The position numbers and the translations under genes are program-made. The notes under the pieces were generated by a model. The model was not told where the DNA came from, did not search any database, and saw only the letters and a program-made list of their open reading frames with translations. Positions 1 to 37,943 of a DNA stretch of 37,943 bases are shown here, in pieces. How positions within the stretch are numbered: the stretch's first letter is position 1; the number at the start of each line of letters is the position of its first letter. The DNA is taken from IMG/VR virus record IMGVR_UViG_3300019776_000558, positions 1 to 37,943 of that record, one strand, 5' to 3'. Origin of the DNA: a virus.

Positions 1-99
1 CCCGGAGAAGCTGGCCAACAAGCTCGAAGTGCTTCACCTCCTGATCGAGCGCTACATCGATGGCGAGCGGGAGCGCAAGCAGACCGACCTCTTCGACGA
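1..99. repeat. Left copy of the 99-bp terminal direct repeat
   Basis: Bases 1-99 are identical to bases 37845-37943. The repeat lies inside a protein-coding gene, and the reading frame entering it at the right end continues through it at the left end. This is what an assembler leaves when a circular or circularly permuted genome is cut open with a k-mer-sized overlap. A true physical direct terminal repeat cannot be excluded, but a repeat in the middle of a gene and an odd k-mer-like length favour an assembly overlap. Confidence 0.95.
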
Positions 100-196
100 T
101 GCCCCGGGAGAGACCGTAAGCATCAACGGCGCCCCGCCCATCCCCGTTGGCTCCATCGCGAAGATGGCCAAAGCCATGAAGGCGGCCGCATCATGA
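2..196 (+). CDS. 3' part of a 214-aa phage protein split by the contig ends
   Basis: This is the C-terminal part of the gene that starts at 37396. The frame begins at base 2, passes through the repeated 99 bp, and stops with TGA at 194-196. The unique tail encoded here is rich in Ala, Pro and Lys. The frame contains a QTDLF pentapeptide followed by acidic residues, which resembles the bacterial sliding-clamp-binding motif. The stop overlaps the next start as ATGA, so translation is probably coupled. I do not recognise the family. Confidence 0.85.
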   Translation, partial: PEKLANKLEVLHLLIERYIDGERERKQTDLFDDAPGETVSINGAPPIPVGSIAKMAKAMKAAAS

Positions 197-381
197 AGCG
201 CCTCGGCACGCCCTCGGGACGGCTCCTGATCCACCTCCTGGGCGGCCCCGCCCTGGGGGCTCCCCTCCTCCATCCACCGGTCGAACTGCCCACGGCCTAC
301 GCCTGGGCAAACGGCCGGCAGGCCATCCCGCACGACCGGCTCGAGCAGCTGGCCAAGCTTCAGAAAGGACGGCGCCCATGA
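193..381 (+). CDS. Hypothetical 62-aa phage protein
   Basis: This small early-arm gene starts with an ATG at 193 inside the stop of the upstream gene (ATGA). Its stop overlaps the next start at 378 in the same way. The N-terminal half is hydrophobic and rich in Gly, Leu and Pro. The C-terminal half is more polar and basic (AYAWANGRQAIPHDRLEQL). I do not recognise a family. The tight overlaps on both sides are the main reason to believe it is translated. Confidence 0.65.
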   Translation: MKRLGTPSGRLLIHLLGGPALGAPLLHPPVELPTAYAWANGRQAIPHDRLEQLAKLQKGRRP

Positions 382-593
382 ATCACTTGCGCCTCGCCAT
401 TGCCCAATGGCTTTGCCCCGACCTTCGCGATCCCGCCAAGGTTCTCTCCCAGCGAAACGAAGCTGTCGGACTGCTCGCCGTGATCTACGACTGGACTGAC
501 CACAAACACACACCCTGGGCCCGTCGCACGAAGATCCTCTTGGAAGACGTCCTCGGAAGCGAAGAGGCCAAGTTGAAAGGGCGCACCCCATGA
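378..593 (+). CDS. Hypothetical 71-aa phage protein
   Basis: The gene begins with an ATG overlapping the previous stop (ATGA) and ends overlapping the next gene at 590. The protein is mixed helical and fairly Trp-rich, without Cys pairs, signal peptide or membrane segment that I can see. It sits in the run of small co-oriented genes downstream of replication, a usual place for host-takeover proteins. No function can be assigned. Confidence 0.65.
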   Translation: MNHLRLAIAQWLCPDLRDPAKVLSQRNEAVGLLAVIYDWTDHKHTPWARRTKILLEDVLGSEEAKLKGRTP

Positions 594-748
594 GGGTCCA
601 GACCGAGCTTCGACGAACCGCCGTGCGAAACCTGGCAGTCCTGCACCAGGAAGCCACGCCCGCAGCCGTGCGGCAGGAGATCGAGCGCCTGGAGCGCGCT
701 GACCGTCTGGCCGGGTGCCTGTTCGACCTGAGGCCGTGCCCAGCATGA
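590..748 (+). CDS. Hypothetical 52-aa phage protein
   Basis: The ATG at 590 overlaps the upstream stop (ATGA) and the frame ends with TGA at 746-748, overlapping the next ATG at 745. The product is about 52 residues, basic and probably helical, with many Arg, Ala and Glu (for example RQEIERLERADRLAG), and ends in a short Cys-containing tail. No family is recognised. It is supported by the unbroken chain of four-base overlaps through this region. Confidence 0.55.
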   Translation: MRVQTELRRTAVRNLAVLHQEATPAAVRQEIERLERADRLAGCLFDLRPCPA

Positions 749-1038
749 GCCGTGCGGATGGCATCCTCCACCTGGTCCTCAACGCCCTTCCCTGGGACGA
801 GATCGCCGCCGGCCGCAAGCCGGTGGAATACCGGGACATGCACTGGCAGGGCCGCATCTCCGCCGGAGGGTACACCCACGTCAGGCTCCAGCGCGGATTC
901 CAAAGGGTCGACGGGAAAGTGCCGACTCTCCTCTTCGAGATCGATCGCACCGACATCGGACCGGCCGACCCGCGCTGGACCTACGGGATCGTGAAGGGTG
1001 GGCCGTTTCTCCGGATCTGGCTGGGGACGAGGCTGTGA
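745..1038 (+). CDS. ASCH/PUA-fold domain protein (DUF3850-like)
   Basis: This 97-aa protein looks like a single ASCH domain, a PUA-related fold that binds RNA or modified nucleosides; one characterised relative is the YqfB N4-acetylcytidine amidohydrolase. The N-terminus carries a typical ASCH signature: LVL, then a hydrophobic/aromatic pair, then AAGRKPVEYRD at residues 21-31 (the G-x-K-x-x-E-Y-R pattern). The ATG at 745 is preferred over an upstream in-frame start at 715 because it makes an ATGA overlap like its neighbours. The stop at 1036-1038 overlaps the next GTG. Its substrate is unknown. Confidence 0.7.
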   Translation: MSRADGILHLVLNALPWDEIAAGRKPVEYRDMHWQGRISAGGYTHVRLQRGFQRVDGKVPTLLFEIDRTDIGPADPRWTYGIVKGGPFLRIWLGTRL

Positions 1039-1463
1039 CCGCGCAGCTCGACATCTTCGCAGCGGCTGCCGAGGAAGACTCGATCCCTGACACCACCTGG
1101 CCACCCCACTACGGCCCCGTGAATAGATGGAGCTGGAATCCTTGCCTTGGTCCGCACCCAACCTGGGAAGCGTTTGTTGAATGCTGGACCGAAGAAGATT
1201 CGATCGACGTCTACGAGGACAAGCGTGGATACAAGGCCTCCGTGCGAATTTCCAAGGACGCTTCGACCGGCCTGTGGATCGGCTACTACCGAGTGAACTA
1301 CCGATACGGTGGGATCAGCGGTGCGCCCACATACTCCCCTGCGGCCTATCATACAAGGGAGTCGTGCATCGCCGCATGGACGGAGCGTGCGATGCAGCTC
1401 GTGCGGGAATACCAACGGGACCCAACAACAACCGACATCTCGATTGAGGATGACGAGGAATGA
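1035..1463 (+). CDS. Hypothetical 142-aa protein with N-terminal QLDIF clamp-like motif
   Basis: The gene starts with a GTG at 1035 that overlaps the ASCH gene stop (GTGA) and ends overlapping the next ATG at 1460. The mature sequence opens with QLDIF at residues 4-8, close to the beta-sliding-clamp-binding consensus QL(S/D)LF. The body is rich in Trp and Tyr, and the C-terminus is acidic (SIEDDEE). I do not recognise the main domain. Two other proteins of this phage carry similar pentapeptides at 31045 and at the contig join. Clamp binding is an inference from the motif alone. Confidence 0.65.
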   Translation: MTAQLDIFAAAAEEDSIPDTTWPPHYGPVNRWSWNPCLGPHPTWEAFVECWTEEDSIDVYEDKRGYKASVRISKDASTGLWIGYYRVNYRYGGISGAPTYSPAAYHTRESCIAAWTERAMQLVREYQRDPTTTDISIEDDEE

Positions 1464-1714
1464 CCACCCGCACCATCCGCCGACACGGTGCCGGGGGCGT
1501 GGTCCATGTACGCCAGGTCCGGGTACAGCAGCCCGCCCCGCCCGAGTGCGCCTGGTGCCGCTCGGAGGACCGGGTGCAGCTGGTGGGCATCGTGGACCGA
1601 ACACGCCCCGGCCCCTGGGACCACCGCCACGAGACGACCGTGGCAACTTGCCCCGAGCACCTGTGGCTGACCTTCGCGATCAACCGCGGGGAACTACACG
1701 GGCCTTGGGGGTGA
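1460..1714 (+). CDS. Small putative zinc-binding protein
   Basis: This 84-aa protein has C30-x2-C33 and a second cluster, C64-P-E-H67, which together could form a small zinc knuckle or treble-clef-like site. The N-terminus is basic. The start at 1460 is an ATGA overlap with the previous gene. It lies among other small Cys-rich early genes. No family is recognised and zinc binding is inferred only from the Cys/His spacing. Confidence 0.55.
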   Translation: MTTRTIRRHGAGGVVHVRQVRVQQPAPPECAWCRSEDRVQLVGIVDRTRPGPWDHRHETTVATCPEHLWLTFAINRGELHGPWG

Positions 1715-1735
1715 ACCCGTTCCTAGATTCGCCAG

Positions 1736-2116
1736 ATGGCCAAAAAGTCATCCAAGATGCAGCAGTTCCCCTGCCCTCTATGCGGAGGGCTGAGCCCAGC
1801 CCGAAAGTCATGGTGCCCCGAATGCAACGGCTTCGGCAGAGTCGAGAGGCCAAAGAACTTCGACATCTACGCCAAGCACGGCATCAAGGTTGAAGAATTC
1901 TCAGCGCTGAAAGGCACGATCGAGGTCAACACCCTACCGGATGGGAAGCAAGTCATCAGGCTGGGACTCCCTGCTGGCTACCATTGCCGTGAAGATGGCA
2001 AGGACCACGTCGAAATCCTTGTCCAAGCCGAGGACGTCCTGAAGGTGAACACAGGATCAAAGTTCGCTGAGACCGTCGCACACGCACTTTGGTGGTACGT
2101 GGCACGAGCATCCTGA
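1736..2116 (+). CDS. Zinc-ribbon protein, 126 aa
   Basis: The N-terminus carries two CxxC pairs, CPLC at residues 13-16 and CPECNGFG from 27, the last resembling a DnaJ-type zinc-finger repeat. The remainder is a mixed alpha/beta domain of about 90 residues without a motif I recognise. The zinc ribbon predicts a role in binding nucleic acid or protein. A 21-base gap separates it from the previous gene, and a 44-base gap follows. Confidence 0.65.
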   Translation: MAKKSSKMQQFPCPLCGGLSPARKSWCPECNGFGRVERPKNFDIYAKHGIKVEEFSALKGTIEVNTLPDGKQVIRLGLPAGYHCREDGKDHVEILVQAEDVLKVNTGSKFAETVAHALWWYVARAS

Positions 2117-2160
2117 AAAGGATTACTTTGTCGCTTGTTCCCAACACCAAGGAGTAAAGC

Positions 2161-2337
2161 ATGATCTACTTGCAGCGTGCCTTCATCGTTTTCATTGCTC
2201 TCTTGGCTGTTGCCCACTGCGTGTTGCTCCAAGCAGCTGGTGCATCGAGCTCCACCCTCTTGTGGGCCGCAAGCATCTATGCAGGCGCAGCCGTACTTGG
2301 TGGCTTCGGCGCGATCAAGCAACAGTTCGACCTCTGA
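2161..2337 (+). CDS. Small two-TM inner-membrane protein, 58 aa
   Basis: The ATG at 2161 is preceded by AAGGAG a few bases upstream and opens a 58-codon frame ending at 2335-2337. The protein has two hydrophobic segments, roughly residues 5-23 and 29-50, and a short polar tail ending QQFDL. This is the topology of a small phage membrane protein such as a superinfection-exclusion factor or accessory holin. It is far from the lysis block on the other arm, so a holin role is less likely. Confidence 0.6.
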   Translation: MIYLQRAFIVFIALLAVAHCVLLQAAGASSSTLLWAASIYAGAAVLGGFGAIKQQFDL

Positions 2338-2345
2338 GGTCCTAC

Positions 2346-2603
2346 GTGCGCCACCTCATAGCTGTTCTAGTTCTGGCCCTGCTTTCGGCCCCCGTCGTCG
2401 ATGCCAAGAAGCGACAGGCAAGCACTGAGCAGACGGCACCCCAAGGGCAGACCGTCATCTTCAACACGAAGAGCGGCAAGATCCACCGCCATGGGTGCAG
2501 CGCCGCCAACCGCTGCACGGTCAACTGCGTTGAGACTTCACTGGCCGATGCTCTCGCAAGCGGCGGAGTGAACTGCAGGATCTGCGGGGGTGCTGCCCGG
2601 TGA
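2346..2603 (+). CDS. Secreted Cys-rich putative metal-binding protein, 85 aa
   Basis: The best start is the GTG at 2346, which gives a clean signal peptide (hydrophobic core about residues 4-15, likely cleavage near Ala20). The mature domain has the pattern H47-x-H49-x-C51 ... C57-x3-C61 ... C77-x2-C80, with a SLADAL-x4-G-x-x-C segment. This resembles short extracytoplasmic domains related to the Ada metal-binding fold (an HxxxC-type start followed by A-x3-G-x3-C-x2-C). It is probably periplasmic. It sits directly before the TAC cassette. Confidence 0.6.
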   Translation: MRHLIAVLVLALLSAPVVDAKKRQASTEQTAPQGQTVIFNTKSGKIHRHGCSAANRCTVNCVETSLADALASGGVNCRICGGAAR

Positions 2604-2722
2604 AGACTTTCATCCAACCTGCAACTGCTGCTACTGAGGCAGTCACAACATCAGCTACACATCCAAGCAGGCTCTTCAAAAAAATGCTCTTCTTCTTTGC
2701 AAAGGTGGCCGATGCAGTCTGA
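2600..2722 (+). CDS. Possible 40-aa leader ORF ahead of the toxin
   Basis: A GTG at 2600 overlaps the preceding stop (GTGA) and opens a 40-codon frame ending with TGA at 2720-2722, ten bases inside the toxin gene that starts at 2712. The product has a Thr/Ala-rich first half, a basic RLFKK stretch and a hydrophobic end (MLFFFAKVADAV). Its stop-start arrangement would couple translation of the toxin to upstream genes. It is supported only by the overlap pattern and could be untranslated leader. Confidence 0.35.
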   Translation: MKTFIQPATAATEAVTTSATHPSRLFKKMLFFFAKVADAV

Positions 2723-3137
2723 AGAGAGTATAGTTTTAGCTAAACTTGCTAAAGAAAAACGCTTCGAGTCTGTGCGCTCAGGAACTGTCCATCAGATCTG
2801 GGCATGCGCAGATAGGCGAGGGAAGATACAACTCAAAGAATTTATCAAATGCCTATCTAGTGACAATATCGCCAAGTCTTTTCGACTATTTGATATGATC
2901 TGTGATAATGGGCTCCCAAAGTCCGACGAGAAATTCAAAATACTTGATGCGCCAGTTTTCGAATTAAAGCTATGGGGAATCAGATACATCGGTTTCCCAT
3001 TCGGAAGAAACCTCGTACTCACAAATGGACTTGAAAAAAAAACAAGCAAATCAAGCAAAGCAATACAATCAGAAGTAGCCTCAGCGCATAGCATCAGAGA
3101 AGAACTATTAACGTTCACAAAAAAGGCGAAAAAATGA
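2712..3137 (+). CDS. HigB-like (Gp49/RelE superfamily) toxin
   Basis: This 141-aa protein matches the Gp49-like branch of the RelE/HigB fold, toxins that cleave mRNA on the ribosome. The diagnostic part is VFELKLWGIR at residues 82-91 followed by LVLTNGLEKKT at 101-111, the equivalent of the L-W-E-L-R ... G-F-x-K-K-T signature. Arg91 and Lys109/110 are candidate active-site basic residues. The ATG at 2712 is preferred over an upstream TTG because it has an AGG-type ribosome site six bases away. The stop overlaps the antitoxin start (ATGA). Base composition is visibly A/T-richer than the flanking phage genes, suggesting recent acquisition. Confidence 0.8.
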   Translation: MQSEESIVLAKLAKEKRFESVRSGTVHQIWACADRRGKIQLKEFIKCLSSDNIAKSFRLFDMICDNGLPKSDEKFKILDAPVFELKLWGIRYIGFPFGRNLVLTNGLEKKTSKSSKAIQSEVASAHSIREELLTFTKKAKK

Positions 3138-3589
3138 CCAGCAAAAGCACTCTGCACGACGACAGCTTCGCTGCTCTTTTTGATAAAGCAAGAGATAATT
3201 TCGAATATCACATGGAGGGTTATCGCTACGATATTTCGGAGCAGATTTTCCAAGCATTCGAAAAATCTGGAATCACCCGCGCAGACTTTGCAAAAAAAAT
3301 GAATGTTAGCAAGGGGCGAATCTCTCAAATACTCGGCGGAACTAGCAACTACACTCTTGAAAGTCTTATTAGGATTTCGGAAATCCTTGATTACGATCTG
3401 AAGCTCTTCATCCGGCCTAGCAAGAGAGAGCAGTGCACTGGCTTCACTGACACACTTGAATATTCCATGGGCAATGAAACCCGAAGGAATAGCGCCATTG
3501 AAATACCGCAGCAGTCGACCGCAAAGACAGAGTCTTCCTACCTATACTTTGTGATGGATATCAAAAATGCTTTCTCCCCTGCAACTTAA
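3134..3589 (+). CDS. HigA-like XRE antitoxin with chaperone-addiction-like tail
   Basis: This 151-aa protein has a helix-turn-helix of the XRE/HigA type at about residues 46-93 (ITRADFAKKMNVSKGRISQI, then a YTLESLIRISEIL segment), the part expected to bind the operator and form the HigBA complex. Unusually it continues for about 55 residues after the HTH (96-151), with a final aromatic stretch SYLYFVMDI. In characterised TAC systems such a C-terminal extension (ChAD) is bound by the SecB-like chaperone and makes the antitoxin depend on it. The gene overlaps the toxin by four bases and the chaperone by 23 bases. Confidence 0.8.
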   Translation: MTSKSTLHDDSFAALFDKARDNFEYHMEGYRYDISEQIFQAFEKSGITRADFAKKMNVSKGRISQILGGTSNYTLESLIRISEILDYDLKLFIRPSKREQCTGFTDTLEYSMGNETRRNSAIEIPQQSTAKTESSYLYFVMDIKNAFSPAT

Positions 3590-4052
3590 ACACCACGCAA
3601 TTCAAAGCGTTTCCATCGAAGAAAACGAAAAGTGTGACGATCAATTCGGCAAGTTATGGATTCCAGAAGAACCCAACGTCAATGTTGGCATAGCATTCCA
3701 AGCCAACGACCCATACACATCCAGAATCATACTAACAATCAACGGCATATACGAGGAGGATTTCGCATGGAAATTCTCCATAAAACTAACTGGCTATTTT
3801 GAATTTACAGATAAAACAACCGATACAATTAAAGCGCAAAAGTTAAGTGCCGTAAATGGCTCAACAATGCTATACGGCATTGCTCGCGACATCCTCTACG
3901 GATTAACTACAAGAGGACAAAAGCCAACCATCAATCTACCTTCAATGAATTTCATGGAGGTAGCCGATCGCATTAACGAGGCGAATACCAAAAAGATTGA
4001 GCCTAAGCAAAAAGCAAAGAGCACACTTAGAACTCGCAAGAAGCCGGAATAA
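3567..4052 (+). CDS. SecB-like chaperone of a TAC module
   Basis: This 161-aa protein resembles SecB and the SecB-like chaperones of toxin-antitoxin-chaperone operons. The N-terminus (SPLQLKHHAIQSVSIEEN) fits the first SecB strand. The best evidence is residues 101-129, MLYGIARDIL, then LTTRG, then INLPSMNF, equivalent to the SecB signature L-x-P-x-A-R-E ... L-P-P-x-N-F. The tail is lysine-rich. The ATG at 3567 overlaps the antitoxin by 23 bases. By analogy with Mycobacterium Rv1957 it should protect the antitoxin from degradation. It is the last gene of the rightward arm and is followed by a strong terminator. Confidence 0.75.
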   Translation: MLSPLQLKHHAIQSVSIEENEKCDDQFGKLWIPEEPNVNVGIAFQANDPYTSRIILTINGIYEEDFAWKFSIKLTGYFEFTDKTTDTIKAQKLSAVNGSTMLYGIARDILYGLTTRGQKPTINLPSMNFMEVADRINEANTKKIEPKQKAKSTLRTRKKPE

Positions 4053-4057
4053 AAATT

Positions 4058-4084
4058 GCCCCATCAGATTCCATCTGGCGGGGC
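4058..4084. terminator. Bidirectional intrinsic terminator between the two arms
   Basis: The hairpin has outer arms GCCCC (4058-4062) and GGGGC (4080-4084) and inner arms CAGAT (4065-4069) and ATCTG (4073-4077). On the minus strand it is followed by AATTTTTATT, a good U-tract. On the plus strand it is followed by TTATCATTT. It lies six bases after the chaperone stop and about 50 bases beyond the end of the convergent late operon, so it can stop transcription of both arms. Confidence 0.85.
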
Positions 4085-4136
4085 TTATCATTTACAACAG
4101 CGATGCGCCTTATATATCCCGGCCACAAGTCAGCAA

Positions 4137-4778
4137 TCACCCACCTCTGAAGTTGAAACCAATGCGAAGCCCAACACCGGGCCGCGTCCCATCCCTGCGC
4201 ACATATCCCTCTGCACCCACCGAAAGCCTTCCTTGGCGCCAATCCAGGCCCACGCCCGGACGTAGCGCCTCTCCGTCCGCCTGGAGCACACCAGAGACGG
4301 TCCATGTTGTGCCCCCGCTCGAGGGGGCGGGCATATCACCCAGGGACCGCTGGCACAGCACCAGGGCCTCGCTGTAGGACTTCCTGCGCTCACGCTCCAC
4401 AAGCACCTCGCCGCTCGCGCTGTCCCGGTCGTGCCGGCACTGCGCCAGGCTGTCGGCCGTCTCGCGGATGACGACCACGGGCACCCTCACCCACGCGGTG
4501 TCGTGGATGACCCGGGTCGCCCCGGGGAGCCGCACCACCACCGACTCGGGGGGCGCCGTCGCGATCCAGGCCCGGAGGCTGTCCAGCTGGTGCCGGAGTT
4601 GGAGCCGCTCGACAGAATCCTGCACCGCCACGACGCGTCCGGTGTCCACCACAGGAGAAGCGCCACCAAAGACCGGCCGGCCGTGGTCGGTGCAGGAAAG
4701 AAGAAGGCAACCCAGAGCGGCGCCCAGCAGCACGCCCAGGACAGCCACCCAGGCCAAGGTGCGCGTGGTCGGGCTCAT
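4137..4778 (-). CDS. Putative spanin-like lipoprotein or membrane protein, 213 aa
   Basis: The start at 4778 overlaps the holin stop (ATGA). The N-terminus has a hydrophobic segment at about residues 8-28 that ends in LLLSC, a possible lipobox. A long polar, Arg/Glu-rich region follows that could form a coiled coil or extended periplasmic helix. The last about 50 residues (from GLDWRQGRLSVGAEGYVRR) are alternating aromatic/Gly beta-strand-like sequence ending in LRIGFNF. Last position in the lysis block and this anchor-rod-beta arrangement suggest a spanin-type protein that disrupts the outer membrane. No overlapping second spanin gene is obvious, so a single-protein spanin is possible. Function is inferred. 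Confidence 0.5.
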   Translation of the reverse strand: MSPTTRTLAWVAVLGVLLGAALGCLLLSCTDHGRPVFGGASPVVDTGRVVAVQDSVERLQLRHQLDSLRAWIATAPPESVVVRLPGATRVIHDTAWVRVPVVVIRETADSLAQCRHDRDSASGEVLVERERRKSYSEALVLCQRSLGDMPAPSSGGTTWTVSGVLQADGEALRPGVGLDWRQGRLSVGAEGYVRRDGTRPGVGLRIGFNFRGG

Positions 4779-5011
4779 GCCCTGCGCCTCGCCAGGAAAT
4801 AGGAGGAGAGCCAGGCGCCCAGCGCGCCGCAACCGCCGGTCACCAGCATTGCCAAGGCTGGATCGAGCGGGTTCTCCAGTACCTGGGCCAGCCACACCAG
4901 GATGGCGCCAAGCATGCCGCCAACCGCGCCCCCGGGGAATCCCTCGTTGCCGCTCTGCACTCCGACCTCGTGCGGTGTGACGGGCGTGTCTGCGTTGGAA
5001 TCAAGCGGCAT
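4775..5011 (-). CDS. Putative holin, 78 aa, two TM segments
   Basis: The ATG at 5011 has a GAGGAA ribosome site and gives a 78-aa protein. A polar N-terminus of about 25 residues is followed by two hydrophobic segments (about 29-45, and 54-73 with the Gly-rich LVTGGCGALGAWL) and a basic end, ARRRA. This is a typical two-TM class II holin layout. It lies between the amidase side and the spanin-like gene, overlapping each neighbour. Holins form inner-membrane lesions that release or activate the endolysin. Confidence 0.65.
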   Translation of the reverse strand: MPLDSNADTPVTPHEVGVQSGNEGFPGGAVGGMLGAILVWLAQVLENPLDPALAMLVTGGCGALGAWLSSYFLARRRA

Positions 5012-5189
5012 GGAGTTCCTCGTGGAAGTTGGTGAAGGCCAGGCACCGCGCATCACCCTTGCGGGCTGCATTGGTACTGCCGTGGCAGGTCGTGCAGGTG
5101 ATGATGCCCGTCGGGCTGTGCGCCGGAGAGCGCACCCAGATGAAGCCCTCAGGGAGGAGGATGTCGCGCTCGTCTGAGTGGATGCTCAC
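5001..5189 (-). CDS. Small Cys-rich protein with CTTCH motif in the lysis block
   Basis: The preferred start is the GTG at 5189, which overlaps the amidase stop (GTGA), giving 62 residues. The protein contains CTTCHGS followed 14-15 residues later by another Cys. CxxCH is the covalent haem attachment motif of c-type cytochromes, but there is no signal peptide and the protein is very short, so a metal knuckle is more likely. It overlaps the holin start by 11 bases, which may couple or time holin translation. No family is recognised. Confidence 0.5.
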   Translation of the reverse strand: MSIHSDERDILLPEGFIWVRSPAHSPTGIITCTTCHGSTNAARKGDARCLAFTNFHEELHAA

Positions 5190-5638
5190 AGGACGTTCTC
5201 GGGCTTTGGCGTGAAGCCAGCAGCGACCCAGCTTTCCACGTCGAAGTTCGGGCAAAGCTTGATCCACTCGCCTGGCTCGATCTTGCCGTTGTGGTTGAGG
5301 TCTGGCGAGTAGTCCCGATGGCCCAACACCTTGGCACCGGGGTAGGTGCGCCGAAGATTCTTCACCACGGTCGCAAGTGTGGCCCAGGCCTTGGAAGTGA
5401 ATGCCTTCGTACCGATCATGCAGACGCCGATCGTGTCGGCATTGTGGCCCTCAACGTGGGCGCCCACCTGGGCCTCGGGACGACCTGCCACGAGGGCTCC
5501 GTCCGGCTCCACGATCCAGTGGTAGCCGATGGTTCGAAACCCACGCGCCTGGTGTTCACGCACGAGGTCCTCGCGGGACTTTGCGATTCCGTCCTTGGAG
5601 GCGCTGCAGTGGATGACGATCCCGGTGATTGCCCTCAC
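5186..5638 (-). CDS. Endolysin: N-acetylmuramoyl-L-alanine amidase (Amidase_2, T7 lysozyme type)
   Basis: The GTG at 5638 overlaps the preceding stop (GTGA) and gives 150 aa, the normal size of a T7-lysozyme-like amidase. It cleaves the amide bond between muramic acid and L-alanine in peptidoglycan. Zinc ligands are visible as His10 (VIHCSAS), His107 (GHRDYSPD) and Cys129 (KLCPNFDV), with Lys127 two residues before the Cys as in T7 lysozyme, and a GYHWIV segment typical of the family. No signal peptide is seen, so holin-dependent release is expected. Confidence 0.9.
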   Translation of the reverse strand: MRAITGIVIHCSASKDGIAKSREDLVREHQARGFRTIGYHWIVEPDGALVAGRPEAQVGAHVEGHNADTIGVCMIGTKAFTSKAWATLATVVKNLRRTYPGAKVLGHRDYSPDLNHNGKIEPGEWIKLCPNFDVESWVAAGFTPKPENVL

Positions 5639-5940
5639 TTCCCCACCCCAGCCAGCTTGATGGCTTCCGCCATGATCGAGACCACAAGTCCTTTGCCCAT
5701 GAACAGCAAGGCGAGCGCCGTGAGGGTTGCGCTGACCGTTCGGACCGATGAGTCCAGGGCGGCCGAAAGGACCCCGCGATTCTGGGACGCCTTCAGCTCG
5801 ACGATCTGGGCATCGTGCTTCCGGAGCGTATCCAGAACGCATCCCCGTTCCGGCGTCGACACCATCAGGCAGTCGCGCACCTGCTTGACCATCTCGGTCA
5901 AATCGTGAAAGTCCTCACGGGAAACGTCCGAAGGCGCCAC
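5635..5940 (-). CDS. Coiled-coil/TM phage protein, possible second holin or antiholin
   Basis: This 101-aa protein starts with GTG at 5940. The first about 60 residues are polar and helical (FHDLTEMVKQVRDCL, LDTLRKHDAQIVELKASQ). They are followed by a C-terminal hydrophobic segment at about 68-92. A soluble coiled coil followed by one membrane helix, directly upstream of the amidase, suggests a holin-like or antiholin-like role, but the assignment rests on topology and position only. Confidence 0.5.
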   Translation of the reverse strand: MAPSDVSREDFHDLTEMVKQVRDCLMVSTPERGCVLDTLRKHDAQIVELKASQNRGVLSAALDSSVRTVSATLTALALLFMGKGLVVSIMAEAIKLAGVGK

Positions 5941-5943
5941 TGC

Positions 5944-6414
5944 TCACCCCTCCCAGGCCAGGAGCGCCATGAAGACCTCGGCCTCCTCGATGCTCAGATC
6001 CTCGGGCACCAGGAGAGCGTCCACGGTGTGCGAGTCGATCTCCACCTCCTCGGACAGCCAGTCCCGAAAGGCGCGGTCCTGCACCTCGAGAGCAGCCTTG
6101 GCTTCGGAGTGTTCGGCTTCGTAGGCGGTCAGCGCGGCACGGTAGGCCGCCGGGTCAGCCAGCTTGACGCCGTTGCCCTGCTGGATGGGCTGGCCGGCCT
6201 CGTCCTTGGCGGCGTGATCAATGCCCAAGGCCTCACGGCCACGGATGAACTCCAGCACCTCGGGCGTGTAGGCATCTGCACGATGCGCCTCGATCTCGCG
6301 TGCGATGCGCTTGAGCTGAATGCGTCCCTTGGCCAGGGCATAGGCAAGCTTCTGGGGGTAGCTCTTTCCCGCGTCCAGGACAGCCAGGGCGCCGGCGACT
6401 TCGGCCCGAATCAT
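5944..6414 (-). CDS. Hypothetical 156-aa protein between tail fibre and lysis genes
   Basis: The start at 6414 overlaps the previous stop (ATGA). The protein is Ala/Glu-rich and mostly helical, with an acidic C-terminus. It has no Cys, signal peptide or membrane segment. Position after the tail fibre could suggest a fibre chaperone or virion-associated protein, but I do not recognise a family. Confidence 0.6.
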   Translation of the reverse strand: MIRAEVAGALAVLDAGKSYPQKLAYALAKGRIQLKRIAREIEAHRADAYTPEVLEFIRGREALGIDHAAKDEAGQPIQQGNGVKLADPAAYRAALTAYEAEHSEAKAALEVQDRAFRDWLSEEVEIDSHTVDALLVPEDLSIEEAEVFMALLAWEG

Positions 6415-6656
6415 GCCGAGGCCTGCGGGAGGGCTGCGGCGGACTCGGCCACGATCTCGGCAGGGATTTCGCCCCGATTGAGCAGACGCCAGAAGGCCTG
6501 CTGGGCGCGATCGTTTGCAATGCCCTGGACGTTCTGCCCCAGAGCCATCCGCTCGGAAAGGAGCGTGGGGACGGTCTTGCCCTCCTGCTTGGCAGCATGC
6601 TCCACAAGTGGGAGCAGAGCGTCAGGAACATTGATTTGGGTCGTGATTGTGGCCAT
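6411..6656 (-). CDS. Hypothetical 81-aa protein, possibly RHH-like
   Basis: ATG at 6656 with GGAGGG nearby. The short acidic/helical protein begins with a beta-strand-like TITTQINVP followed by two predicted helices, reminiscent of a ribbon-helix-helix or small packing protein. It is the first gene after one of the four AATTC(A/G)GGAC-N23-CATCTT elements, which suggests that it opens a late transcription or processing unit running into the lysis genes. Confidence 0.55.
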   Translation of the reverse strand: MATITTQINVPDALLPLVEHAAKQEGKTVPTLLSERMALGQNVQGIANDRAQQAFWRLLNRGEIPAEIVAESAAALPQASA

Positions 6657-6689
6657 GGGCCCTCCTGGGTGGGTTGGATGTCTCCCACC

Positions 6690-6728
6690 AAGATGAGGGT
6701 GCCAGGATGACAGGATTTGTCCCGAATT
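6690..6728 (-). promoter_or_regulatory. Two-block late element, copy 1 (AATTCGGGAC-N23-CATCTT)
   Basis: Read on the minus strand, AATTCGGGAC (6728-6719) is followed by exactly 23 bases and CATCTT (6695-6690). It lies between the tail-fibre stop and the start at 6656. The same two blocks with the same spacing occur at 12542-12580, 23577-23615 and, with CACCTT, at 28968-29006. All are in the same orientation relative to late transcription. Confidence 0.7.
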
Positions 6729-6731
6729 ACC

Positions 6732-9149
6732 TCATGATCCCTCGAACCAATTGGTACCATCCGACCAGTAGGTCTTTGTCCCGGTCACCGTCTGGCCAGC
6801 AACCCCTCCACCGCCGTTCTTTGGATAAAGAGTCCCTGACTGCACAAGCACTGTCGTCGGGGTGTTGGGGTTGTTCCCGATGTTCCCGACGAATACGACG
6901 AACCCTCCAATCGCCACAGTCGGGAGCTTGACGTAGGTAGCCACTCCGGCTTGGCCTTGGATGATGTTGATCCCATAGATGGCGACTGGCGCGGCACCTG
7001 ATGTCGACGACGCAGAGAGAGTCGTCTTCTGAAAGGTTGCTCCCGAATTTCCGATGGCCAGCTTGTCGACAGTCAAGGAGTATCCGGATGGAATGCTCGC
7101 ATTGTTGTTGATCGTGAGAGGGACGTTGATCTGTGCAGACAAGCCACCAAAAAACGCGATGTCCGTCCAGGTGTTGATGCCGGCATTGTTGTTCCGAATA
7201 TGGACGCCCTTGCTCGTGGCCGCATTGAGATAGAGCTCGCCGTCGGCGCTGTGGAGCATCCCATAGGTGGTGCCCCCGTACATCGCCGAGTTGGACAGTT
7301 CTGCGAGCATTGTACCGAGTGCCCATTGTCCGAGCTTCCAATTTCCGAACACTCCCAGATTTACGCCCACGACCGTACCTGTCGCGGTAACGCTGGCCGC
7401 AGTCACTCCTCCGGAGAACGCCGCACTGGTTCCGTTGAACGGCACGTATGCAGTAATCGAGTCATCCTGAATGATCATCCGGTTCTGACGAACATTGCTG
7501 GCGTCAGTCGTCTGAAAGTTCAGCTGGTTGGCGGCACTGAGGTACGTCTCTACGTTGTCCTTCGCCCACAGAATCGCAAAGTTCTGCCCGGTAGGAGTAA
7601 CCCCGGAGGGCCAGAAGCCTTCGTACGCCGAGTTGGTGGGATAGTCCTGGAACTTGAAAGGGACGCTGGTGATCGTGCTCCACGCCTGTGTGTGGGACTC
7701 CGGCGTGAACGTACCGGGTACCCCTGTCAGGTTTCCCCAGGGGACCGTACCCGTGACCAAGGCACCTGCGGCGGTCCACTTCAGCCGCCAGCCTCCATTG
7801 TCGTAGAAACCGAAGTCTGAGGAGGCCCCTCCTGAAATCAACAACCGGCGTCGGTCTGGATCAGACCATTCAATACCGTGCCAGCTACCTACGATTGTGG
7901 CACCCAACTTAATGTTGCCGTGCGCTTGAGGCTGAGTGACCTCCGCGAGACCAGTAGGCACCCCGGTCAGTCCGGATATCCAGGCGTGCGTGTGTGCGGT
8001 TGGCGTGCGGGCATCAGATAGCCTTGAGTCGTTGCCTTGGCAGACAGTCCCCGCAGTGGTGCCGTAGCTGATGACTCCGGAAATGTCGGCCCAGGCCATC
8101 GCGCTCGCGGTCCAGGTGTCCGCAGCGGTGCGCCGGACGAATCCGGTGGTGGCCAGATTGGAAATCGCCGTGAGGTCCGCATCGAGCGGCTGGTACACCC
8201 CGGCGTGGTTGTGCTCATTCCGGGTGCCAGTCAGATTCCCCGTGTGCCAGATCGTCTTCCACGGGTACCACGTCCCGTTGTCTCCCTTCCGCCGCCACCA
8301 CAGGCTGTTCGAATCCGAGCCGTAGGAGTCGGACGCGATCTGCATGGAACCGCCATTGTACCGCCCCAGCGTCTGCACGAAGGCGTAGTCGCCCGGACGG
8401 TTCGCTGCCGTGTTCTGGGTGTACCCGCTCTGGAGGTTCGTGAGCGTGTTCGGATCAACCGTCCCAGCCATATTTGCGATCGTGCTCTCGAGAGCGTAGT
8501 AGCTCGGAAGCTGGCCGCCAAGTTTCGCGGAATCGGCGGAGGATCCGGAGATCGCGATCGGCCAGGTGGAACCGAAGTCTGTCGAGTCAACCTGCAAGCG
8601 CAGCGCAGCACCGGCTGACCATCCGATATAAAGCTTGTTCGTGGTCTGGGAAGTACCACCTCCCTGCTGCACCGGCGTGAAGCCGAGACTCGCCTGCTTC
8701 CCGGCCAAGGCATCAGTGATCCACCCGCTTGCCGAGTCCACCACGCTCTGCGGATGCGTGGCTGGGTGAGTGTAGGGGGCGACCCAGGAACGCGCACCTG
8801 CGCTGGTGCTGGAGAGGAGGTAGCCGCTGGATCCGGGATTGCCCAGGGCAGCTTCCTTCCCTGCCAGCGCCGTCGTCAGCCCAGAGACATCCGCCTGCGG
8901 GATGGCCGAGACCACCGACCACGCCCCCGCCCCGGTGCGCTTGGCATAACCCGTGGACGACAAGCCGTCCAGGGCGGAGAGCTCGGCCGAGATGGGCTGG
9001 TAGGTGCTCGGGAGCGCGGCTTCCAGGGCAAGCACCTCAGCCGTCACCGCGGCCACTCCCGTGTCGATGTACTGGACATTCGCTGCGGAGAGGTCCGGGG
9101 AATCGGCGTAGTCGGTCCAGGTCTTGGCGATGTAGGCGGCTAGGCTCAT
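6732..9149 (-). CDS. Tail fibre with pyocin-knob-like domain, 805 aa
   Basis: The ATG at 9149 overlaps the tip-protein stop (ATGA). The N-terminus (SLAAYIAKTWTDYADSP) probably attaches to the tail tip. Two fibre-type repeats of the form S/T-T-G-(Y/F)-x-x-R-T-x-x-x-x-W occur. A pyocin-knob-like segment follows around residues 265-330 (ANRPGDYAF, then WWRRKGDNGTWYPWKTIWHTGNL). The C-terminal half is Gly/Thr-rich beta structure ending in TYWSDGTNWFEGS. It is the likely receptor-binding fibre, made trimeric in the virion. Confidence 0.85.
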   Translation of the reverse strand: MSLAAYIAKTWTDYADSPDLSAANVQYIDTGVAAVTAEVLALEAALPSTYQPISAELSALDGLSSTGYAKRTGAGAWSVVSAIPQADVSGLTTALAGKEAALGNPGSSGYLLSSTSAGARSWVAPYTHPATHPQSVVDSASGWITDALAGKQASLGFTPVQQGGGTSQTTNKLYIGWSAGAALRLQVDSTDFGSTWPIAISGSSADSAKLGGQLPSYYALESTIANMAGTVDPNTLTNLQSGYTQNTAANRPGDYAFVQTLGRYNGGSMQIASDSYGSDSNSLWWRRKGDNGTWYPWKTIWHTGNLTGTRNEHNHAGVYQPLDADLTAISNLATTGFVRRTAADTWTASAMAWADISGVISYGTTAGTVCQGNDSRLSDARTPTAHTHAWISGLTGVPTGLAEVTQPQAHGNIKLGATIVGSWHGIEWSDPDRRRLLISGGASSDFGFYDNGGWRLKWTAAGALVTGTVPWGNLTGVPGTFTPESHTQAWSTITSVPFKFQDYPTNSAYEGFWPSGVTPTGQNFAILWAKDNVETYLSAANQLNFQTTDASNVRQNRMIIQDDSITAYVPFNGTSAAFSGGVTAASVTATGTVVGVNLGVFGNWKLGQWALGTMLAELSNSAMYGGTTYGMLHSADGELYLNAATSKGVHIRNNNAGINTWTDIAFFGGLSAQINVPLTINNNASIPSGYSLTVDKLAIGNSGATFQKTTLSASSTSGAAPVAIYGINIIQGQAGVATYVKLPTVAIGGFVVFVGNIGNNPNTPTTVLVQSGTLYPKNGGGGVAGQTVTGTKTYWSDGTNWFEGS

Positions 9150-12100
9150 GCGGGGATCTCCACGGAATAGACGGTCACGGCGGCCGGGTCCTCGGTGGGG
9201 CACGGGAAACGCCAGTAGCAGGTGCGGCCCTCACTGCCCGGAGGCAGGGGCCACTGGAAAGCGTCATTGGTCACGGCGCCCACCCGGGACAAGATCGGGT
9301 GCGGGCCGCAGGTGGTGCCATAGAGGCCACGCCGTAGGACGGAGCACTGGGCCACCTGCCCGTCGTCGCTCTCGGTCGCGTAGGCCATCAGCTCGCCATC
9401 CACCCACAGCAGGGCGCCGGGGTTGCCTGCCAGGTAGTCGTTCCACATCGGCCAGGGCGGCACGATGCTCTCGCCAAAGTCGGCCAAGCCGTAGTCTGCC
9501 ACGCCCACGCGCAGGCCAGGATGCACCCTCTGCCCAGGGCGCACGCGCAGCCGGTCCATCGCCTGGATCAAGTGCCCCGTGGGAGACTGCTTGGCGCACG
9601 TCCCGACCGACTCCCAGGTGATGCCGTCCCAGCTCTGCTGCACGGAGCACCCACGCCATCCGACACCGCCCGAGAGCAGGATCCACACCTGGAGCAGGCC
9701 GCCGATCAGGGCCACGAAGATGATCGGCAGGTTCACGGGGCTGGCAACGGTGATGCCCCCGGAGGTTCCCGCGCCCGAGGCTCCCGGAGGTGCGATGGCG
9801 GAGGAGGACACCACCACGTCCTCGGCTTCCATCTCGATCCAGTCGGCAGGGGCTTCGCTCTTGCGCAGGATCCGCACCGGCCGGGAGGGGATCAGCCCAT
9901 CCCCGATGGTCACGATGTCCCCCGGCTCCAGGAGCATGTACCGCTGGCTCACAGCAAAGGAGTACGTGCGCCCGGTTCGCTGGTGGTGTCGCAGGCGCAG
10001 CCAGGCGCAGGTCATGGCCACCTGGGCGTTGGTGATCCAGTTCCAGTCGCAGGGGGATGCCTCGATCACGCCCATGCGCGAGGCCGCTCCCTCGTCCTGG
10101 ATCGTGGTCGGCTCGTCGGAGTAGTTGCGGGCCCGGTTCTTCCACGTGACGGTGAGGCGGTTCCAGCGTTCATCGGCGCCGATCACCTCCACGGAGATGC
10201 CGTCCCGCAGGTGCCCGGCCGGGATGACCATGCAGGGCGCCGCGTGCTCGGGCTTGGGCGTGTAGGTCACCCCGTTTGCCGTGATGGTGGCCGTCTCCCG
10301 CACCAAGACCTTGATGAGGCCTTCGGAGCGATAGGGCACGGAGTTGGCACTCTCCAGGATGTCGCAGACCAGTGGCCACGCCGCCTGCTGGCTGGTCAAG
10401 AGCAGGGAGAAGCGAATCCCCATGGCGGTGCAGTAGTTGTCGAAGATGGCCCAGGTCACCGGGTCGAAGGTGAGATCGCGGAGGTTGAGGCCGCGCACCG
10501 GGTCGCCAGTGAGGAGACGCTTGCAGATCACCGAGGGGAGGAGGTCGCCGCTTCCGTTGGTCGTCACGATCTCCCGGATGCCGCACTCCGGGGTGCTGTT
10601 CGGGAGGCTCGCGTCGTTCTCCTCGTTCTCGCGCCAGATCCCCAGGGCCATGCCATTGAGGGCTTGGAACTGGTAGCCCACCGAGTTGTTGCCGCCCGAG
10701 CTGGGAGCGTAGGTCAGCCACGGCGTCACGGCCTTGGTGGACGTGCTCACGGCGCGCACCTCGAGCGAGGGGCTGGACCAGCATTCCCAGAAGGTGCCCT
10801 TCACCACCGAGGCCGGCTTCCCGTAGGCGACGAAGATCTGGCCGTTCCCGTTGTGGAAGGCGTTGGCAAGAAGCCCCGGTGCGGTAGTCGTGGTCAGCTC
10901 GGTGCGGGCGGCGTCCCAGGTGATCGAGCTTGCGCCAATGGTCCCCCAGGCGATGCGCCAGGCGCCCCACGGGAGGCGGTCGGGATAGGTCAGCGGCGTG
11001 CACTTGGCATCGTTGGCTCCCTCGTTCCCGGGAGCGTAGGCAAGGCCGCCATATCCCCAGTATGCGGTATTGGGGTACCACAGCGGGGCGTGGTTGTAGA
11101 GGACCGCGAAGGTGGTGGCCGTGAGGCCCATGATCTGGGTGCTGCCCTCGTTGCGGTAGTCGTACCCGTCGTTCGGCACCCACCCGAGGGAGACGCCGGC
11201 ATACCCGTTGAGGTTGAGCCACGGCAGGGAGACGACGTTGGAGTGCGGCTCGGTGTCGCCGGAGACCAGGTTGAAGGCGGCCGCGGGGAGATCCCACCGC
11301 ACCAGGGTGTCGGCCTTGATGGGGACGGCGAAGAGCTGGCATTGGGCCGTGCCGACTGGGACGTAGACGCAGGAGAGGATTGCCTTCCCGGAACCGAGAG
11401 GGAAGATGGAGGGGGCGCGAACGAGATTACTTTCCATCGCCCCGGTAAGCAGTGCATTTGAATCCGCAATGCACAATTCGCCTTTTCTGCCCGGCCCAGG
11501 GAAAAGCGTTCTATCCGTCAGATCAGGAATCACCCACACTGTTGTCGAGATTGCAGTGGACGGTAAATATCCAACAACCACGCCAACTGTCTGATTCAGG
11601 TGCGGTCGAGGATTCGCAATCTGATTCCGCTTCTGGCAGGAGACCCAAACCTCCCCGCTGGAATGCAGGGCGATTTGCAATCGCTGGACTCCGGCTGCAT
11701 TCGCCTTCGTCTGAGGTACCAGGCTTTGCCCGAAGGTCCATGTCGTGCCGCTGTCCGTGCTCCAGGCGTGAACGATCTGCACCGGCTCCGAGGCCTGATC
11801 CAGGCGGGACCAGACCACATGCACCAGATTGCCCACCGCCGCGATGCGAGGCTGAGGGACAGCACCGGAGGCCGGTAGGTAGGAAGCATTCACCGAGGCG
11901 CTGCACACGGTCACAGGAGCCGACCACGCCCCCGTCCCGGTGCGAGACATCAGGACTATCGTGCTGGTCTGTGCACTCCACGCCAGCAGGTAAGTCTTGG
12001 CCGTGGCCCCGCTCCCGGTGACGCATGCCGCCATGTCGGTGGCGATCTTCGGTTGCCCCGCCACCGTCTCCCCGGTGTCGTTGTTCTGGGTGAAGGGGAC

Positions 12101-12535
12101 GGGGAAGATGTAGTTGCCATCCGCGCCCGAGAGCGTGAGGTCCGAGGAACCCTCGAAGGAAAGGCTTCCGGGCGAAGAGGTCGTATCGTTCGGAGCCGTC
12201 ACGCCCACCCACGGGAAAGGGTCGGTCGCGTGCGCCTTGGCGGAGTCCGTGGCGCCCATGTCGACCGTCTGGCCCTTGTCGGCAAACTGCTTGCCGATGG
12301 ACTTGAGCGGCCCCTCGCACATGCCGTACCGGATCGCCTTCGGGGAGCTCACACTCAACCCTGCCTTGGAGGCTGTCCGCTCGTCCCAGATGACGGTGGT
12401 CGGGACTCTGTGCTGCCCGATCAGGAGCGGGACCGGCGTCCCATAGGCGGCGGTCGTGACCGGGCGGTAGAAGTCGCTGGCCCGGCGGGATTCTGGGATG
12501 GCGGTCGGGCGCTGGGCACGGCGTGAAAGGTCCAT
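9146..12535 (-). CDS. Tail tip/host-specificity protein with inserted sialidase-like beta-propeller, 1129 aa
   Basis: The N-terminus (YGTPVPLLIGQHRVPTTVIW, about residues 31-50) and the region from about 655 onward match the tip/central-fibre proteins found after DUF2163 hubs (GTA gp15/gpJ-like). Between about 135 and 655 lies a long insertion of beta-strand-rich sequence containing a canonical Asp-box (S-T-D-S-G-T-T-W, residues 259-266) after an HVVWSRLD strand. That is the signature of sialidase/BNR-type propellers. The insertion probably displays a glycan-binding or glycan-cleaving domain at the tail tip. The gene begins 6 bases after one of the late elements. Confidence 0.8.
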   Translation of the reverse strand: MDLSRRAQRPTAIPESRRASDFYRPVTTAAYGTPVPLLIGQHRVPTTVIWDERTASKAGLSVSSPKAIRYGMCEGPLKSIGKQFADKGQTVDMGATDSAKAHATDPFPWVGVTAPNDTTSSPGSLSFEGSSDLTLSGADGNYIFPVPFTQNNDTGETVAGQPKIATDMAACVTGSGATAKTYLLAWSAQTSTIVLMSRTGTGAWSAPVTVCSASVNASYLPASGAVPQPRIAAVGNLVHVVWSRLDQASEPVQIVHAWSTDSGTTWTFGQSLVPQTKANAAGVQRLQIALHSSGEVWVSCQKRNQIANPRPHLNQTVGVVVGYLPSTAISTTVWVIPDLTDRTLFPGPGRKGELCIADSNALLTGAMESNLVRAPSIFPLGSGKAILSCVYVPVGTAQCQLFAVPIKADTLVRWDLPAAAFNLVSGDTEPHSNVVSLPWLNLNGYAGVSLGWVPNDGYDYRNEGSTQIMGLTATTFAVLYNHAPLWYPNTAYWGYGGLAYAPGNEGANDAKCTPLTYPDRLPWGAWRIAWGTIGASSITWDAARTELTTTTAPGLLANAFHNGNGQIFVAYGKPASVVKGTFWECWSSPSLEVRAVSTSTKAVTPWLTYAPSSGGNNSVGYQFQALNGMALGIWRENEENDASLPNSTPECGIREIVTTNGSGDLLPSVICKRLLTGDPVRGLNLRDLTFDPVTWAIFDNYCTAMGIRFSLLLTSQQAAWPLVCDILESANSVPYRSEGLIKVLVRETATITANGVTYTPKPEHAAPCMVIPAGHLRDGISVEVIGADERWNRLTVTWKNRARNYSDEPTTIQDEGAASRMGVIEASPCDWNWITNAQVAMTCAWLRLRHHQRTGRTYSFAVSQRYMLLEPGDIVTIGDGLIPSRPVRILRKSEAPADWIEMEAEDVVVSSSAIAPPGASGAGTSGGITVASPVNLPIIFVALIGGLLQVWILLSGGVGWRGCSVQQSWDGITWESVGTCAKQSPTGHLIQAMDRLRVRPGQRVHPGLRVGVADYGLADFGESIVPPWPMWNDYLAGNPGALLWVDGELMAYATESDDGQVAQCSVLRRGLYGTTCGPHPILSRVGAVTNDAFQWPLPPGSEGRTCYWRFPCPTEDPAAVTVYSVEIPA

Positions 12536-12541
12536 GCCCCG

Positions 12542-12580
12542 AAGATGATCCCCCTACGCGCGCGCGGGGAGTCCTGAATT
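12542..12580 (-). promoter_or_regulatory. Two-block late element, copy 2 (AATTCAGGAC-N23-CATCTT)
   Basis: On the minus strand AATTCAGGAC (12580-12571), 23 bases, then CATCTT (12547-12542), 6 bases before the tip-protein ATG. The 23-base spacer contains CCCC-GCGCGCGCGTA-GGGG, a possible hairpin. The TAA stop of the upstream lipoprotein gene overlaps the first bases of the element. Confidence 0.75.
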
Positions 12581-12980
12581 AGGGAGCTTTGCAGTAGACT
12601 TGGATGGTATCGACGGAATATTTCCCCGATCCCTGGGCGGCGATCATGTATTTAATGTTGTTTTTCCCTGCACATCCGACTTTGACAGTCGAATCTCCTG
12701 ACGCATTGTGCTGGAAAATAATCGTAGTCGAACCGTCAACTATGGAATACAAAGAATCTCCGATTCCTGATCCAGCGATATTCACACTTTCCTTATACCA
12801 CCACTGTACCTTCACGGTGGGTGAATCCACCGGAGCGGCCTTGGTCCCGGTGAGCACGGTCACGGAAAGGCGGGGCGCATCCGGAGGGCCGGGAATGGTA
12901 TCCGTGGGCGCGGTCGTGGCGGTGTCGTCGCAGGCGACCAGGGCAAAGGCGAGGGCGAAGAGGGCGAGTAGGTGGCGCAT
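12579..12980 (-). CDS. Putative lipoprotein, 133 aa, moron-like
   Basis: The N-terminus MRHLLALFALAFALVAC is a bacterial lipoprotein signal with a lipobox LVAC at residues 14-17. An acidic/Thr/Pro linker follows, then a beta-rich domain of about 100 residues with two Cys (VGCAGKN and QVYCKAP) that may form a disulphide. It is probably exported and anchored in the outer membrane. Such lipoproteins in tail regions of temperate phages often block superinfection or receptors, but that role is inferred. The middle of the gene is A/T-richer than its neighbours. Confidence 0.7.
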   Translation of the reverse strand: MRHLLALFALAFALVACDDTATTAPTDTIPGPPDAPRLSVTVLTGTKAAPVDSPTVKVQWWYKESVNIAGSGIGDSLYSIVDGSTTIIFQHNASGDSTVKVGCAGKNNIKYMIAAQGSGKYSVDTIQVYCKAP

Positions 12981-12989
12981 GGGGTTCCT

Positions 12990-13367
12990 TTACTTCGCAG
13001 TGACGATTGTTACGACGATCCCAGCCAATACCAATGCGGTCTGCAACCACAATGCCGTGGCGATATTGTTCTGAGCACGAGCGGCTGATTCCTGCGCCTT
13101 CACAGAACGCTCTTCCAGCGATTCATTCTGCACTTCCGAAGATCCGGAACTGCGCGGGATATTCGGGTATCTCGCTGGCACCTTTTCAACGGCAGGTGAT
13201 TTCACATCCTTGGAATCCATCTGGTAGATTCTTCCGGCACGAATCTCATTCAGGCATTCGCTCTGGGCAGGCTCGACAAGGTTGTAGCACTCCTGGCGAT
13301 TCCTGATTTCGACAGGTTCGGCAGAGGCAAGTCCGGCGGCAAGGGCAAGGAACATGGACAGGCGCAT
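12990..13367 (-). CDS. Exported protein with signal peptide and C-terminal TM, 125 aa
   Basis: The ATG at 13367 gives a signal peptide (MRLSMFLALAAGLASA). A periplasmic region follows with two Cys close together (RQECYNLVEPAQSECLNEI), then a polar/coiled middle, and a hydrophobic segment at about residues 103-123. I do not recognise a family. Together with the adjacent lipoprotein it looks like a lysogenic-conversion or exclusion pair inserted between the hub and tip genes. Confidence 0.6.
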   Translation of the reverse strand: MRLSMFLALAAGLASAEPVEIRNRQECYNLVEPAQSECLNEIRAGRIYQMDSKDVKSPAVEKVPARYPNIPRSSGSSEVQNESLEERSVKAQESAARAQNNIATALWLQTALVLAGIVVTIVTAK

Positions 13368-13424
13368 GGTGGGCTCCGGTGGGTGGTCCCCCAAGTCTAC
13401 ATCCTGGGGGTGCGTGGTGCAAAC

Positions 13425-14243
13425 TCAGACCCGCCTTTGCCAGACGCCCGGATCGGTCCCCCGCTCCCATCCCAATTGACGGAGGGCGCGAGCCGCCTCA
13501 GCCTGGTCGAAGCCGGTCACGCCCTTCGGATCACGCCGCATGGCCCCGATGCAGACCTCCCGCGTCGTGGTCTGCCACCACAGGCCGTCTTCCGACTTCC
13601 GCAGGTTCGAGGCCGTGAGCCAAGGGAGGATCTGCTCCAGGCGCGTGTGCCCCCGGCTGGAGATCACCGGAGCCTCGGAGGACGCGAACGGATTGAACTC
13701 CTCTCCGGTCCTCGCCTTCTCGAATCGGGACTCAGCATCCCGAAGCCGAACCATCACCCCGGCCAGCTCCCGAAGCGCGTCTGCCTTGTCGTCCAGGGCT
13801 GAGGCCATGCCCGCCAACTGCCCCGGCTCCAGGCTGAGGTAGTCGATCTCCTTCGGCTTGCTCCCCAGCTCAGCTTCGCGGGTGCGCACGGCGAAGTAGT
13901 GCTGCGCGGCGGCGATCTCGGTCTTGTTGGGGTCTCCGTTCATGGCCACGAGGTAAGCTGCGTACCGGGAGAGGTGTACATCGGCGTGGATCTGCTTCGC
14001 TCCATCGCCATGCACAACCTCCTTGCCAGCATTGGCAAAGAGGTCATCCAGCCCGGAAACACCAGAATTTCGCGCAGAAGCCTTGGCGCGGAGGATGACG
14101 TCGTGGAAGCGCCTCCACTGGACGTATCCAAGAGCGGCTTGAAGGTCTCGGGCGCTCCAGTACTCGGAGCCGTCCTCCCTGGTCAGGCGCAGGGCATCAA
14201 AAGGGCTCTCTTGGGTGGCGGTCTGCTCGATCAAGTCATTCAT
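13425..14243 (-). CDS. DinD/BRO-N-like protein, possible antirepressor, 272 aa
   Basis: The N-terminal half closely follows the DinD pattern: EYWSARDLQAALGYVQWRRF (about residues 27-46), DVILRAKASARNSG, then KQIHADVHLSRYAAYLVAMN and GDPNKTEIAAAQHYFAVRTR. DinD proteins are SOS-induced and inhibit RecA-driven strand exchange in E. coli. Related BRO-N proteins serve as phage antirepressors. The C-terminal 130 residues are a different, helical domain with an IGAMRRDPKGVTGFD segment. The gene sits alone between a dyad-containing gap (14244-14423) and two exported proteins, so it may be independently regulated. Confidence 0.75.
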   Translation of the reverse strand: MNDLIEQTATQESPFDALRLTREDGSEYWSARDLQAALGYVQWRRFHDVILRAKASARNSGVSGLDDLFANAGKEVVHGDGAKQIHADVHLSRYAAYLVAMNGDPNKTEIAAAQHYFAVRTREAELGSKPKEIDYLSLEPGQLAGMASALDDKADALRELAGVMVRLRDAESRFEKARTGEEFNPFASSEAPVISSRGHTRLEQILPWLTASNLRKSEDGLWWQTTTREVCIGAMRRDPKGVTGFDQAEAARALRQLGWERGTDPGVWQRRV

Positions 14244-14332
14244 GCTCTACCTCAACGAAAAAGCTCTGCACGAGGTACCGGGTAGAAGTCACCAACCTTG
14301 CGGCGGTGGACCGGATTCGTACAGAGCTGGTG

Positions 14333-14350
14333 GTCCCTGCAAGCAGGGAC
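14333..14350. promoter_or_regulatory. Perfect dyad GTCCCTGC-AA-GCAGGGAC upstream of the DinD-like gene
   Basis: An 8-bp perfect inverted repeat with a 2-base centre lies in the 180-bp gap 14244-14423, ahead of the DinD-like gene. No U-tract follows on either strand, so it looks like an operator rather than a terminator. Its right arm and flank, AGGGACAGCC, match the repeats at 29051-29351. I see nothing else clear in the gap. Confidence 0.5.
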
Positions 14351-14423
14351 AGCCTCATTTCGTTGCACCCGGACTTCTACCTCCAAGCGCGTTCCCTGAA
14401 GGTACCTCCCGGCGCGGGGGAAG

Positions 14424-14621
14424 TCAAGCCTCCGCCATGCACCGTTCCCGGCTCAGCTCCCCCGCCCCGTGGACACTCTCCTCCGTCCCGCACAGGAGGC
14501 AGTACAGCACGGCGCCGGAGAGGCGGAACTCCACCCCTCCCACGATGCGCCGCTTCTGCTCCACGTCCGTGGTCAGGTAGACGATCTCCCCCAGCTCGAA
14601 GTCGGACATGAAGACGCTCAT
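14424..14621 (-). CDS. Small conserved-looking phage protein, 65 aa
   Basis: The ATG at 14621 overlaps the hub stop (ATGA). The protein is a small beta-rich domain (FELGEIVYLTTDVEQKRRIV, then VLYCLLCGTEESVHGAGELS) with a Cys-x2-Cys pair. Its shape recalls small SH3-like phage proteins. It occupies the position where related phages often carry an NlpC/P60 tail peptidase, but it is far too short for that. No function is assigned. Confidence 0.6.
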   Translation of the reverse strand: MSVFMSDFELGEIVYLTTDVEQKRRIVGGVEFRLSGAVLYCLLCGTEESVHGAGELSRERCMAEA

Positions 14622-15703
14622 GCGCTCTCCGGCTCCGGCATGTCGGGGAAGCCGCCGAAGCCTGACTTGATGTCGCCTGGTGCGCCTCCCCACGTATCAT
14701 TCCTGACATCCCAGGTCGCGCAGGCCATCGCACTTGTCTCCAAGTCCCCCTGCGTCAGGGTTTTGCTGCACGCCAGTTCTATGTGGGCTGTGGTGCAGCT
14801 CCATGACCAAGGAAGCGTGTCTGCGAGCTCGCAGGTGTAGCCATCGATCCGGTTGCCCAGCTGGAAGCGCATCCCCATCATAGGCCCATCCTGTGGGACG
14901 ATGAAGGTCCATGGAAACGCATCTGCCGACTGGAACTGGATCCAGCCGGGATACGGAAAGCTCACCGCACTGCCCTGGATCTTCTTGTGCGTATTCGCCT
15001 TCCCTGAGACGATCCCATCTCCCCACAGCGTCTTCACCATGGGGCACCCCACGCCCTGGCTTGCCCCACTCGCGAACTCCCAACGACAGAGCGGGGAGAA
15101 CAGGTTGCGGGGCACGCTCCCGCCACCCTGGATCAGGACATCGCACGCATCGAACTCCACCGACTGGCTGCTTGGCTTGGCCCCACGGATCACCCCATCG
15201 AAGACCCGCACCGGGTCGGGAGTCAGCACGCCGTAGCCCGCGCCGGCCGCCACAGGGGTGGCAGGAAGCTCCTGCACCACCGCCTGATCGATGGCCAGCC
15301 GGGAGCCGTCCAGCATGCCCAGGAGAGCCAGCTCCATCAGAGATGTGGCAAAGCTCCCGCTCCCGTCCTGCGCCGTTGCGAGGTAGATGGGGAGTGTACC
15401 CGCCACGCTCATGGAGATCTGGAGCACCTCAGCACCGAGGGAGCCTTGCAGGCTGCCCCGCTGGTAGGCGACTCCCTGAAGCGGCTGGTACACCTGACCG
15501 CCGTCCTTGGCCGTGGCACTGGTGCGCAGGGCGCGCGGCGCACTGGTCCACCGCACCGAGTCCTCGATCTCCTTGACCCCGATGAAGACGCCGTTCCCGT
15601 CGAACTGGTGACACCGCCCGCGTCGAATGGTGAGGGTCACTAGGTCCACGACCATGGCGCGTCCGGTCCCCAGCACGGCCTCCACGCCCGCCGCCGCGAT
15701 CAT
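14618..15703 (-). CDS. Tail hub protein (DUF2163 / phage BR0599 family), 361 aa
   Basis: Between the distal tail protein and the tip gene, this protein fits the DUF2163/BR0599 hub family of GTA-like tails. The N-terminal half has the expected beta pattern. The C-terminal half has LFSPLCRWEF and QGVGCPMVK (Cys206 and Cys220), followed by Cys303 and Cys312. The four Cys are the likely ligands of the Fe-S cluster seen in lambda gpL and the GTA hub. The start at 15703 overlaps the previous stop (ATGA). Confidence 0.8.
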   Translation of the reverse strand: MIAAAGVEAVLGTGRAMVVDLVTLTIRRGRCHQFDGNGVFIGVKEIEDSVRWTSAPRALRTSATAKDGGQVYQPLQGVAYQRGSLQGSLGAEVLQISMSVAGTLPIYLATAQDGSGSFATSLMELALLGMLDGSRLAIDQAVVQELPATPVAAGAGYGVLTPDPVRVFDGVIRGAKPSSQSVEFDACDVLIQGGGSVPRNLFSPLCRWEFASGASQGVGCPMVKTLWGDGIVSGKANTHKKIQGSAVSFPYPGWIQFQSADAFPWTFIVPQDGPMMGMRFQLGNRIDGYTCELADTLPWSWSCTTAHIELACSKTLTQGDLETSAMACATWDVRNDTWGGAPGDIKSGFGGFPDMPEPESA

Positions 15704-16386
15704 TCGAACACCTGCTCAAGCTCGATGCCGTCACCCTCGAGCATCGCCCAGGCCAACCACTTGACCGAGAAAGAATCGGTGGCCAGCCGCACCCGGTAGG
15801 CGAACTCGAAGTCGGCCGTCACAGGAAGGCCTGACCCGGGCGCCGTGGCGAAGGTGGCGAGCGCCCCACCAGTGATGCCATCGAAGGCCGTGAAGTTGCA
15901 GGACTGTGCGCCTCCGGAGACCTTCCCGACCGGCGCGAAGTTGCGGGTATCAACCCACTGCACAGGCTCGGCCGCGCGGCCATATGGGAAGGTCTGCGTA
16001 CCGAAGGGGCGCACCAGGGGGAAGACCTTCTGCACGCCGTCCCCGATGCCGATTTGCACCCCCGTGAGGCGGCAGAAAGCGCCCTTGCCGGCCTTGCTGA
16101 TCTGGTAGGCATCCTCGGTGGGGCAGAACAGGAACGAGTCCTGCATGCCGCCCCTGGACATGAAGAACCCGGCCAGCGTCTTGAAGGCGGCAAGCTGGGC
16201 ATCGTCGCGCAGCATCGGCAACTTGATCGACCACTTCCACCGCGGGGCCGCCCATAGGGAGACCCGGAACTCCGAACCACCCTGGCCCCGCTGAACCTGC
16301 GTCGACCACTGGGCCTCCCGGCTCTCGATCACCCAGGGAATCTCCCGGGACAGCCCGTCCAGGACTGGGAAGAATACGTTGCTCAT
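15700..16386 (-). CDS. Distal tail protein (DUF2460, GTA gp12-like), 228 aa
   Basis: The protein has the DUF2460 shape: an N-terminal FFPVLDGLSREI..VIESREAQ segment, WKWSIKLPML, then LAGFFMSRGGMQDSFLFCPTEDA, the last being the conserved loop that describes the data-rich strand of the family. Length and order (tape measure, DUF2460, DUF2163) match GTA-like siphophage tails. It forms the ring at the end of the tail tube. ATGA overlaps occur on both sides. Confidence 0.85.
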   Translation of the reverse strand: MSNVFFPVLDGLSREIPWVIESREAQWSTQVQRGQGGSEFRVSLWAAPRWKWSIKLPMLRDDAQLAAFKTLAGFFMSRGGMQDSFLFCPTEDAYQISKAGKGAFCRLTGVQIGIGDGVQKVFPLVRPFGTQTFPYGRAAEPVQWVDTRNFAPVGKVSGGAQSCNFTAFDGITGGALATFATAPGSGLPVTADFEFAYRVRLATDSFSVKWLAWAMLEGDGIELEQVFE

Positions 16387-18644
16387 GCGAAGGATACCCT
16401 CCCTTGGTTGTTGATGATCTTGACCAGAGCAGAGCCCTTCGACGCGATGGCGGCCAGGATGTCCTCAGGCAGCACCAGGGACGCGCTGTGATTCCCTCCC
16501 TTGCCGGCACCAGGCCCGCCCAGGGTCATCTCACCCTTCCGGATCCCCTCGGCAAAGGTGGCCGGCACGATGGTCTCGCCCTTGTGGATCTGGGCCACCA
16601 TGTCCCGCGGGACGCTTGGGGTGCCCACGGCGAAGGAGGCCTGGATCGACTGCACGTCCGCGATGACGGTTGCGCCCTGCGCCGCCGCGCCGGCCATCAG
16701 GACCATGTTCTGAGGCCAACCCGCCTTCATGCCCTCGGCAATGCTCTGTTGCATGGCCAGCATGCTCTGGGCGATGGTGAAGGCCTTGGAGAGAGCGAAC
16801 ATGGCCTTGTAGGATGCGGACTGCTTTCCAAGCGACTGGTCCATGACGCTGGCCAGCGTGCCGAACGCCTGGGACATGGACTGGGTCATGGAGTGGTAAG
16901 CCTGCCGGGTGGACTCGGCAAGCTTCTTGTCGGCTTCCATCTTGTCGTGGAGGCGCTTTTTCTGCTCTGCCGCTTCCTTCTTGTCAGCTTCCTCCATCTC
17001 TTGCTTGATCTTAAGCTCACCTTTAGCCCAGACGGAGCGCTTCTCCTTCTCCTCCGCCTCCTTGATCCTCGCCATCTTGTCGGCATGGCCCTTGGCCTTC
17101 TCCCGCAGTTCTCGGTACTTCTCCTCGACCTGCGCCAACTCCTTGTCGCGGGCCACCATGGCGTTCGCGATACCTTGGGCGATCCCTTCCTTCTCCAGCT
17201 TGTCGAGTGCTGCGTTGGCTTGCTCCTGGGCGCGTGTCTCGGCATCCATCTTGTCCAGCGTGGCATCAATGGCCGCGCCTTCCTTGGCAGCCTTCTCCGC
17301 TGCCTTCTTCTCCTTGTCGCTCGGGCCTCCGCCGGTCTTCCCCTTCCCCTTCTTCTTGCCCGGGACATCGATCTCCTCTGGGTCTTCATAGACCGAAGCC
17401 ATCTGCTTGCCGACTTCGACAAGCTCCGTGCGCGCCGTGTCAGCAACCTCGCCCATGGCCCCGCTCACACCTTGGGTCCACTCCTTTGCAGAGGACAACC
17501 CAGCGGCAAGGTTCTTCGTCCAGGAGTCCGGTAGGATGCTCCCGAACAGACCGTTGACCTTCTCGGCAAACCCGATGATCAGGGTCAGCGAGTCAACCAG
17601 TACCCGGCCAACCTCCGCCACCACCATGGGGAGCACCTGCTGGCCAAAGGCCTTGAACACGAGGAAGGCTTCACGGAAGATCTTCACCGTGGAGCTCACG
17701 ACCCAGCCCAAGACCTGAGCCGCCGGCTTCATGTCGTTGAAGAACCCGGTCAGATCCTTGGTCGCGCCGGAGGCAGAGGGTAGGATCTGGTCCCCGAACT
17801 CCCGGAGCACGCCGCCCAGGCTGTCCTGCATGGTGGAGGCCAGACCCTCGAAGGTCTTGGACTGGGCGTCCATCATTCCGCTGTACTGCTCGAAGGACTT
17901 CTTGGCCACGTCCCACACCTCGGGCCCCTTCTTGCCTTCCTTCTGCAGCTTCTCGATCTCGGCACGGGTCTCACCCGACATGGCGCCCAGCTCCTGCAAG
18001 CGCGCCATGGCCTCTCCCACAGGACGGCCAGAATCCAGGCCATCGTAGAGGCGACCGAACCAAGTGGCCAACTCATCGAACGGTTGGCCGGTAGCCGCGG
18101 CCGTATCGCCCACCATCCGCAGGCCGTCACCCGTGGAGAGCGCCCCCTTGGTCAGGGTCTCCAGAACCTTCGAGGCCTTGGCCACCTCGGGAAGCTCGAA
18201 GGGCGTGGTGTCCGCGAACTTCACCAGCTCCTGCATGCGCTCCTTGGCCGCCCCGGTGGATCCCAGCAACACACCAAACTGCACCTGGAGCTTCTGCATT
18301 TCCGCAGAGGGACCCAGTGCCACCTTGATGGCCTGGCCAGCCAGCTCGACCGACTGCTTGATTCCGGAGATGGCAAGGCCCACCGTGCCGAAGCCAGCCA
18401 TCATCCCGGATGCCGCCGGCTTGGACTGGCCCCCGATCTTGCCCACCGCCTCGGCCGTCTCCCCGGACGCGCGGGCGATCTCGCGCAGGGCAAGCGTCGA
18501 CTGCATGAACCCCTGCTGGAGTTGCGCATTCGTCCGCTGGGCCTCCTGCACCAGGCGCTGGAGCGCGGCCTCCGACTGGCTCACACCGGAGTTCATCCCC
18601 GAGGCGTCGGCCGAGATCTTGACTCCCACGTTCATGTCGCTCAC
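16383..18644 (-). CDS. Tape measure protein, 753 aa
   Basis: The longest gene after the tail chaperones. The N-terminal 300 residues carry the tape-measure domain (for example FGVLLGSTGAAKERMQELV and FADTTPFELPEVAKASKVLE). Hydrophobic segments lie near 320-375. A charged coiled coil spans about 430-580. The end has the usual VAQIHKGETIVPATFAEGI motif. It fixes tail length; at the usual 1.5 angstrom per residue a tail of roughly 110 nm is expected. The start is a GTG overlapping the preceding stop (GTGA); an internal ATG three codons downstream is an alternative. Confidence 0.9.
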   Translation of the reverse strand: MSDMNVGVKISADASGMNSGVSQSEAALQRLVQEAQRTNAQLQQGFMQSTLALREIARASGETAEAVGKIGGQSKPAASGMMAGFGTVGLAISGIKQSVELAGQAIKVALGPSAEMQKLQVQFGVLLGSTGAAKERMQELVKFADTTPFELPEVAKASKVLETLTKGALSTGDGLRMVGDTAAATGQPFDELATWFGRLYDGLDSGRPVGEAMARLQELGAMSGETRAEIEKLQKEGKKGPEVWDVAKKSFEQYSGMMDAQSKTFEGLASTMQDSLGGVLREFGDQILPSASGATKDLTGFFNDMKPAAQVLGWVVSSTVKIFREAFLVFKAFGQQVLPMVVAEVGRVLVDSLTLIIGFAEKVNGLFGSILPDSWTKNLAAGLSSAKEWTQGVSGAMGEVADTARTELVEVGKQMASVYEDPEEIDVPGKKKGKGKTGGGPSDKEKKAAEKAAKEGAAIDATLDKMDAETRAQEQANAALDKLEKEGIAQGIANAMVARDKELAQVEEKYRELREKAKGHADKMARIKEAEEKEKRSVWAKGELKIKQEMEEADKKEAAEQKKRLHDKMEADKKLAESTRQAYHSMTQSMSQAFGTLASVMDQSLGKQSASYKAMFALSKAFTIAQSMLAMQQSIAEGMKAGWPQNMVLMAGAAAQGATVIADVQSIQASFAVGTPSVPRDMVAQIHKGETIVPATFAEGIRKGEMTLGGPGAGKGGNHSASLVLPEDILAAIASKGSALVKIINNQGRVSFA

Positions 18645-19266
18645 GCGCTCACCTCCCAGTTCTGCATGGTCTCGAAGACCACAGGGGACTGCATCCCGCC
18701 CATCTCTTCCAATGTCGCCTCAAGCCAAGCCTTTGCCTTGTCCGTCATTGGCACCGGCTCCGGCTTCGGGCCTTCGTCCGTCTTGACCCCCAGCCACGCG
18801 GCCACCATCTCGCGCAGCCACAACAACGAAACCGCCTGAGGCGGCGTACGCTCCCAGGCGGTGTAGAGGGCCGAAATGTCCGGAAGGGTCAGCCTCTCCA
18901 CTTCGGAGCGAGGCCAACCCGACCGGGCGCACAGCCAGGCAATCAGGTCTCCGAGGAAGTCGCCTGCGACTGGTTCCCCGGAGCCGCTCCCCCCATGGCA
19001 AGTCCCGACAGCACCAGGATCTCGCCGGAAAGCTGGGTCGCCTCCGTGACGGTGAGGGTGTTGAGCAGAGTCTCCTTGGTGATGTCGGGGTGATGCTTGC
19101 GCAGCGCCCCATGTACCACGGCCACGCTTGCCCGGACGGCGGACTTGGTGTCGTTGCTCGCCTCGGCCAGCAGGTCGGCATACTCCTCGAGCCAGCCCAC
19201 GGTGAGTGCCGACAGGGTGACGGACCCGATGCCCTCGATCTCTGCGTTCTTGCTCTTCTTGCTCAT
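18641..19266 (-). CDS. Tail assembly chaperone GT (programmed -1 frameshift product)
   Basis: If ribosomes slip back one base at GGGGGGA (18994-18988), translation starting at 19266 passes from the G frame into the downstream frame, which is open from there to the stop at 18641. The fused protein would be about 208 aa: 93 from the first frame and 115 from the second, beginning SGSGEPVAGDFLGDLIAWLC. This copies the lambda G/GT arrangement. The downstream frame also contains a GTG at 18901 that could start a separate 86-aa protein, but the open frame across the slip site makes the fusion more likely. Confidence 0.75.
18943..19266 (-). CDS. Tail assembly chaperone G (unshifted product), 107 aa
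   Basis: The ATG at 19266 overlaps the tail tube stop (ATGA). The 107-aa product is small and helical, with TVTEATQLSGEILVLSGLAM near its end, and lies between the tail tube and tape-measure genes, the fixed position of the gpG-type chaperone that coats the tape measure. The last 14 codons after the slip site (ending SQATSSET) are used only when no frameshift occurs. Confidence 0.8.
   Translation of the reverse strand: MSKKSKNAEIEGIGSVTLSALTVGWLEEYADLLAEASNDTKSAVRASVAVVHGALRKHHPDITKETLLNTLTVTEATQLSGEILVLSGLAMGGAAPGNQSQATSSET
18988..18994 (-). promoter_or_regulatory. Slippery heptamer GGGGGGA for -1 frameshifting
   Basis: In the G frame the codons read ATG GGG GGA, so the heptamer is G GGG GGA, of the X-XXY-YYZ type. 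Both tRNAs can re-pair after slipping one base back. The -1 frame is then open for 115 codons. No other comparable run lies in the overlap. Confidence 0.75.
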
Positions 19267-20009
19267 GCCAGGGTCTCCGACAGGCTGATGGAACCGATGG
19301 TGTGAAGGTCGGGCAGGGACAGGACCTTCACATCGAACTCGCGCTTGGCGAAGTCCTGCTTGGCCTCGAACAGGGGCAGGGACTTGCACACGCACCGGGG
19401 GAAGTTGTAGACCACGCTCTTGCCCGAGAACACGCCGATGCCGGTGATGCCGAAGTAGACGGCCTCCTGCACCATGGCGTTGATCAGGTTGAGCTTGTTG
19501 GCGTCGGTCGCCGCCGGCTTGAGGTAGGTCACCAGGGGCTTGGCTGAACCGAAGGCGGTCGCCTGGGCGGCCTGGAGCGTGATGGTCACGCCCGAGACGC
19601 TGTACTGGTCAGCGGCCGGGGCCGATGCCACCTGCTTCATGGCCACGCCCGTGAGGGGGTTGCGCACGCCAAGCACGGCAGTGGCTCCCGTTGCGGTCAT
19701 GGTGCTGGTGGTGATGGTAAGCGGTGCCTCGACCACCGGGATGTCGGAAAGCGGCGTGGTACCATCCTGGTACTGGGACAGACCCAGGGCCAAGAGGAGT
19801 GCGATGTCGAGGCTCTTGAACTCGACCTTGCCTTCCACCTTGATGCCGGTGTTCGCGGCGTACTCGTCCATCTGGTACTGGCCGTTAGCGAACTTCTGCT
19901 CGATGGAGAACGGCCCGAGGGTACCGCCTTCCAGCATACCCACCGGGACCGACAGGCCCGAGGCGTTCTTGACGTAGCAGTAGCCGGGGCCGATTTGCAG
20001 GACGCCCAT
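19263..20009 (-). CDS. Major tail tube protein, 248 aa
   Basis: The ATG at 20009 has a GAGGAG ribosome site. The protein is beta-rich with Gly/Thr-rich loops, which fits a tail tube subunit, and contains FEAKQDFAKREFDVKVLSLP near its end. Position is decisive: it follows the tail-completion genes and precedes the G/GT chaperones and tape measure. Residues 95-160 may form an added Ig-like surface domain (PLTITTSTMTATGATAVLG). Tail tube subunits stack as hexameric rings. Confidence 0.8.
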   Translation of the reverse strand: MGVLQIGPGYCYVKNASGLSVPVGMLEGGTLGPFSIEQKFANGQYQMDEYAANTGIKVEGKVEFKSLDIALLLALGLSQYQDGTTPLSDIPVVEAPLTITTSTMTATGATAVLGVRNPLTGVAMKQVASAPAADQYSVSGVTITLQAAQATAFGSAKPLVTYLKPAATDANKLNLINAMVQEAVYFGITGIGVFSGKSVVYNFPRCVCKSLPLFEAKQDFAKREFDVKVLSLPDLHTIGSISLSETLA

Positions 20010-20011
20010 GT

Positions 20012-20212
20012 TCAGATCTCCTCAAGGATGGTGTGGATGGTCTTCTTCAGTCGCTCGGACTGGTTGCCCAGGATGCGCAGGGCCGTGCCGGTGCCGTCGT
20101 TGGCCACGTCGACAAGCCATGCGTCGATGGCCTGGTCGATGGCCGCTTCCTTCAGCAGGAGCGCGGGAGAGGTCGTGACAGTTTCCGTCACGGCGGGATC
20201 AGTATTGCCCAT
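20012..20212 (-). CDS. Hypothetical 66-aa protein before the tail tube gene
   Basis: ATG at 20212. This short, acidic, helical protein (LLLKEAAIDQAIDAWLVDVA, then ERLKKTIHTILEEI) fits between the tail terminator and tube genes. The GAGGAG at its own 3' end supplies the ribosome site of the tube gene. No family is recognised. Confidence 0.6.
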   Translation of the reverse strand: MGNTDPAVTETVTTSPALLLKEAAIDQAIDAWLVDVANDGTGTALRILGNQSERLKKTIHTILEEI

Positions 20213-20215
20213 GGT

Positions 20216-20716
20216 TCAGCCCTTGTTCAGTTGGATGGTGATCTGGCTCCCCACGACTGGCCAGTAGCTGCCGTCGGTGGGGTCGATGGACTTGATGGAG
20301 GCGCGGAAAGGGCCTCCCAGGATAGGGGTGAGATCGCGGGCCGGGGTGAAGTACCTGCGGGCCGCTGCCAGCACCGCCGACTCCATAGCGCCCAGGGCAT
20401 CCCAAGCGCCCTTGGCAGACAACTGCGCATCGCGGGGGCCGGTGCTCTGGGCACAGCACACGATGTCGAACTCCACCGAGGCGGGAAGCCAATCGAATCG
20501 CCACCCGGTAAGGGGCTGCGCTCCTTCCTGGCCTCGGCACAGGCGGATGCACGGAGCGGGAAGAGCAGGCGTGATGCCTTGCGCCACATCCACCACGGGC
20601 ACGCCGCCTACGGTCTTGGAGACGATGGCAGAGACACCAGCATCGGCCTTGAGGAACGCCTCGAAGTCGTCCAGGAGGGCCGACCACGCGGAGGGCTTGT
20701 CGTACTGGTCAGCCAC
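20216..20716 (-). CDS. Putative tail terminator/completion protein, 166 aa
   Basis: The start is a GTG at 20716, overlapping the previous gene by eight bases. The sequence has a helix, then strands with a central FDIVCCAQ and a final SQITIQLNKG, consistent with the gpU/DUF3168-like tail terminator fold. It lies two genes before the tail tube, where the terminator that caps the tail is normally found. Fold assignment is by pattern and position. Confidence 0.6.
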   Translation of the reverse strand: MADQYDKPSAWSALLDDFEAFLKADAGVSAIVSKTVGGVPVVDVAQGITPALPAPCIRLCRGQEGAQPLTGWRFDWLPASVEFDIVCCAQSTGPRDAQLSAKGAWDALGAMESAVLAAARRYFTPARDLTPILGGPFRASIKSIDPTDGSYWPVVGSQITIQLNKG

Positions 20717-21092
20717 GGTAGAGCCTCGGGCAGAGGTTGGAAGGGGTCTGCGCGGCGTCCTCGGTGGTGCCGCTCCAGTCGGCAGCGCCCAGGGTCGGCA
20801 GAAGGGCGTTCTGCATGTCCTGGTAGGCCTTGAGCTTGATGGCGAAGGCGTCCTTGCCGTCCGACCCGAAGCCGTGCTGGTTCTGCCCCATCTCGCCCAG
20901 GCAGATGAAGATCGCCAGTTGGTAGACCGCCGCGCGCTTGGCCCGGTTGCCCAGGGTCGCGAGGATGTCCGCCTCGATTACGCCTACAGCTTCGGCCTGC
21001 TCGACGATCCACGCCTCCACATCCGCCAAGTAGGTTGGGGCGTATGGCTGCAGGAGGGCGTCGTGCAGGTCGGTGGAAACGAGGTGGCTCAT
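20709..21092 (-). CDS. Putative head-tail connector protein, 127 aa
   Basis: ATG at 21092 overlapping the previous stop (ATGA). Mostly helical sequence (YLADVEAWIVEQAEAVGVIE, AAVYQLAIFICLGE), then a Gly-containing loop and a polar tail. Size, helical character and position between the coat gene and tail terminator suggest an adaptor or connector protein. I cannot assign a named family with certainty. Confidence 0.55.
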   Translation of the reverse strand: MSHLVSTDLHDALLQPYAPTYLADVEAWIVEQAEAVGVIEADILATLGNRAKRAAVYQLAIFICLGEMGQNQHGFGSDGKDAFAIKLKAYQDMQNALLPTLGAADWSGTTEDAAQTPSNLCPRLYRG

Positions 21093-21562
21093 GCCGTGGC
21101 CTCCCGAAGCGCGGTCTGCACCGCGTTGGTCATAAGGGTCTGGATCCTCTCCTCCTTGGCGCGCAGGGCGTCGTAGAGGAACGGATCAGCTTTGGTGCCG
21201 GGGTGCCAAACGCCCTTGGAAGAAGTGAAGCGCCCGGCTGGATTGACCCAGCGCAGGAGCTTCTTGTTCCTCGGGAAGATGGCGTGCGCCTTGGTCCCCT
21301 GGTGGATCATGGATGCCACCGGCTTGGATGGATCAAGGAAGACGCGCGCCTTGGCGGCATCACCTGCTTCCATCTCAGTCGTGACAGCACTGATCAGCGT
21401 GTTGGTCCTGCTGGTGAAGTTGTGCACCTTCTGCGCCTGGTCCTTGACCTCCTCGGCAGCGACCCGCACAGCGATGCGAAGGTGGCGGCGCGTGGCCTCC
21501 GGAGCTTTCGCGAACGCCCGCAGTAGCGAGGAGGCATCGACTTCCAGGCGCAGGTCCATCAT
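21089..21562 (-). CDS. HK97 gp10-like neck/tail protein, 157 aa
   Basis: The protein follows the HK97-gp10 pattern: a helical N-terminus (SSLLRAFAKAPEATRRHLRI, ... VAAEEVKDQAQKVH), a loop with SRTNTLISAV, then IHQGTKAHAIFPRN and the hallmark GTKADPFLYDALRA at the C-terminal side. Such proteins complete the neck or tail-tube end. The ATG at 21562 overlaps the preceding stop; a second ATG follows directly. Confidence 0.75.
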   Translation of the reverse strand: MMDLRLEVDASSLLRAFAKAPEATRRHLRIAVRVAAEEVKDQAQKVHNFTSRTNTLISAVTTEMEAGDAAKARVFLDPSKPVASMIHQGTKAHAIFPRNKKLLRWVNPAGRFTSSKGVWHPGTKADPFLYDALRAKEERIQTLMTNAVQTALREATA

Positions 21563-21714
21563 GCGCCCTCGGCCTTGGGCGCTTCGGCCTTCACAGCTTT
21601 GTAGCCCTTGGCCTCCCAGTCCTTGACGGCATCGGGGGCCACTAGGGCGATGTCGTCGCCATCCTTGCCCTTCTGCAGCTTGACGGGTTCGATGAACTCG
21701 GGGGTGAATGCCAT
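21559..21714 (-). CDS. Small 51-aa protein after the coat gene
   Basis: An ATG at 21714 with GAAAGGAAA upstream opens a 51-codon frame whose TGA (21561-21559) overlaps the next start as ATGA. The protein is Lys/Ala-rich with FTPEFIEPVKLQKGKDGDD at the N-terminus and a polar, Lys/Ala/Pro-rich tail. Small head genes at this place often encode decoration or completion proteins. It resembles no family I can name. Confidence 0.65.
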   Translation of the reverse strand: MAFTPEFIEPVKLQKGKDGDDIALVAPDAVKDWEAKGYKAVKAEAPKAEGA

Positions 21715-21739
21715 GTCGTTTCCTTTCAGTGAAGGTTGA

Positions 21740-22870
21740 TCAGTTGGAAAGGGCCTGGCGCGTCCACATCGAGCGCACCGTACCGGCGCCCCACACAGCC
21801 TCGACCAGGTACTTCTCCTGGTAGGCCTCGACGTAGTGGGCCACGGAGAGGGTCAGGCCCGAGATCGAGTCGAAGATCGACACGCGTCCGCGGGCGCTGT
21901 CTCCGTCCTCCGGGAGCTCCGGAGCACGAGTGGCGAACGCGATTCCCGACTTCGCCAGCGAGAGGAGGCGAGTGCCTCCGTTGCCCACCGTGATGGCCTC
22001 GTTGTCGGCCACGTTCGCCACCAGCGGAGCGTTCAGGGTGAGCGTACTGCCCACCAAGCTCGCGACCACGTACTTCTGGGTGTGCCCCGCAAAGGTCACC
22101 ACGTCGCCGCGCAGCATGGTGCCGGACCCGGTGTCGACAGCGATCACCTTGGAGCCGACGGCGTATCCGGCCGCATTGTTCACGAGGTAGCCCGTACCGG
22201 TGCCCTTGGTGTGGGTGTACCCCAGCTGCGTGAAGGGAAGACGCAGCCCCTGCAGAGGCAGCTTCTCGCCCGTGCGGAGGATCGAGTCCGTTCCGGCCAT
22301 GTAGGTCTGGTTGTTGATGCCCAGTTTGCCCAGAGCGGCGTCGGTGGTGGTGTCGATGATCAGCGTGCGGCCGGAGCTGGGAGCGAGGCCATCGTCCAGC
22401 GACTTCTTCATATCGGCCGCAAAGTCTGCGTTGGAGCCGAAGGGGTTGGTCCCCTGGGTGCCCAGGGCGTAGCCCGCTCCCTTGATGCCCTCGGAGAGGA
22501 TGTCGCCCCACATCTCGTTGATGCAGGCGCGCACCGCCTCCTGCACCTGTCCGTTGATGAACGAACCCTTCTGCTCTCCCATGCGCCGGCGGTCCTCTCC
22601 GGTGATGGTGAAGGGGAAGGCCCGCATCTTGGTCATGGTGACCTGCACCGACCCGGGAGTCAGATCGGAACCTCCGGGGGCATTCGCTCCCGGGACGATG
22701 TCGACGCCAGCCACCGGCGTGGTGAACGGAACGGTGACGGGTTGGTTCAGAGCCGCCTGCGAGATGTTGGAATCGACGGTGACGACGTCCTTGATGGGGA
22801 CCATCTCGCGTGTGACGTCCTGAACGGAAGCGATGAGCGACGGGATCAGAGGGGTGAGCGTGTTCGCCAT
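21740..22870 (-). CDS. Major capsid protein, P22 coat-like HK97 fold, 376 aa
   Basis: The ATG at 22870 has a GGAG site. The sequence follows the P22 gp5-type coat family: an N-terminal region (SLIASVQDVTREMVPIKDVV), a strand-loop region with FPFTITGEDRRRM, a helical segment (VQEAVRACINEMWGDILSEG) and, around residues 240-320, a beta-rich inserted domain (VIAVDTGSGTMLRGDVVTFA). It directly follows the scaffold gene. It forms the icosahedral shell. Confidence 0.85.
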   Translation of the reverse strand: MANTLTPLIPSLIASVQDVTREMVPIKDVVTVDSNISQAALNQPVTVPFTTPVAGVDIVPGANAPGGSDLTPGSVQVTMTKMRAFPFTITGEDRRRMGEQKGSFINGQVQEAVRACINEMWGDILSEGIKGAGYALGTQGTNPFGSNADFAADMKKSLDDGLAPSSGRTLIIDTTTDAALGKLGINNQTYMAGTDSILRTGEKLPLQGLRLPFTQLGYTHTKGTGTGYLVNNAAGYAVGSKVIAVDTGSGTMLRGDVVTFAGHTQKYVVASLVGSTLTLNAPLVANVADNEAITVGNGGTRLLSLAKSGIAFATRAPELPEDGDSARGRVSIFDSISGLTLSVAHYVEAYQEKYLVEAVWGAGTVRSMWTRQALSN

Positions 22871-22876
22871 GATGAA

Positions 22877-23554
22877 TTACTCCTGGGAGATGATGGCCTT
22901 GCCGGATGCGACATCGCTGATGAGTGCCACGTTCTTGGCGCCCACTGCAGCATCGTATTCAGCCTGCGTGATGATCCTGGCACCAGCCGGGACGTTGGAA
23001 GGGCCGCCGCCACCAGGGCCACGGGGTTGGGTGGAGGAGACTAGTTCGGGGCGTTCCTTGAGCCATTTCCCCACGTACTCGTCCACGGTACGCTCGGCAC
23101 CGAAGGCGTCAACGAAGTAGGGCGAACCATCCTCGCGGAACTTGACCGAGGCCATGTGGATCCCGGCCAGGTCGTCGGGGCGCAGCGCCTTGCCCTTCGA
23201 GAGGGCATCCTTGATGGCCGCCTGGGCCTTCGAGGAACGAGCCGAGGTCTCGGCATCTGTGCGCAGCTTGCGCTCGTTCTCCAGTTCACCTTCGACCCGC
23301 TTGAGACGGGCCTCCAGCTCCGGATCAACCTTCCCCTTCGACTGGGTGGACTTGGACCGGTGAGCCTCCAGGGCTCCATCCAGGTCTTCCGTCGCGGGAT
23401 CGATGCCCAGGTACTCGCCAAGGGACTTCGCCCGGGTGCGGTACTTGGCCGCCTCCCTGTTAAGCTCGGTCTCCCTGGCCTTCACCACGGCAACGAATTC
23501 GGAACCACCCTCCAGGCCATCCAGGGCCTTGAGGGCATCAGCGAAAGTCGGCAT
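22877..23554 (-). CDS. Scaffolding protein, 225 aa
   Basis: The ATG at 23554 has AAGGAG seven bases upstream. The protein is strongly charged and helical with a coiled coil (LEARLKRVEGELENERKLR), then a Gly/Pro-rich hinge (PRGPGGGGPSNVPAG) and a short C-terminal domain likely to bind the coat protein. Position directly before the coat gene and this layout mark it as the internal scaffold. It follows one of the two-block late elements. Confidence 0.8.
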   Translation of the reverse strand: MPTFADALKALDGLEGGSEFVAVVKARETELNREAAKYRTRAKSLGEYLGIDPATEDLDGALEAHRSKSTQSKGKVDPELEARLKRVEGELENERKLRTDAETSARSSKAQAAIKDALSKGKALRPDDLAGIHMASVKFREDGSPYFVDAFGAERTVDEYVGKWLKERPELVSSTQPRGPGGGGPSNVPAGARIITQAEYDAAVGAKNVALISDVASGKAIISQE

Positions 23555-23576
23555 ATCGGGTCTCCTTCATGCCCAG

Positions 23577-23615
23577 AAGATGGGGGCACGAAGGTCTCCG
23601 AAAATGTCCTGAATT
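23577..23615 (-). promoter_or_regulatory. Two-block late element, copy 3 (AATTCAGGAC-N23-CATCTT)
   Basis: On the minus strand AATTCAGGAC (23615-23606), exactly 23 bases, CATCTT (23582-23577), then 22 bases to the scaffold ATG. The CATCTT lies in the loop of a TGCCC/GGGCA hairpin. The TAA of the upstream 71-aa gene forms the 5' edge of the element. Confidence 0.75.
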
Positions 23616-23829
23616 ACTTCGCCGGGAAGAGCATTCCGAAGAGGGCAGAGTCAGCCGCAGGGCTCATGCGGAACTGGATCCCACGATCTCCGTTGATCGG
23701 TTTCCGGTGGTCAGATCGTCCCTCGATGATCTTGCTTGGGACGCCATCAGGGAACGCCGAACACTTCCAGCCTTCACCTTCGAAGGCATGCTCACAGAAG
23801 TAACACATCGGTGGGTATTGACTGCTCAT
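23614..23829 (-). CDS. Conserved-type CxxC phage protein, 71 aa
   Basis: ATG at 23829, overlapping the MuF stop (ATGA). It has CYFCEH (Cys9, Cys12), then KCSAFPDGVPSKI with Cys23 and a His, and later NGDRGIQF. The pattern C-x2-C ... C-x-A-F-P-D-G-(I/V)-P ... G-D-x-G-I-x-F recurs in small phage head-module proteins. It probably binds a metal. Its role in the virion or packaging is unknown. Confidence 0.65.
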   Translation of the reverse strand: MSSQYPPMCYFCEHAFEGEGWKCSAFPDGVPSKIIEGRSDHRKPINGDRGIQFRMSPAADSALFGMLFPAK

Positions 23830-25808
23830 GGTGTCCCGTTCAGCTTGAAGATACGCCTCTTGAGCCCTTCTGCAAACTCTCTCGCCACTCCGGACCCAAA
23901 TGCCTCTGCCCAGCCCTCAGCAATCCCTTCCGTGATGCCACCCTTCTCGGCATATCCGGAAACCGCCTGGGCCACTCCTCGCGCTCTCGCTTCGTTCCAC
24001 AACTTGATGACCTCAGTATCCGAACGCAACCCAAGGAGCGCGTCAATCTGGTGCCCAAGTTCATGCGCCACGGTTCCTTCTACTCCCACGACCTTGCCTG
24101 CAGCAGACCACTTCCCTTGACCCGTGGAAAGCTCATCCATGGCAAGGGTCTTCTCGTAGGTCTTCCCGTAGAAATCGGCGTTGAAAGAAATGCCATGGAA
24201 GCCATTGTACCGCTTCACCCTCGAGTCCGCAGAGAAAGCCTTCGTGCGATTACTGATGTCGCCCCAGAAGGCCTTCCGGATCGAGGCCTCGGAGTAGTTC
24301 TCAGCCTTGCGAGCAGCCTTAGCCAGCTTGACGTGCTCCTGCGACGACCCAACGAACTGCAGGCCACTCCGAAGATCTGGGAACATGTCTAGATGCTCCT
24401 TGAGGACCTTGTTGATCCCGTTCGCCGCGTCGATGTGGAGCCCCTTGTAGCTCACGTGATCCGCCAGTTTGTTGTCCCGAGCCCATTGCTCAGCTTCTTT
24501 GATAGACTTCGCGGGGATGAACTCCACGACTTTTCGAACGGGGTGTGCAGCCTTCTCTTGAACCACCTTCGCCGCGCCGCTGGCCACGGGCGCCGCCACG
24601 CCAGGCACCAGCTGGAGATCCGGTTGCCACTTCTTCACGCCCATGACCACGGCACGAGCCCCCGGGGACATCCCGGATGACACCGCACCGTCATAGTGCC
24701 GAAGGTCACCCTTCCAGCTTGCCCCGCCCTTGAAGCCTTGCGCTCCCTTGATGGTCAGCAGTCGCTTGCGCTGACTCTCGGTCATGCCGTTCAACGCCGC
24801 CTTGCCGCCGGCCTCCACGTTGTCGCGCTCGGCAGGAACCATCCCCACGAAAACCTTGCTCTGCGGGCAGTGGCAGTGCGGGTGCGCCGGGTAACGGGGC
24901 CACTTGGCCTTCGGGTACACGCCGGGGCCCATGCCGTAAAGATCCGCCGTGTGGTTGAAGTCGCAGATGTCGAAGACCTTGTGCGAGGTGGAGAGGTTCC
25001 ACTTGATGCCCACCACGTCGGGATCGTCCATGCACTGGGCATGGAAGCCCTGCCCCCAGGCGCGGGCCGCTTCGGTGCGCTGGATGCGGGAAGCGTGATA
25101 TCGGGCCTTCTCCTCGGTGGCGGTCTGCACCAGGCGGTCGAGGCCCTTGGTCAGCCCCTTCTCGAGCCTGTCGGCCATCTGCCCGTAAGCGGCCCGGAGT
25201 GGCCCCGTGGCCAGGCGGTCGGCATAGGCCCGCAGGCGCTTGGCGTCCTGCTGGAGCTGGGCGAAATCCTCGGGCGTGAGCACCTTCCGGGCCTGGTCGG
25301 CAAGGTCCTGCAGGTCCTTCGGAAGTTCCGAGAGCTTGGCCTGCTTGATCGCCCCGCCGAAGCCGTAGCCGTCGTAGATCCGGCGCTGGGTGTCCCAGGT
25401 GCTGGCCTTGGCGTCCACGCCGTCCTTGATCGCCTTCACGATCTCGGCGCGCATGGCCTGGTCCGTGCCGTGCAGGCGCGTCGAGAGGGTCATCCCGCTG
25501 TCGTCCCACACGCTGGAAAGGGCTGTCGCCTTGAGCCCAGCGAAGGCCTCGGACGGAGCTGCCGAGACGGAAGGCCAGATGCCGTATCCCACGCACACGG
25601 ACTGGACCACGGCGGTCGCCACGGTATCCCGGACGGCCTGCGCCATGCCCACCGCCTCCATCCCTGATCGAACCGCCTGCTCCGGGTCCTCCCCGTTCGC
25701 GACAGCAGCAGCCACGGCGCGGGCGACCTGGGCGGCCAGGCGCACCGTCCGGGCACTCTGTCCAGCCAAGAGCCGGTCCAGCTCCTTCCGCGCGGCGGCG
25801 TCATCCAT
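23826..25808 (-). CDS. MuF-type head morphogenesis protein fused to a zincin-like peptidase, 660 aa
   Basis: Residues about 1-320 form the Mu gpF-like minor head protein: RTEAARA at 244-250, SHKVFDICDF at 275-284 and the terminal HPHCHC cluster at 309-314. The extra C-terminal half (about 420-660) ends in a zincin motif HELGH (582-586) followed by EGIAEGWAEAF (627-637), whose Glu can be the third zinc ligand. MuF proteins of temperate phages often carry C-terminal effector domains delivered or used with the capsid. The start overlaps the portal stop by one base (TGATG). Confidence 0.8.
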   Translation of the reverse strand: MDDAAARKELDRLLAGQSARTVRLAAQVARAVAAAVANGEDPEQAVRSGMEAVGMAQAVRDTVATAVVQSVCVGYGIWPSVSAAPSEAFAGLKATALSSVWDDSGMTLSTRLHGTDQAMRAEIVKAIKDGVDAKASTWDTQRRIYDGYGFGGAIKQAKLSELPKDLQDLADQARKVLTPEDFAQLQQDAKRLRAYADRLATGPLRAAYGQMADRLEKGLTKGLDRLVQTATEEKARYHASRIQRTEAARAWGQGFHAQCMDDPDVVGIKWNLSTSHKVFDICDFNHTADLYGMGPGVYPKAKWPRYPAHPHCHCPQSKVFVGMVPAERDNVEAGGKAALNGMTESQRKRLLTIKGAQGFKGGASWKGDLRHYDGAVSSGMSPGARAVVMGVKKWQPDLQLVPGVAAPVASGAAKVVQEKAAHPVRKVVEFIPAKSIKEAEQWARDNKLADHVSYKGLHIDAANGINKVLKEHLDMFPDLRSGLQFVGSSQEHVKLAKAARKAENYSEASIRKAFWGDISNRTKAFSADSRVKRYNGFHGISFNADFYGKTYEKTLAMDELSTGQGKWSAAGKVVGVEGTVAHELGHQIDALLGLRSDTEVIKLWNEARARGVAQAVSGYAEKGGITEGIAEGWAEAFGSGVAREFAEGLKRRIFKLNGTP

Positions 25809-27238
25809 CAGGCGGCGGAGTTCCCGTCAGCGGTGGTCTGGTCCTGCACCTGGCCGTCCTGCGAGGGAGGGGTATTCGTGGCATCGATTGCCGCCTGATC
25901 CAGGGCGTCCCGCAGCTCCTCCAGGCGTTCCTGGTCGTCTTCCAGCAGGATCGCCCCGATGCGCTCCAGGAGCCCGGCGCGCAAGGGCTCGGGCATCCCC
26001 TGGGCAAGCGTGGTGAAGGCGTCCATCAGGGGCTGGAGCATGGCCGACTCGTCCTGGAGGACGAAGTCCCGAGGGTAGCCCACCGAGTACTCCAGCGTCT
26101 CGTTCGTCCACCAGGACCACAGCGCAGCCACCTGCATCTCGGCCTTCTCCAACGTGGCGGCAAAGTCTCCCAGGGCAGTGTCCAGCGCCTCGCGATCGAT
26201 GCGCAGCGCAACGCCCGACATCACCGTCTGGACCTGCTGCGGGCTAGTTGTCCCCGTCTGGTGGGTCAGCAGCGCCATGCGGTAGATCTCACGCACCAGG
26301 CGGTCGATCTGCTCCATCAGGAGCTTGGCGGGGCCGTCCGGGGGCGCGATGAATGCCGGGGCGTGCTTCCCCTCCCCATCGAAACCCAGGGCGTTGTTCA
26401 CGCCGATGGTCAAACCCTCCAGGTTCTTGGCCGGGTAGAGCAGGATGGAGAAGGTCTGCGCACGGAACATCTCATCCAGCTCGCTGCAGAGGTTGAAGAG
26501 CCGGTGGCAGGCGCGGGCAATGGAGACGAACCCCGAGCGCGGAAGCTTGACGCCGCGCACCTTGGCCCCCGTGCAGATCTCGACCACAGGCGCGGTGGGG
26601 TACGCCTTGGGGAATTCTCCCGACTCCAGGGCCTCCCCCTTGTCGTTGGCCACGCTCCACCCCGAAGGCGTGAGGGTGCGGATCACAGGCCGATCCTCCC
26701 CTTCCCGGCTCTCCAGGTGGGAGATGGAGACCACGCGACCGAACCGGTCCCGCTTGAGGTCCACCACGTCCAGGGCCTCGACCCGGTAGATGTAGGGCTT
26801 GATCTTCAAGGCCTGGGCGCGGTTGGCCGGGGCGACCTCGGGCGCCGTGACCACTTGCCAGCACGCACCGTCCCGCTTGGCCGGCATGGCGGCCTCCCGC
26901 ATCACCTGGGCAAGGGAAGAACCTGCGCCGTCGGCATCTTCCGCGAAGGCGGCCCACAGTTCCTCCGCGCTCGAGGATACCACCTTACGCTCGGCTTCAC
27001 GCCGGAACAGCGGGGAAACGTGGGAGTCCACGACCGGGGCCATGTAGTTGAGGTAGTAGGCGACCTTGCGGCGGGCATTGTAGCTGTCCTCGTGCTCGCG
27101 CGGGTGCTTGACCAGGTAGGAGCCCACGCGGGTGTCCGCCTGGCCCTCGAGGGCGCCGTCCTGGGCGCCGAACTCGAAGCCACCGGTCCCGTAGTAGGAG
27201 TTGAAGAGCAATGGGAGGACGGTGGTTTCATTGGACAT
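25808..27238 (-). CDS. Portal protein, 476 aa
   Basis: The ATG at 27238 has a GGAGGT site formed by the end of the terminase gene. The protein has the size and order expected (large terminase, portal, MuF). Internal segments resemble DUF4055-type portals: YNARRKVAYYLNYMAPVVDS near the start, and ARACHRLFNLCSELDEMFRA, ALLTHQTGTTSPQQ and LEKAEMQVAALWSWW in the helical stem/wing region. It forms the dodecameric DNA gate and binds the terminase. Confidence 0.85.
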   Translation of the reverse strand: MSNETTVLPLLFNSYYGTGGFEFGAQDGALEGQADTRVGSYLVKHPREHEDSYNARRKVAYYLNYMAPVVDSHVSPLFRREAERKVVSSSAEELWAAFAEDADGAGSSLAQVMREAAMPAKRDGACWQVVTAPEVAPANRAQALKIKPYIYRVEALDVVDLKRDRFGRVVSISHLESREGEDRPVIRTLTPSGWSVANDKGEALESGEFPKAYPTAPVVEICTGAKVRGVKLPRSGFVSIARACHRLFNLCSELDEMFRAQTFSILLYPAKNLEGLTIGVNNALGFDGEGKHAPAFIAPPDGPAKLLMEQIDRLVREIYRMALLTHQTGTTSPQQVQTVMSGVALRIDREALDTALGDFAATLEKAEMQVAALWSWWTNETLEYSVGYPRDFVLQDESAMLQPLMDAFTTLAQGMPEPLRAGLLERIGAILLEDDQERLEELRDALDQAAIDATNTPPSQDGQVQDQTTADGNSAA

Positions 27239-27241
27239 GGA

Positions 27242-28471
27242 TTACCTCCGGATCTGCGCGGTGGTGGCTGCGGTCGGCTTGAACACGTTGAAGCACTCCC
27301 AGGCCGTCGAGCAGGCATCCACCTGGTCGTCGTGCTGGGTGCCGGGGAAGGACAGGAGCTCATCGAGGAAGGCGTCCGAGATGCCAGGCACCACGTGCAC
27401 CATGCCTTGCTCGAACCGGGCCGCAAGCGGGAAGAAGCGCGTGAGCTTGTCGCGCCCTCCCGGCTTGATGCCGCGCACCGGAAGCGTCGTGGTCCGCAGG
27501 AGCTCCTGCACCGCAGCGGCCTGGTACTGGACCTGCTCGATTCCGACCACGGAAGGAGACCAGCGCGAGGCCTCGGCCTGGATCATCTCCATGGACTCCC
27601 GGAACCCCATGCGGGCCCGGCGCACCGAGAGGATCCACACCTCCCCCGTCTGGCGATGCCGCCCCAGGGTCGCGACCGCCGTCCAGTCGGCCGTCTCCTT
27701 GGTTGAGATGGCGAGGTCCACGCCCACGACGATTTCCAGCTGGGAAAGCGGCGGAGGCTGGGTGAAGCGCAGCTGAGAGCGCTTGACCAGACCACCCTCG
27801 AAGTCGACGAACTCGGCCAGGTACTCCTGCCGGAAGACCAGCTCAGGGAGCTCCAGACGTGCAGCCTCGATCTCGTCCGGGGATAGGTAGGGGTTCGTGA
27901 CGCTGGGCATCCGCCACGACATCCATTCCCCCGAGTCCTGTTGCCCGCGGTCGAACAGCTCCCGAAAGAACGCTGCGCCGTCGTGCAGCGCCCTGGGCTT
28001 GGGTGTAGACGGGAACCAGGCGTCTCCCTGATAGTCCGAGAGGGTTGGGCGGATGGACTGCTCCCAAAGGGATCGCAGCTTGGGAACCATCGCCGCCTCA
28101 TCGATCACGACCCTTCGGTATGCACGGGATCGGGCTGGATCCGGAATGTCGAGCGTCCAGAACTCCAGAACGCCGCCGGTGATGAGCTCCAGCCGTTTCT
28201 GCTGGCTGTCCCGCCGTCGAGTCACAGGCGCCAAAGCCCTCTCCACGCGGCTCCAGGTCTCGTCGAGGATCTTGTAAGTCGGAGCGAACCAACCAACCGG
28301 GAAGCCCTCCAGAGCGGGCTGGGCGAACTCCCAGGTGCAGAACGCCGTCTTGCCGAACCGGCGCCCCAGGCAGGGGAGGTTGAACCGCCTCCGCTCTGCA
28401 TGGAGGATCTTCTGTCCATCATGCCAGACGGGAGGGCGAACCTTGATGCGGCGCTTACTGGCGACGGCCAA
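27242..28471 (-). CDS. Terminase large subunit, 409 aa
   Basis: The ATPase half has Walker A LGRRFGKT (35-42) and Walker B VVIDEAA (121-127). The nuclease half has the first Asp in VVGVDLAIS (Asp252), Glu312 in GIEQVQ and a HDDQVDA cluster (381-385). These are the RNase-H-like nuclease residues of large terminases. It pumps and cuts phage DNA. The start is a TTG at 28471 with GGGGGGA upstream; it overlaps the small subunit by 17 bases. No better ATG exists in frame. Confidence 0.92.
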   Translation of the reverse strand: MAVASKRRIKVRPPVWHDGQKILHAERRRFNLPCLGRRFGKTAFCTWEFAQPALEGFPVGWFAPTYKILDETWSRVERALAPVTRRRDSQQKRLELITGGVLEFWTLDIPDPARSRAYRRVVIDEAAMVPKLRSLWEQSIRPTLSDYQGDAWFPSTPKPRALHDGAAFFRELFDRGQQDSGEWMSWRMPSVTNPYLSPDEIEAARLELPELVFRQEYLAEFVDFEGGLVKRSQLRFTQPPPLSQLEIVVGVDLAISTKETADWTAVATLGRHRQTGEVWILSVRRARMGFRESMEMIQAEASRWSPSVVGIEQVQYQAAAVQELLRTTTLPVRGIKPGGRDKLTRFFPLAARFEQGMVHVVPGISDAFLDELLSFPGTQHDDQVDACSTAWECFNVFKPTAATTAQIRR

Positions 28472-28961
28472 CGACGTCCCCCCACTCGATCACAACCTCG
28501 TCACCCTCATCCTCGCGCTCCTCGAACATGCCCAGGTGGCGCCCCAAAAGCTCGAGGGCCTTGACCTTGTCGAAGCGCTTGAGCTTGATCGACCCTCCGT
28601 GCTGGGTGACCGTCTGGGAGACCTCCGCCACCTGCGCTGCCTCGTCGTCGGTCAGGGTCTCCGAGTTGATCAAGTCCACCCCATTGGGGCCCCAGGTCAT
28701 CACCTTCCGAGGATCTCCGAAGGCGACTCGTGCGAGCTCCTGGAGGACTCGCTCCCGGGTGATCTGGGCCCCGAGTGCGCGGGTCTTGGTTGCCGAGGCG
28801 ACAGCTTCCTGAACCTTCGCATACGTGAGCAGTCGGCTTGCAACCTGCGTGGCTGCCTTCGGGCTGTAGCCGGCTCTGATTGCAGCTTGCGTTGCGTTGA
28901 GATCGATCAGGTACTCCTGAACGAACCTCTTCTGCTTGGGAGAAAGACCGGCCGCGACCAT
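28455..28961 (-). CDS. Terminase small subunit (Terminase_2/XtmA family), 168 aa
   Basis: The N-terminal part is a textbook Terminase_2 DNA-binding domain: LSPKQKRFVQEYLIDLNATQ (residues 6-25), then AAIRAGYSPKAA. The middle has ERVLQELARVAFGDPRKV and the end KALELLGRHLGMFEE. It recognises the packaging site and feeds DNA to the large subunit. It is the first gene of the late leftward arm and begins six bases after the proximal block of late element copy 4. Confidence 0.92.
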   Translation of the reverse strand: MVAAGLSPKQKRFVQEYLIDLNATQAAIRAGYSPKAATQVASRLLTYAKVQEAVASATKTRALGAQITRERVLQELARVAFGDPRKVMTWGPNGVDLINSETLTDDEAAQVAEVSQTVTQHGGSIKLKRFDKVKALELLGRHLGMFEEREDEGDEVVIEWGDVVGRRQ

Positions 28962-28967
28962 GAGGAG

Positions 28968-29006
28968 AAGGTGCCGAGGCGGGCGTTTCGAGTGATGTCC
29001 TGAATT
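28968..29006 (-). promoter_or_regulatory. Two-block late element, copy 4 (AATTCAGGAC-N23-CACCTT)
   Basis: On the minus strand AATTCAGGAC (29006-28997), exactly 23 bases, then CACCTT (28973-28968), one base different from the other copies, and six bases to the terminase ATG. This copy lies at the head of the entire late arm. Confidence 0.7.
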
Positions 29007-29013
29007 TTCGAGA

Positions 29014-29351
29014 TTGGGACAGAATTCGGAGCGAAAGTTTCAGAACTCAATAGGGACGGTAGGGACAGCCAAACCAGAGCAAAAGTTTTGCGAAAACAGT
29101 TAGGGACAGCGGGACACACATGACCAAGCATTCATATCTGTCCCTATTGTCCCATATTGTCCCTATCTCGAAAAACGGCAGATAGGGACAGCTAAGTCCC
29201 GATGAAATAAGGGATCGCGCATGGTGTCCCTATTGTCCCTATTCTTTTCCTATGGCCTAGTACGTGTGCGCGCATACCTACGCGCGTACATGTGCACGCA
29301 CACACATGAGAGAGAGAGGAAGTTGATAGGGACGTTGAGGACATAGGGACA
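29014..29351. repeat. Cluster of about 13 ATAGGGACA-type repeats in both orientations
   Basis: Forward copies of TAGGGAC(A/G) begin at 29051, 29060, 29101, 29183, 29327 and 29344, with weaker GGGACA cores at 29014 and 29111. Reverse copies (TGTCCCTA) begin at 29139, 29158, 29225 and 29234, with an imperfect one at 29148. Neighbouring copies are spaced 9 or 10 bases, about one helical turn. The cluster lies between the divergent late and early arms, which suggests repressor/stoperator binding sites or replication iterons. Confidence 0.8.
29261..29308. other. Alternating purine-pyrimidine tract with possible Z-DNA potential
   Basis: Bases 29261-29277 and 29279-29308 alternate pyrimidine and purine almost without error (CG, CA and TG steps). 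A (GA)n run follows at 29308-29319. Such tracts melt or flip to Z-DNA under supercoiling. It sits inside the repeat cluster. Confidence 0.6.
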
Positions 29352-29436
29352 GCAGCTCTCGAAGAACTCCCTTGCCATCCGAGCTTCGCGGAGAGAAATT
29401 CAAGAAAGAGCGCATTTCATGTAGTCGCAAAATTGC

Positions 29437-29465
29437 TTGCGCCTTGCGATTTTAGCGGCTACAAT
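29437..29465 (+). promoter_or_regulatory. Sigma70-like promoter for the early rightward arm
   Basis: TTGCGC (29437-29442), a 17-base spacer, then TACAAT (29460-29465), with A/T-rich sequence directly after. Transcription would start near 29472 and reach the ATG at 29510, which has TGGAGG in front of it. Confidence 0.65.
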
Positions 29466-29471
29466 AAATAT

Positions 29472-29489
29472 GAGGCTGGCGCCGGCCTC
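29472..29489. promoter_or_regulatory. 18-bp near-perfect dyad at the predicted early start site (operator candidate)
   Basis: The two halves GAGGCTGGC and GCCGGCCTC are complementary at all but one position. The dyad overlaps the expected transcription start of the promoter at 29437-29465, so a bound protein would block it. The protein is unknown; the gene directly downstream encodes a DNA-binding protein and may control itself. Confidence 0.55.
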
Positions 29490-29509
29490 GCAAACCGCTG
29501 GAGGCATCC

Positions 29510-29809
29510 ATGCCTGACGAGAAGCCGAAGAGGCCACGCGGCCGCCCTGCATTGGGGGACGCGAAGCTCAAACCCATTCCTGTTCGATTCGATTCCATCG
29601 ACGGAGCTGCCCTGAAGGTGGCCGCAACGGAAGACGGGATCAGCGATGCGGAGTGGATCCGGCGAGTCGTCCACAAGGCGCTGGGTGCCAGAACCCCATT
29701 GCAAGGCGACCCCATATGCTCTTCGATGATTCCCTCCTCCTCACCGACTACCGATCCTACCAAGAAGCTTCAGGACTCCAAGCCTGTTCGATCTACCAAG
29801 CCCAAGTGA
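29510..29809 (+). CDS. AT-hook plus ribbon-helix-helix-like DNA-binding protein, 99 aa
   Basis: The N-terminus has KRPRGRPALG, an AT-hook core (RGRP). It is followed by a strand-helix-helix segment (PIPVRFDSIDGAALKVAATE, then ISDAEWIRRVVHKAL) typical of ribbon-helix-helix regulators. The last about 30 residues are a polar Ser/Pro/Lys tail. It is the first early gene, behind a promoter and dyad. It overlaps the integrase gene by 94 bases in another frame. Candidate roles are autoregulator, recombination directionality factor or hub-repeat binder. Confidence 0.7.
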   Translation: MPDEKPKRPRGRPALGDAKLKPIPVRFDSIDGAALKVAATEDGISDAEWIRRVVHKALGARTPLQGDPICSSMIPSSSPTTDPTKKLQDSKPVRSTKPK

Positions 29810-30606
29810 CCCTGCGCCGGGCATCCACCTGGCTGATCAACAAGCGCAAGACAACGCTTTCCAGCGCAACCCACATGGACCTGACCGACTACATGGCGTC
29901 GCGCATGCGAGAGCTGAAGGGATCGACAGCACGAAACCAATGGGGCGTCCTTGCTGCCATGTACCGCTGGCGCGAGCGCATAACCAATGGGCAGAGCCCC
30001 AACCCCATGGATCGCGTGCCACGGCCCAAGGCAAGCAGCACCCTACCCCGTGCCGTTAGCCCCCAGGACATCCGCCGCATCATTGAGAGCCCCTGCGAGT
30101 GGACCTGGCAAGGAGCGCGCGACCGCGCCTTCCTGCAGCTGCTCTACGAATCCGGCATGCGAGTTGGCGAGCTGGCCGCCGTGCAGGTGCAGGACATCGC
30201 CCTCCTGGAGCGCGAGATCACCCTCCGGCACACGAAGACCCGTCGTGAGCGCATCGCCCTCTACGGCGCCCAGGGCGCCCTCTGGCTGTCCAGGTGGCTC
30301 GAGAGGCGCGAGGAGGTCGCTCAGAGCGGCTCTGGGCCCTTGTGGGTGTGCAAGGACGGGCACAGCATGGGCGCCGCCTCCTGGAGCCGCCATATCGCCC
30401 GCCTGGGCAAGGAGTGCGGCGCCAAAGGCAAGGTGACCGCCCACGTCTTGCGCCACAGCTTCGCGACCCATCTGCTCGAGGCTGGCGCGGACCTCAGGAC
30501 CTTGCAGGAGCTCCTTGGCCATGCCTCGATCCAGATGACCCAGCGCTACACCGCGGTGGTCCCCGCCCGGAAGCGCGAGATCCGGGACCTTCTTCCGACT
30601 CTCTGA
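29716..30606 (+). CDS. Tyrosine recombinase/integrase (XerC/D-like), 296 aa
   Basis: The ATG at 29716 gives a Xer-sized protein: N-terminal core-binding domain (about 1-100) and catalytic domain. The active-site set is complete: Arg149 (GMRVGEL), Lys174, His243 and Arg246 (AHVLRHSFATHLL), His269 (LLGHAS) and the nucleophile Tyr278 (TQRYTA). It probably integrates the phage at an attachment site; attP may be the inverted repeat at 30766-30818. It overlaps the previous gene by 94 bases. Confidence 0.88.
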   Translation: MLFDDSLLLTDYRSYQEASGLQACSIYQAQVTLRRASTWLINKRKTTLSSATHMDLTDYMASRMRELKGSTARNQWGVLAAMYRWRERITNGQSPNPMDRVPRPKASSTLPRAVSPQDIRRIIESPCEWTWQGARDRAFLQLLYESGMRVGELAAVQVQDIALLEREITLRHTKTRRERIALYGAQGALWLSRWLERREEVAQSGSGPLWVCKDGHSMGAASWSRHIARLGKECGAKGKVTAHVLRHSFATHLLEAGADLRTLQELLGHASIQMTQRYTAVVPARKREIRDLLPTL

Positions 30607-30617
30607 CCGAAAAATGA

Positions 30618-30652
30618 AAGCCCCCTCCGGATTGCACGCCGGGAGGGGGCTT
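30618..30652 (+). terminator. GC-rich hairpin after the integrase
   Basis: Arms AAGCCCCCTCC and GGAGGGGGCTT enclose a loop of about 13 bases, 12 bases after the integrase stop. There is no clear U-tract, so termination may be partial or the hairpin may protect the transcript end. Confidence 0.6.
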
Positions 30653-30765
30653 GACTGACGCTTGGACCCGTCAGGTGTCGGAACGGGCCGACGGGGAAAA
30701 AGATGCTCCCTTGCGAAAACTCTTGGCTGTCCGTAAATTGTTTTTCAGCACGCCAGAGTCGAAAT

Positions 30766-30818
30766 GCTCGCTAGGCTGATGCCGCAATCCTAATCAAATT
30801 GCGGGCAGTCAAGCGAGC
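30766..30818. repeat. 53-bp nested inverted repeat before the replication operon (attP or structured leader candidate)
   Basis: Outer arms GCTCGCT (30766-30772) and AGCGAGC (30812-30818) are perfect complements. Inner arms CCGCAAT (30782-30788) and ATTGCGG (30798-30804) are also perfect, around a 9-base A/T-rich centre. It ends two bases before AAGGAG (30820-30825), the ribosome site of the TTG-start gene at 30833. The rest of the gap 30653-30832 holds an A/T-rich stretch with no motif I recognise. Confidence 0.65.
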
Positions 30819-30832
30819 CAAGGAGCAAAAAC

Positions 30833-31048
30833 TTGGACCTAAGACACGAAAAGCCACGCAACTCTACCCCTGAAGTAGACCGGCAGACCGAAAAGGCTGC
30901 CAACAAGGCCGCGGACCTCCTTCGCAAAGGACTCTCCTTCACCTTCGCCGTTTCCTTCGCGGCCGACTACTACCGGGTGAGCTTCTCGGCAATTTCTGCC
31001 GAACTCTCCCGCAGGTCCCAGGCTCGCCGAGCCATGAGGGCCGCATGA
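30833..31048 (+). CDS. Small putative HTH protein, TTG start, 71 aa
   Basis: The TTG at 30833 has AAGGAG at the right distance. The protein has an Arg/Lys/Glu-rich first half and a helical second half (FAVSFAADYYRVSFSAISAEL, then SRRSQARRAMRAA), which could be a small helix-turn-helix. It heads the replication operon and ends overlapping the next ATG (ATGA). No family is recognised. Confidence 0.6.
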   Translation: MDLRHEKPRNSTPEVDRQTEKAANKAADLLRKGLSFTFAVSFAADYYRVSFSAISAELSRRSQARRAMRAA

Positions 31049-31428
31049 GCACGCTTGAGCAGCTGTCGTTATTTGACGGCATCCGCCGCCGCGGCAGAAA
31101 GACCGAAAAGCCGCTCGGCTGCCCGACCAGCATCTGGGCCACCATCCAGAAGCGCCAGCAGCGTGGCAAGCCCGGGTGGACGGAGCACGACATCCTCGAG
31201 CTTGTCCGCAAGCACGCGAACGAGCCGATCGGGAAGGTACGCAAGCGCAAGCCCGAGCCCGAGCCCCCGCCGCAGATCGTGATCGCCCTGGTCGAGACCA
31301 TCGCATACCCCAAGGGGACCTGCTCCCCCATGACTGAACGCATGATCCAGGAGGGGAAGATCCCCGGCATCACCTGGGACCCCGATCGCGGAGGCGTCCG
31401 CAAAGCCCATGTACGGAGACTCGCGTGA
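31045..31428 (+). CDS. QLSLF clamp-motif protein, 127 aa
   Basis: The N-terminus is MSTLEQLSLFDG. QLSLF at residues 6-10 is an exact bacterial beta-clamp-binding pentapeptide. The remainder is basic with a WTEHDILELVRKHANEP helix and a Pro-rich linker (KPEPEPPPQ). It is cotranslated with the primase-helicase (the next start is a GTG overlapping the stop). It may recruit or modulate the host sliding clamp during phage replication. The main domain is not recognised. Confidence 0.65.
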   Translation: MSTLEQLSLFDGIRRRGRKTEKPLGCPTSIWATIQKRQQRGKPGWTEHDILELVRKHANEPIGKVRKRKPEPEPPPQIVIALVETIAYPKGTCSPMTERMIQEGKIPGITWDPDRGGVRKAHVRRLA

Positions 31429-33686
31429 TCCTTCCCCCCCTTGCGCTGGCTCCCATGCCTGTCGAGCTGGCGATCCCTGTCGCATATGCCGACCACGTCA
31501 AGGTCACCGACTACACGTCGACCCGCACCGTGGCATGGGGGAGCATCGTCAACTCCGCCCACGGCACCTACCCCTCCAAGGACGCGGCACCACTGTGGAG
31601 CCCCGTATCCCTGCTGGAAGGCCACACCGCCCGGAAAGCATCCTCCATCGCATCCTTGCATGCCCTGGTCGTGGATATCGATCACGGTGCCGCCTGGGAT
31701 GACGTCCTATGCGGGTTGCCCGATCTCACCTGGTGGGCCTACACGACCCACAGCCACACGGACCTCGAGCACCGTTTCCGCATCGTCCTTCCTCTGGCTC
31801 GGCCGGTGCCGGCAGCCCAGTGGAAAGCCGCGTGGCTCGCCGGCATGCAGGGCCTGGGAATCGAGAAGTTCGACAAGGCCTGCAACGACCCCTGCCGCAT
31901 CTACTACATGCCCAGCCACGCGCCCGAGGCCCCATGGGAGATGCTGTCGCAGGACGGCGCCCTCCTGGACCTGCTCGGCCTGCTGGAGTCCCTCCCTGCC
32001 CCGGTGGCGCCCACCAGCACCCCGACGGCGCCCCGCGGCCCAAGGCCAGCCGGCAAGGGCGACTACAAGACCCTGGACCTCGAGGCCTGGGCGGCATCGA
32101 ACGGAGCCAAGCCCGTCCGCGAACAGGGCGGCGAGGGCAAGATCTGGATCGAGTGCCCCTGGAAGTCCGAGCACACCGGCGGCCTGCAGGGCCCCAAGGA
32201 CACCTACCTGCTCGACAAGGGCGATGGCTGGCCGATCTTCCGTTGCGCGCACTCCCACTGCCGGGACCGCGGCACGCACGCAATCCTTGAACGCTGGACC
32301 AATGCCGACGAGCACTGCGCTCGCGAGTACGCCCCGCCGGCACGCCTGAAGGCCCCGGCATCCGCCCCGATCGAAGATGACCAGGAAGAAGACGAGATCG
32401 ATTGGCCGGTGCGCACCATCGTGAAGTCGACCGGCGAAGTCAAGGTCCCTGGATGCGAGGCGAACGCTCGCGAGTGGATGACCCACACCCATGCGGGGAA
32501 GATCGCCTACAACGAACTGACCGGGGAGCTGGAGCTCTCCGGAGAACCCGTGACAGATTCTGTCACGAGCCAGCTGCTGATCCGCCTGCAGACCCTGACC
32601 CAGTCCGTCTTCCAGCTTCGCCACATCGAGGGAGCGATCCGCGCCCTGGTCGAAGATCCCCGCACCCGCAGGTATCACCCTGTCCGGGAGTACCTGGAAA
32701 GCCTGCCTCCGCACGACGAGTCCATGCCGGTGATCTCCGAGCTGATCGGGACCGGCGTGATCGAGCTCCAACCCGAGGCGGACGTGGACCTGTGCCAGGA
32801 GTTCCTGCTTCGCTTCTTCGTGGGCGCCGTCGCACGCCAGTTCGAGCCCGGCTGCAAGCACGACTGCGCCCTGATCTTCCAGGGTCCCCAGGGCCTGGGA
32901 AAGTCGACCTTCTTCCGGGCCATTGTCCCGCAGGAGCGCTGGTTCAGCGACTCCATGGGGGACCTCGAGGAGAAGGACTCGCGCCTGGTCCTTTCCCGCG
33001 CTTGGATCTTCGAATGGTCCGAGCTCGAGAGCGTGCGCCGCTCGAACATGGGCGCCGTGAAGGCCTTCCTCTCGGCTCAGGACGACGACGTCCGCGCGCC
33101 CTACGCCAGGCAGTCGGTGTACCGCCGGCGCACGTGCGTGATCGTGGGTTCCACCAACGAAGACCAGTTCATCGTGGACCCGACCGGCGGCCGGCGCTTC
33201 TGGGTCGTGCCGGTGCTCTCGATCGATCGCGTCGAAGTCAAGCGCTACCGAGACAAGCTCTGGGCGGAGGCCGTTCACATCTACCGCACCCAGTGGGCGG
33301 ACATCGAGCTCGCGCGCCGGCCGGTGCTGCCGCCCTGGGCGCTCAGCGCCGAAGCCGAGATGGCCCAGCGCCGGGACAACGAGTCCCGCACGGCCCTCGA
33401 CCCCTGGGAAAGCGCCATCGCGTCCTGGCTCCCCACGAACCGCCGCCTGGTCAACCAGGGGAACGACGGAGCGGAGACCACTGTCGAGGAAATCCTCTCC
33501 AAGTGCCTGGACATCCCAAAGGCCTCGCACGGCCGCTCCCACCAGATCCGCGTCGGGCAGATCCTGCTCCAGCTGGGCTGGAAGCGCACTCGCCTGCGTG
33601 AGCAAGGGGAACGCCGGTACGTGTACCGCCTCGACCCTCAATCGACCGAAGCAACGGCGCCCGAAGCGCCCGAGCTGCGCTTCTGA
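31425..33686 (+). CDS. Primase-helicase (PrimPol-like N-terminus, VapE-type helicase), 753 aa
   Basis: The N-terminal region has DID (84-86) in LHALVVDIDHG and HRFRIVLPLARPV, as in archaeo-eukaryotic-type primases. A zinc-ribbon-like set follows (Cys244, His250, Cys274, Cys279). The C-terminal half is a VapE/SF3-like ATPase: Walker A GPQGLGKST (487-495), a Walker-B-like WIFEWSELE, and GSTNEDQFIVDPTGGRRFW. It would synthesise primers and unwind DNA at the phage origin. It starts with GTG overlapping the previous stop. Confidence 0.85.
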   Translation: MILPPLALAPMPVELAIPVAYADHVKVTDYTSTRTVAWGSIVNSAHGTYPSKDAAPLWSPVSLLEGHTARKASSIASLHALVVDIDHGAAWDDVLCGLPDLTWWAYTTHSHTDLEHRFRIVLPLARPVPAAQWKAAWLAGMQGLGIEKFDKACNDPCRIYYMPSHAPEAPWEMLSQDGALLDLLGLLESLPAPVAPTSTPTAPRGPRPAGKGDYKTLDLEAWAASNGAKPVREQGGEGKIWIECPWKSEHTGGLQGPKDTYLLDKGDGWPIFRCAHSHCRDRGTHAILERWTNADEHCAREYAPPARLKAPASAPIEDDQEEDEIDWPVRTIVKSTGEVKVPGCEANAREWMTHTHAGKIAYNELTGELELSGEPVTDSVTSQLLIRLQTLTQSVFQLRHIEGAIRALVEDPRTRRYHPVREYLESLPPHDESMPVISELIGTGVIELQPEADVDLCQEFLLRFFVGAVARQFEPGCKHDCALIFQGPQGLGKSTFFRAIVPQERWFSDSMGDLEEKDSRLVLSRAWIFEWSELESVRRSNMGAVKAFLSAQDDDVRAPYARQSVYRRRTCVIVGSTNEDQFIVDPTGGRRFWVVPVLSIDRVEVKRYRDKLWAEAVHIYRTQWADIELARRPVLPPWALSAEAEMAQRRDNESRTALDPWESAIASWLPTNRRLVNQGNDGAETTVEEILSKCLDIPKASHGRSHQIRVGQILLQLGWKRTRLREQGERRYVYRLDPQSTEATAPEAPELRF

Positions 33687-33718
33687 ATCGCCACCACACC
33701 ACCACCGAAGGAGAAACC

Positions 33719-34810
33719 ATGGAAACGAACACTACCAACGCACTGCAGCTCGTCGACGAGCGAGTGCTCGCCCAGCTGGGGGCCATGTCCCCTGTGATCG
33801 TGGTCGAGCAGGTCAAGCTCGTCCAGGCCGTGATGGCCGGCGTCATGCGCAAGGACGAGCACTACGGCATGATCCCCGGCACCAAGAAGAACTGCCTCTA
33901 CAAGAGCGGAGCCGAGAAGCTCTGCATGACCTTCCAGCTCAAGGCCGAGTTCGACGTGGACGAGCGCCAGCTGGACAATGGCCATCGCGAGTACGTGGTG
34001 ACCTGCCACCTGTCCAACCGGAATGGGGACCGCGTCGCCACCGGTGTCGGATCCTGCTCCACTCTCGAGTCGAAGTACCGCTACCGTGGGAACGAGCTGG
34101 TCGCGACCGGAGAAGCCGTCCCCAAGACCTACTGGGACCTGCGCAAGAGCAATCCCAAGAAGGCACAGGAACTGATTGGCGAGGGTCGCACGACCAAGAA
34201 GGACGAAGCCGGAAACTGGATGATCTTCGAGCGCGGGGAGAAGCAGGAGAACCCCGACATCGCAGACGTCTGGAACACCGTTCTGAAGATGGCCAAGAAG
34301 CGCGCCCACGTCGACGCCACGATCACGGCCACGGCGGCTAGCGACATCTTCACCCAGGACGTGGAGGACCTTCCCCAGTACGCAGCCGACTACAGCGACG
34401 TGCCCGGCTACGTCCCGCAGGTTCAGCAGGACGCTCCGCCGGCGCGCACGCCCGTCGCAAAGCCTACTTCGGCTCCTGCCGCCCACGCTGCCCCAGCACC
34501 GCAAAGCGCTCCCATCGAGGGCCAGTACACGATGGTTTCCCCGGATGCCCCGACCCGCCTTGACGGCTACGCCGAGCAGGACGGAGACATCCCGGACAGC
34601 GCCTTCCAAGCTCCAGAAACCTTCGAGCCTCCTACCGACGAACCCTCCATGAAGCGTCTCTTCGCCGGCTGGAAGTTGAAGGTCCACCAGATCGATCCGC
34701 AGGAAGCGAAGAACTGGGCGGCCGACATGAATGGAGCTCCGAACGCAGCAGCTCGCCGCAGCATCCTCGTGAAGATGCACGCAGACCTCACCGCACGGGG
34801 GATCATCTAA
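33719..34810 (+). CDS. Phage replication/recombination protein of unknown mechanism, 363 aa
   Basis: ATG at 33719 after GGAG. The first about 200 residues have a recurring phage pattern: MRKDEHYGMIPGTKKNCLYK, GAEKLCMTFQLKAEF, VATGVGSCSTLESKYRYR and TVLKMAKKRAHVDA. The order (primase-helicase, this gene, RecB-like nuclease, SSB) is that of recombination modules, so a single-strand-annealing function is possible. A Pro/Ala-rich linker (about 238-285) leads to a short C-terminal domain. I cannot assign a proven family. Confidence 0.65.
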   Translation: METNTTNALQLVDERVLAQLGAMSPVIVVEQVKLVQAVMAGVMRKDEHYGMIPGTKKNCLYKSGAEKLCMTFQLKAEFDVDERQLDNGHREYVVTCHLSNRNGDRVATGVGSCSTLESKYRYRGNELVATGEAVPKTYWDLRKSNPKKAQELIGEGRTTKKDEAGNWMIFERGEKQENPDIADVWNTVLKMAKKRAHVDATITATAASDIFTQDVEDLPQYAADYSDVPGYVPQVQQDAPPARTPVAKPTSAPAAHAAPAPQSAPIEGQYTMVSPDAPTRLDGYAEQDGDIPDSAFQAPETFEPPTDEPSMKRLFAGWKLKVHQIDPQEAKNWAADMNGAPNAAARRSILVKMHADLTARGII

Positions 34811-35913
34811 TGAACGCACCGACCATCATCCACGACGCCTTTGGCCTTTCCAAGGCCGAGCGCTGGCTCTCCTGCCCCGGATCCGTGAACCGGTCCCGCG
34901 GCATCCCCGACGCCCCCGGCGATGCGGCCCAGCGTGGCAGCCGGATCCATGACCTCTGCCAGCTGATCGCAGACAAGAAGGAGCCGCCTCCCGAGGCCGA
35001 TGGCGAAGAGCTCGCCCTGGCCATCGCCCTGGTCCGCCACGGCGAGGCGCTTGCCTCCCACTACGGCGCCACGAGCGACACCCCCAGCGCCACGGAGATC
35101 CCCCAGGACGTTTCCTGCTTGGGCATCGAACGGGATGGCCACATCGACCGCCTGTGGATCCTCGAGGACAAGGTCATCGTGCTCGACTACAAGACGGGCA
35201 AGGTCCAGGTGAACGCTGAGCAGAACCCCCAGCTGGCCGGCTATGCGGTTGCCGCGGCCGAGGAGTGCGGAGTCTCCAGCGCTGTCTGCATCATCGTTCA
35301 GCCGGACATGGACGACGGCGCGATCCACGGCAGCGCCTGGGAAATGGACGAAGACGAGCTTTCCGCCTGGAAGGCACTCCTCCGAACTGGCAAGCGGATC
35401 GCGGAGAAGTCCACCGCCCTGGTGCCCGGGTCCCACTGCCGCTACTGCCCTGCCGCGCCCGAGTGTGAGGCCCGCGCCGGCATCATGCACCAGGTCTTGT
35501 CGACGGCGCAAGCCGACATCTACACCCTCCTCGAGGGCATGGACGACCTGCAGCGCGGCGACCTGATCGCCCGTCTGACTGAGGGCATCGCATGGGCCAC
35601 CGCCCTGCTCGATGCAACGAAGGAGCACCTGCAGGTGACCGGACTCCAGGCCACCGGCTACAAGTGGAAGAAGGGCGCCTCGACCCGCATCTGGTCCGAT
35701 CCCGTCCTTGCCGAGCGCACCCTGCTGGCCTATGCGGCCACGGCCGGAATCCCCGACGAGTCGATCCGCGAGGTGAAGCTCAAGAGCCCCGCTGCTCTGG
35801 AGAAGGAGAAGCAGGTCCCGACCGAGATCTTCGCAGAACTGATCGGAACCAAAGAGAACCGCCCCAGCCTGGTGGCGGACAAGTCGAAGAAGAAGGGAGA
35901 GGCCTTATGCTGA
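34810..35913 (+). CDS. RecB/Cas4-like PD-(D/E)XK nuclease (DUF2800 type), 367 aa
   Basis: The nuclease motifs are RGSRIHDLC (His47), GHIDRLWI (Asp113) and [10 protein letters not shown] (Asp126, Lys128). Four Cys, Cys22 near the N-terminus plus Cys210, Cys213 and Cys219 in [11 protein letters not shown], have the AddB/Cas4/Dna2 spacing expected for a 4Fe-4S cluster. It should resect or process DNA ends for recombination. The ATG overlaps the previous stop by one base (TAATG). The C-terminal third is Lys-rich. Confidence 0.8.
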
Positions 35914-36272
35914 ACAAGGTCATGCTCATCGGCAACCTGGGCAAGGACCCTGAGGTCCGCACGACACCACAGGGCGCCACCGTCGCCAACTTCTCGGTGG
36001 CCTGCACCGAGCGCTGGAAGGATCAGTCCGGCCAGCGCCAGGAGCGCACCGAGTGGGTGAATGTCGTCCTGTGGAGGCAGACGGCCGAGATCGCCCAGCG
36101 CTTCCTACGCAAGGGCTCCAAGGTCTACATCGAGGGCAAGCTCCAGACCCGTTCTTGGGACGACACGGCCACCGGCCAGAAGCGCTACGTCACCGAGGTG
36201 ATCGGCGACCAGCTGGTGCTGCTAGACCGCAAAGAGCAGGGAAGCGCCCCAGCCCAGGACGACGTCTGGTGA
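35907..36272 (+). CDS. ssb: Single-stranded DNA-binding protein
   Basis: A 121-aa OB-fold [21 protein letters not shown] at the start, FSVACTERW and TEWVNVVLW in the middle, and [15 protein letters not shown]. The start at 35907 overlaps the nuclease gene by seven bases. The C-terminus is short and ends QDDVW instead of the usual DDIPF tip, so its contacts with host repair proteins may differ. It coats single-stranded DNA during replication and annealing. Confidence 0.92.
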
Positions 36273-36451
36273 TGCGGGAGCTGCGCTGGAAGGATCGGAA
36301 CTCCGCCGCGGTGCACCTGCTGGCCCTGGCCGACTTCCAGGGCATCCCGCAGAGCGCTCTGCTCCACGAAGACGAAACCCTGAAGACCCCCTCCGAGCTT
36401 CTGGCCGAGGGGGTCCTCCCCGAGAAGGTGTGGAGGCCCTATGCCCGCTGA
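36272..36451 (+). CDS. Hypothetical 59-aa protein
   Basis: The ATG at 36272 overlaps the SSB stop (TGATG) and the stop lies ten bases into the next gene. The protein is mixed and helical (AAVHLLALADFQGIPQSALL, then SELLAEGVLPEKVWRPYAR). The C-terminal part resembles a small helix-turn-helix. No family is recognised; the overlaps argue that it is translated. Confidence 0.55.
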   Translation: MRELRWKDRNSAAVHLLALADFQGIPQSALLHEDETLKTPSELLAEGVLPEKVWRPYAR

Positions 36452-36932
36452 ACGCAACGTGACCCAGCTGAAGCGCTACGGCTTCACCGACCAGGAGATC
36501 GCCAAGAAAGCCCCTCGCCGGAAGCGGGCCACCCGCACCGCCGCCGGCGTGCTCACCGAGTACGAAGAGCAGAAAGCCCTGATGGCCGCCGCGCGGGGCC
36601 CGTGGGGCAAGGCCCTAGGGATCGATCGCAAGCTCGTGCACGTGCCGAACTCGGGCCATGGCAAGAACCTGGGACAGGCCGCCATGCTCAAGGCCACAGG
36701 CCTGCGCACTGGGTACCCCGACCTGATCCTTGACAAGGCCCGGGGCGGGTACCACGGCCTGCGCATCGAGATGAAGACCTTGAAGGGCGGCACCGTGTCC
36801 CCGGAGCAGCGCGCGTGGATCGACTACCTGCGCGCCGAAGGGTACTGCGCGGAGGTCTGCCGCGGGCGCGACGAGGCAATGGCCGTGATCACCTCCTACA
36901 TGCTCGGGAACCTGGTGCGAGGCGAAGCGTGA
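36441..36932 (+). CDS. VRR-NUC-type nuclease, 163 aa
   Basis: The fold signature is complete: Glu43 in an early helix, GYPDLIL (Asp94), GLRIEMKTLKGG (Glu110, Lys112) and SPEQRAWIDYL (Gln123), then GYCAEVCRG. VRR-NUC is a PD-(D/E)XK nuclease family common in phage, often acting on flaps or junctions. A basic RRKRATR segment precedes the domain. It belongs to the replication/recombination operon. Confidence 0.85.
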   Translation: MPAERNVTQLKRYGFTDQEIAKKAPRRKRATRTAAGVLTEYEEQKALMAAARGPWGKALGIDRKLVHVPNSGHGKNLGQAAMLKATGLRTGYPDLILDKARGGYHGLRIEMKTLKGGTVSPEQRAWIDYLRAEGYCAEVCRGRDEAMAVITSYMLGNLVRGEA

Positions 36933-37021
36933 ACCGGGGCTGGTTCTGGCTCGGGTGGATCGCCGCCTACGTCGCGCTCTGGGCCCTGTTCGCCTGGTGG
37001 CCGCACCCGCATGCGCCGTGA
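36929..37021 (+). CDS. Tiny Trp-rich membrane protein, 30 aa
   Basis: A GTG at 36929 overlaps the VRR-NUC stop (GTGA) and opens a 30-codon frame ending at 37019-37021. The product is one hydrophobic, Trp-rich segment (WFWLGWIAAYVALWALFAWW) with a short polar end. Its stop overlaps the next ATG. Only overlap and composition support it. Confidence 0.4.
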   Translation: MNRGWFWLGWIAAYVALWALFAWWPHPHAP

Positions 37022-37232
37022 GCTCCGCCCCGACCTGATCGTCTGGAGCCCTGACAAGCCCGAAGACCTGCCACGCCGCTGGAAGTGTTGGCAGGAACGG
37101 AGGGACCCATGGGGGACCAGCTTCGGCTCGGTCCCCGGCACCACAAGCACCTGGAACGTGAAGCCCACCGACACGGAGCTGCTGCGGCTCCCGAAAGTAA
37201 AAGACCACCGCTGGGTCGTCGGCCCAGTCTGA
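37011..37232 (+). CDS. Hypothetical 73-aa protein
   Basis: ATG at 37011 overlapping the end of the previous frame. The protein is basic and Trp/Pro-rich (LIVWSPDKPEDLPRRWKCWQ), possibly a small nucleic-acid-binding protein. No family is recognised. It is followed by AAGGAG for the next gene. Confidence 0.55.
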   Translation: MRRELRPDLIVWSPDKPEDLPRRWKCWQERRDPWGTSFGSVPGTTSTWNVKPTDTELLRLPKVKDHRWVVGPV

Positions 37233-37243
37233 AGGAGAAGACG

Positions 37244-37402
37244 ATGAAGAATCGCACGCTGGACGAGCTGTCCACCTACCACAAGACGATCACCGCACGC
37301 CGCAAGGTCACGCTCGGGCGCCGTCGCTGGGCCCGCCTGGTCATGCTGAGGAACGCCGTTTCCTCCCGGCTGATTGGCGCAGCAAGGAGCGCATCATGCT
37401 GA
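37244..37402 (+). CDS. Small basic protein, 52 aa
   Basis: The ATG at 37244 has AAGGAG seven bases upstream. The protein is strongly basic (ITARRKVTLGRRRWARLVML) and probably binds nucleic acid. Its stop overlaps the next start by seven bases. No family is recognised. Confidence 0.55.
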   Translation: MKNRTLDELSTYHKTITARRKVTLGRRRWARLVMLRNAVSSRLIGAARSASC

Positions 37403-37943
37403 GGGTGAAGAAGTTCAGCTGGAACGCGAACGACAAGGAAGCCAAGATCACCTACTCGATCGAGCGTGATGGCAGTTCCGAGAAGCACCAGATGGAATGC
37501 CCGGACAAGCCCATGCCCGAGCTCCTCGCCGCGCTCCAGGGTCTCGAGTACGATGCGCTGAAGGAGCTCGAAGTCGTCCGAGTGGGTGACCGATCCTTGT
37601 ACGAGGCCATGGACCTTGCGCTGCACGAAGGTCGCTCGGAGGAGTTCCGGGAGGAACTGAGCAAGAACGGAGCATCCGAAGCCATTGCCGTGGTTCGCTC
37701 GGTCTCCTTCTCCTGGGGCTGCGACATCATGGGCGCCTCCATCTGCCTGCTGATCGAGATGCGAAACTCCGACGCTCCCTTGGTCGTGAACACGCCGCAC
37801 AAGCCGACCCAGCAGTACAGCGAGGGCGGCCAAGCTCACCTGCTCCCGGAGAAGCTGGCCAACAAGCTCGAAGTGCTTCACCTCCTGATCGAGCGCTACA
37901 TCGATGGCGAGCGGGAGCGCAAGCAGACCGACCTCTTCGACGA
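37396..37943 (+). CDS. 5' part of the 214-aa phage protein that crosses the contig join
   Basis: The ATG at 37396 begins a 214-codon gene that continues at base 100 after the 99-bp repeat and ends at 196. The N-terminal half is alpha/beta (ITYSIERDGSSEKHQMEC, LLAALQGLEYDALKELEVVR) with an internal hydrophobic strand (SICLLIEMRN). A helix (KLANKLEVLHLLIERYIDGE) leads to QTDLF at residues 177-181, a likely sliding-clamp-binding pentapeptide. The family is unknown. This is the best proof that the contig is circular. Confidence 0.8.
   Translation, partial: MLRVKKFSWNANDKEAKITYSIERDGSSEKHQMECPDKPMPELLAALQGLEYDALKELEVVRVGDRSLYEAMDLALHEGRSEEFREELSKNGASEAIAVVRSVSFSWGCDIMGASICLLIEMRNSDAPLVVNTPHKPTQQYSEGGQAHLLPEKLANKLEVLHLLIERYIDGERERKQTDLFD
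37845..37943. repeat. Right copy of the 99-bp terminal direct repeat
   Basis: This is identical to bases 1-99. Removing one copy gives a circular molecule of about 37,844 bp and restores an intact 214-codon gene across the join. Confidence 0.95.

Follow-up and report, generated by a model that had tools for sequence, protein, structure and literature searches.

What is the function of a two-block element that recurs upstream of the late genes of a virus? The question was addressed in the window, a 37,943-nucleotide stretch of DNA that covers positions 1 to 37,943 of IMG/VR record IMGVR_UViG_3300019776_000558. A sequence-only reading had described four copies of the element, each consisting of a box, a 23-base spacer, and a hexamer of the form CA(T/C)CTT, and had proposed a late promoter, a regulator binding site, or an RNA processing signal. 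We confirm that the repeated element is real. All four copies are exact, lie on the minus (late) strand, and have a spacer of 23, and the gap to the next gene (33 bases for the 81-aa gene, 6 for tail tip, 22 for scaffold, and 6 for small terminase) agrees with the earlier description. The first copy spans 28968..29006, with the box AATTCAGGAC at 28997-29006 and CACCTT at 28968-28973. It precedes the small terminase gene (terS; 28455..28961, minus strand; phrog_51, E 1.9e-40). The second (23577..23615) and third (12542..12580) copies both combine AATTCAGGAC with CATCTT. They precede the scaffold gene (22877..23554, minus strand; weak match to phrog_194, E 3.7e-4) and the gene for a tail tip or J-like protein (9146..12535, minus strand; phrog_1101, E 6.7e-22; phrog_31, E 2e-8), respectively. 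The fourth copy (6690..6728) has the box AATTCGGGAC and CATCTT and precedes the 81-aa gene (6411..6656, minus strand), for which the family search gave nothing above the cut-off. The copies had been described as always noncoding. This is nearly, but not strictly, correct because at two copies the outer two bases of the box (12579-12580 and 23614-23615) are shared with the stop codon of the ORF before it.

A motif scan of the whole window returned five matches with three or fewer mismatches compared to 0.67 expected, and the reversed (backwards) pattern had no match in the window at two or fewer mismatches. The window was also scored with a matrix trained on 14 sites from related phages, 11 of them with a spacer of 25 and none from the window. 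The four copies are the top four places in the window at spacers of 12 to 33, with scores of 27.5, 27.5, 24.9, and 21.3 bits. The best score per random sequence at these spacers had a mean of 18.2 and a maximum of 24.7 (100 sequences), so the fourth site and a fifth, weaker one (21.1 bits) are not exceptional by this test alone. With the spacer held at 23 and a matrix that included the window's own sites, 200 second-order Markov sequences gave a mean of 0.035 matches of at least 18 bits and 0.01 of at least 20 bits.

The same design is found in related uncultured phages. Eighteen sites were identified in five records, with a spacer of 23 in the window (four sites), L007 (one), and L050 (two), and a spacer of 25 in G001 (six) and G002 (five). 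The 18 are not independent, as they include orthologues and two of the records, G001 and G002, are closely related. What the DNA shows directly is the motif together with its spacing, position, and conservation. The spacer sequence is not conserved, and this holds across the records too; the 23-base spacing was correctly said to differ from the usual sigma-70 spacing. At spacers of 23 and 25, the five records contain no further place of at least 12 bits except the window's fifth copy. At other spacers between 10 and 40, they contain seven further pairings of at least 18 bits. The terS and tail tip sites both have orthologous sites in G001 and G002, and the terS site is degenerate in L050 (one base off, poor). 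At the scaffold gene, L007 has the window layout, and G001, G002, and L050 look leaderless. In L068 (77% identity over part of the portal), the scaffold site is present only in a degenerate state (GGAC-N24-CATGTT). This site and the L050 terS site are excluded from the 18.

Searches of 2.9 million viral contigs found the exact spacer-25 pattern in G001 and G002 only (seven matches). The exact spacer-23 pattern was found twice in L050, once in L007, and in three contigs that encode no window-like proteins; two of these three have the same sequence. A spacer-24 control pattern matched three AT-rich contigs, all without window-like proteins. A laxer scan (spacer 23, CAYCTT-N6-A) returned 11 contigs, with L007 the sole relative and 10 others without window-like proteins, and a scan at three or fewer mismatches matched somewhere in 14 of 15 records. 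Because the lax scans match non-relatives, the motif is specific in its strict form only. Further relatives came from alignments of the portal (39 loci) and the capsid (17 loci). Among the 53 loci L068-L120, the full form occurs only in L069, L070, and L105, and these three are again the contigs of G001 and G002. Absence from these loci is weak evidence because many are short fragments. One weak match each in L093, L094, L107, and L108 was judged to be chance.

The position of the hexamer relative to the genes suggests its role. Exactly six bases separate CATCTT from an A, usually of an ATG. Counted from this A, CATCTT occupies -12 to -7, the position of a bacterial -10 element. ATG or GTG stands exactly after CATCTT-N6 at 17 of the 18 sites in the five records, whereas RTG has a frequency of 0.031 in the window. 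A purine occupies the predicted +1 at 18/18 sites, a feature that was not favored by the site search, unlike A at -11 and T at -7, which are also present at all 18 sites. The -1 base is C at 13 of the 18, and transcription starts in Mycobacterium tuberculosis prefer C at this position according to the extract of PMC4633059. A search that disregarded the box (CA[TC][CT]TT-N6-RTG) returned 19 places across the five records; the box is present at the record's own spacer in 17.

The predicted transcription start is the gene's likely start codon at 15 of the 18 sites, exactly 12 bp from the start of the -10 element. The published mark of leaderless bacterial genes, as extracted from PMC3160421, is a -10-like signal ~12 bp upstream of the start codon. 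In the window, the predicted +1 positions at 28961 and 12535 are the A of the small terminase ATG and of the tail tip ATG, and both messages would be leaderless. The assigned start is the first start codon of the ORF in 11 of the 15 leaderless cases. In the other four (terS of G001 and of G002, the L050 scaffold gene, and the G001 gene at 3200), an internal ATG was taken and the longest ORF begins upstream. At three sites, the predicted start lies before the gene, and the leader has a strong Shine-Dalgarno sequence: the window scaffold (-8.8), the window 81-aa gene (-10.8), and the L007 scaffold (-8.8). The window scaffold has its predicted +1 at 23570 and its ATG at 23554, after a 16-nt leader containing AAGGAG. 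For the 81-aa gene, the predicted +1 is an A at 6683, and a 27-nt leader that includes CAGGAGG separates it from the ATG at 6656. Median Shine-Dalgarno pairing is -1.7 at the 15 leaderless sites and -6.4 at 37 hand-picked other starts, and the contrast overlaps, with 5 of the 37 weaker than -3.2. Only the window tail tip (-9.3) and the G001 scaffold (-5.8) pair better than -3.2 among the 15, probably owing to G runs upstream of or near the -10 element.

Weak pairing at 13 of the 15 leaderless sites and the fixed six-base gap to ATG would also fit a translation signal, with CATCTT acting in place of the Shine-Dalgarno sequence. We regard this as very improbable. CATCTT lies 22-33 bases from the start codon of the window scaffold, the window 81-aa gene, and the L007 scaffold, where a normal Shine-Dalgarno sequence is present, and a translation signal leaves the upstream box, with its constant spacing of 23 or 25, unexplained. 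Even less credence is given to an RNA processing signal or RNA-binding operator upstream of the late genes. Its position before genes and its fixed spacing are consistent with this idea, but a conserved fold was not found among the sites that were folded (7 of the 18), where z ranged from -0.25 to 1.78. The spacer sequence also differs across records, and the window has no Rfam match. RNA processing is thus disfavored because none of the seven folded sites has notable structure.

The placement of CATCTT at the -10 position relative to an A that is usually in the start codon, with an upstream box at a fixed distance, favors the late promoter. We consider it likely, judging from sequence, that the copies are phage late promoters, composed of a weak -10 element and an upstream box, that give rise to mostly leaderless late mRNAs. 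The regulator binding site proposed earlier is probably one half of this promoter. CATCTT (CA[TC][CT]TT over the sites) would be the weak -10 element at -12 to -7; it matches TATAAT at only three of six positions, a point against this reading, although the -10 consensus of the host may differ. Transcription would begin six bases after CATCTT, at the A. In most cases this A opens the start codon, which would make the message leaderless. The box ATTCNGGAC at about -45 to -36, and two bases further up in the spacer-25 phages, would take the place of a -35 hexamer. A hexamer like TTGACA was not found 16-18 bp upstream at the 18 sites (best match 1-4 of 6; mean 2.56 compared to 2.25 at random places), and the TG of an extended -10 is present at 0/18 sites. 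The most likely binder of the box is an activator, encoded or recruited by the phage, that would bring the host RNA polymerase to the weak -10 element late in infection. The spacer differs between records, and one activator geometry must tolerate both lengths. The small terminase, scaffold, tail tip, and 81-aa genes are the first genes of late units 1 to 4, and an amidase gene (5186-5842) is downstream of the 81-aa gene. The copies would drive the packaging, head, tail tip, and lysis gene sets. We infer the transcription start site, the promoter activity, and the late timing from these features, and the activator more weakly.

The two blocks show strong conservation and constant spacing in sites that have neither a -35 hexamer nor an extended -10, and one unusual sigma factor of host or phage origin could read both across the 23-25 bp spacer without a separate activator. 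This is unlikely. The spacer exceeds the 16-18 bp set for sigma-70 in the promoter scan by 5-9 bp, it changes by 2 bp between relatives, and a sigma-like gene was not found among the window genes scanned against Pfam, which are a subset of the ORFs. A promoter for a single-subunit, phage-encoded RNA polymerase was also considered: the large window ORFs covered by the family scans, a set without the late ORFs at 16383-18644 and 6732-9203, are structural or encode a VapE-like helicase/primase.

The window was searched for a gene that could encode the activator of the predicted late promoters. One candidate regulator resembles ribbon-helix-helix proteins. Its gene (29510..29809, plus strand) is divergent from terS and upstream of the integrase gene. 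Homologues are present in G001, G002, and L050, which with the window are 4/4 of the records covering this place. With the window, G001, and L050 copies as the profile, the G002 copy was found at E 8.6e-24, and the window protein has weak family scores only. Ribbon-helix-helix proteins are often repressors, so a role as late regulator is a guess. A convincing transcription factor family was not found among the small early genes. A loose Ogr-like Cys pattern matched one of 1153 ORFs in the five records (partly fragments). This match is an alternative-frame ORF over a late gene at 15700-16386 and is not a convincing Ogr-like pattern. Scans for sigma-70 promoters in the early regions found 0 and 2 sites, which is no excess over the 0.9 and 1.8 in shuffled sequences.

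The possible fifth copy (ATTTACGGAC, 23-bp spacer, CATCTT) lies at 30700..30738 on the minus strand. It has no start codon, its predicted +1 is C, against the purine-start rule, and the site was not found in the relatives. The fifth copy may drive a small RNA (30602..30693, minus strand; fold -40.2 kcal/mol, z -2.92) whose 3' end would be a GC-rich hairpin with a T-rich stretch after it, just past the integrase gene. The candidate has no Rfam match, and BLAST found no similar DNA to this region in 134 loci, where the window control found itself. This copy, the spacer of 25 in two relatives, and the identity of start codon and predicted transcription start go beyond the sequence-only reading.

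The large terminase has one match in the genome collection, a MAG titled Thermaceae (50%). In the phylum of this MAG, 11 of 111 genomes have a terminase match. Three of these matches reach 51-52% and span most of the protein; the capsid has a single weak match in the same 111. A Thermaceae-type host is not claimed, and a tie to Thermus phages is not supported, because only this one genome matches the capsid, and weakly. Annotated phages gave 1138 records with a terminase match and 70 with a capsid match, all at below 60% identity.

The predicted promoters resemble several known systems in part; the comparisons draw on extracts of the cited papers. In the system of phage P2 and its relatives (Ogr), one temperate phage likewise has four late promoters that share an upstream consensus before late gene sets and are served by a phage activator (PMC3931495). 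However, the P2 site TGT-N12-ACA is absent within 80 nt upstream of all 18 sites, and the extract does not mention leaderless mRNAs. Most middle and late mRNAs of Thermus phage phiYS40 also have no leader, but a two-block promoter is not described in the extract (PMC3594737). The middle/late promoters of Thermus phage P23-45 are similarly independent of a -35 element, but they belong to the extended -10 class, whereas TG precedes the -10 at 0/18 sites here (PMC7403470). In T4 middle promoters (MotA box plus AsiA), an activator box replaces the -35 element and the sigma-70 polymerase is used (PMC7403470); the MotA box is in the -35 place, whereas the box here is further upstream. CATCTT resembles the TANNNT of leaderless bacterial genes in lying 12 bp before the start codon and in its A and T (positions 2 and 6), but its first base is C rather than T, and the extract of PMC3160421 does not describe a second conserved upstream box. 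Phage transcripts are said to be often leaderless in general (PMC5312081), and leaderless phage mRNAs as such are already known from the extracts of PMC3594737 and PMC5312081. A narrow search by title in the open-licence literature found no paper on this motif.

A more tentative possibility, on balance doubtful, is that these elements constitute a new late transcription system. A putative phage factor on ATTCNGGAC, just upstream of the normal -35 region, would redirect the polymerase to CATCTT, most of the late program would be expressed from leaderless mRNAs, the distance from factor to start would have shifted in step at all sites of a lineage (23 or 25), and a window promoter would also drive a late small RNA. 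If the late promoters are as predicted, they would predict exactly where late transcription starts in a group of uncultured phages, and they would help to fix gene starts, with the start codon as the first base of the message. They would also be a natural case of a promoter spacer whose length has changed by two bases at all sites from one lineage to another. Finally, they would provide a defined phage late promoter tied to leaderless messages.

A pattern scan of the window recovered all four minus-strand copies of the two-block element AATTC(A/G)GGAC-N23-CA(T/C)CTT exactly where the sequence-only reading had placed them, at 6690-6728 (81-aa gene), 12542-12580 (tail tip), 23577-23615 (scaffold), and 28968-29006 (small terminase, terS). 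A fifth place, 30700-30738, carries three mismatches with the same spacer and strand. Chance would supply 0.67 matches with at most three mismatches; the largest chance count was 3, and five was reached in 0 of 100 shuffles. All four copies share a feature not seen by the sequence-only reading: CATCTT or CACCTT is followed by a six-base gap and then an A. The tip gene reads CATCTT-CGGGGC-ATG, and the small terminase reads CACCTT-CTCCTC-ATG. The scaffold site reads CATCTT-CTGGGC-ATG, 16 bases ahead of the scaffold's own ATG, and the 81-aa gene reads CATCTT-GGTGGG-AGA, 27 bases ahead of its ATG. Taking this A as the predicted +1 puts CATCTT at -12 to -7, the place of a -10 element.

Relatives were gathered through their large terminase, portal, and capsid, which yielded a handful of contigs from uncultured viruses: G001 (locus L005, 34.3 kb), G002 (L006, 29.8 kb), L007 (6.2 kb), L050 (14.5 kb), and L068 (4.3 kb). 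The window is mosaic relative to them; its large terminase (27242-28471) is 86-87% identical to those of G001 and G002, and the adjoining portal (25808-27238) is about 43% identical. Whole records were scanned with a free spacer and then with a weight matrix. The same design lies upstream of the relatives' scaffold genes, and of terS where the record covers it. The L068 scaffold and L050 terS sites are degenerate and were excluded from the set of 18 sites, in which related sites from few genomes count separately. The spacer is 25 at six sites in G001 and five in G002, and 23 at two in L050 and one in L007. All 18 sites are on the late strand. They precede the small terminase (window, G001, G002), the scaffold (window, G001, G002, L050, L007), the tail tip gene (window, G001, G002), the homologue of window gene 20709-21092 (G001, G002, L050), a 54-aa ORF (G001), and a small gene preceding an amidase gene (window; also G001 and G002, with a different small gene, where we take the gene behind it to be an amidase from its sequence). 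Two of the putative promoters, 216 bases apart, flank the 54-aa ORF ahead of the G001 tip gene (L053, 8609-8865). The full form was not found in more distant loci from the portal and capsid searches, many of them fragments, so the element appears to be characteristic of a single small group of phages.

With a matrix trained on the relatives alone, the four exact copies were the best-scoring places in the window. With the spacer fixed, 0.01 sites of at least 20 bits are expected per genome. At the record spacers of 23 or 25, nothing else reached 12 bits in the five records except the window's fifth copy; seven pairings of at least 18 bits occur elsewhere in the spacer range 10-40. The loosest control (any spacer of 12-33, 100 random sequences) reached a maximum of 24.7 bits with a mean of 18.2, and by that standard the 21.3 and 21.1 bits of the fourth and fifth window sites are unexceptional. 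The converse search (-10, six bases, then RTG, box not required) found 19 places in the five records. Seventeen of them have the box at the right distance; the other two, at 17073 (+) and 10796 (-), belong to the window. Strict scans were specific. In the collection, strict matches at spacer 25 numbered seven, only in G001 and G002; those at spacer 24 were confined to three AT-rich contigs without window-like proteins; and those at spacer 23 fell in the relatives plus three contigs without window-like proteins. A laxer scan matched 11 contigs, one of them a relative, and with three mismatches allowed 14 of 15 records matched somewhere; the weak form thus says little.

ATG or GTG lies exactly past the six bases at 17 of the 18 sites, the exception being the window's 81-aa gene. 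In the window and L007 scaffolds, this ATG opens a short frame, and the scaffold's own ATG comes later, behind AAGGAG. The window's short frame (23538-23570, minus strand; ATG AAG GAG ... TGA from the predicted message start) overlaps the start of the scaffold gene, which is read in a different frame, and ATGAAGGAG of this region is common to the window, L007, and L068. Fifteen of the 18 genes would be leaderless. In the remaining three, the predicted start is followed by a strong Shine-Dalgarno (-8.8, -10.8, and -8.8). In 11 of the 15 leaderless cases the ORF has no start codon earlier than the assigned one; in the other four (terS of G001 and G002, the L050 scaffold, and the G001 gene at 3200) an internal ATG was chosen. 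The median Shine-Dalgarno value was -6.4 for comparison starts, which were hand-picked (37 usable of 38), versus -1.7 for leaderless sites. The groups overlap: 5 of the 37 comparison starts are weaker than -3.2, and 2 of the 15 leaderless sites are stronger. Leaderless bacterial genes are reported to be marked by a -10 signal some 12 bp ahead of the start codon (PMC3160421). A C precedes the predicted start at 13 of the 18 sites and a pyrimidine at 16, in line with the C reported to be favored at -1 in M. tuberculosis (PMC4633059).

Neither a -35 hexamer above background nor an extended -10 was found at the sites. Between the box ATTCNGGAC and the -10 lie 23 or 25 bp. Such a distance appears to be beyond the reach of the usual sigma contact and would suit an activator bound just upstream of the -35 region. 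In the window, G001, G002, and L050, a small ribbon-helix-helix-like gene diverges from terS, and its product is one activator candidate among several uncharacterized early genes. Between these two genes, at window 29011-29353, TAGGGACAG / TGTCCCTA recurs as a cluster of copies, some direct and some inverted, that may serve as an operator or in replication; at this position G001 and G002 seem to carry different repeats.

The fifth copy lies on the late strand downstream of the integrase and lacks a start codon. The 92 bases from its predicted start contain a GC-rich hairpin and then CUUUCAUUUUU, and have a folding energy of -40.2 kcal/mol (z -2.92), matched by 3 of 200 shuffles. A search of 134 loci turned up nothing similar, and Rfam gave no match. 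This stretch could encode a late small RNA or could have arisen by chance. Three hairpins and a terminator-like end are predicted behind the fifth copy (30602-30738, minus strand). Elsewhere in the window, a gene trio at 2697-4052 (+) resembles a toxin-antitoxin-chaperone module, with Gp49-like (weak, E 9.6e-4), HTH antitoxin-like, and SecB-like (just below the Pfam cut-off) members. The first and last 100 bases of the record share sequence, both encoding the protein stretch ...LLIERYIDGERERKQTDLFD, which suggests a circular or terminally redundant record.

The element is a real, conserved regulatory element, and its likeliest identity is that of a late promoter for this group of phages. Phage late promoters with an upstream activator box are already known as a kind; the motif sequence, the 23/25 spacing, and the tie to leaderless late messages look new.

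Follow-up and report, generated by a model that had tools for sequence, protein, structure and literature searches.

A putative BNR/Asp-box propeller in the peripheral-domain slot of a gpJ/megatron-type phage tail tip protein

The tail tip proteins of gene transfer agents (GTAs) and of related phages, termed megatrons, carry a peripheral domain. In the RcGTA megatron (Rcc01698) this domain comprises residues 230-744 and was proposed to bind sugar (PMC7296036). According to a recent preprint (PMC13420450), the tailspike TspA is contacted by a loop of this domain, whose function in GTAs was described there as unknown. The megatron peripheral domain of roseophage R4C comprises residues 212-903 with an inserted carbohydrate-binding module, and sugar binding was proposed here as well (PMC10276861). 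We refer to the position between the N-terminal and central hub domains, which these peripheral domains occupy, as the slot.

Propellers are found in phage adhesins. The endosialidases endoNF and phi92 are separate trimeric tailspikes with characterised catalysis and not hub insertions; they represent phage adhesins with a sialidase-type propeller, as is proposed for the domain described below, and endosialidase tailspikes were among the structural matches to it. The receptor-binding protein of Staphylococcus aureus phage phi11 reportedly contains a beta-propeller within the host-recognition device (PMC4901313). Unlike the present case, it is a protein of its own, from a siphophage of Gram-positive bacteria, and no hub insertion.

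The window, i.e., the whole stretch of DNA analyzed here, is a 37,943-base IMG/VR virus record with a 99-base direct terminal repeat, and therefore probably a complete, circularly assembled genome. The tail module is encoded on the minus strand in the order tape measure, DUF2460, probable second hub, Bro-N, two small genes and tip (Table 1). The tip gene is thus located downstream of the tape measure and DUF2460 genes, as expected for a gpJ/megatron-type hub. In a five-sequence test the probable second hub protein was weakly similar to DUF2163 proteins of relatives (E ~5e-4). Annotated relatives have an NlpC/P60 peptidase gene upstream of the tip gene; none was recognised at this place in the window (12579-14618). 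The "side fibre" encoded at 6732-9203 gave no Pfam family and weak tail-related PHROG matches, so that a tip domain additional to a side fibre, as read previously, is supported on the fibre side by these matches and by gene position.

Two further gene arrangements were observed. The Bro-N (antirepressor-like) gene (13425-14243, minus strand) lies inside the tail module, a short way upstream of the tip gene. A Bro-N relative with 39% identity was found on the same side of the tip gene in L338, one of the two insert-bearing relatives described below, i.e., this odd position is conserved. Three overlapping genes on the plus strand (2697-4052) gave matches to a Gp49/HigB-like toxin, an HTH_3 antitoxin and a SecB-like chaperone (E 1e-3, 3e-8, and 1.2e-5, respectively, the first and third being just below the Pfam cut-off). 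This stretch is low in GC (0.42 vs. 0.63), and its layout is that of a phage-borne toxin-antitoxin-chaperone module.

Table 1. Features of the tail tip protein and of its tail module (positions in the window; residues of the tip protein).
Feature	Positions	Strand	Residues	Basis
Tape measure gene	16383-18644	-		tail module
DUF2460 distal tail protein gene	15700..16386	-		PF09343, E 5e-29
Probable second hub (DUF2163-type) protein gene	14618..15703	-		weak DUF2163 similarity and gene order
Tail tip (hub) protein gene	9146..12535	-	1129 aa	ORF call, lambda gpJ/GTA megatron type
N-terminal adhesin-like hub domain	12200..12460	-	~26-112	family profile, megatron match, L338/L371 identity
Inserted domain (entry linker ~38 residues)	10550..12199	-	~113-662	empty slot of relatives; L338/L371
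First two beta-meander blades (predicted)	11702..12007	-	177-278	AlphaFold2, pLDDT ~64-80
Degenerate Asp-box-like SRTGTGAW	11924..11947	-	197-204	sequence; R198 and W204 invariant in three tips
Pfam BNR_2-like stretch	11627..11956	-	194-303	E 5e-6
Perfect Asp-box STDSGTTW	11738..11761	-	259-266	motif
Central and C-terminal hub domains	9149..10549	-	663-1129	profile, model, L338/L371 identity
Phage-tail_3 (PF13550)	9863..10396	-	714-891	Pfam

The Phage-tail_3 domain was found in the tip protein with an E-value of 1.5e-11 (44.9 bits, cut-off 23), and several tail PHROGs matched the protein, including phrog_1101 (E 7e-22). Residues 641-1125 scored 505 bits against a profile of C-terminal cores. 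Since the window itself was one of the ten sequences in this profile, the independent measure is its identity of 24-32% to the nine relatives. In a full-length AlphaFold run the core (residues 663-1129) was modelled mostly at pLDDT 80-95, and structural comparison revealed resemblance to the hub of JBD30, phage Chi, lambda gpJ, the R4C megatron and T5 pb3. At the N-terminus a family profile matched residues 26-90 (11.5 bits), and residues 59-141 of a GTA megatron aligned to residues 26-93 (E 7e-5). The GTA megatron equivalog NF048004 gave 20.8 bits for residues 26-93 only, compared to more than 800 bits required over the full length. The N-terminal match is weak when taken alone, and the assignment of this domain leans mainly on its position and on the relatives L338 and L371. 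By sequence and model the protein is a hub of the lambda gpJ/GTA-megatron type. This agrees with a previous sequence-only reading of the locus, which described an otherwise standard GTA/gpJ-like tip protein, and both the N-terminal and the C-terminal core matches bear this out. Judging from solved relatives, three copies of the protein would make up the hub at the tail tip.

We identified an insert of ~510-550 residues that separates the N-terminal domain from the central (Phage-tail_3) domain. An interruption of about 500 residues at 10580-12135 (residues 134-652) had been noted before and is confirmed here, with edges moved to residues ~113 and ~662 by alignment with L338 and L371. BLAST had pointed to an edge at residue 624, which was dropped after profile alignment and comparison with the same two proteins. 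The sequence SPGSLSFEGSS preceding the inserted domain is partly common to all three. The comparison with relatives lacking the insert, proposed earlier as a check, was carried out on ~170 first-round core relatives from viral and bacterial genomes. The N-terminal domain was found to abut the core in ~165 of these, placing the insert outside the conserved core; the first-round relatives had 142-307 residues before the core vs. 658 in the window. Four had ~60-113 extra residues at the junction between the N-domain and the core. Two loci that came from one source were omitted from one of the alignments.

Third-position GC was 0.45-0.82 at tip residues 161-400 (window 11336-12055), a stretch falling largely into the first half of the insert, vs. 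~0.9 in most other parts of the tip gene. In seven relatives (L059, L062, L112, L135, L162, L169, and L175) the N-terminal hub domain is enlarged internally by ~90-110 residues and thus represents a second insertion-prone site.

GTA megatrons were the exception among the relatives, with a TIM-barrel peripheral domain filling the slot. In the GTA megatron L184 the N-domain is as in the window to residue ~220, followed by GTA_TIM at 447-745 and Phage-tail_3 at 804-964. GTA_TIM (PF13547) did not match the window insert up to an E-value of 10, while the L184 control scored 518 bits. The RcGTA megatron resembles the window protein in that its slot, too, is filled by a domain of ~500 residues, flanked by the adhesin-like and central domains; the RcGTA tip protein is trimeric, as that of the window would be. 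It differs by the TIM barrel (GTA_TIM) found there, whereas the window insert looks like a BNR propeller. The R4C megatron is similar with respect to the slot but not to the fold, which comprises a mannanase-like domain and a CBM11-like module. The tips of the Acinetobacter phages MD-2021a, vB_AbaSI_5 and Effie (L007, L003, and L005) have the same core as the window, with identities of 28-29% (L007 and L003) and ~25% (L005), but an empty slot. Their carbohydrate-active protein, a BNR sialidase or an esterase (SASA or SGNH), is encoded by a separate gene of the same tail module, which is the same kind of tool delivered by another route. The tip encoded by the ORF starting at position 1 of L189 seemingly has a few hundred residues in the slot, with no recognised Pfam family.

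Our first scans favoured cores of the Acinetobacter type (pattern LEPMDI) and missed a clade carrying LLEPGDIV. Among the ~50 tip proteins obtained in a scan with the latter peptide there were two, L338 (1142 aa) and L371 (1126 aa), that had the same insert as the window (E 3e-19 and 4e-16, respectively). The corresponding rows are L338:6656-8188 (minus strand) and L371:2412-3947 (plus strand). As the clade was found by a single peptide pattern, further clades with filled slots may have escaped. Identities to the window were 36-38% for the N-domain (residues 1-149), 46-47% for the core, and 30-32% in one half and 20-24% in the other half of the insert. In a tree of 59 cores the window, L338 and L371 formed one clade with a support of 1.0. 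The insert thus belongs to a small lineage and is not a one-off, and our initial view that it was unique to the window was dropped. The simplest account is a single acquisition in the ancestor of the three. Close-peptide searches with the tip, core or insert gave no match in viral or genome contigs. By tblastn the insert matched no phage record up to an E-value of 10, and matches in ~650 genomes were at chance level. A profile of the three inserts matched nothing in 398 genomes and no PDB chain.

The insert had been read as a sialidase-like propeller with beta-strand repeats and a perfect Asp-box. The Asp-box was verified and is the only strict one in the whole tip protein. The corresponding sequence is STDAGGSW in L338 and a degenerate STNAGGSW in L371. 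Beyond this box and the degenerate one upstream of it, no Asp-box was recognised further on in the insert. The BNR_2 match had a score of 26.5 bits, which is below the curated cut-off of 31.4; L338 and L371 gave a weaker match or none. The match of the window vanished when the Asp-box was masked and also when everything but the intact Asp-box was shuffled (5 shuffles), hence the match depends on the box together with its surroundings and not on the Asp-box alone. Three phage BNR-type proteins were found to be related to the insert at the level of blades: L317 was detected by phmmer (E 8e-6), L318 aligned colinearly with about three blades (~190 residues, E 3e-7 in pairwise BLASTP), and L224, which itself is BNR_2-positive (E 2e-7), was weakly similar (phmmer ~0.1). 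The genes for L224 and L318 are located directly behind a tape-measure-like gene. The sole match in the plasmid collection was a multi-Asp-box BNR protein, with an E-value of 0.7 that is not significant by itself. Profile-profile comparison of the insert to phage sialidases (hhalign) was not significant. Comparison of the insert with itself revealed no sequence similarity between putative blades, and a generic blade profile gave no signal. Tryptophans W204, W266, W334, and W414 occupy comparable positions close to the ends of blades and do not vary among the window, L338 and L371.

The full-length AlphaFold run with core rows in the alignment gave no resolved fold for the insert. An AlphaFold2 prediction of residues 130-664 was made with an alignment that included fragments of BNR relatives. 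Four-stranded blades were modelled at residues ~177-278 with moderate confidence, followed by weaker strands to ~322. Beyond this point pLDDT was under 50 and no propeller was resolved; overall pLDDT of the insert was 39.7. The beta-strand repeats described earlier were thus recovered only in part, as modelled strands to ~322 and not as sequence similarity between blades. Foldseek matches to the insert model were mostly GH43, GH93, GH117, and sialidase propellers (best E 4e-3) and also included endosialidases and propeller lectins. With VIA-align the best match was the propeller lectin PLL2 (Z 9.1), and human Neu2 had a Z of 8.1. Given the weak model and an alignment leaning toward BNR proteins, this supports a propeller fold without proving it. 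The structure prediction that had been suggested as a check thus agrees with a propeller in its first blades and in most of its matches. By eye six or seven blades were counted, which is a guess since no repeat signal was found in the self-comparison.

Altogether, sequence and model make a BNR/Asp-box beta-propeller the most likely fold of the insert. The BNR relationship of its first half stands, as does the insertion, and the full propeller claimed before would be an extrapolation from these. We favour, with reasonable though not high confidence, that it serves as a peripheral receptor domain on a trimeric hub, binding and less likely cleaving a host glycan. The propeller would be situated between the N-terminal adhesin-like and central domains, and the hub would display three such propellers at its periphery. 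By analogy to RcGTA and R4C these copies may contact capsule or LPS and bind, or less likely cleave, this surface glycan before hub opening. Anchoring to the glycan would then be followed by opening of the hub and release of the tape measure protein and DNA.

A catalytically active propeller, similar to endosialidases or to another propeller glycoside hydrolase and cutting capsule or LPS at the tip, is unlikely, although it is the strongest of the alternatives. In sialidases the first blade has the order strand A with an arginine, strand B, strand C and Asp-box. The Asp-box blade of the window has a similar order, with QPRI (R230) in strand A and strand B ending in WSR (R244), followed by strand C and the Asp-box. 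The three tips do not differ at R198, R230, R244, and R413 or at several acidic residues, and these arginines may therefore form a cluster; the sialidase Arg triad, looked for in the insert, could not be placed. The enzymes among the structural matches and the sialidase or esterase genes adjoining the tip gene in the Acinetobacter relatives also agree with cleavage. However, no FRIP motif was found in the insert, which has QPKI and QPRI instead, and no enzyme family was above cut-off in a Pfam-type search. R373 (VRAPS) was considered as the FRIP arginine and rejected, being not conserved in L338 and L371. The Asp following WSR is Gly or Ala in L338/L371; the position of the acid/base Asp is thus not conserved, which makes a canonical exo-sialidase unlikely. 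The insert may have an endo-acting or other glycosidase activity. Pure lectins were also among the structural matches, and glycan binding would be the most economical role, with cleavage less likely.

It is somewhat less likely still that the domain does not bind the receptor but serves as a platform on which another adhesin docks. This is a live alternative since the equivalent domain of RcGTA touches the tailspike TspA by a loop (PMC13420450), and propellers often bind proteins. On the other hand nothing in the window identified a partner, and most relatives function without any domain in the slot. We give a similarly low probability to a beta-rich insert that is no propeller, e.g., a stack of beta-sandwich modules in which the Asp-box arose by chance: modelling covers the first blades only, internal repeats were not found, the Pfam score is sub-threshold, and Asp-boxes are known outside propellers (L338 and L371 carry one in the C-terminal hub domain), but the loss of the BNR_2 match in shuffled controls, several independent BNR relatives, the dominance of propellers among the structural matches and the invariant blade-end tryptophans speak against it.

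For a propeller serving as peripheral receptor domain, what is new here is a different fold in an already known cargo slot. A sialidase-like domain located where GTAs carry an unrelated barrel suggests that the slot takes interchangeable host-recognition parts. The chances are about even that the space separating N-terminal from central domains in hubs of the gpJ/megatron type is a general cargo bay, filled independently by different lineages with unrelated carbohydrate-active folds: a TIM barrel, a TIM barrel with a carbohydrate-binding module, small modules and, in the present clade, a propeller of the sialidase type. If so, host recognition would be swappable inside the tip hub, which opens to release DNA, instead of in a fibre. 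That the slot takes another glycan-type fold, unrelated to the TIM barrel, would be comparative evidence for a receptor-binding position, for which the window, L338 and L371 represent a testable lineage, and tip proteins, besides fibres, may be a place to seek host-range determinants.

Follow-up and report, generated by a model that had tools for sequence, protein, structure and literature searches.

A repeat array between divergent arms

The window (the whole 37,943-nucleotide stretch of viral DNA that was analysed) has two divergent arms, late on the minus strand and early on the plus strand, which meet at an intergenic hub of 548 bp. The hub lies between the gene for the terminase small subunit (TerS; 28455-28961, minus strand; PF03592, E 2e-38), the first gene of the late arm, and a gene (29510-29809, plus strand) for a 99-residue AT-hook or ribbon-helix-helix (RHH)-like protein, whose RHH assignment was made by eye only and which had no match in Pfam or PHROGs. 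The left arm also carries the terminase large subunit (TerL), assigned via phage relatives, and the right arm codes for an integrase, a VapE primase-helicase, an exonuclease and a VRR nuclease. The VapE-type protein (753 residues; 31425-33686, plus strand) matched PF05272 (E 1e-63), the DNA helicase family phrog_256 (E 2.5e-81) and the profile of 7pds, the structure of PriRep1 with dsDNA (E 3e-72). We propose it as the initiator that would bind the repeats of the hub, with the RHH-like protein and TerS as rival binders.

An earlier note on this DNA had described the hub as free of genes and as carrying about 13 repeats in both orientations, several of them in tandem, and both statements were borne out. 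We identified no plausible gene in the 548 bp and located an array at 29013-29351 (no strand assigned) with ten exact copies of TAGGGAC and 13 9-mers within two mismatches of ATAGGGACA that keep the GGAC core intact, the weak site ATCGGGACT at 29195 (minus) included. A more diverged copy (TATGGGACA at 29148, minus) raises the number to about 14. Many sites follow each other in tandem at steps of 8-10 bp (29050/29059; 29139/29148/29158; 29225/29234; 29326/29335/29343). The centre of the array is a left-pointing pair of two perfect ATAGGGACA sites at a 9-bp step (29225-29242, minus) and a right-pointing set composed of ATAGGGACG, the degenerate TTGAGGACA and ATAGGGACA at 8-9-bp steps (29326-29351, plus), which flank a spacer of 83 bp (29243-29325, no strand) that is a candidate melting region. 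Outside this core are a left-pointing triplet (ATAGGGACA, TATGGGACA, ATAGGGACA; 9-10-bp steps; 29139-29166, minus), a lone right-pointing copy in the interval between triplet and inner pair (29182-29190, plus) and outer right-pointing copies at 29013, 29050, 29059, 29100 and 29108 (29013-29116, plus). The AT fraction is 0.47 in the spacer, 0.37 in the window and 0.49 in the hub as a whole, and relatives have spacers of similar length. Inside the spacer lie, side by side, two runs of alternating purine/pyrimidine (29260-29277, 18 bp; 29279-29308, 30 bp) that are longer than any others in the window, and CG-rich alternating stretches occupy the corresponding place in the hubs of two related loci, L280 and L281. 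A scan of the hub for sigma-70 promoters found none, and GC skew did not switch cleanly at the hub.

The abundance of the repeat is specific to the hub. TAGGGACR occurs ten times in the whole window (0.93 expected), always at 29051-29351. Within the hub, TAGGGAC was observed 10 times versus 0.04 per dinucleotide shuffle of the hub (maximum 1) and GGGACA 11 times versus 0.19. Because TAGGGAC is absent from the rest of the window (2.0 expected) and GGGACA is at chance level there (25 observed, 28.4 expected), the array is local and does not belong to a genome-wide set. The earlier note had judged the repeats too many for a simple operator and likened them to iterons or to mycobacteriophage-like stoperators, with a single protein acting across the genome through a shared GGGACA core. 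The first part of this interpretation and the comparison with iterons agree with our counts; the stoperators and the genome-wide protein do not. Stoperators of mycobacteriophages are scattered along the genome. A repressor regulon of that type would share with the hub its many copies of one short asymmetric site, and the GGACA core does recur in late promoter-like elements, but every TAGGGAC is confined to one 340-bp array and we regard this explanation as extremely unlikely.

The late elements themselves are real, as the earlier note had it, and are best described as promoter-like, having only GGAC(A) in common with the repeats. AATTC(A/G)GGAC(A/T) has four sites in the window (0.67 expected), all on the minus strand and upstream of minus-strand late genes (6718-6728, 12570-12580, 23605-23615 and 28996-29006), and an ATCTT block follows some 20-30 bases later in at least three copies. 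The last site, AATTCAGGACA (28996-29006, minus), is at the left end of the hub, upstream of TerS, and is not an iteron. These elements are likely to be a phage-specific late promoter, separate from the iterons. A dyad in a gap between minus-strand genes (GTCCCTGCAAGCAGGGAC, 14333-14350), which the earlier note had grouped with the repeats, is a perfect 8-bp inverted repeat (GTCCCTGC-AA-GCAGGGAC) that lacks the TAGGGAC word.

Iteron arrays and replication genes in other replicons

The exact 17-mer TGTCCCTATTGTCCCTA matched 14 viral contigs in IMG/VR, most of which carry a cluster of GGGACA in 500 bp. The array often starts only a few bases from the end of a replication gene. This gene codes for VapE in six of the TGTCCCTATTGTCCCTA contigs, for D5/DUF5906 in others and for DUF3987 in L014. 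In L003, the array is about 100 bases off a Toprim-AAA_25 gene. Using a bipartite pattern of two left-pointing words, 82-112 bp and one right-pointing word, we retrieved 11 viral and 10 bacterial or archaeal records that range from 31 to 64% GC and span several phyla, including Planctomycetes, Rhizobium, Enterococcus, Schinkia, Chloroflexi and a Nitrososphaerales assembly. The recurrent geometry is a left-pointing pair, a spacer of about 65-120 bp and a right-pointing pair, often followed by a single left-pointing site and a right-pointing set. No primase-helicase was recognised in the short stretch examined around the TAGGGACA arrays of L004, L019, L021, L022, L027 and L029. Four of these arrays are on bacterial or archaeal contigs (L021, L027, L029 and L022), with FliP, VasI, proteasome-like or tail genes nearby. 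Searching phages for the array with blastn gave no match, and none of the papers listed by a literature search for TAGGGACA was relevant.

Because TAGGGACA arrays also adjoin RecA-type helicases (L003 and L014), word and helicase family are not related one-to-one. This observation leaves room for a separate small phage initiator (RepC-like) that reads the iterons of the origin and recruits VapE as the helicase, as would be expected if the same word is to serve VapE, D5, DUF3987 and AAA_25 proteins. Nevertheless, we found no small protein family common to all TAGGGACA loci, the annotation of the minimal Microcystis plasmid described below lists no proteins but VapE and a small hypothetical one, and both the modelled winged helix at the VapE C-terminus and the precedent of SaPI Rep/Cch2 (PMC7581432) speak for DNA recognition by the helicase itself. 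We therefore consider a separate initiator unlikely. More tentatively, the two-set geometry of TAGGGACA might be an origin code used across phyla by replicons with unrelated helicases (SF3 VapE or D5; RecA-type DUF3987 or Toprim-AAA_25). Recognition would then be an exchangeable module that outlives its helicase, and origins could move with their geometry kept; we rate this scenario as possible though doubtful.

VapE relatives that lack TAGGGACA have other 8-9-bp words at the corresponding place, as in P4, APSE-2, 2638A and a Microcystis plasmid. A profile search recovered 80 VapE loci and needed alignments as the query, a single VapE sequence having found no viral relatives; likewise, a DUF3987 protein query matched only itself. 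Not one of the 80 loci had a TAGGGAC cluster. Yet an 8-mer was present at five or more copies in the 480 bp 3' of vapE in 15 of 74 loci, versus 5 of 1,387 control windows, and the enriched words were TAGGAACA, GTAGGGCA, AGGTTGGGACA, GGTTGGAC and AGGTTGGC. Array words include AAGGGACG/AAGGCACG in Staphylococcus phage 2638A, GGTTGTTAC in APSE-2, GGGGGCAT in bIL312, GGGACAACC in Lederberg, CTGCAACA in FutureBee and AGACAACCT in YeP4. Alteromonas phage PB15 has a GGTTCAC array 3' of a gene for a helicase related to Toprim-AAA_25. The simplest replicon is the Microcystis plasmid p2-NIES88 (L292; 3,117 bp), in which nine copies of AGGTAGGG with the same geometry and an AT-rich centre lie 3' of vapE. 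Because vapE is its only recognisable gene and is followed by the iteron layout, the origin of p2-NIES88 is very probably at the AGGTAGGG array, making the plasmid a ready minimal model replicon. Two other cyanobacterial plasmids have clusters within the 3' part of vapE and not after the gene (CTACTCA in L293, 3300-4000; TAGAACA in L294, 2700-3500), and their VapE proteins have an extended C-terminus.

The loci also bear on the two neighbours of the hub as binders. RHH proteins often bind short tandem repeats. This habit, together with the start of the RHH gene about 160 bp to the right of the array and the presence of an RHH-like gene beside the hubs of L280 and L281, would suit an operator or centromere in which the adjacent protein (29510) binds the 9-bp tandem repeats cooperatively for repression of its own gene or for partition. 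The array is not, however, conserved together with the RHH gene: the 99-residue protein had no tblastn relative at E 1e-4 in the other fetched loci, other TAGGGACA arrays included, and elsewhere the same layout is seen 3' of helicase genes in replicons that have no RHH-like neighbour in their records. Moreover, the RHH gene of L280 and L281 has start-proximal repeats of its own. They consist of CGTGCGCACGAA and the palindromes CGTCATGACG/CGTCCGGACG (L280, 6120-6192; L281, 1205-1278), are distinct from the iterons and are likely to be the operator of that gene. A packaging site (pac or cos) bound by TerS would agree with the position of the hub next to TerS, with the terminase genes that adjoin several TAGGGACA arrays (L004 and L019) and with the comparison of the window and L280, in which both the TerS N-terminus and the repeat word differ. 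Against it, P4 and phages without an adjacent terminase have the array 3' of their replication gene, another array is present in a 3.1-kb plasmid that has no terminase, and the word moves from AGGTTGGTG to AGGTTGGGAC between L280 and L281, whose TerS proteins are 79% identical. Because arrays follow replication genes, even in a terminase-free replicon, both explanations are weakened, and we consider the RHH operator improbable and the packaging site very improbable. Sites for attP arms were also considered for the array and set lower. The earlier note had put forward the RHH/AT-hook protein, a DinD-like protein, a 71-residue protein and host RepA/DnaA as binders without listing VapE. We judge them less likely than VapE because the array accompanies primase-helicase genes, while neither the RHH nor the 71-residue protein had a relative in any other fetched locus.

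In L280, TerL is 87% identical to that of the window and the gene order is the same, whereas VapE is only 38-42% identical. The L280 hub, at the same position, has GAGGTTGG words and no TAGGGAC, yet it preserves the layout: a left triplet, one right-pointing site in the place of the lone copy of the window, 48 bp, a left pair, 90 bp and a right pair, the last two intervals being 43 and 92 bp in the window. As in the window, the array is not directly 3' of vapE. The comparison suggests an origin whose position and spacing can be kept when the iteron word changes. The TerS N-terminus and the RHH gene differ as well, so the word swap alone cannot single out VapE as the reader. Despite the similarity of TerL, the TerS proteins of the window and L280 (6460) have in common only the C-terminal segment EVVI(E/D)WG.VVGRR, and a swap of the DNA-binding part of TerS is possible.

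The predicted VapE winged helix and the iteron word

An AlphaFold2 model of the C-terminal 134 residues of VapE yielded a confident winged helix (block-mean pLDDT 86-97). On the basis of this model, of conserved columns and of the association with iterons, we propose the domain at about residues 682-738 (33468-33638, plus strand) as the part of VapE that would read the DNA. The modelled recognition helix (704-716) carries R709 and G711, and the wing strands (719-736) carry R721 in the first of them. VapE combines in this way a helicase (PF05272, 7pds) with a C-terminal domain predicted to bind DNA. An alignment of 84 residues of the model to the C-terminus of 7pds scored Z 6.1, which does not exceed the scores of unrelated winged helices, and Foldseek returned no PDB match below E 0.001, the best being generic winged helices.

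Among 90 close VapE proteins, R721 went with TAGG flanks and K721 with TTGG flanks (Mann-Whitney p 4e-5), an effect with no comparable counterpart in an in-gene control. On a tree built without the winged-helix domain, five supported independent pairs gave 4.4 concordant versus 0.1 opposite changes (control, 1.2 versus 1.1), and the tree-corrected R/K721 covariation had a median p of 0.125, which is above 0.05. When iteron spectrum was compared with winged-helix similarity in a partial Mantel test, the correlation was weak, with a partial r of 0.11 below 70% core identity and nil below 55%. Many helicase and primase columns split the GGGAC and GTTGG classes equally well; because such column-wise separation is confounded by phylogeny, we relied on the within-family and tree-paired tests alone. 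Within the limits set by phylogeny, these sequence comparisons are suggestive of an iteron class that tracks residue 721 of the winged helix, and they provide a residue-level prediction (R/K721, R709) for the iteron read by each VapE.

A candidate origin and its known counterparts

We consider it likely that the hub is the replication origin of the phage, or a main one, with iterons bound by VapE (31425-33686) in the manner of P4, SaPI and PICI elements. Each ATAGGGACA site would be bound by the C-terminal winged helix of VapE, and the left- and right-pointing sets astride the 83-bp spacer could each seed a helicase ring. The two rings may then melt the spacer and load bidirectional forks, as an analogy with SaPI Rep and P4 alpha would have it. 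With the array placed between the early (plus) and late (minus) arms, which diverge from it, bound VapE could also influence their promoters. The array is about 2.1 kb upstream of vapE and the window has no iteron array 3' of the gene, in contrast to the many relatives in which the array is directly 3' of the helicase gene. We therefore describe it as a variant of the SaPI/PICI/P4-type iteron origin, and the best reading is that the origin was displaced from the rep gene to the intergenic region between early and late genes in a full-length phage. The predicted origin and its initiator are testable, and they would serve a large, poorly characterised phage group whose VapE is still named after virulence.

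Related protein architectures are known from pRN1 ORF904 and phages of the BPP-1/BIP-1 type, which combine a prim-pol, an SF3 helicase and a winged helix with an origin close to the gene for replication (PMC4234260). What has been proposed as the origin in these cases is a long stem-loop and not a set of iterons. P4 is an established case of the iteron type. Its alpha protein binds the repeats with a winged helix (PMC4234260), and the type I repeats GGTGAACAG, as annotated, follow each other at 9-bp steps in crr, the region directly 3' of alpha. Like the hub, P4 crr/ori has type I repeats of 8-9 bp in both orientations at 9-11-bp steps, but alpha has a bacterial-type (Toprim) primase domain and P4 has both crr and an ori away from the 3' site of alpha, whereas a single array was seen here. 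In PICIs, two sets of iterons around an AT-rich region immediately 3' of rep sustain plasmid maintenance (PMC6092414), and SaPI Rep, apparently in the form of two hexamers, uses its C-terminal domain for binding (PMC7581432). SaPIbov1, SaPI1, EfCIV583 and EcCICFT073 share with the hub the short iterons, the two sets flanking a centre and an initiator that is a helicase, here by prediction. They differ from it in that the array described here is found in a tailed phage that has a terminase and structural genes of its own, lies about 2.1 kb upstream of vapE instead of 3' of rep, and has a spacer rich in alternating purine/pyrimidine and only slightly higher in AT than the genome. The loci point to SaPI/PICI/P4-type iteron origins in full-length phages and in a plasmid, which suggests that origins of the PICI type are not confined to satellites.
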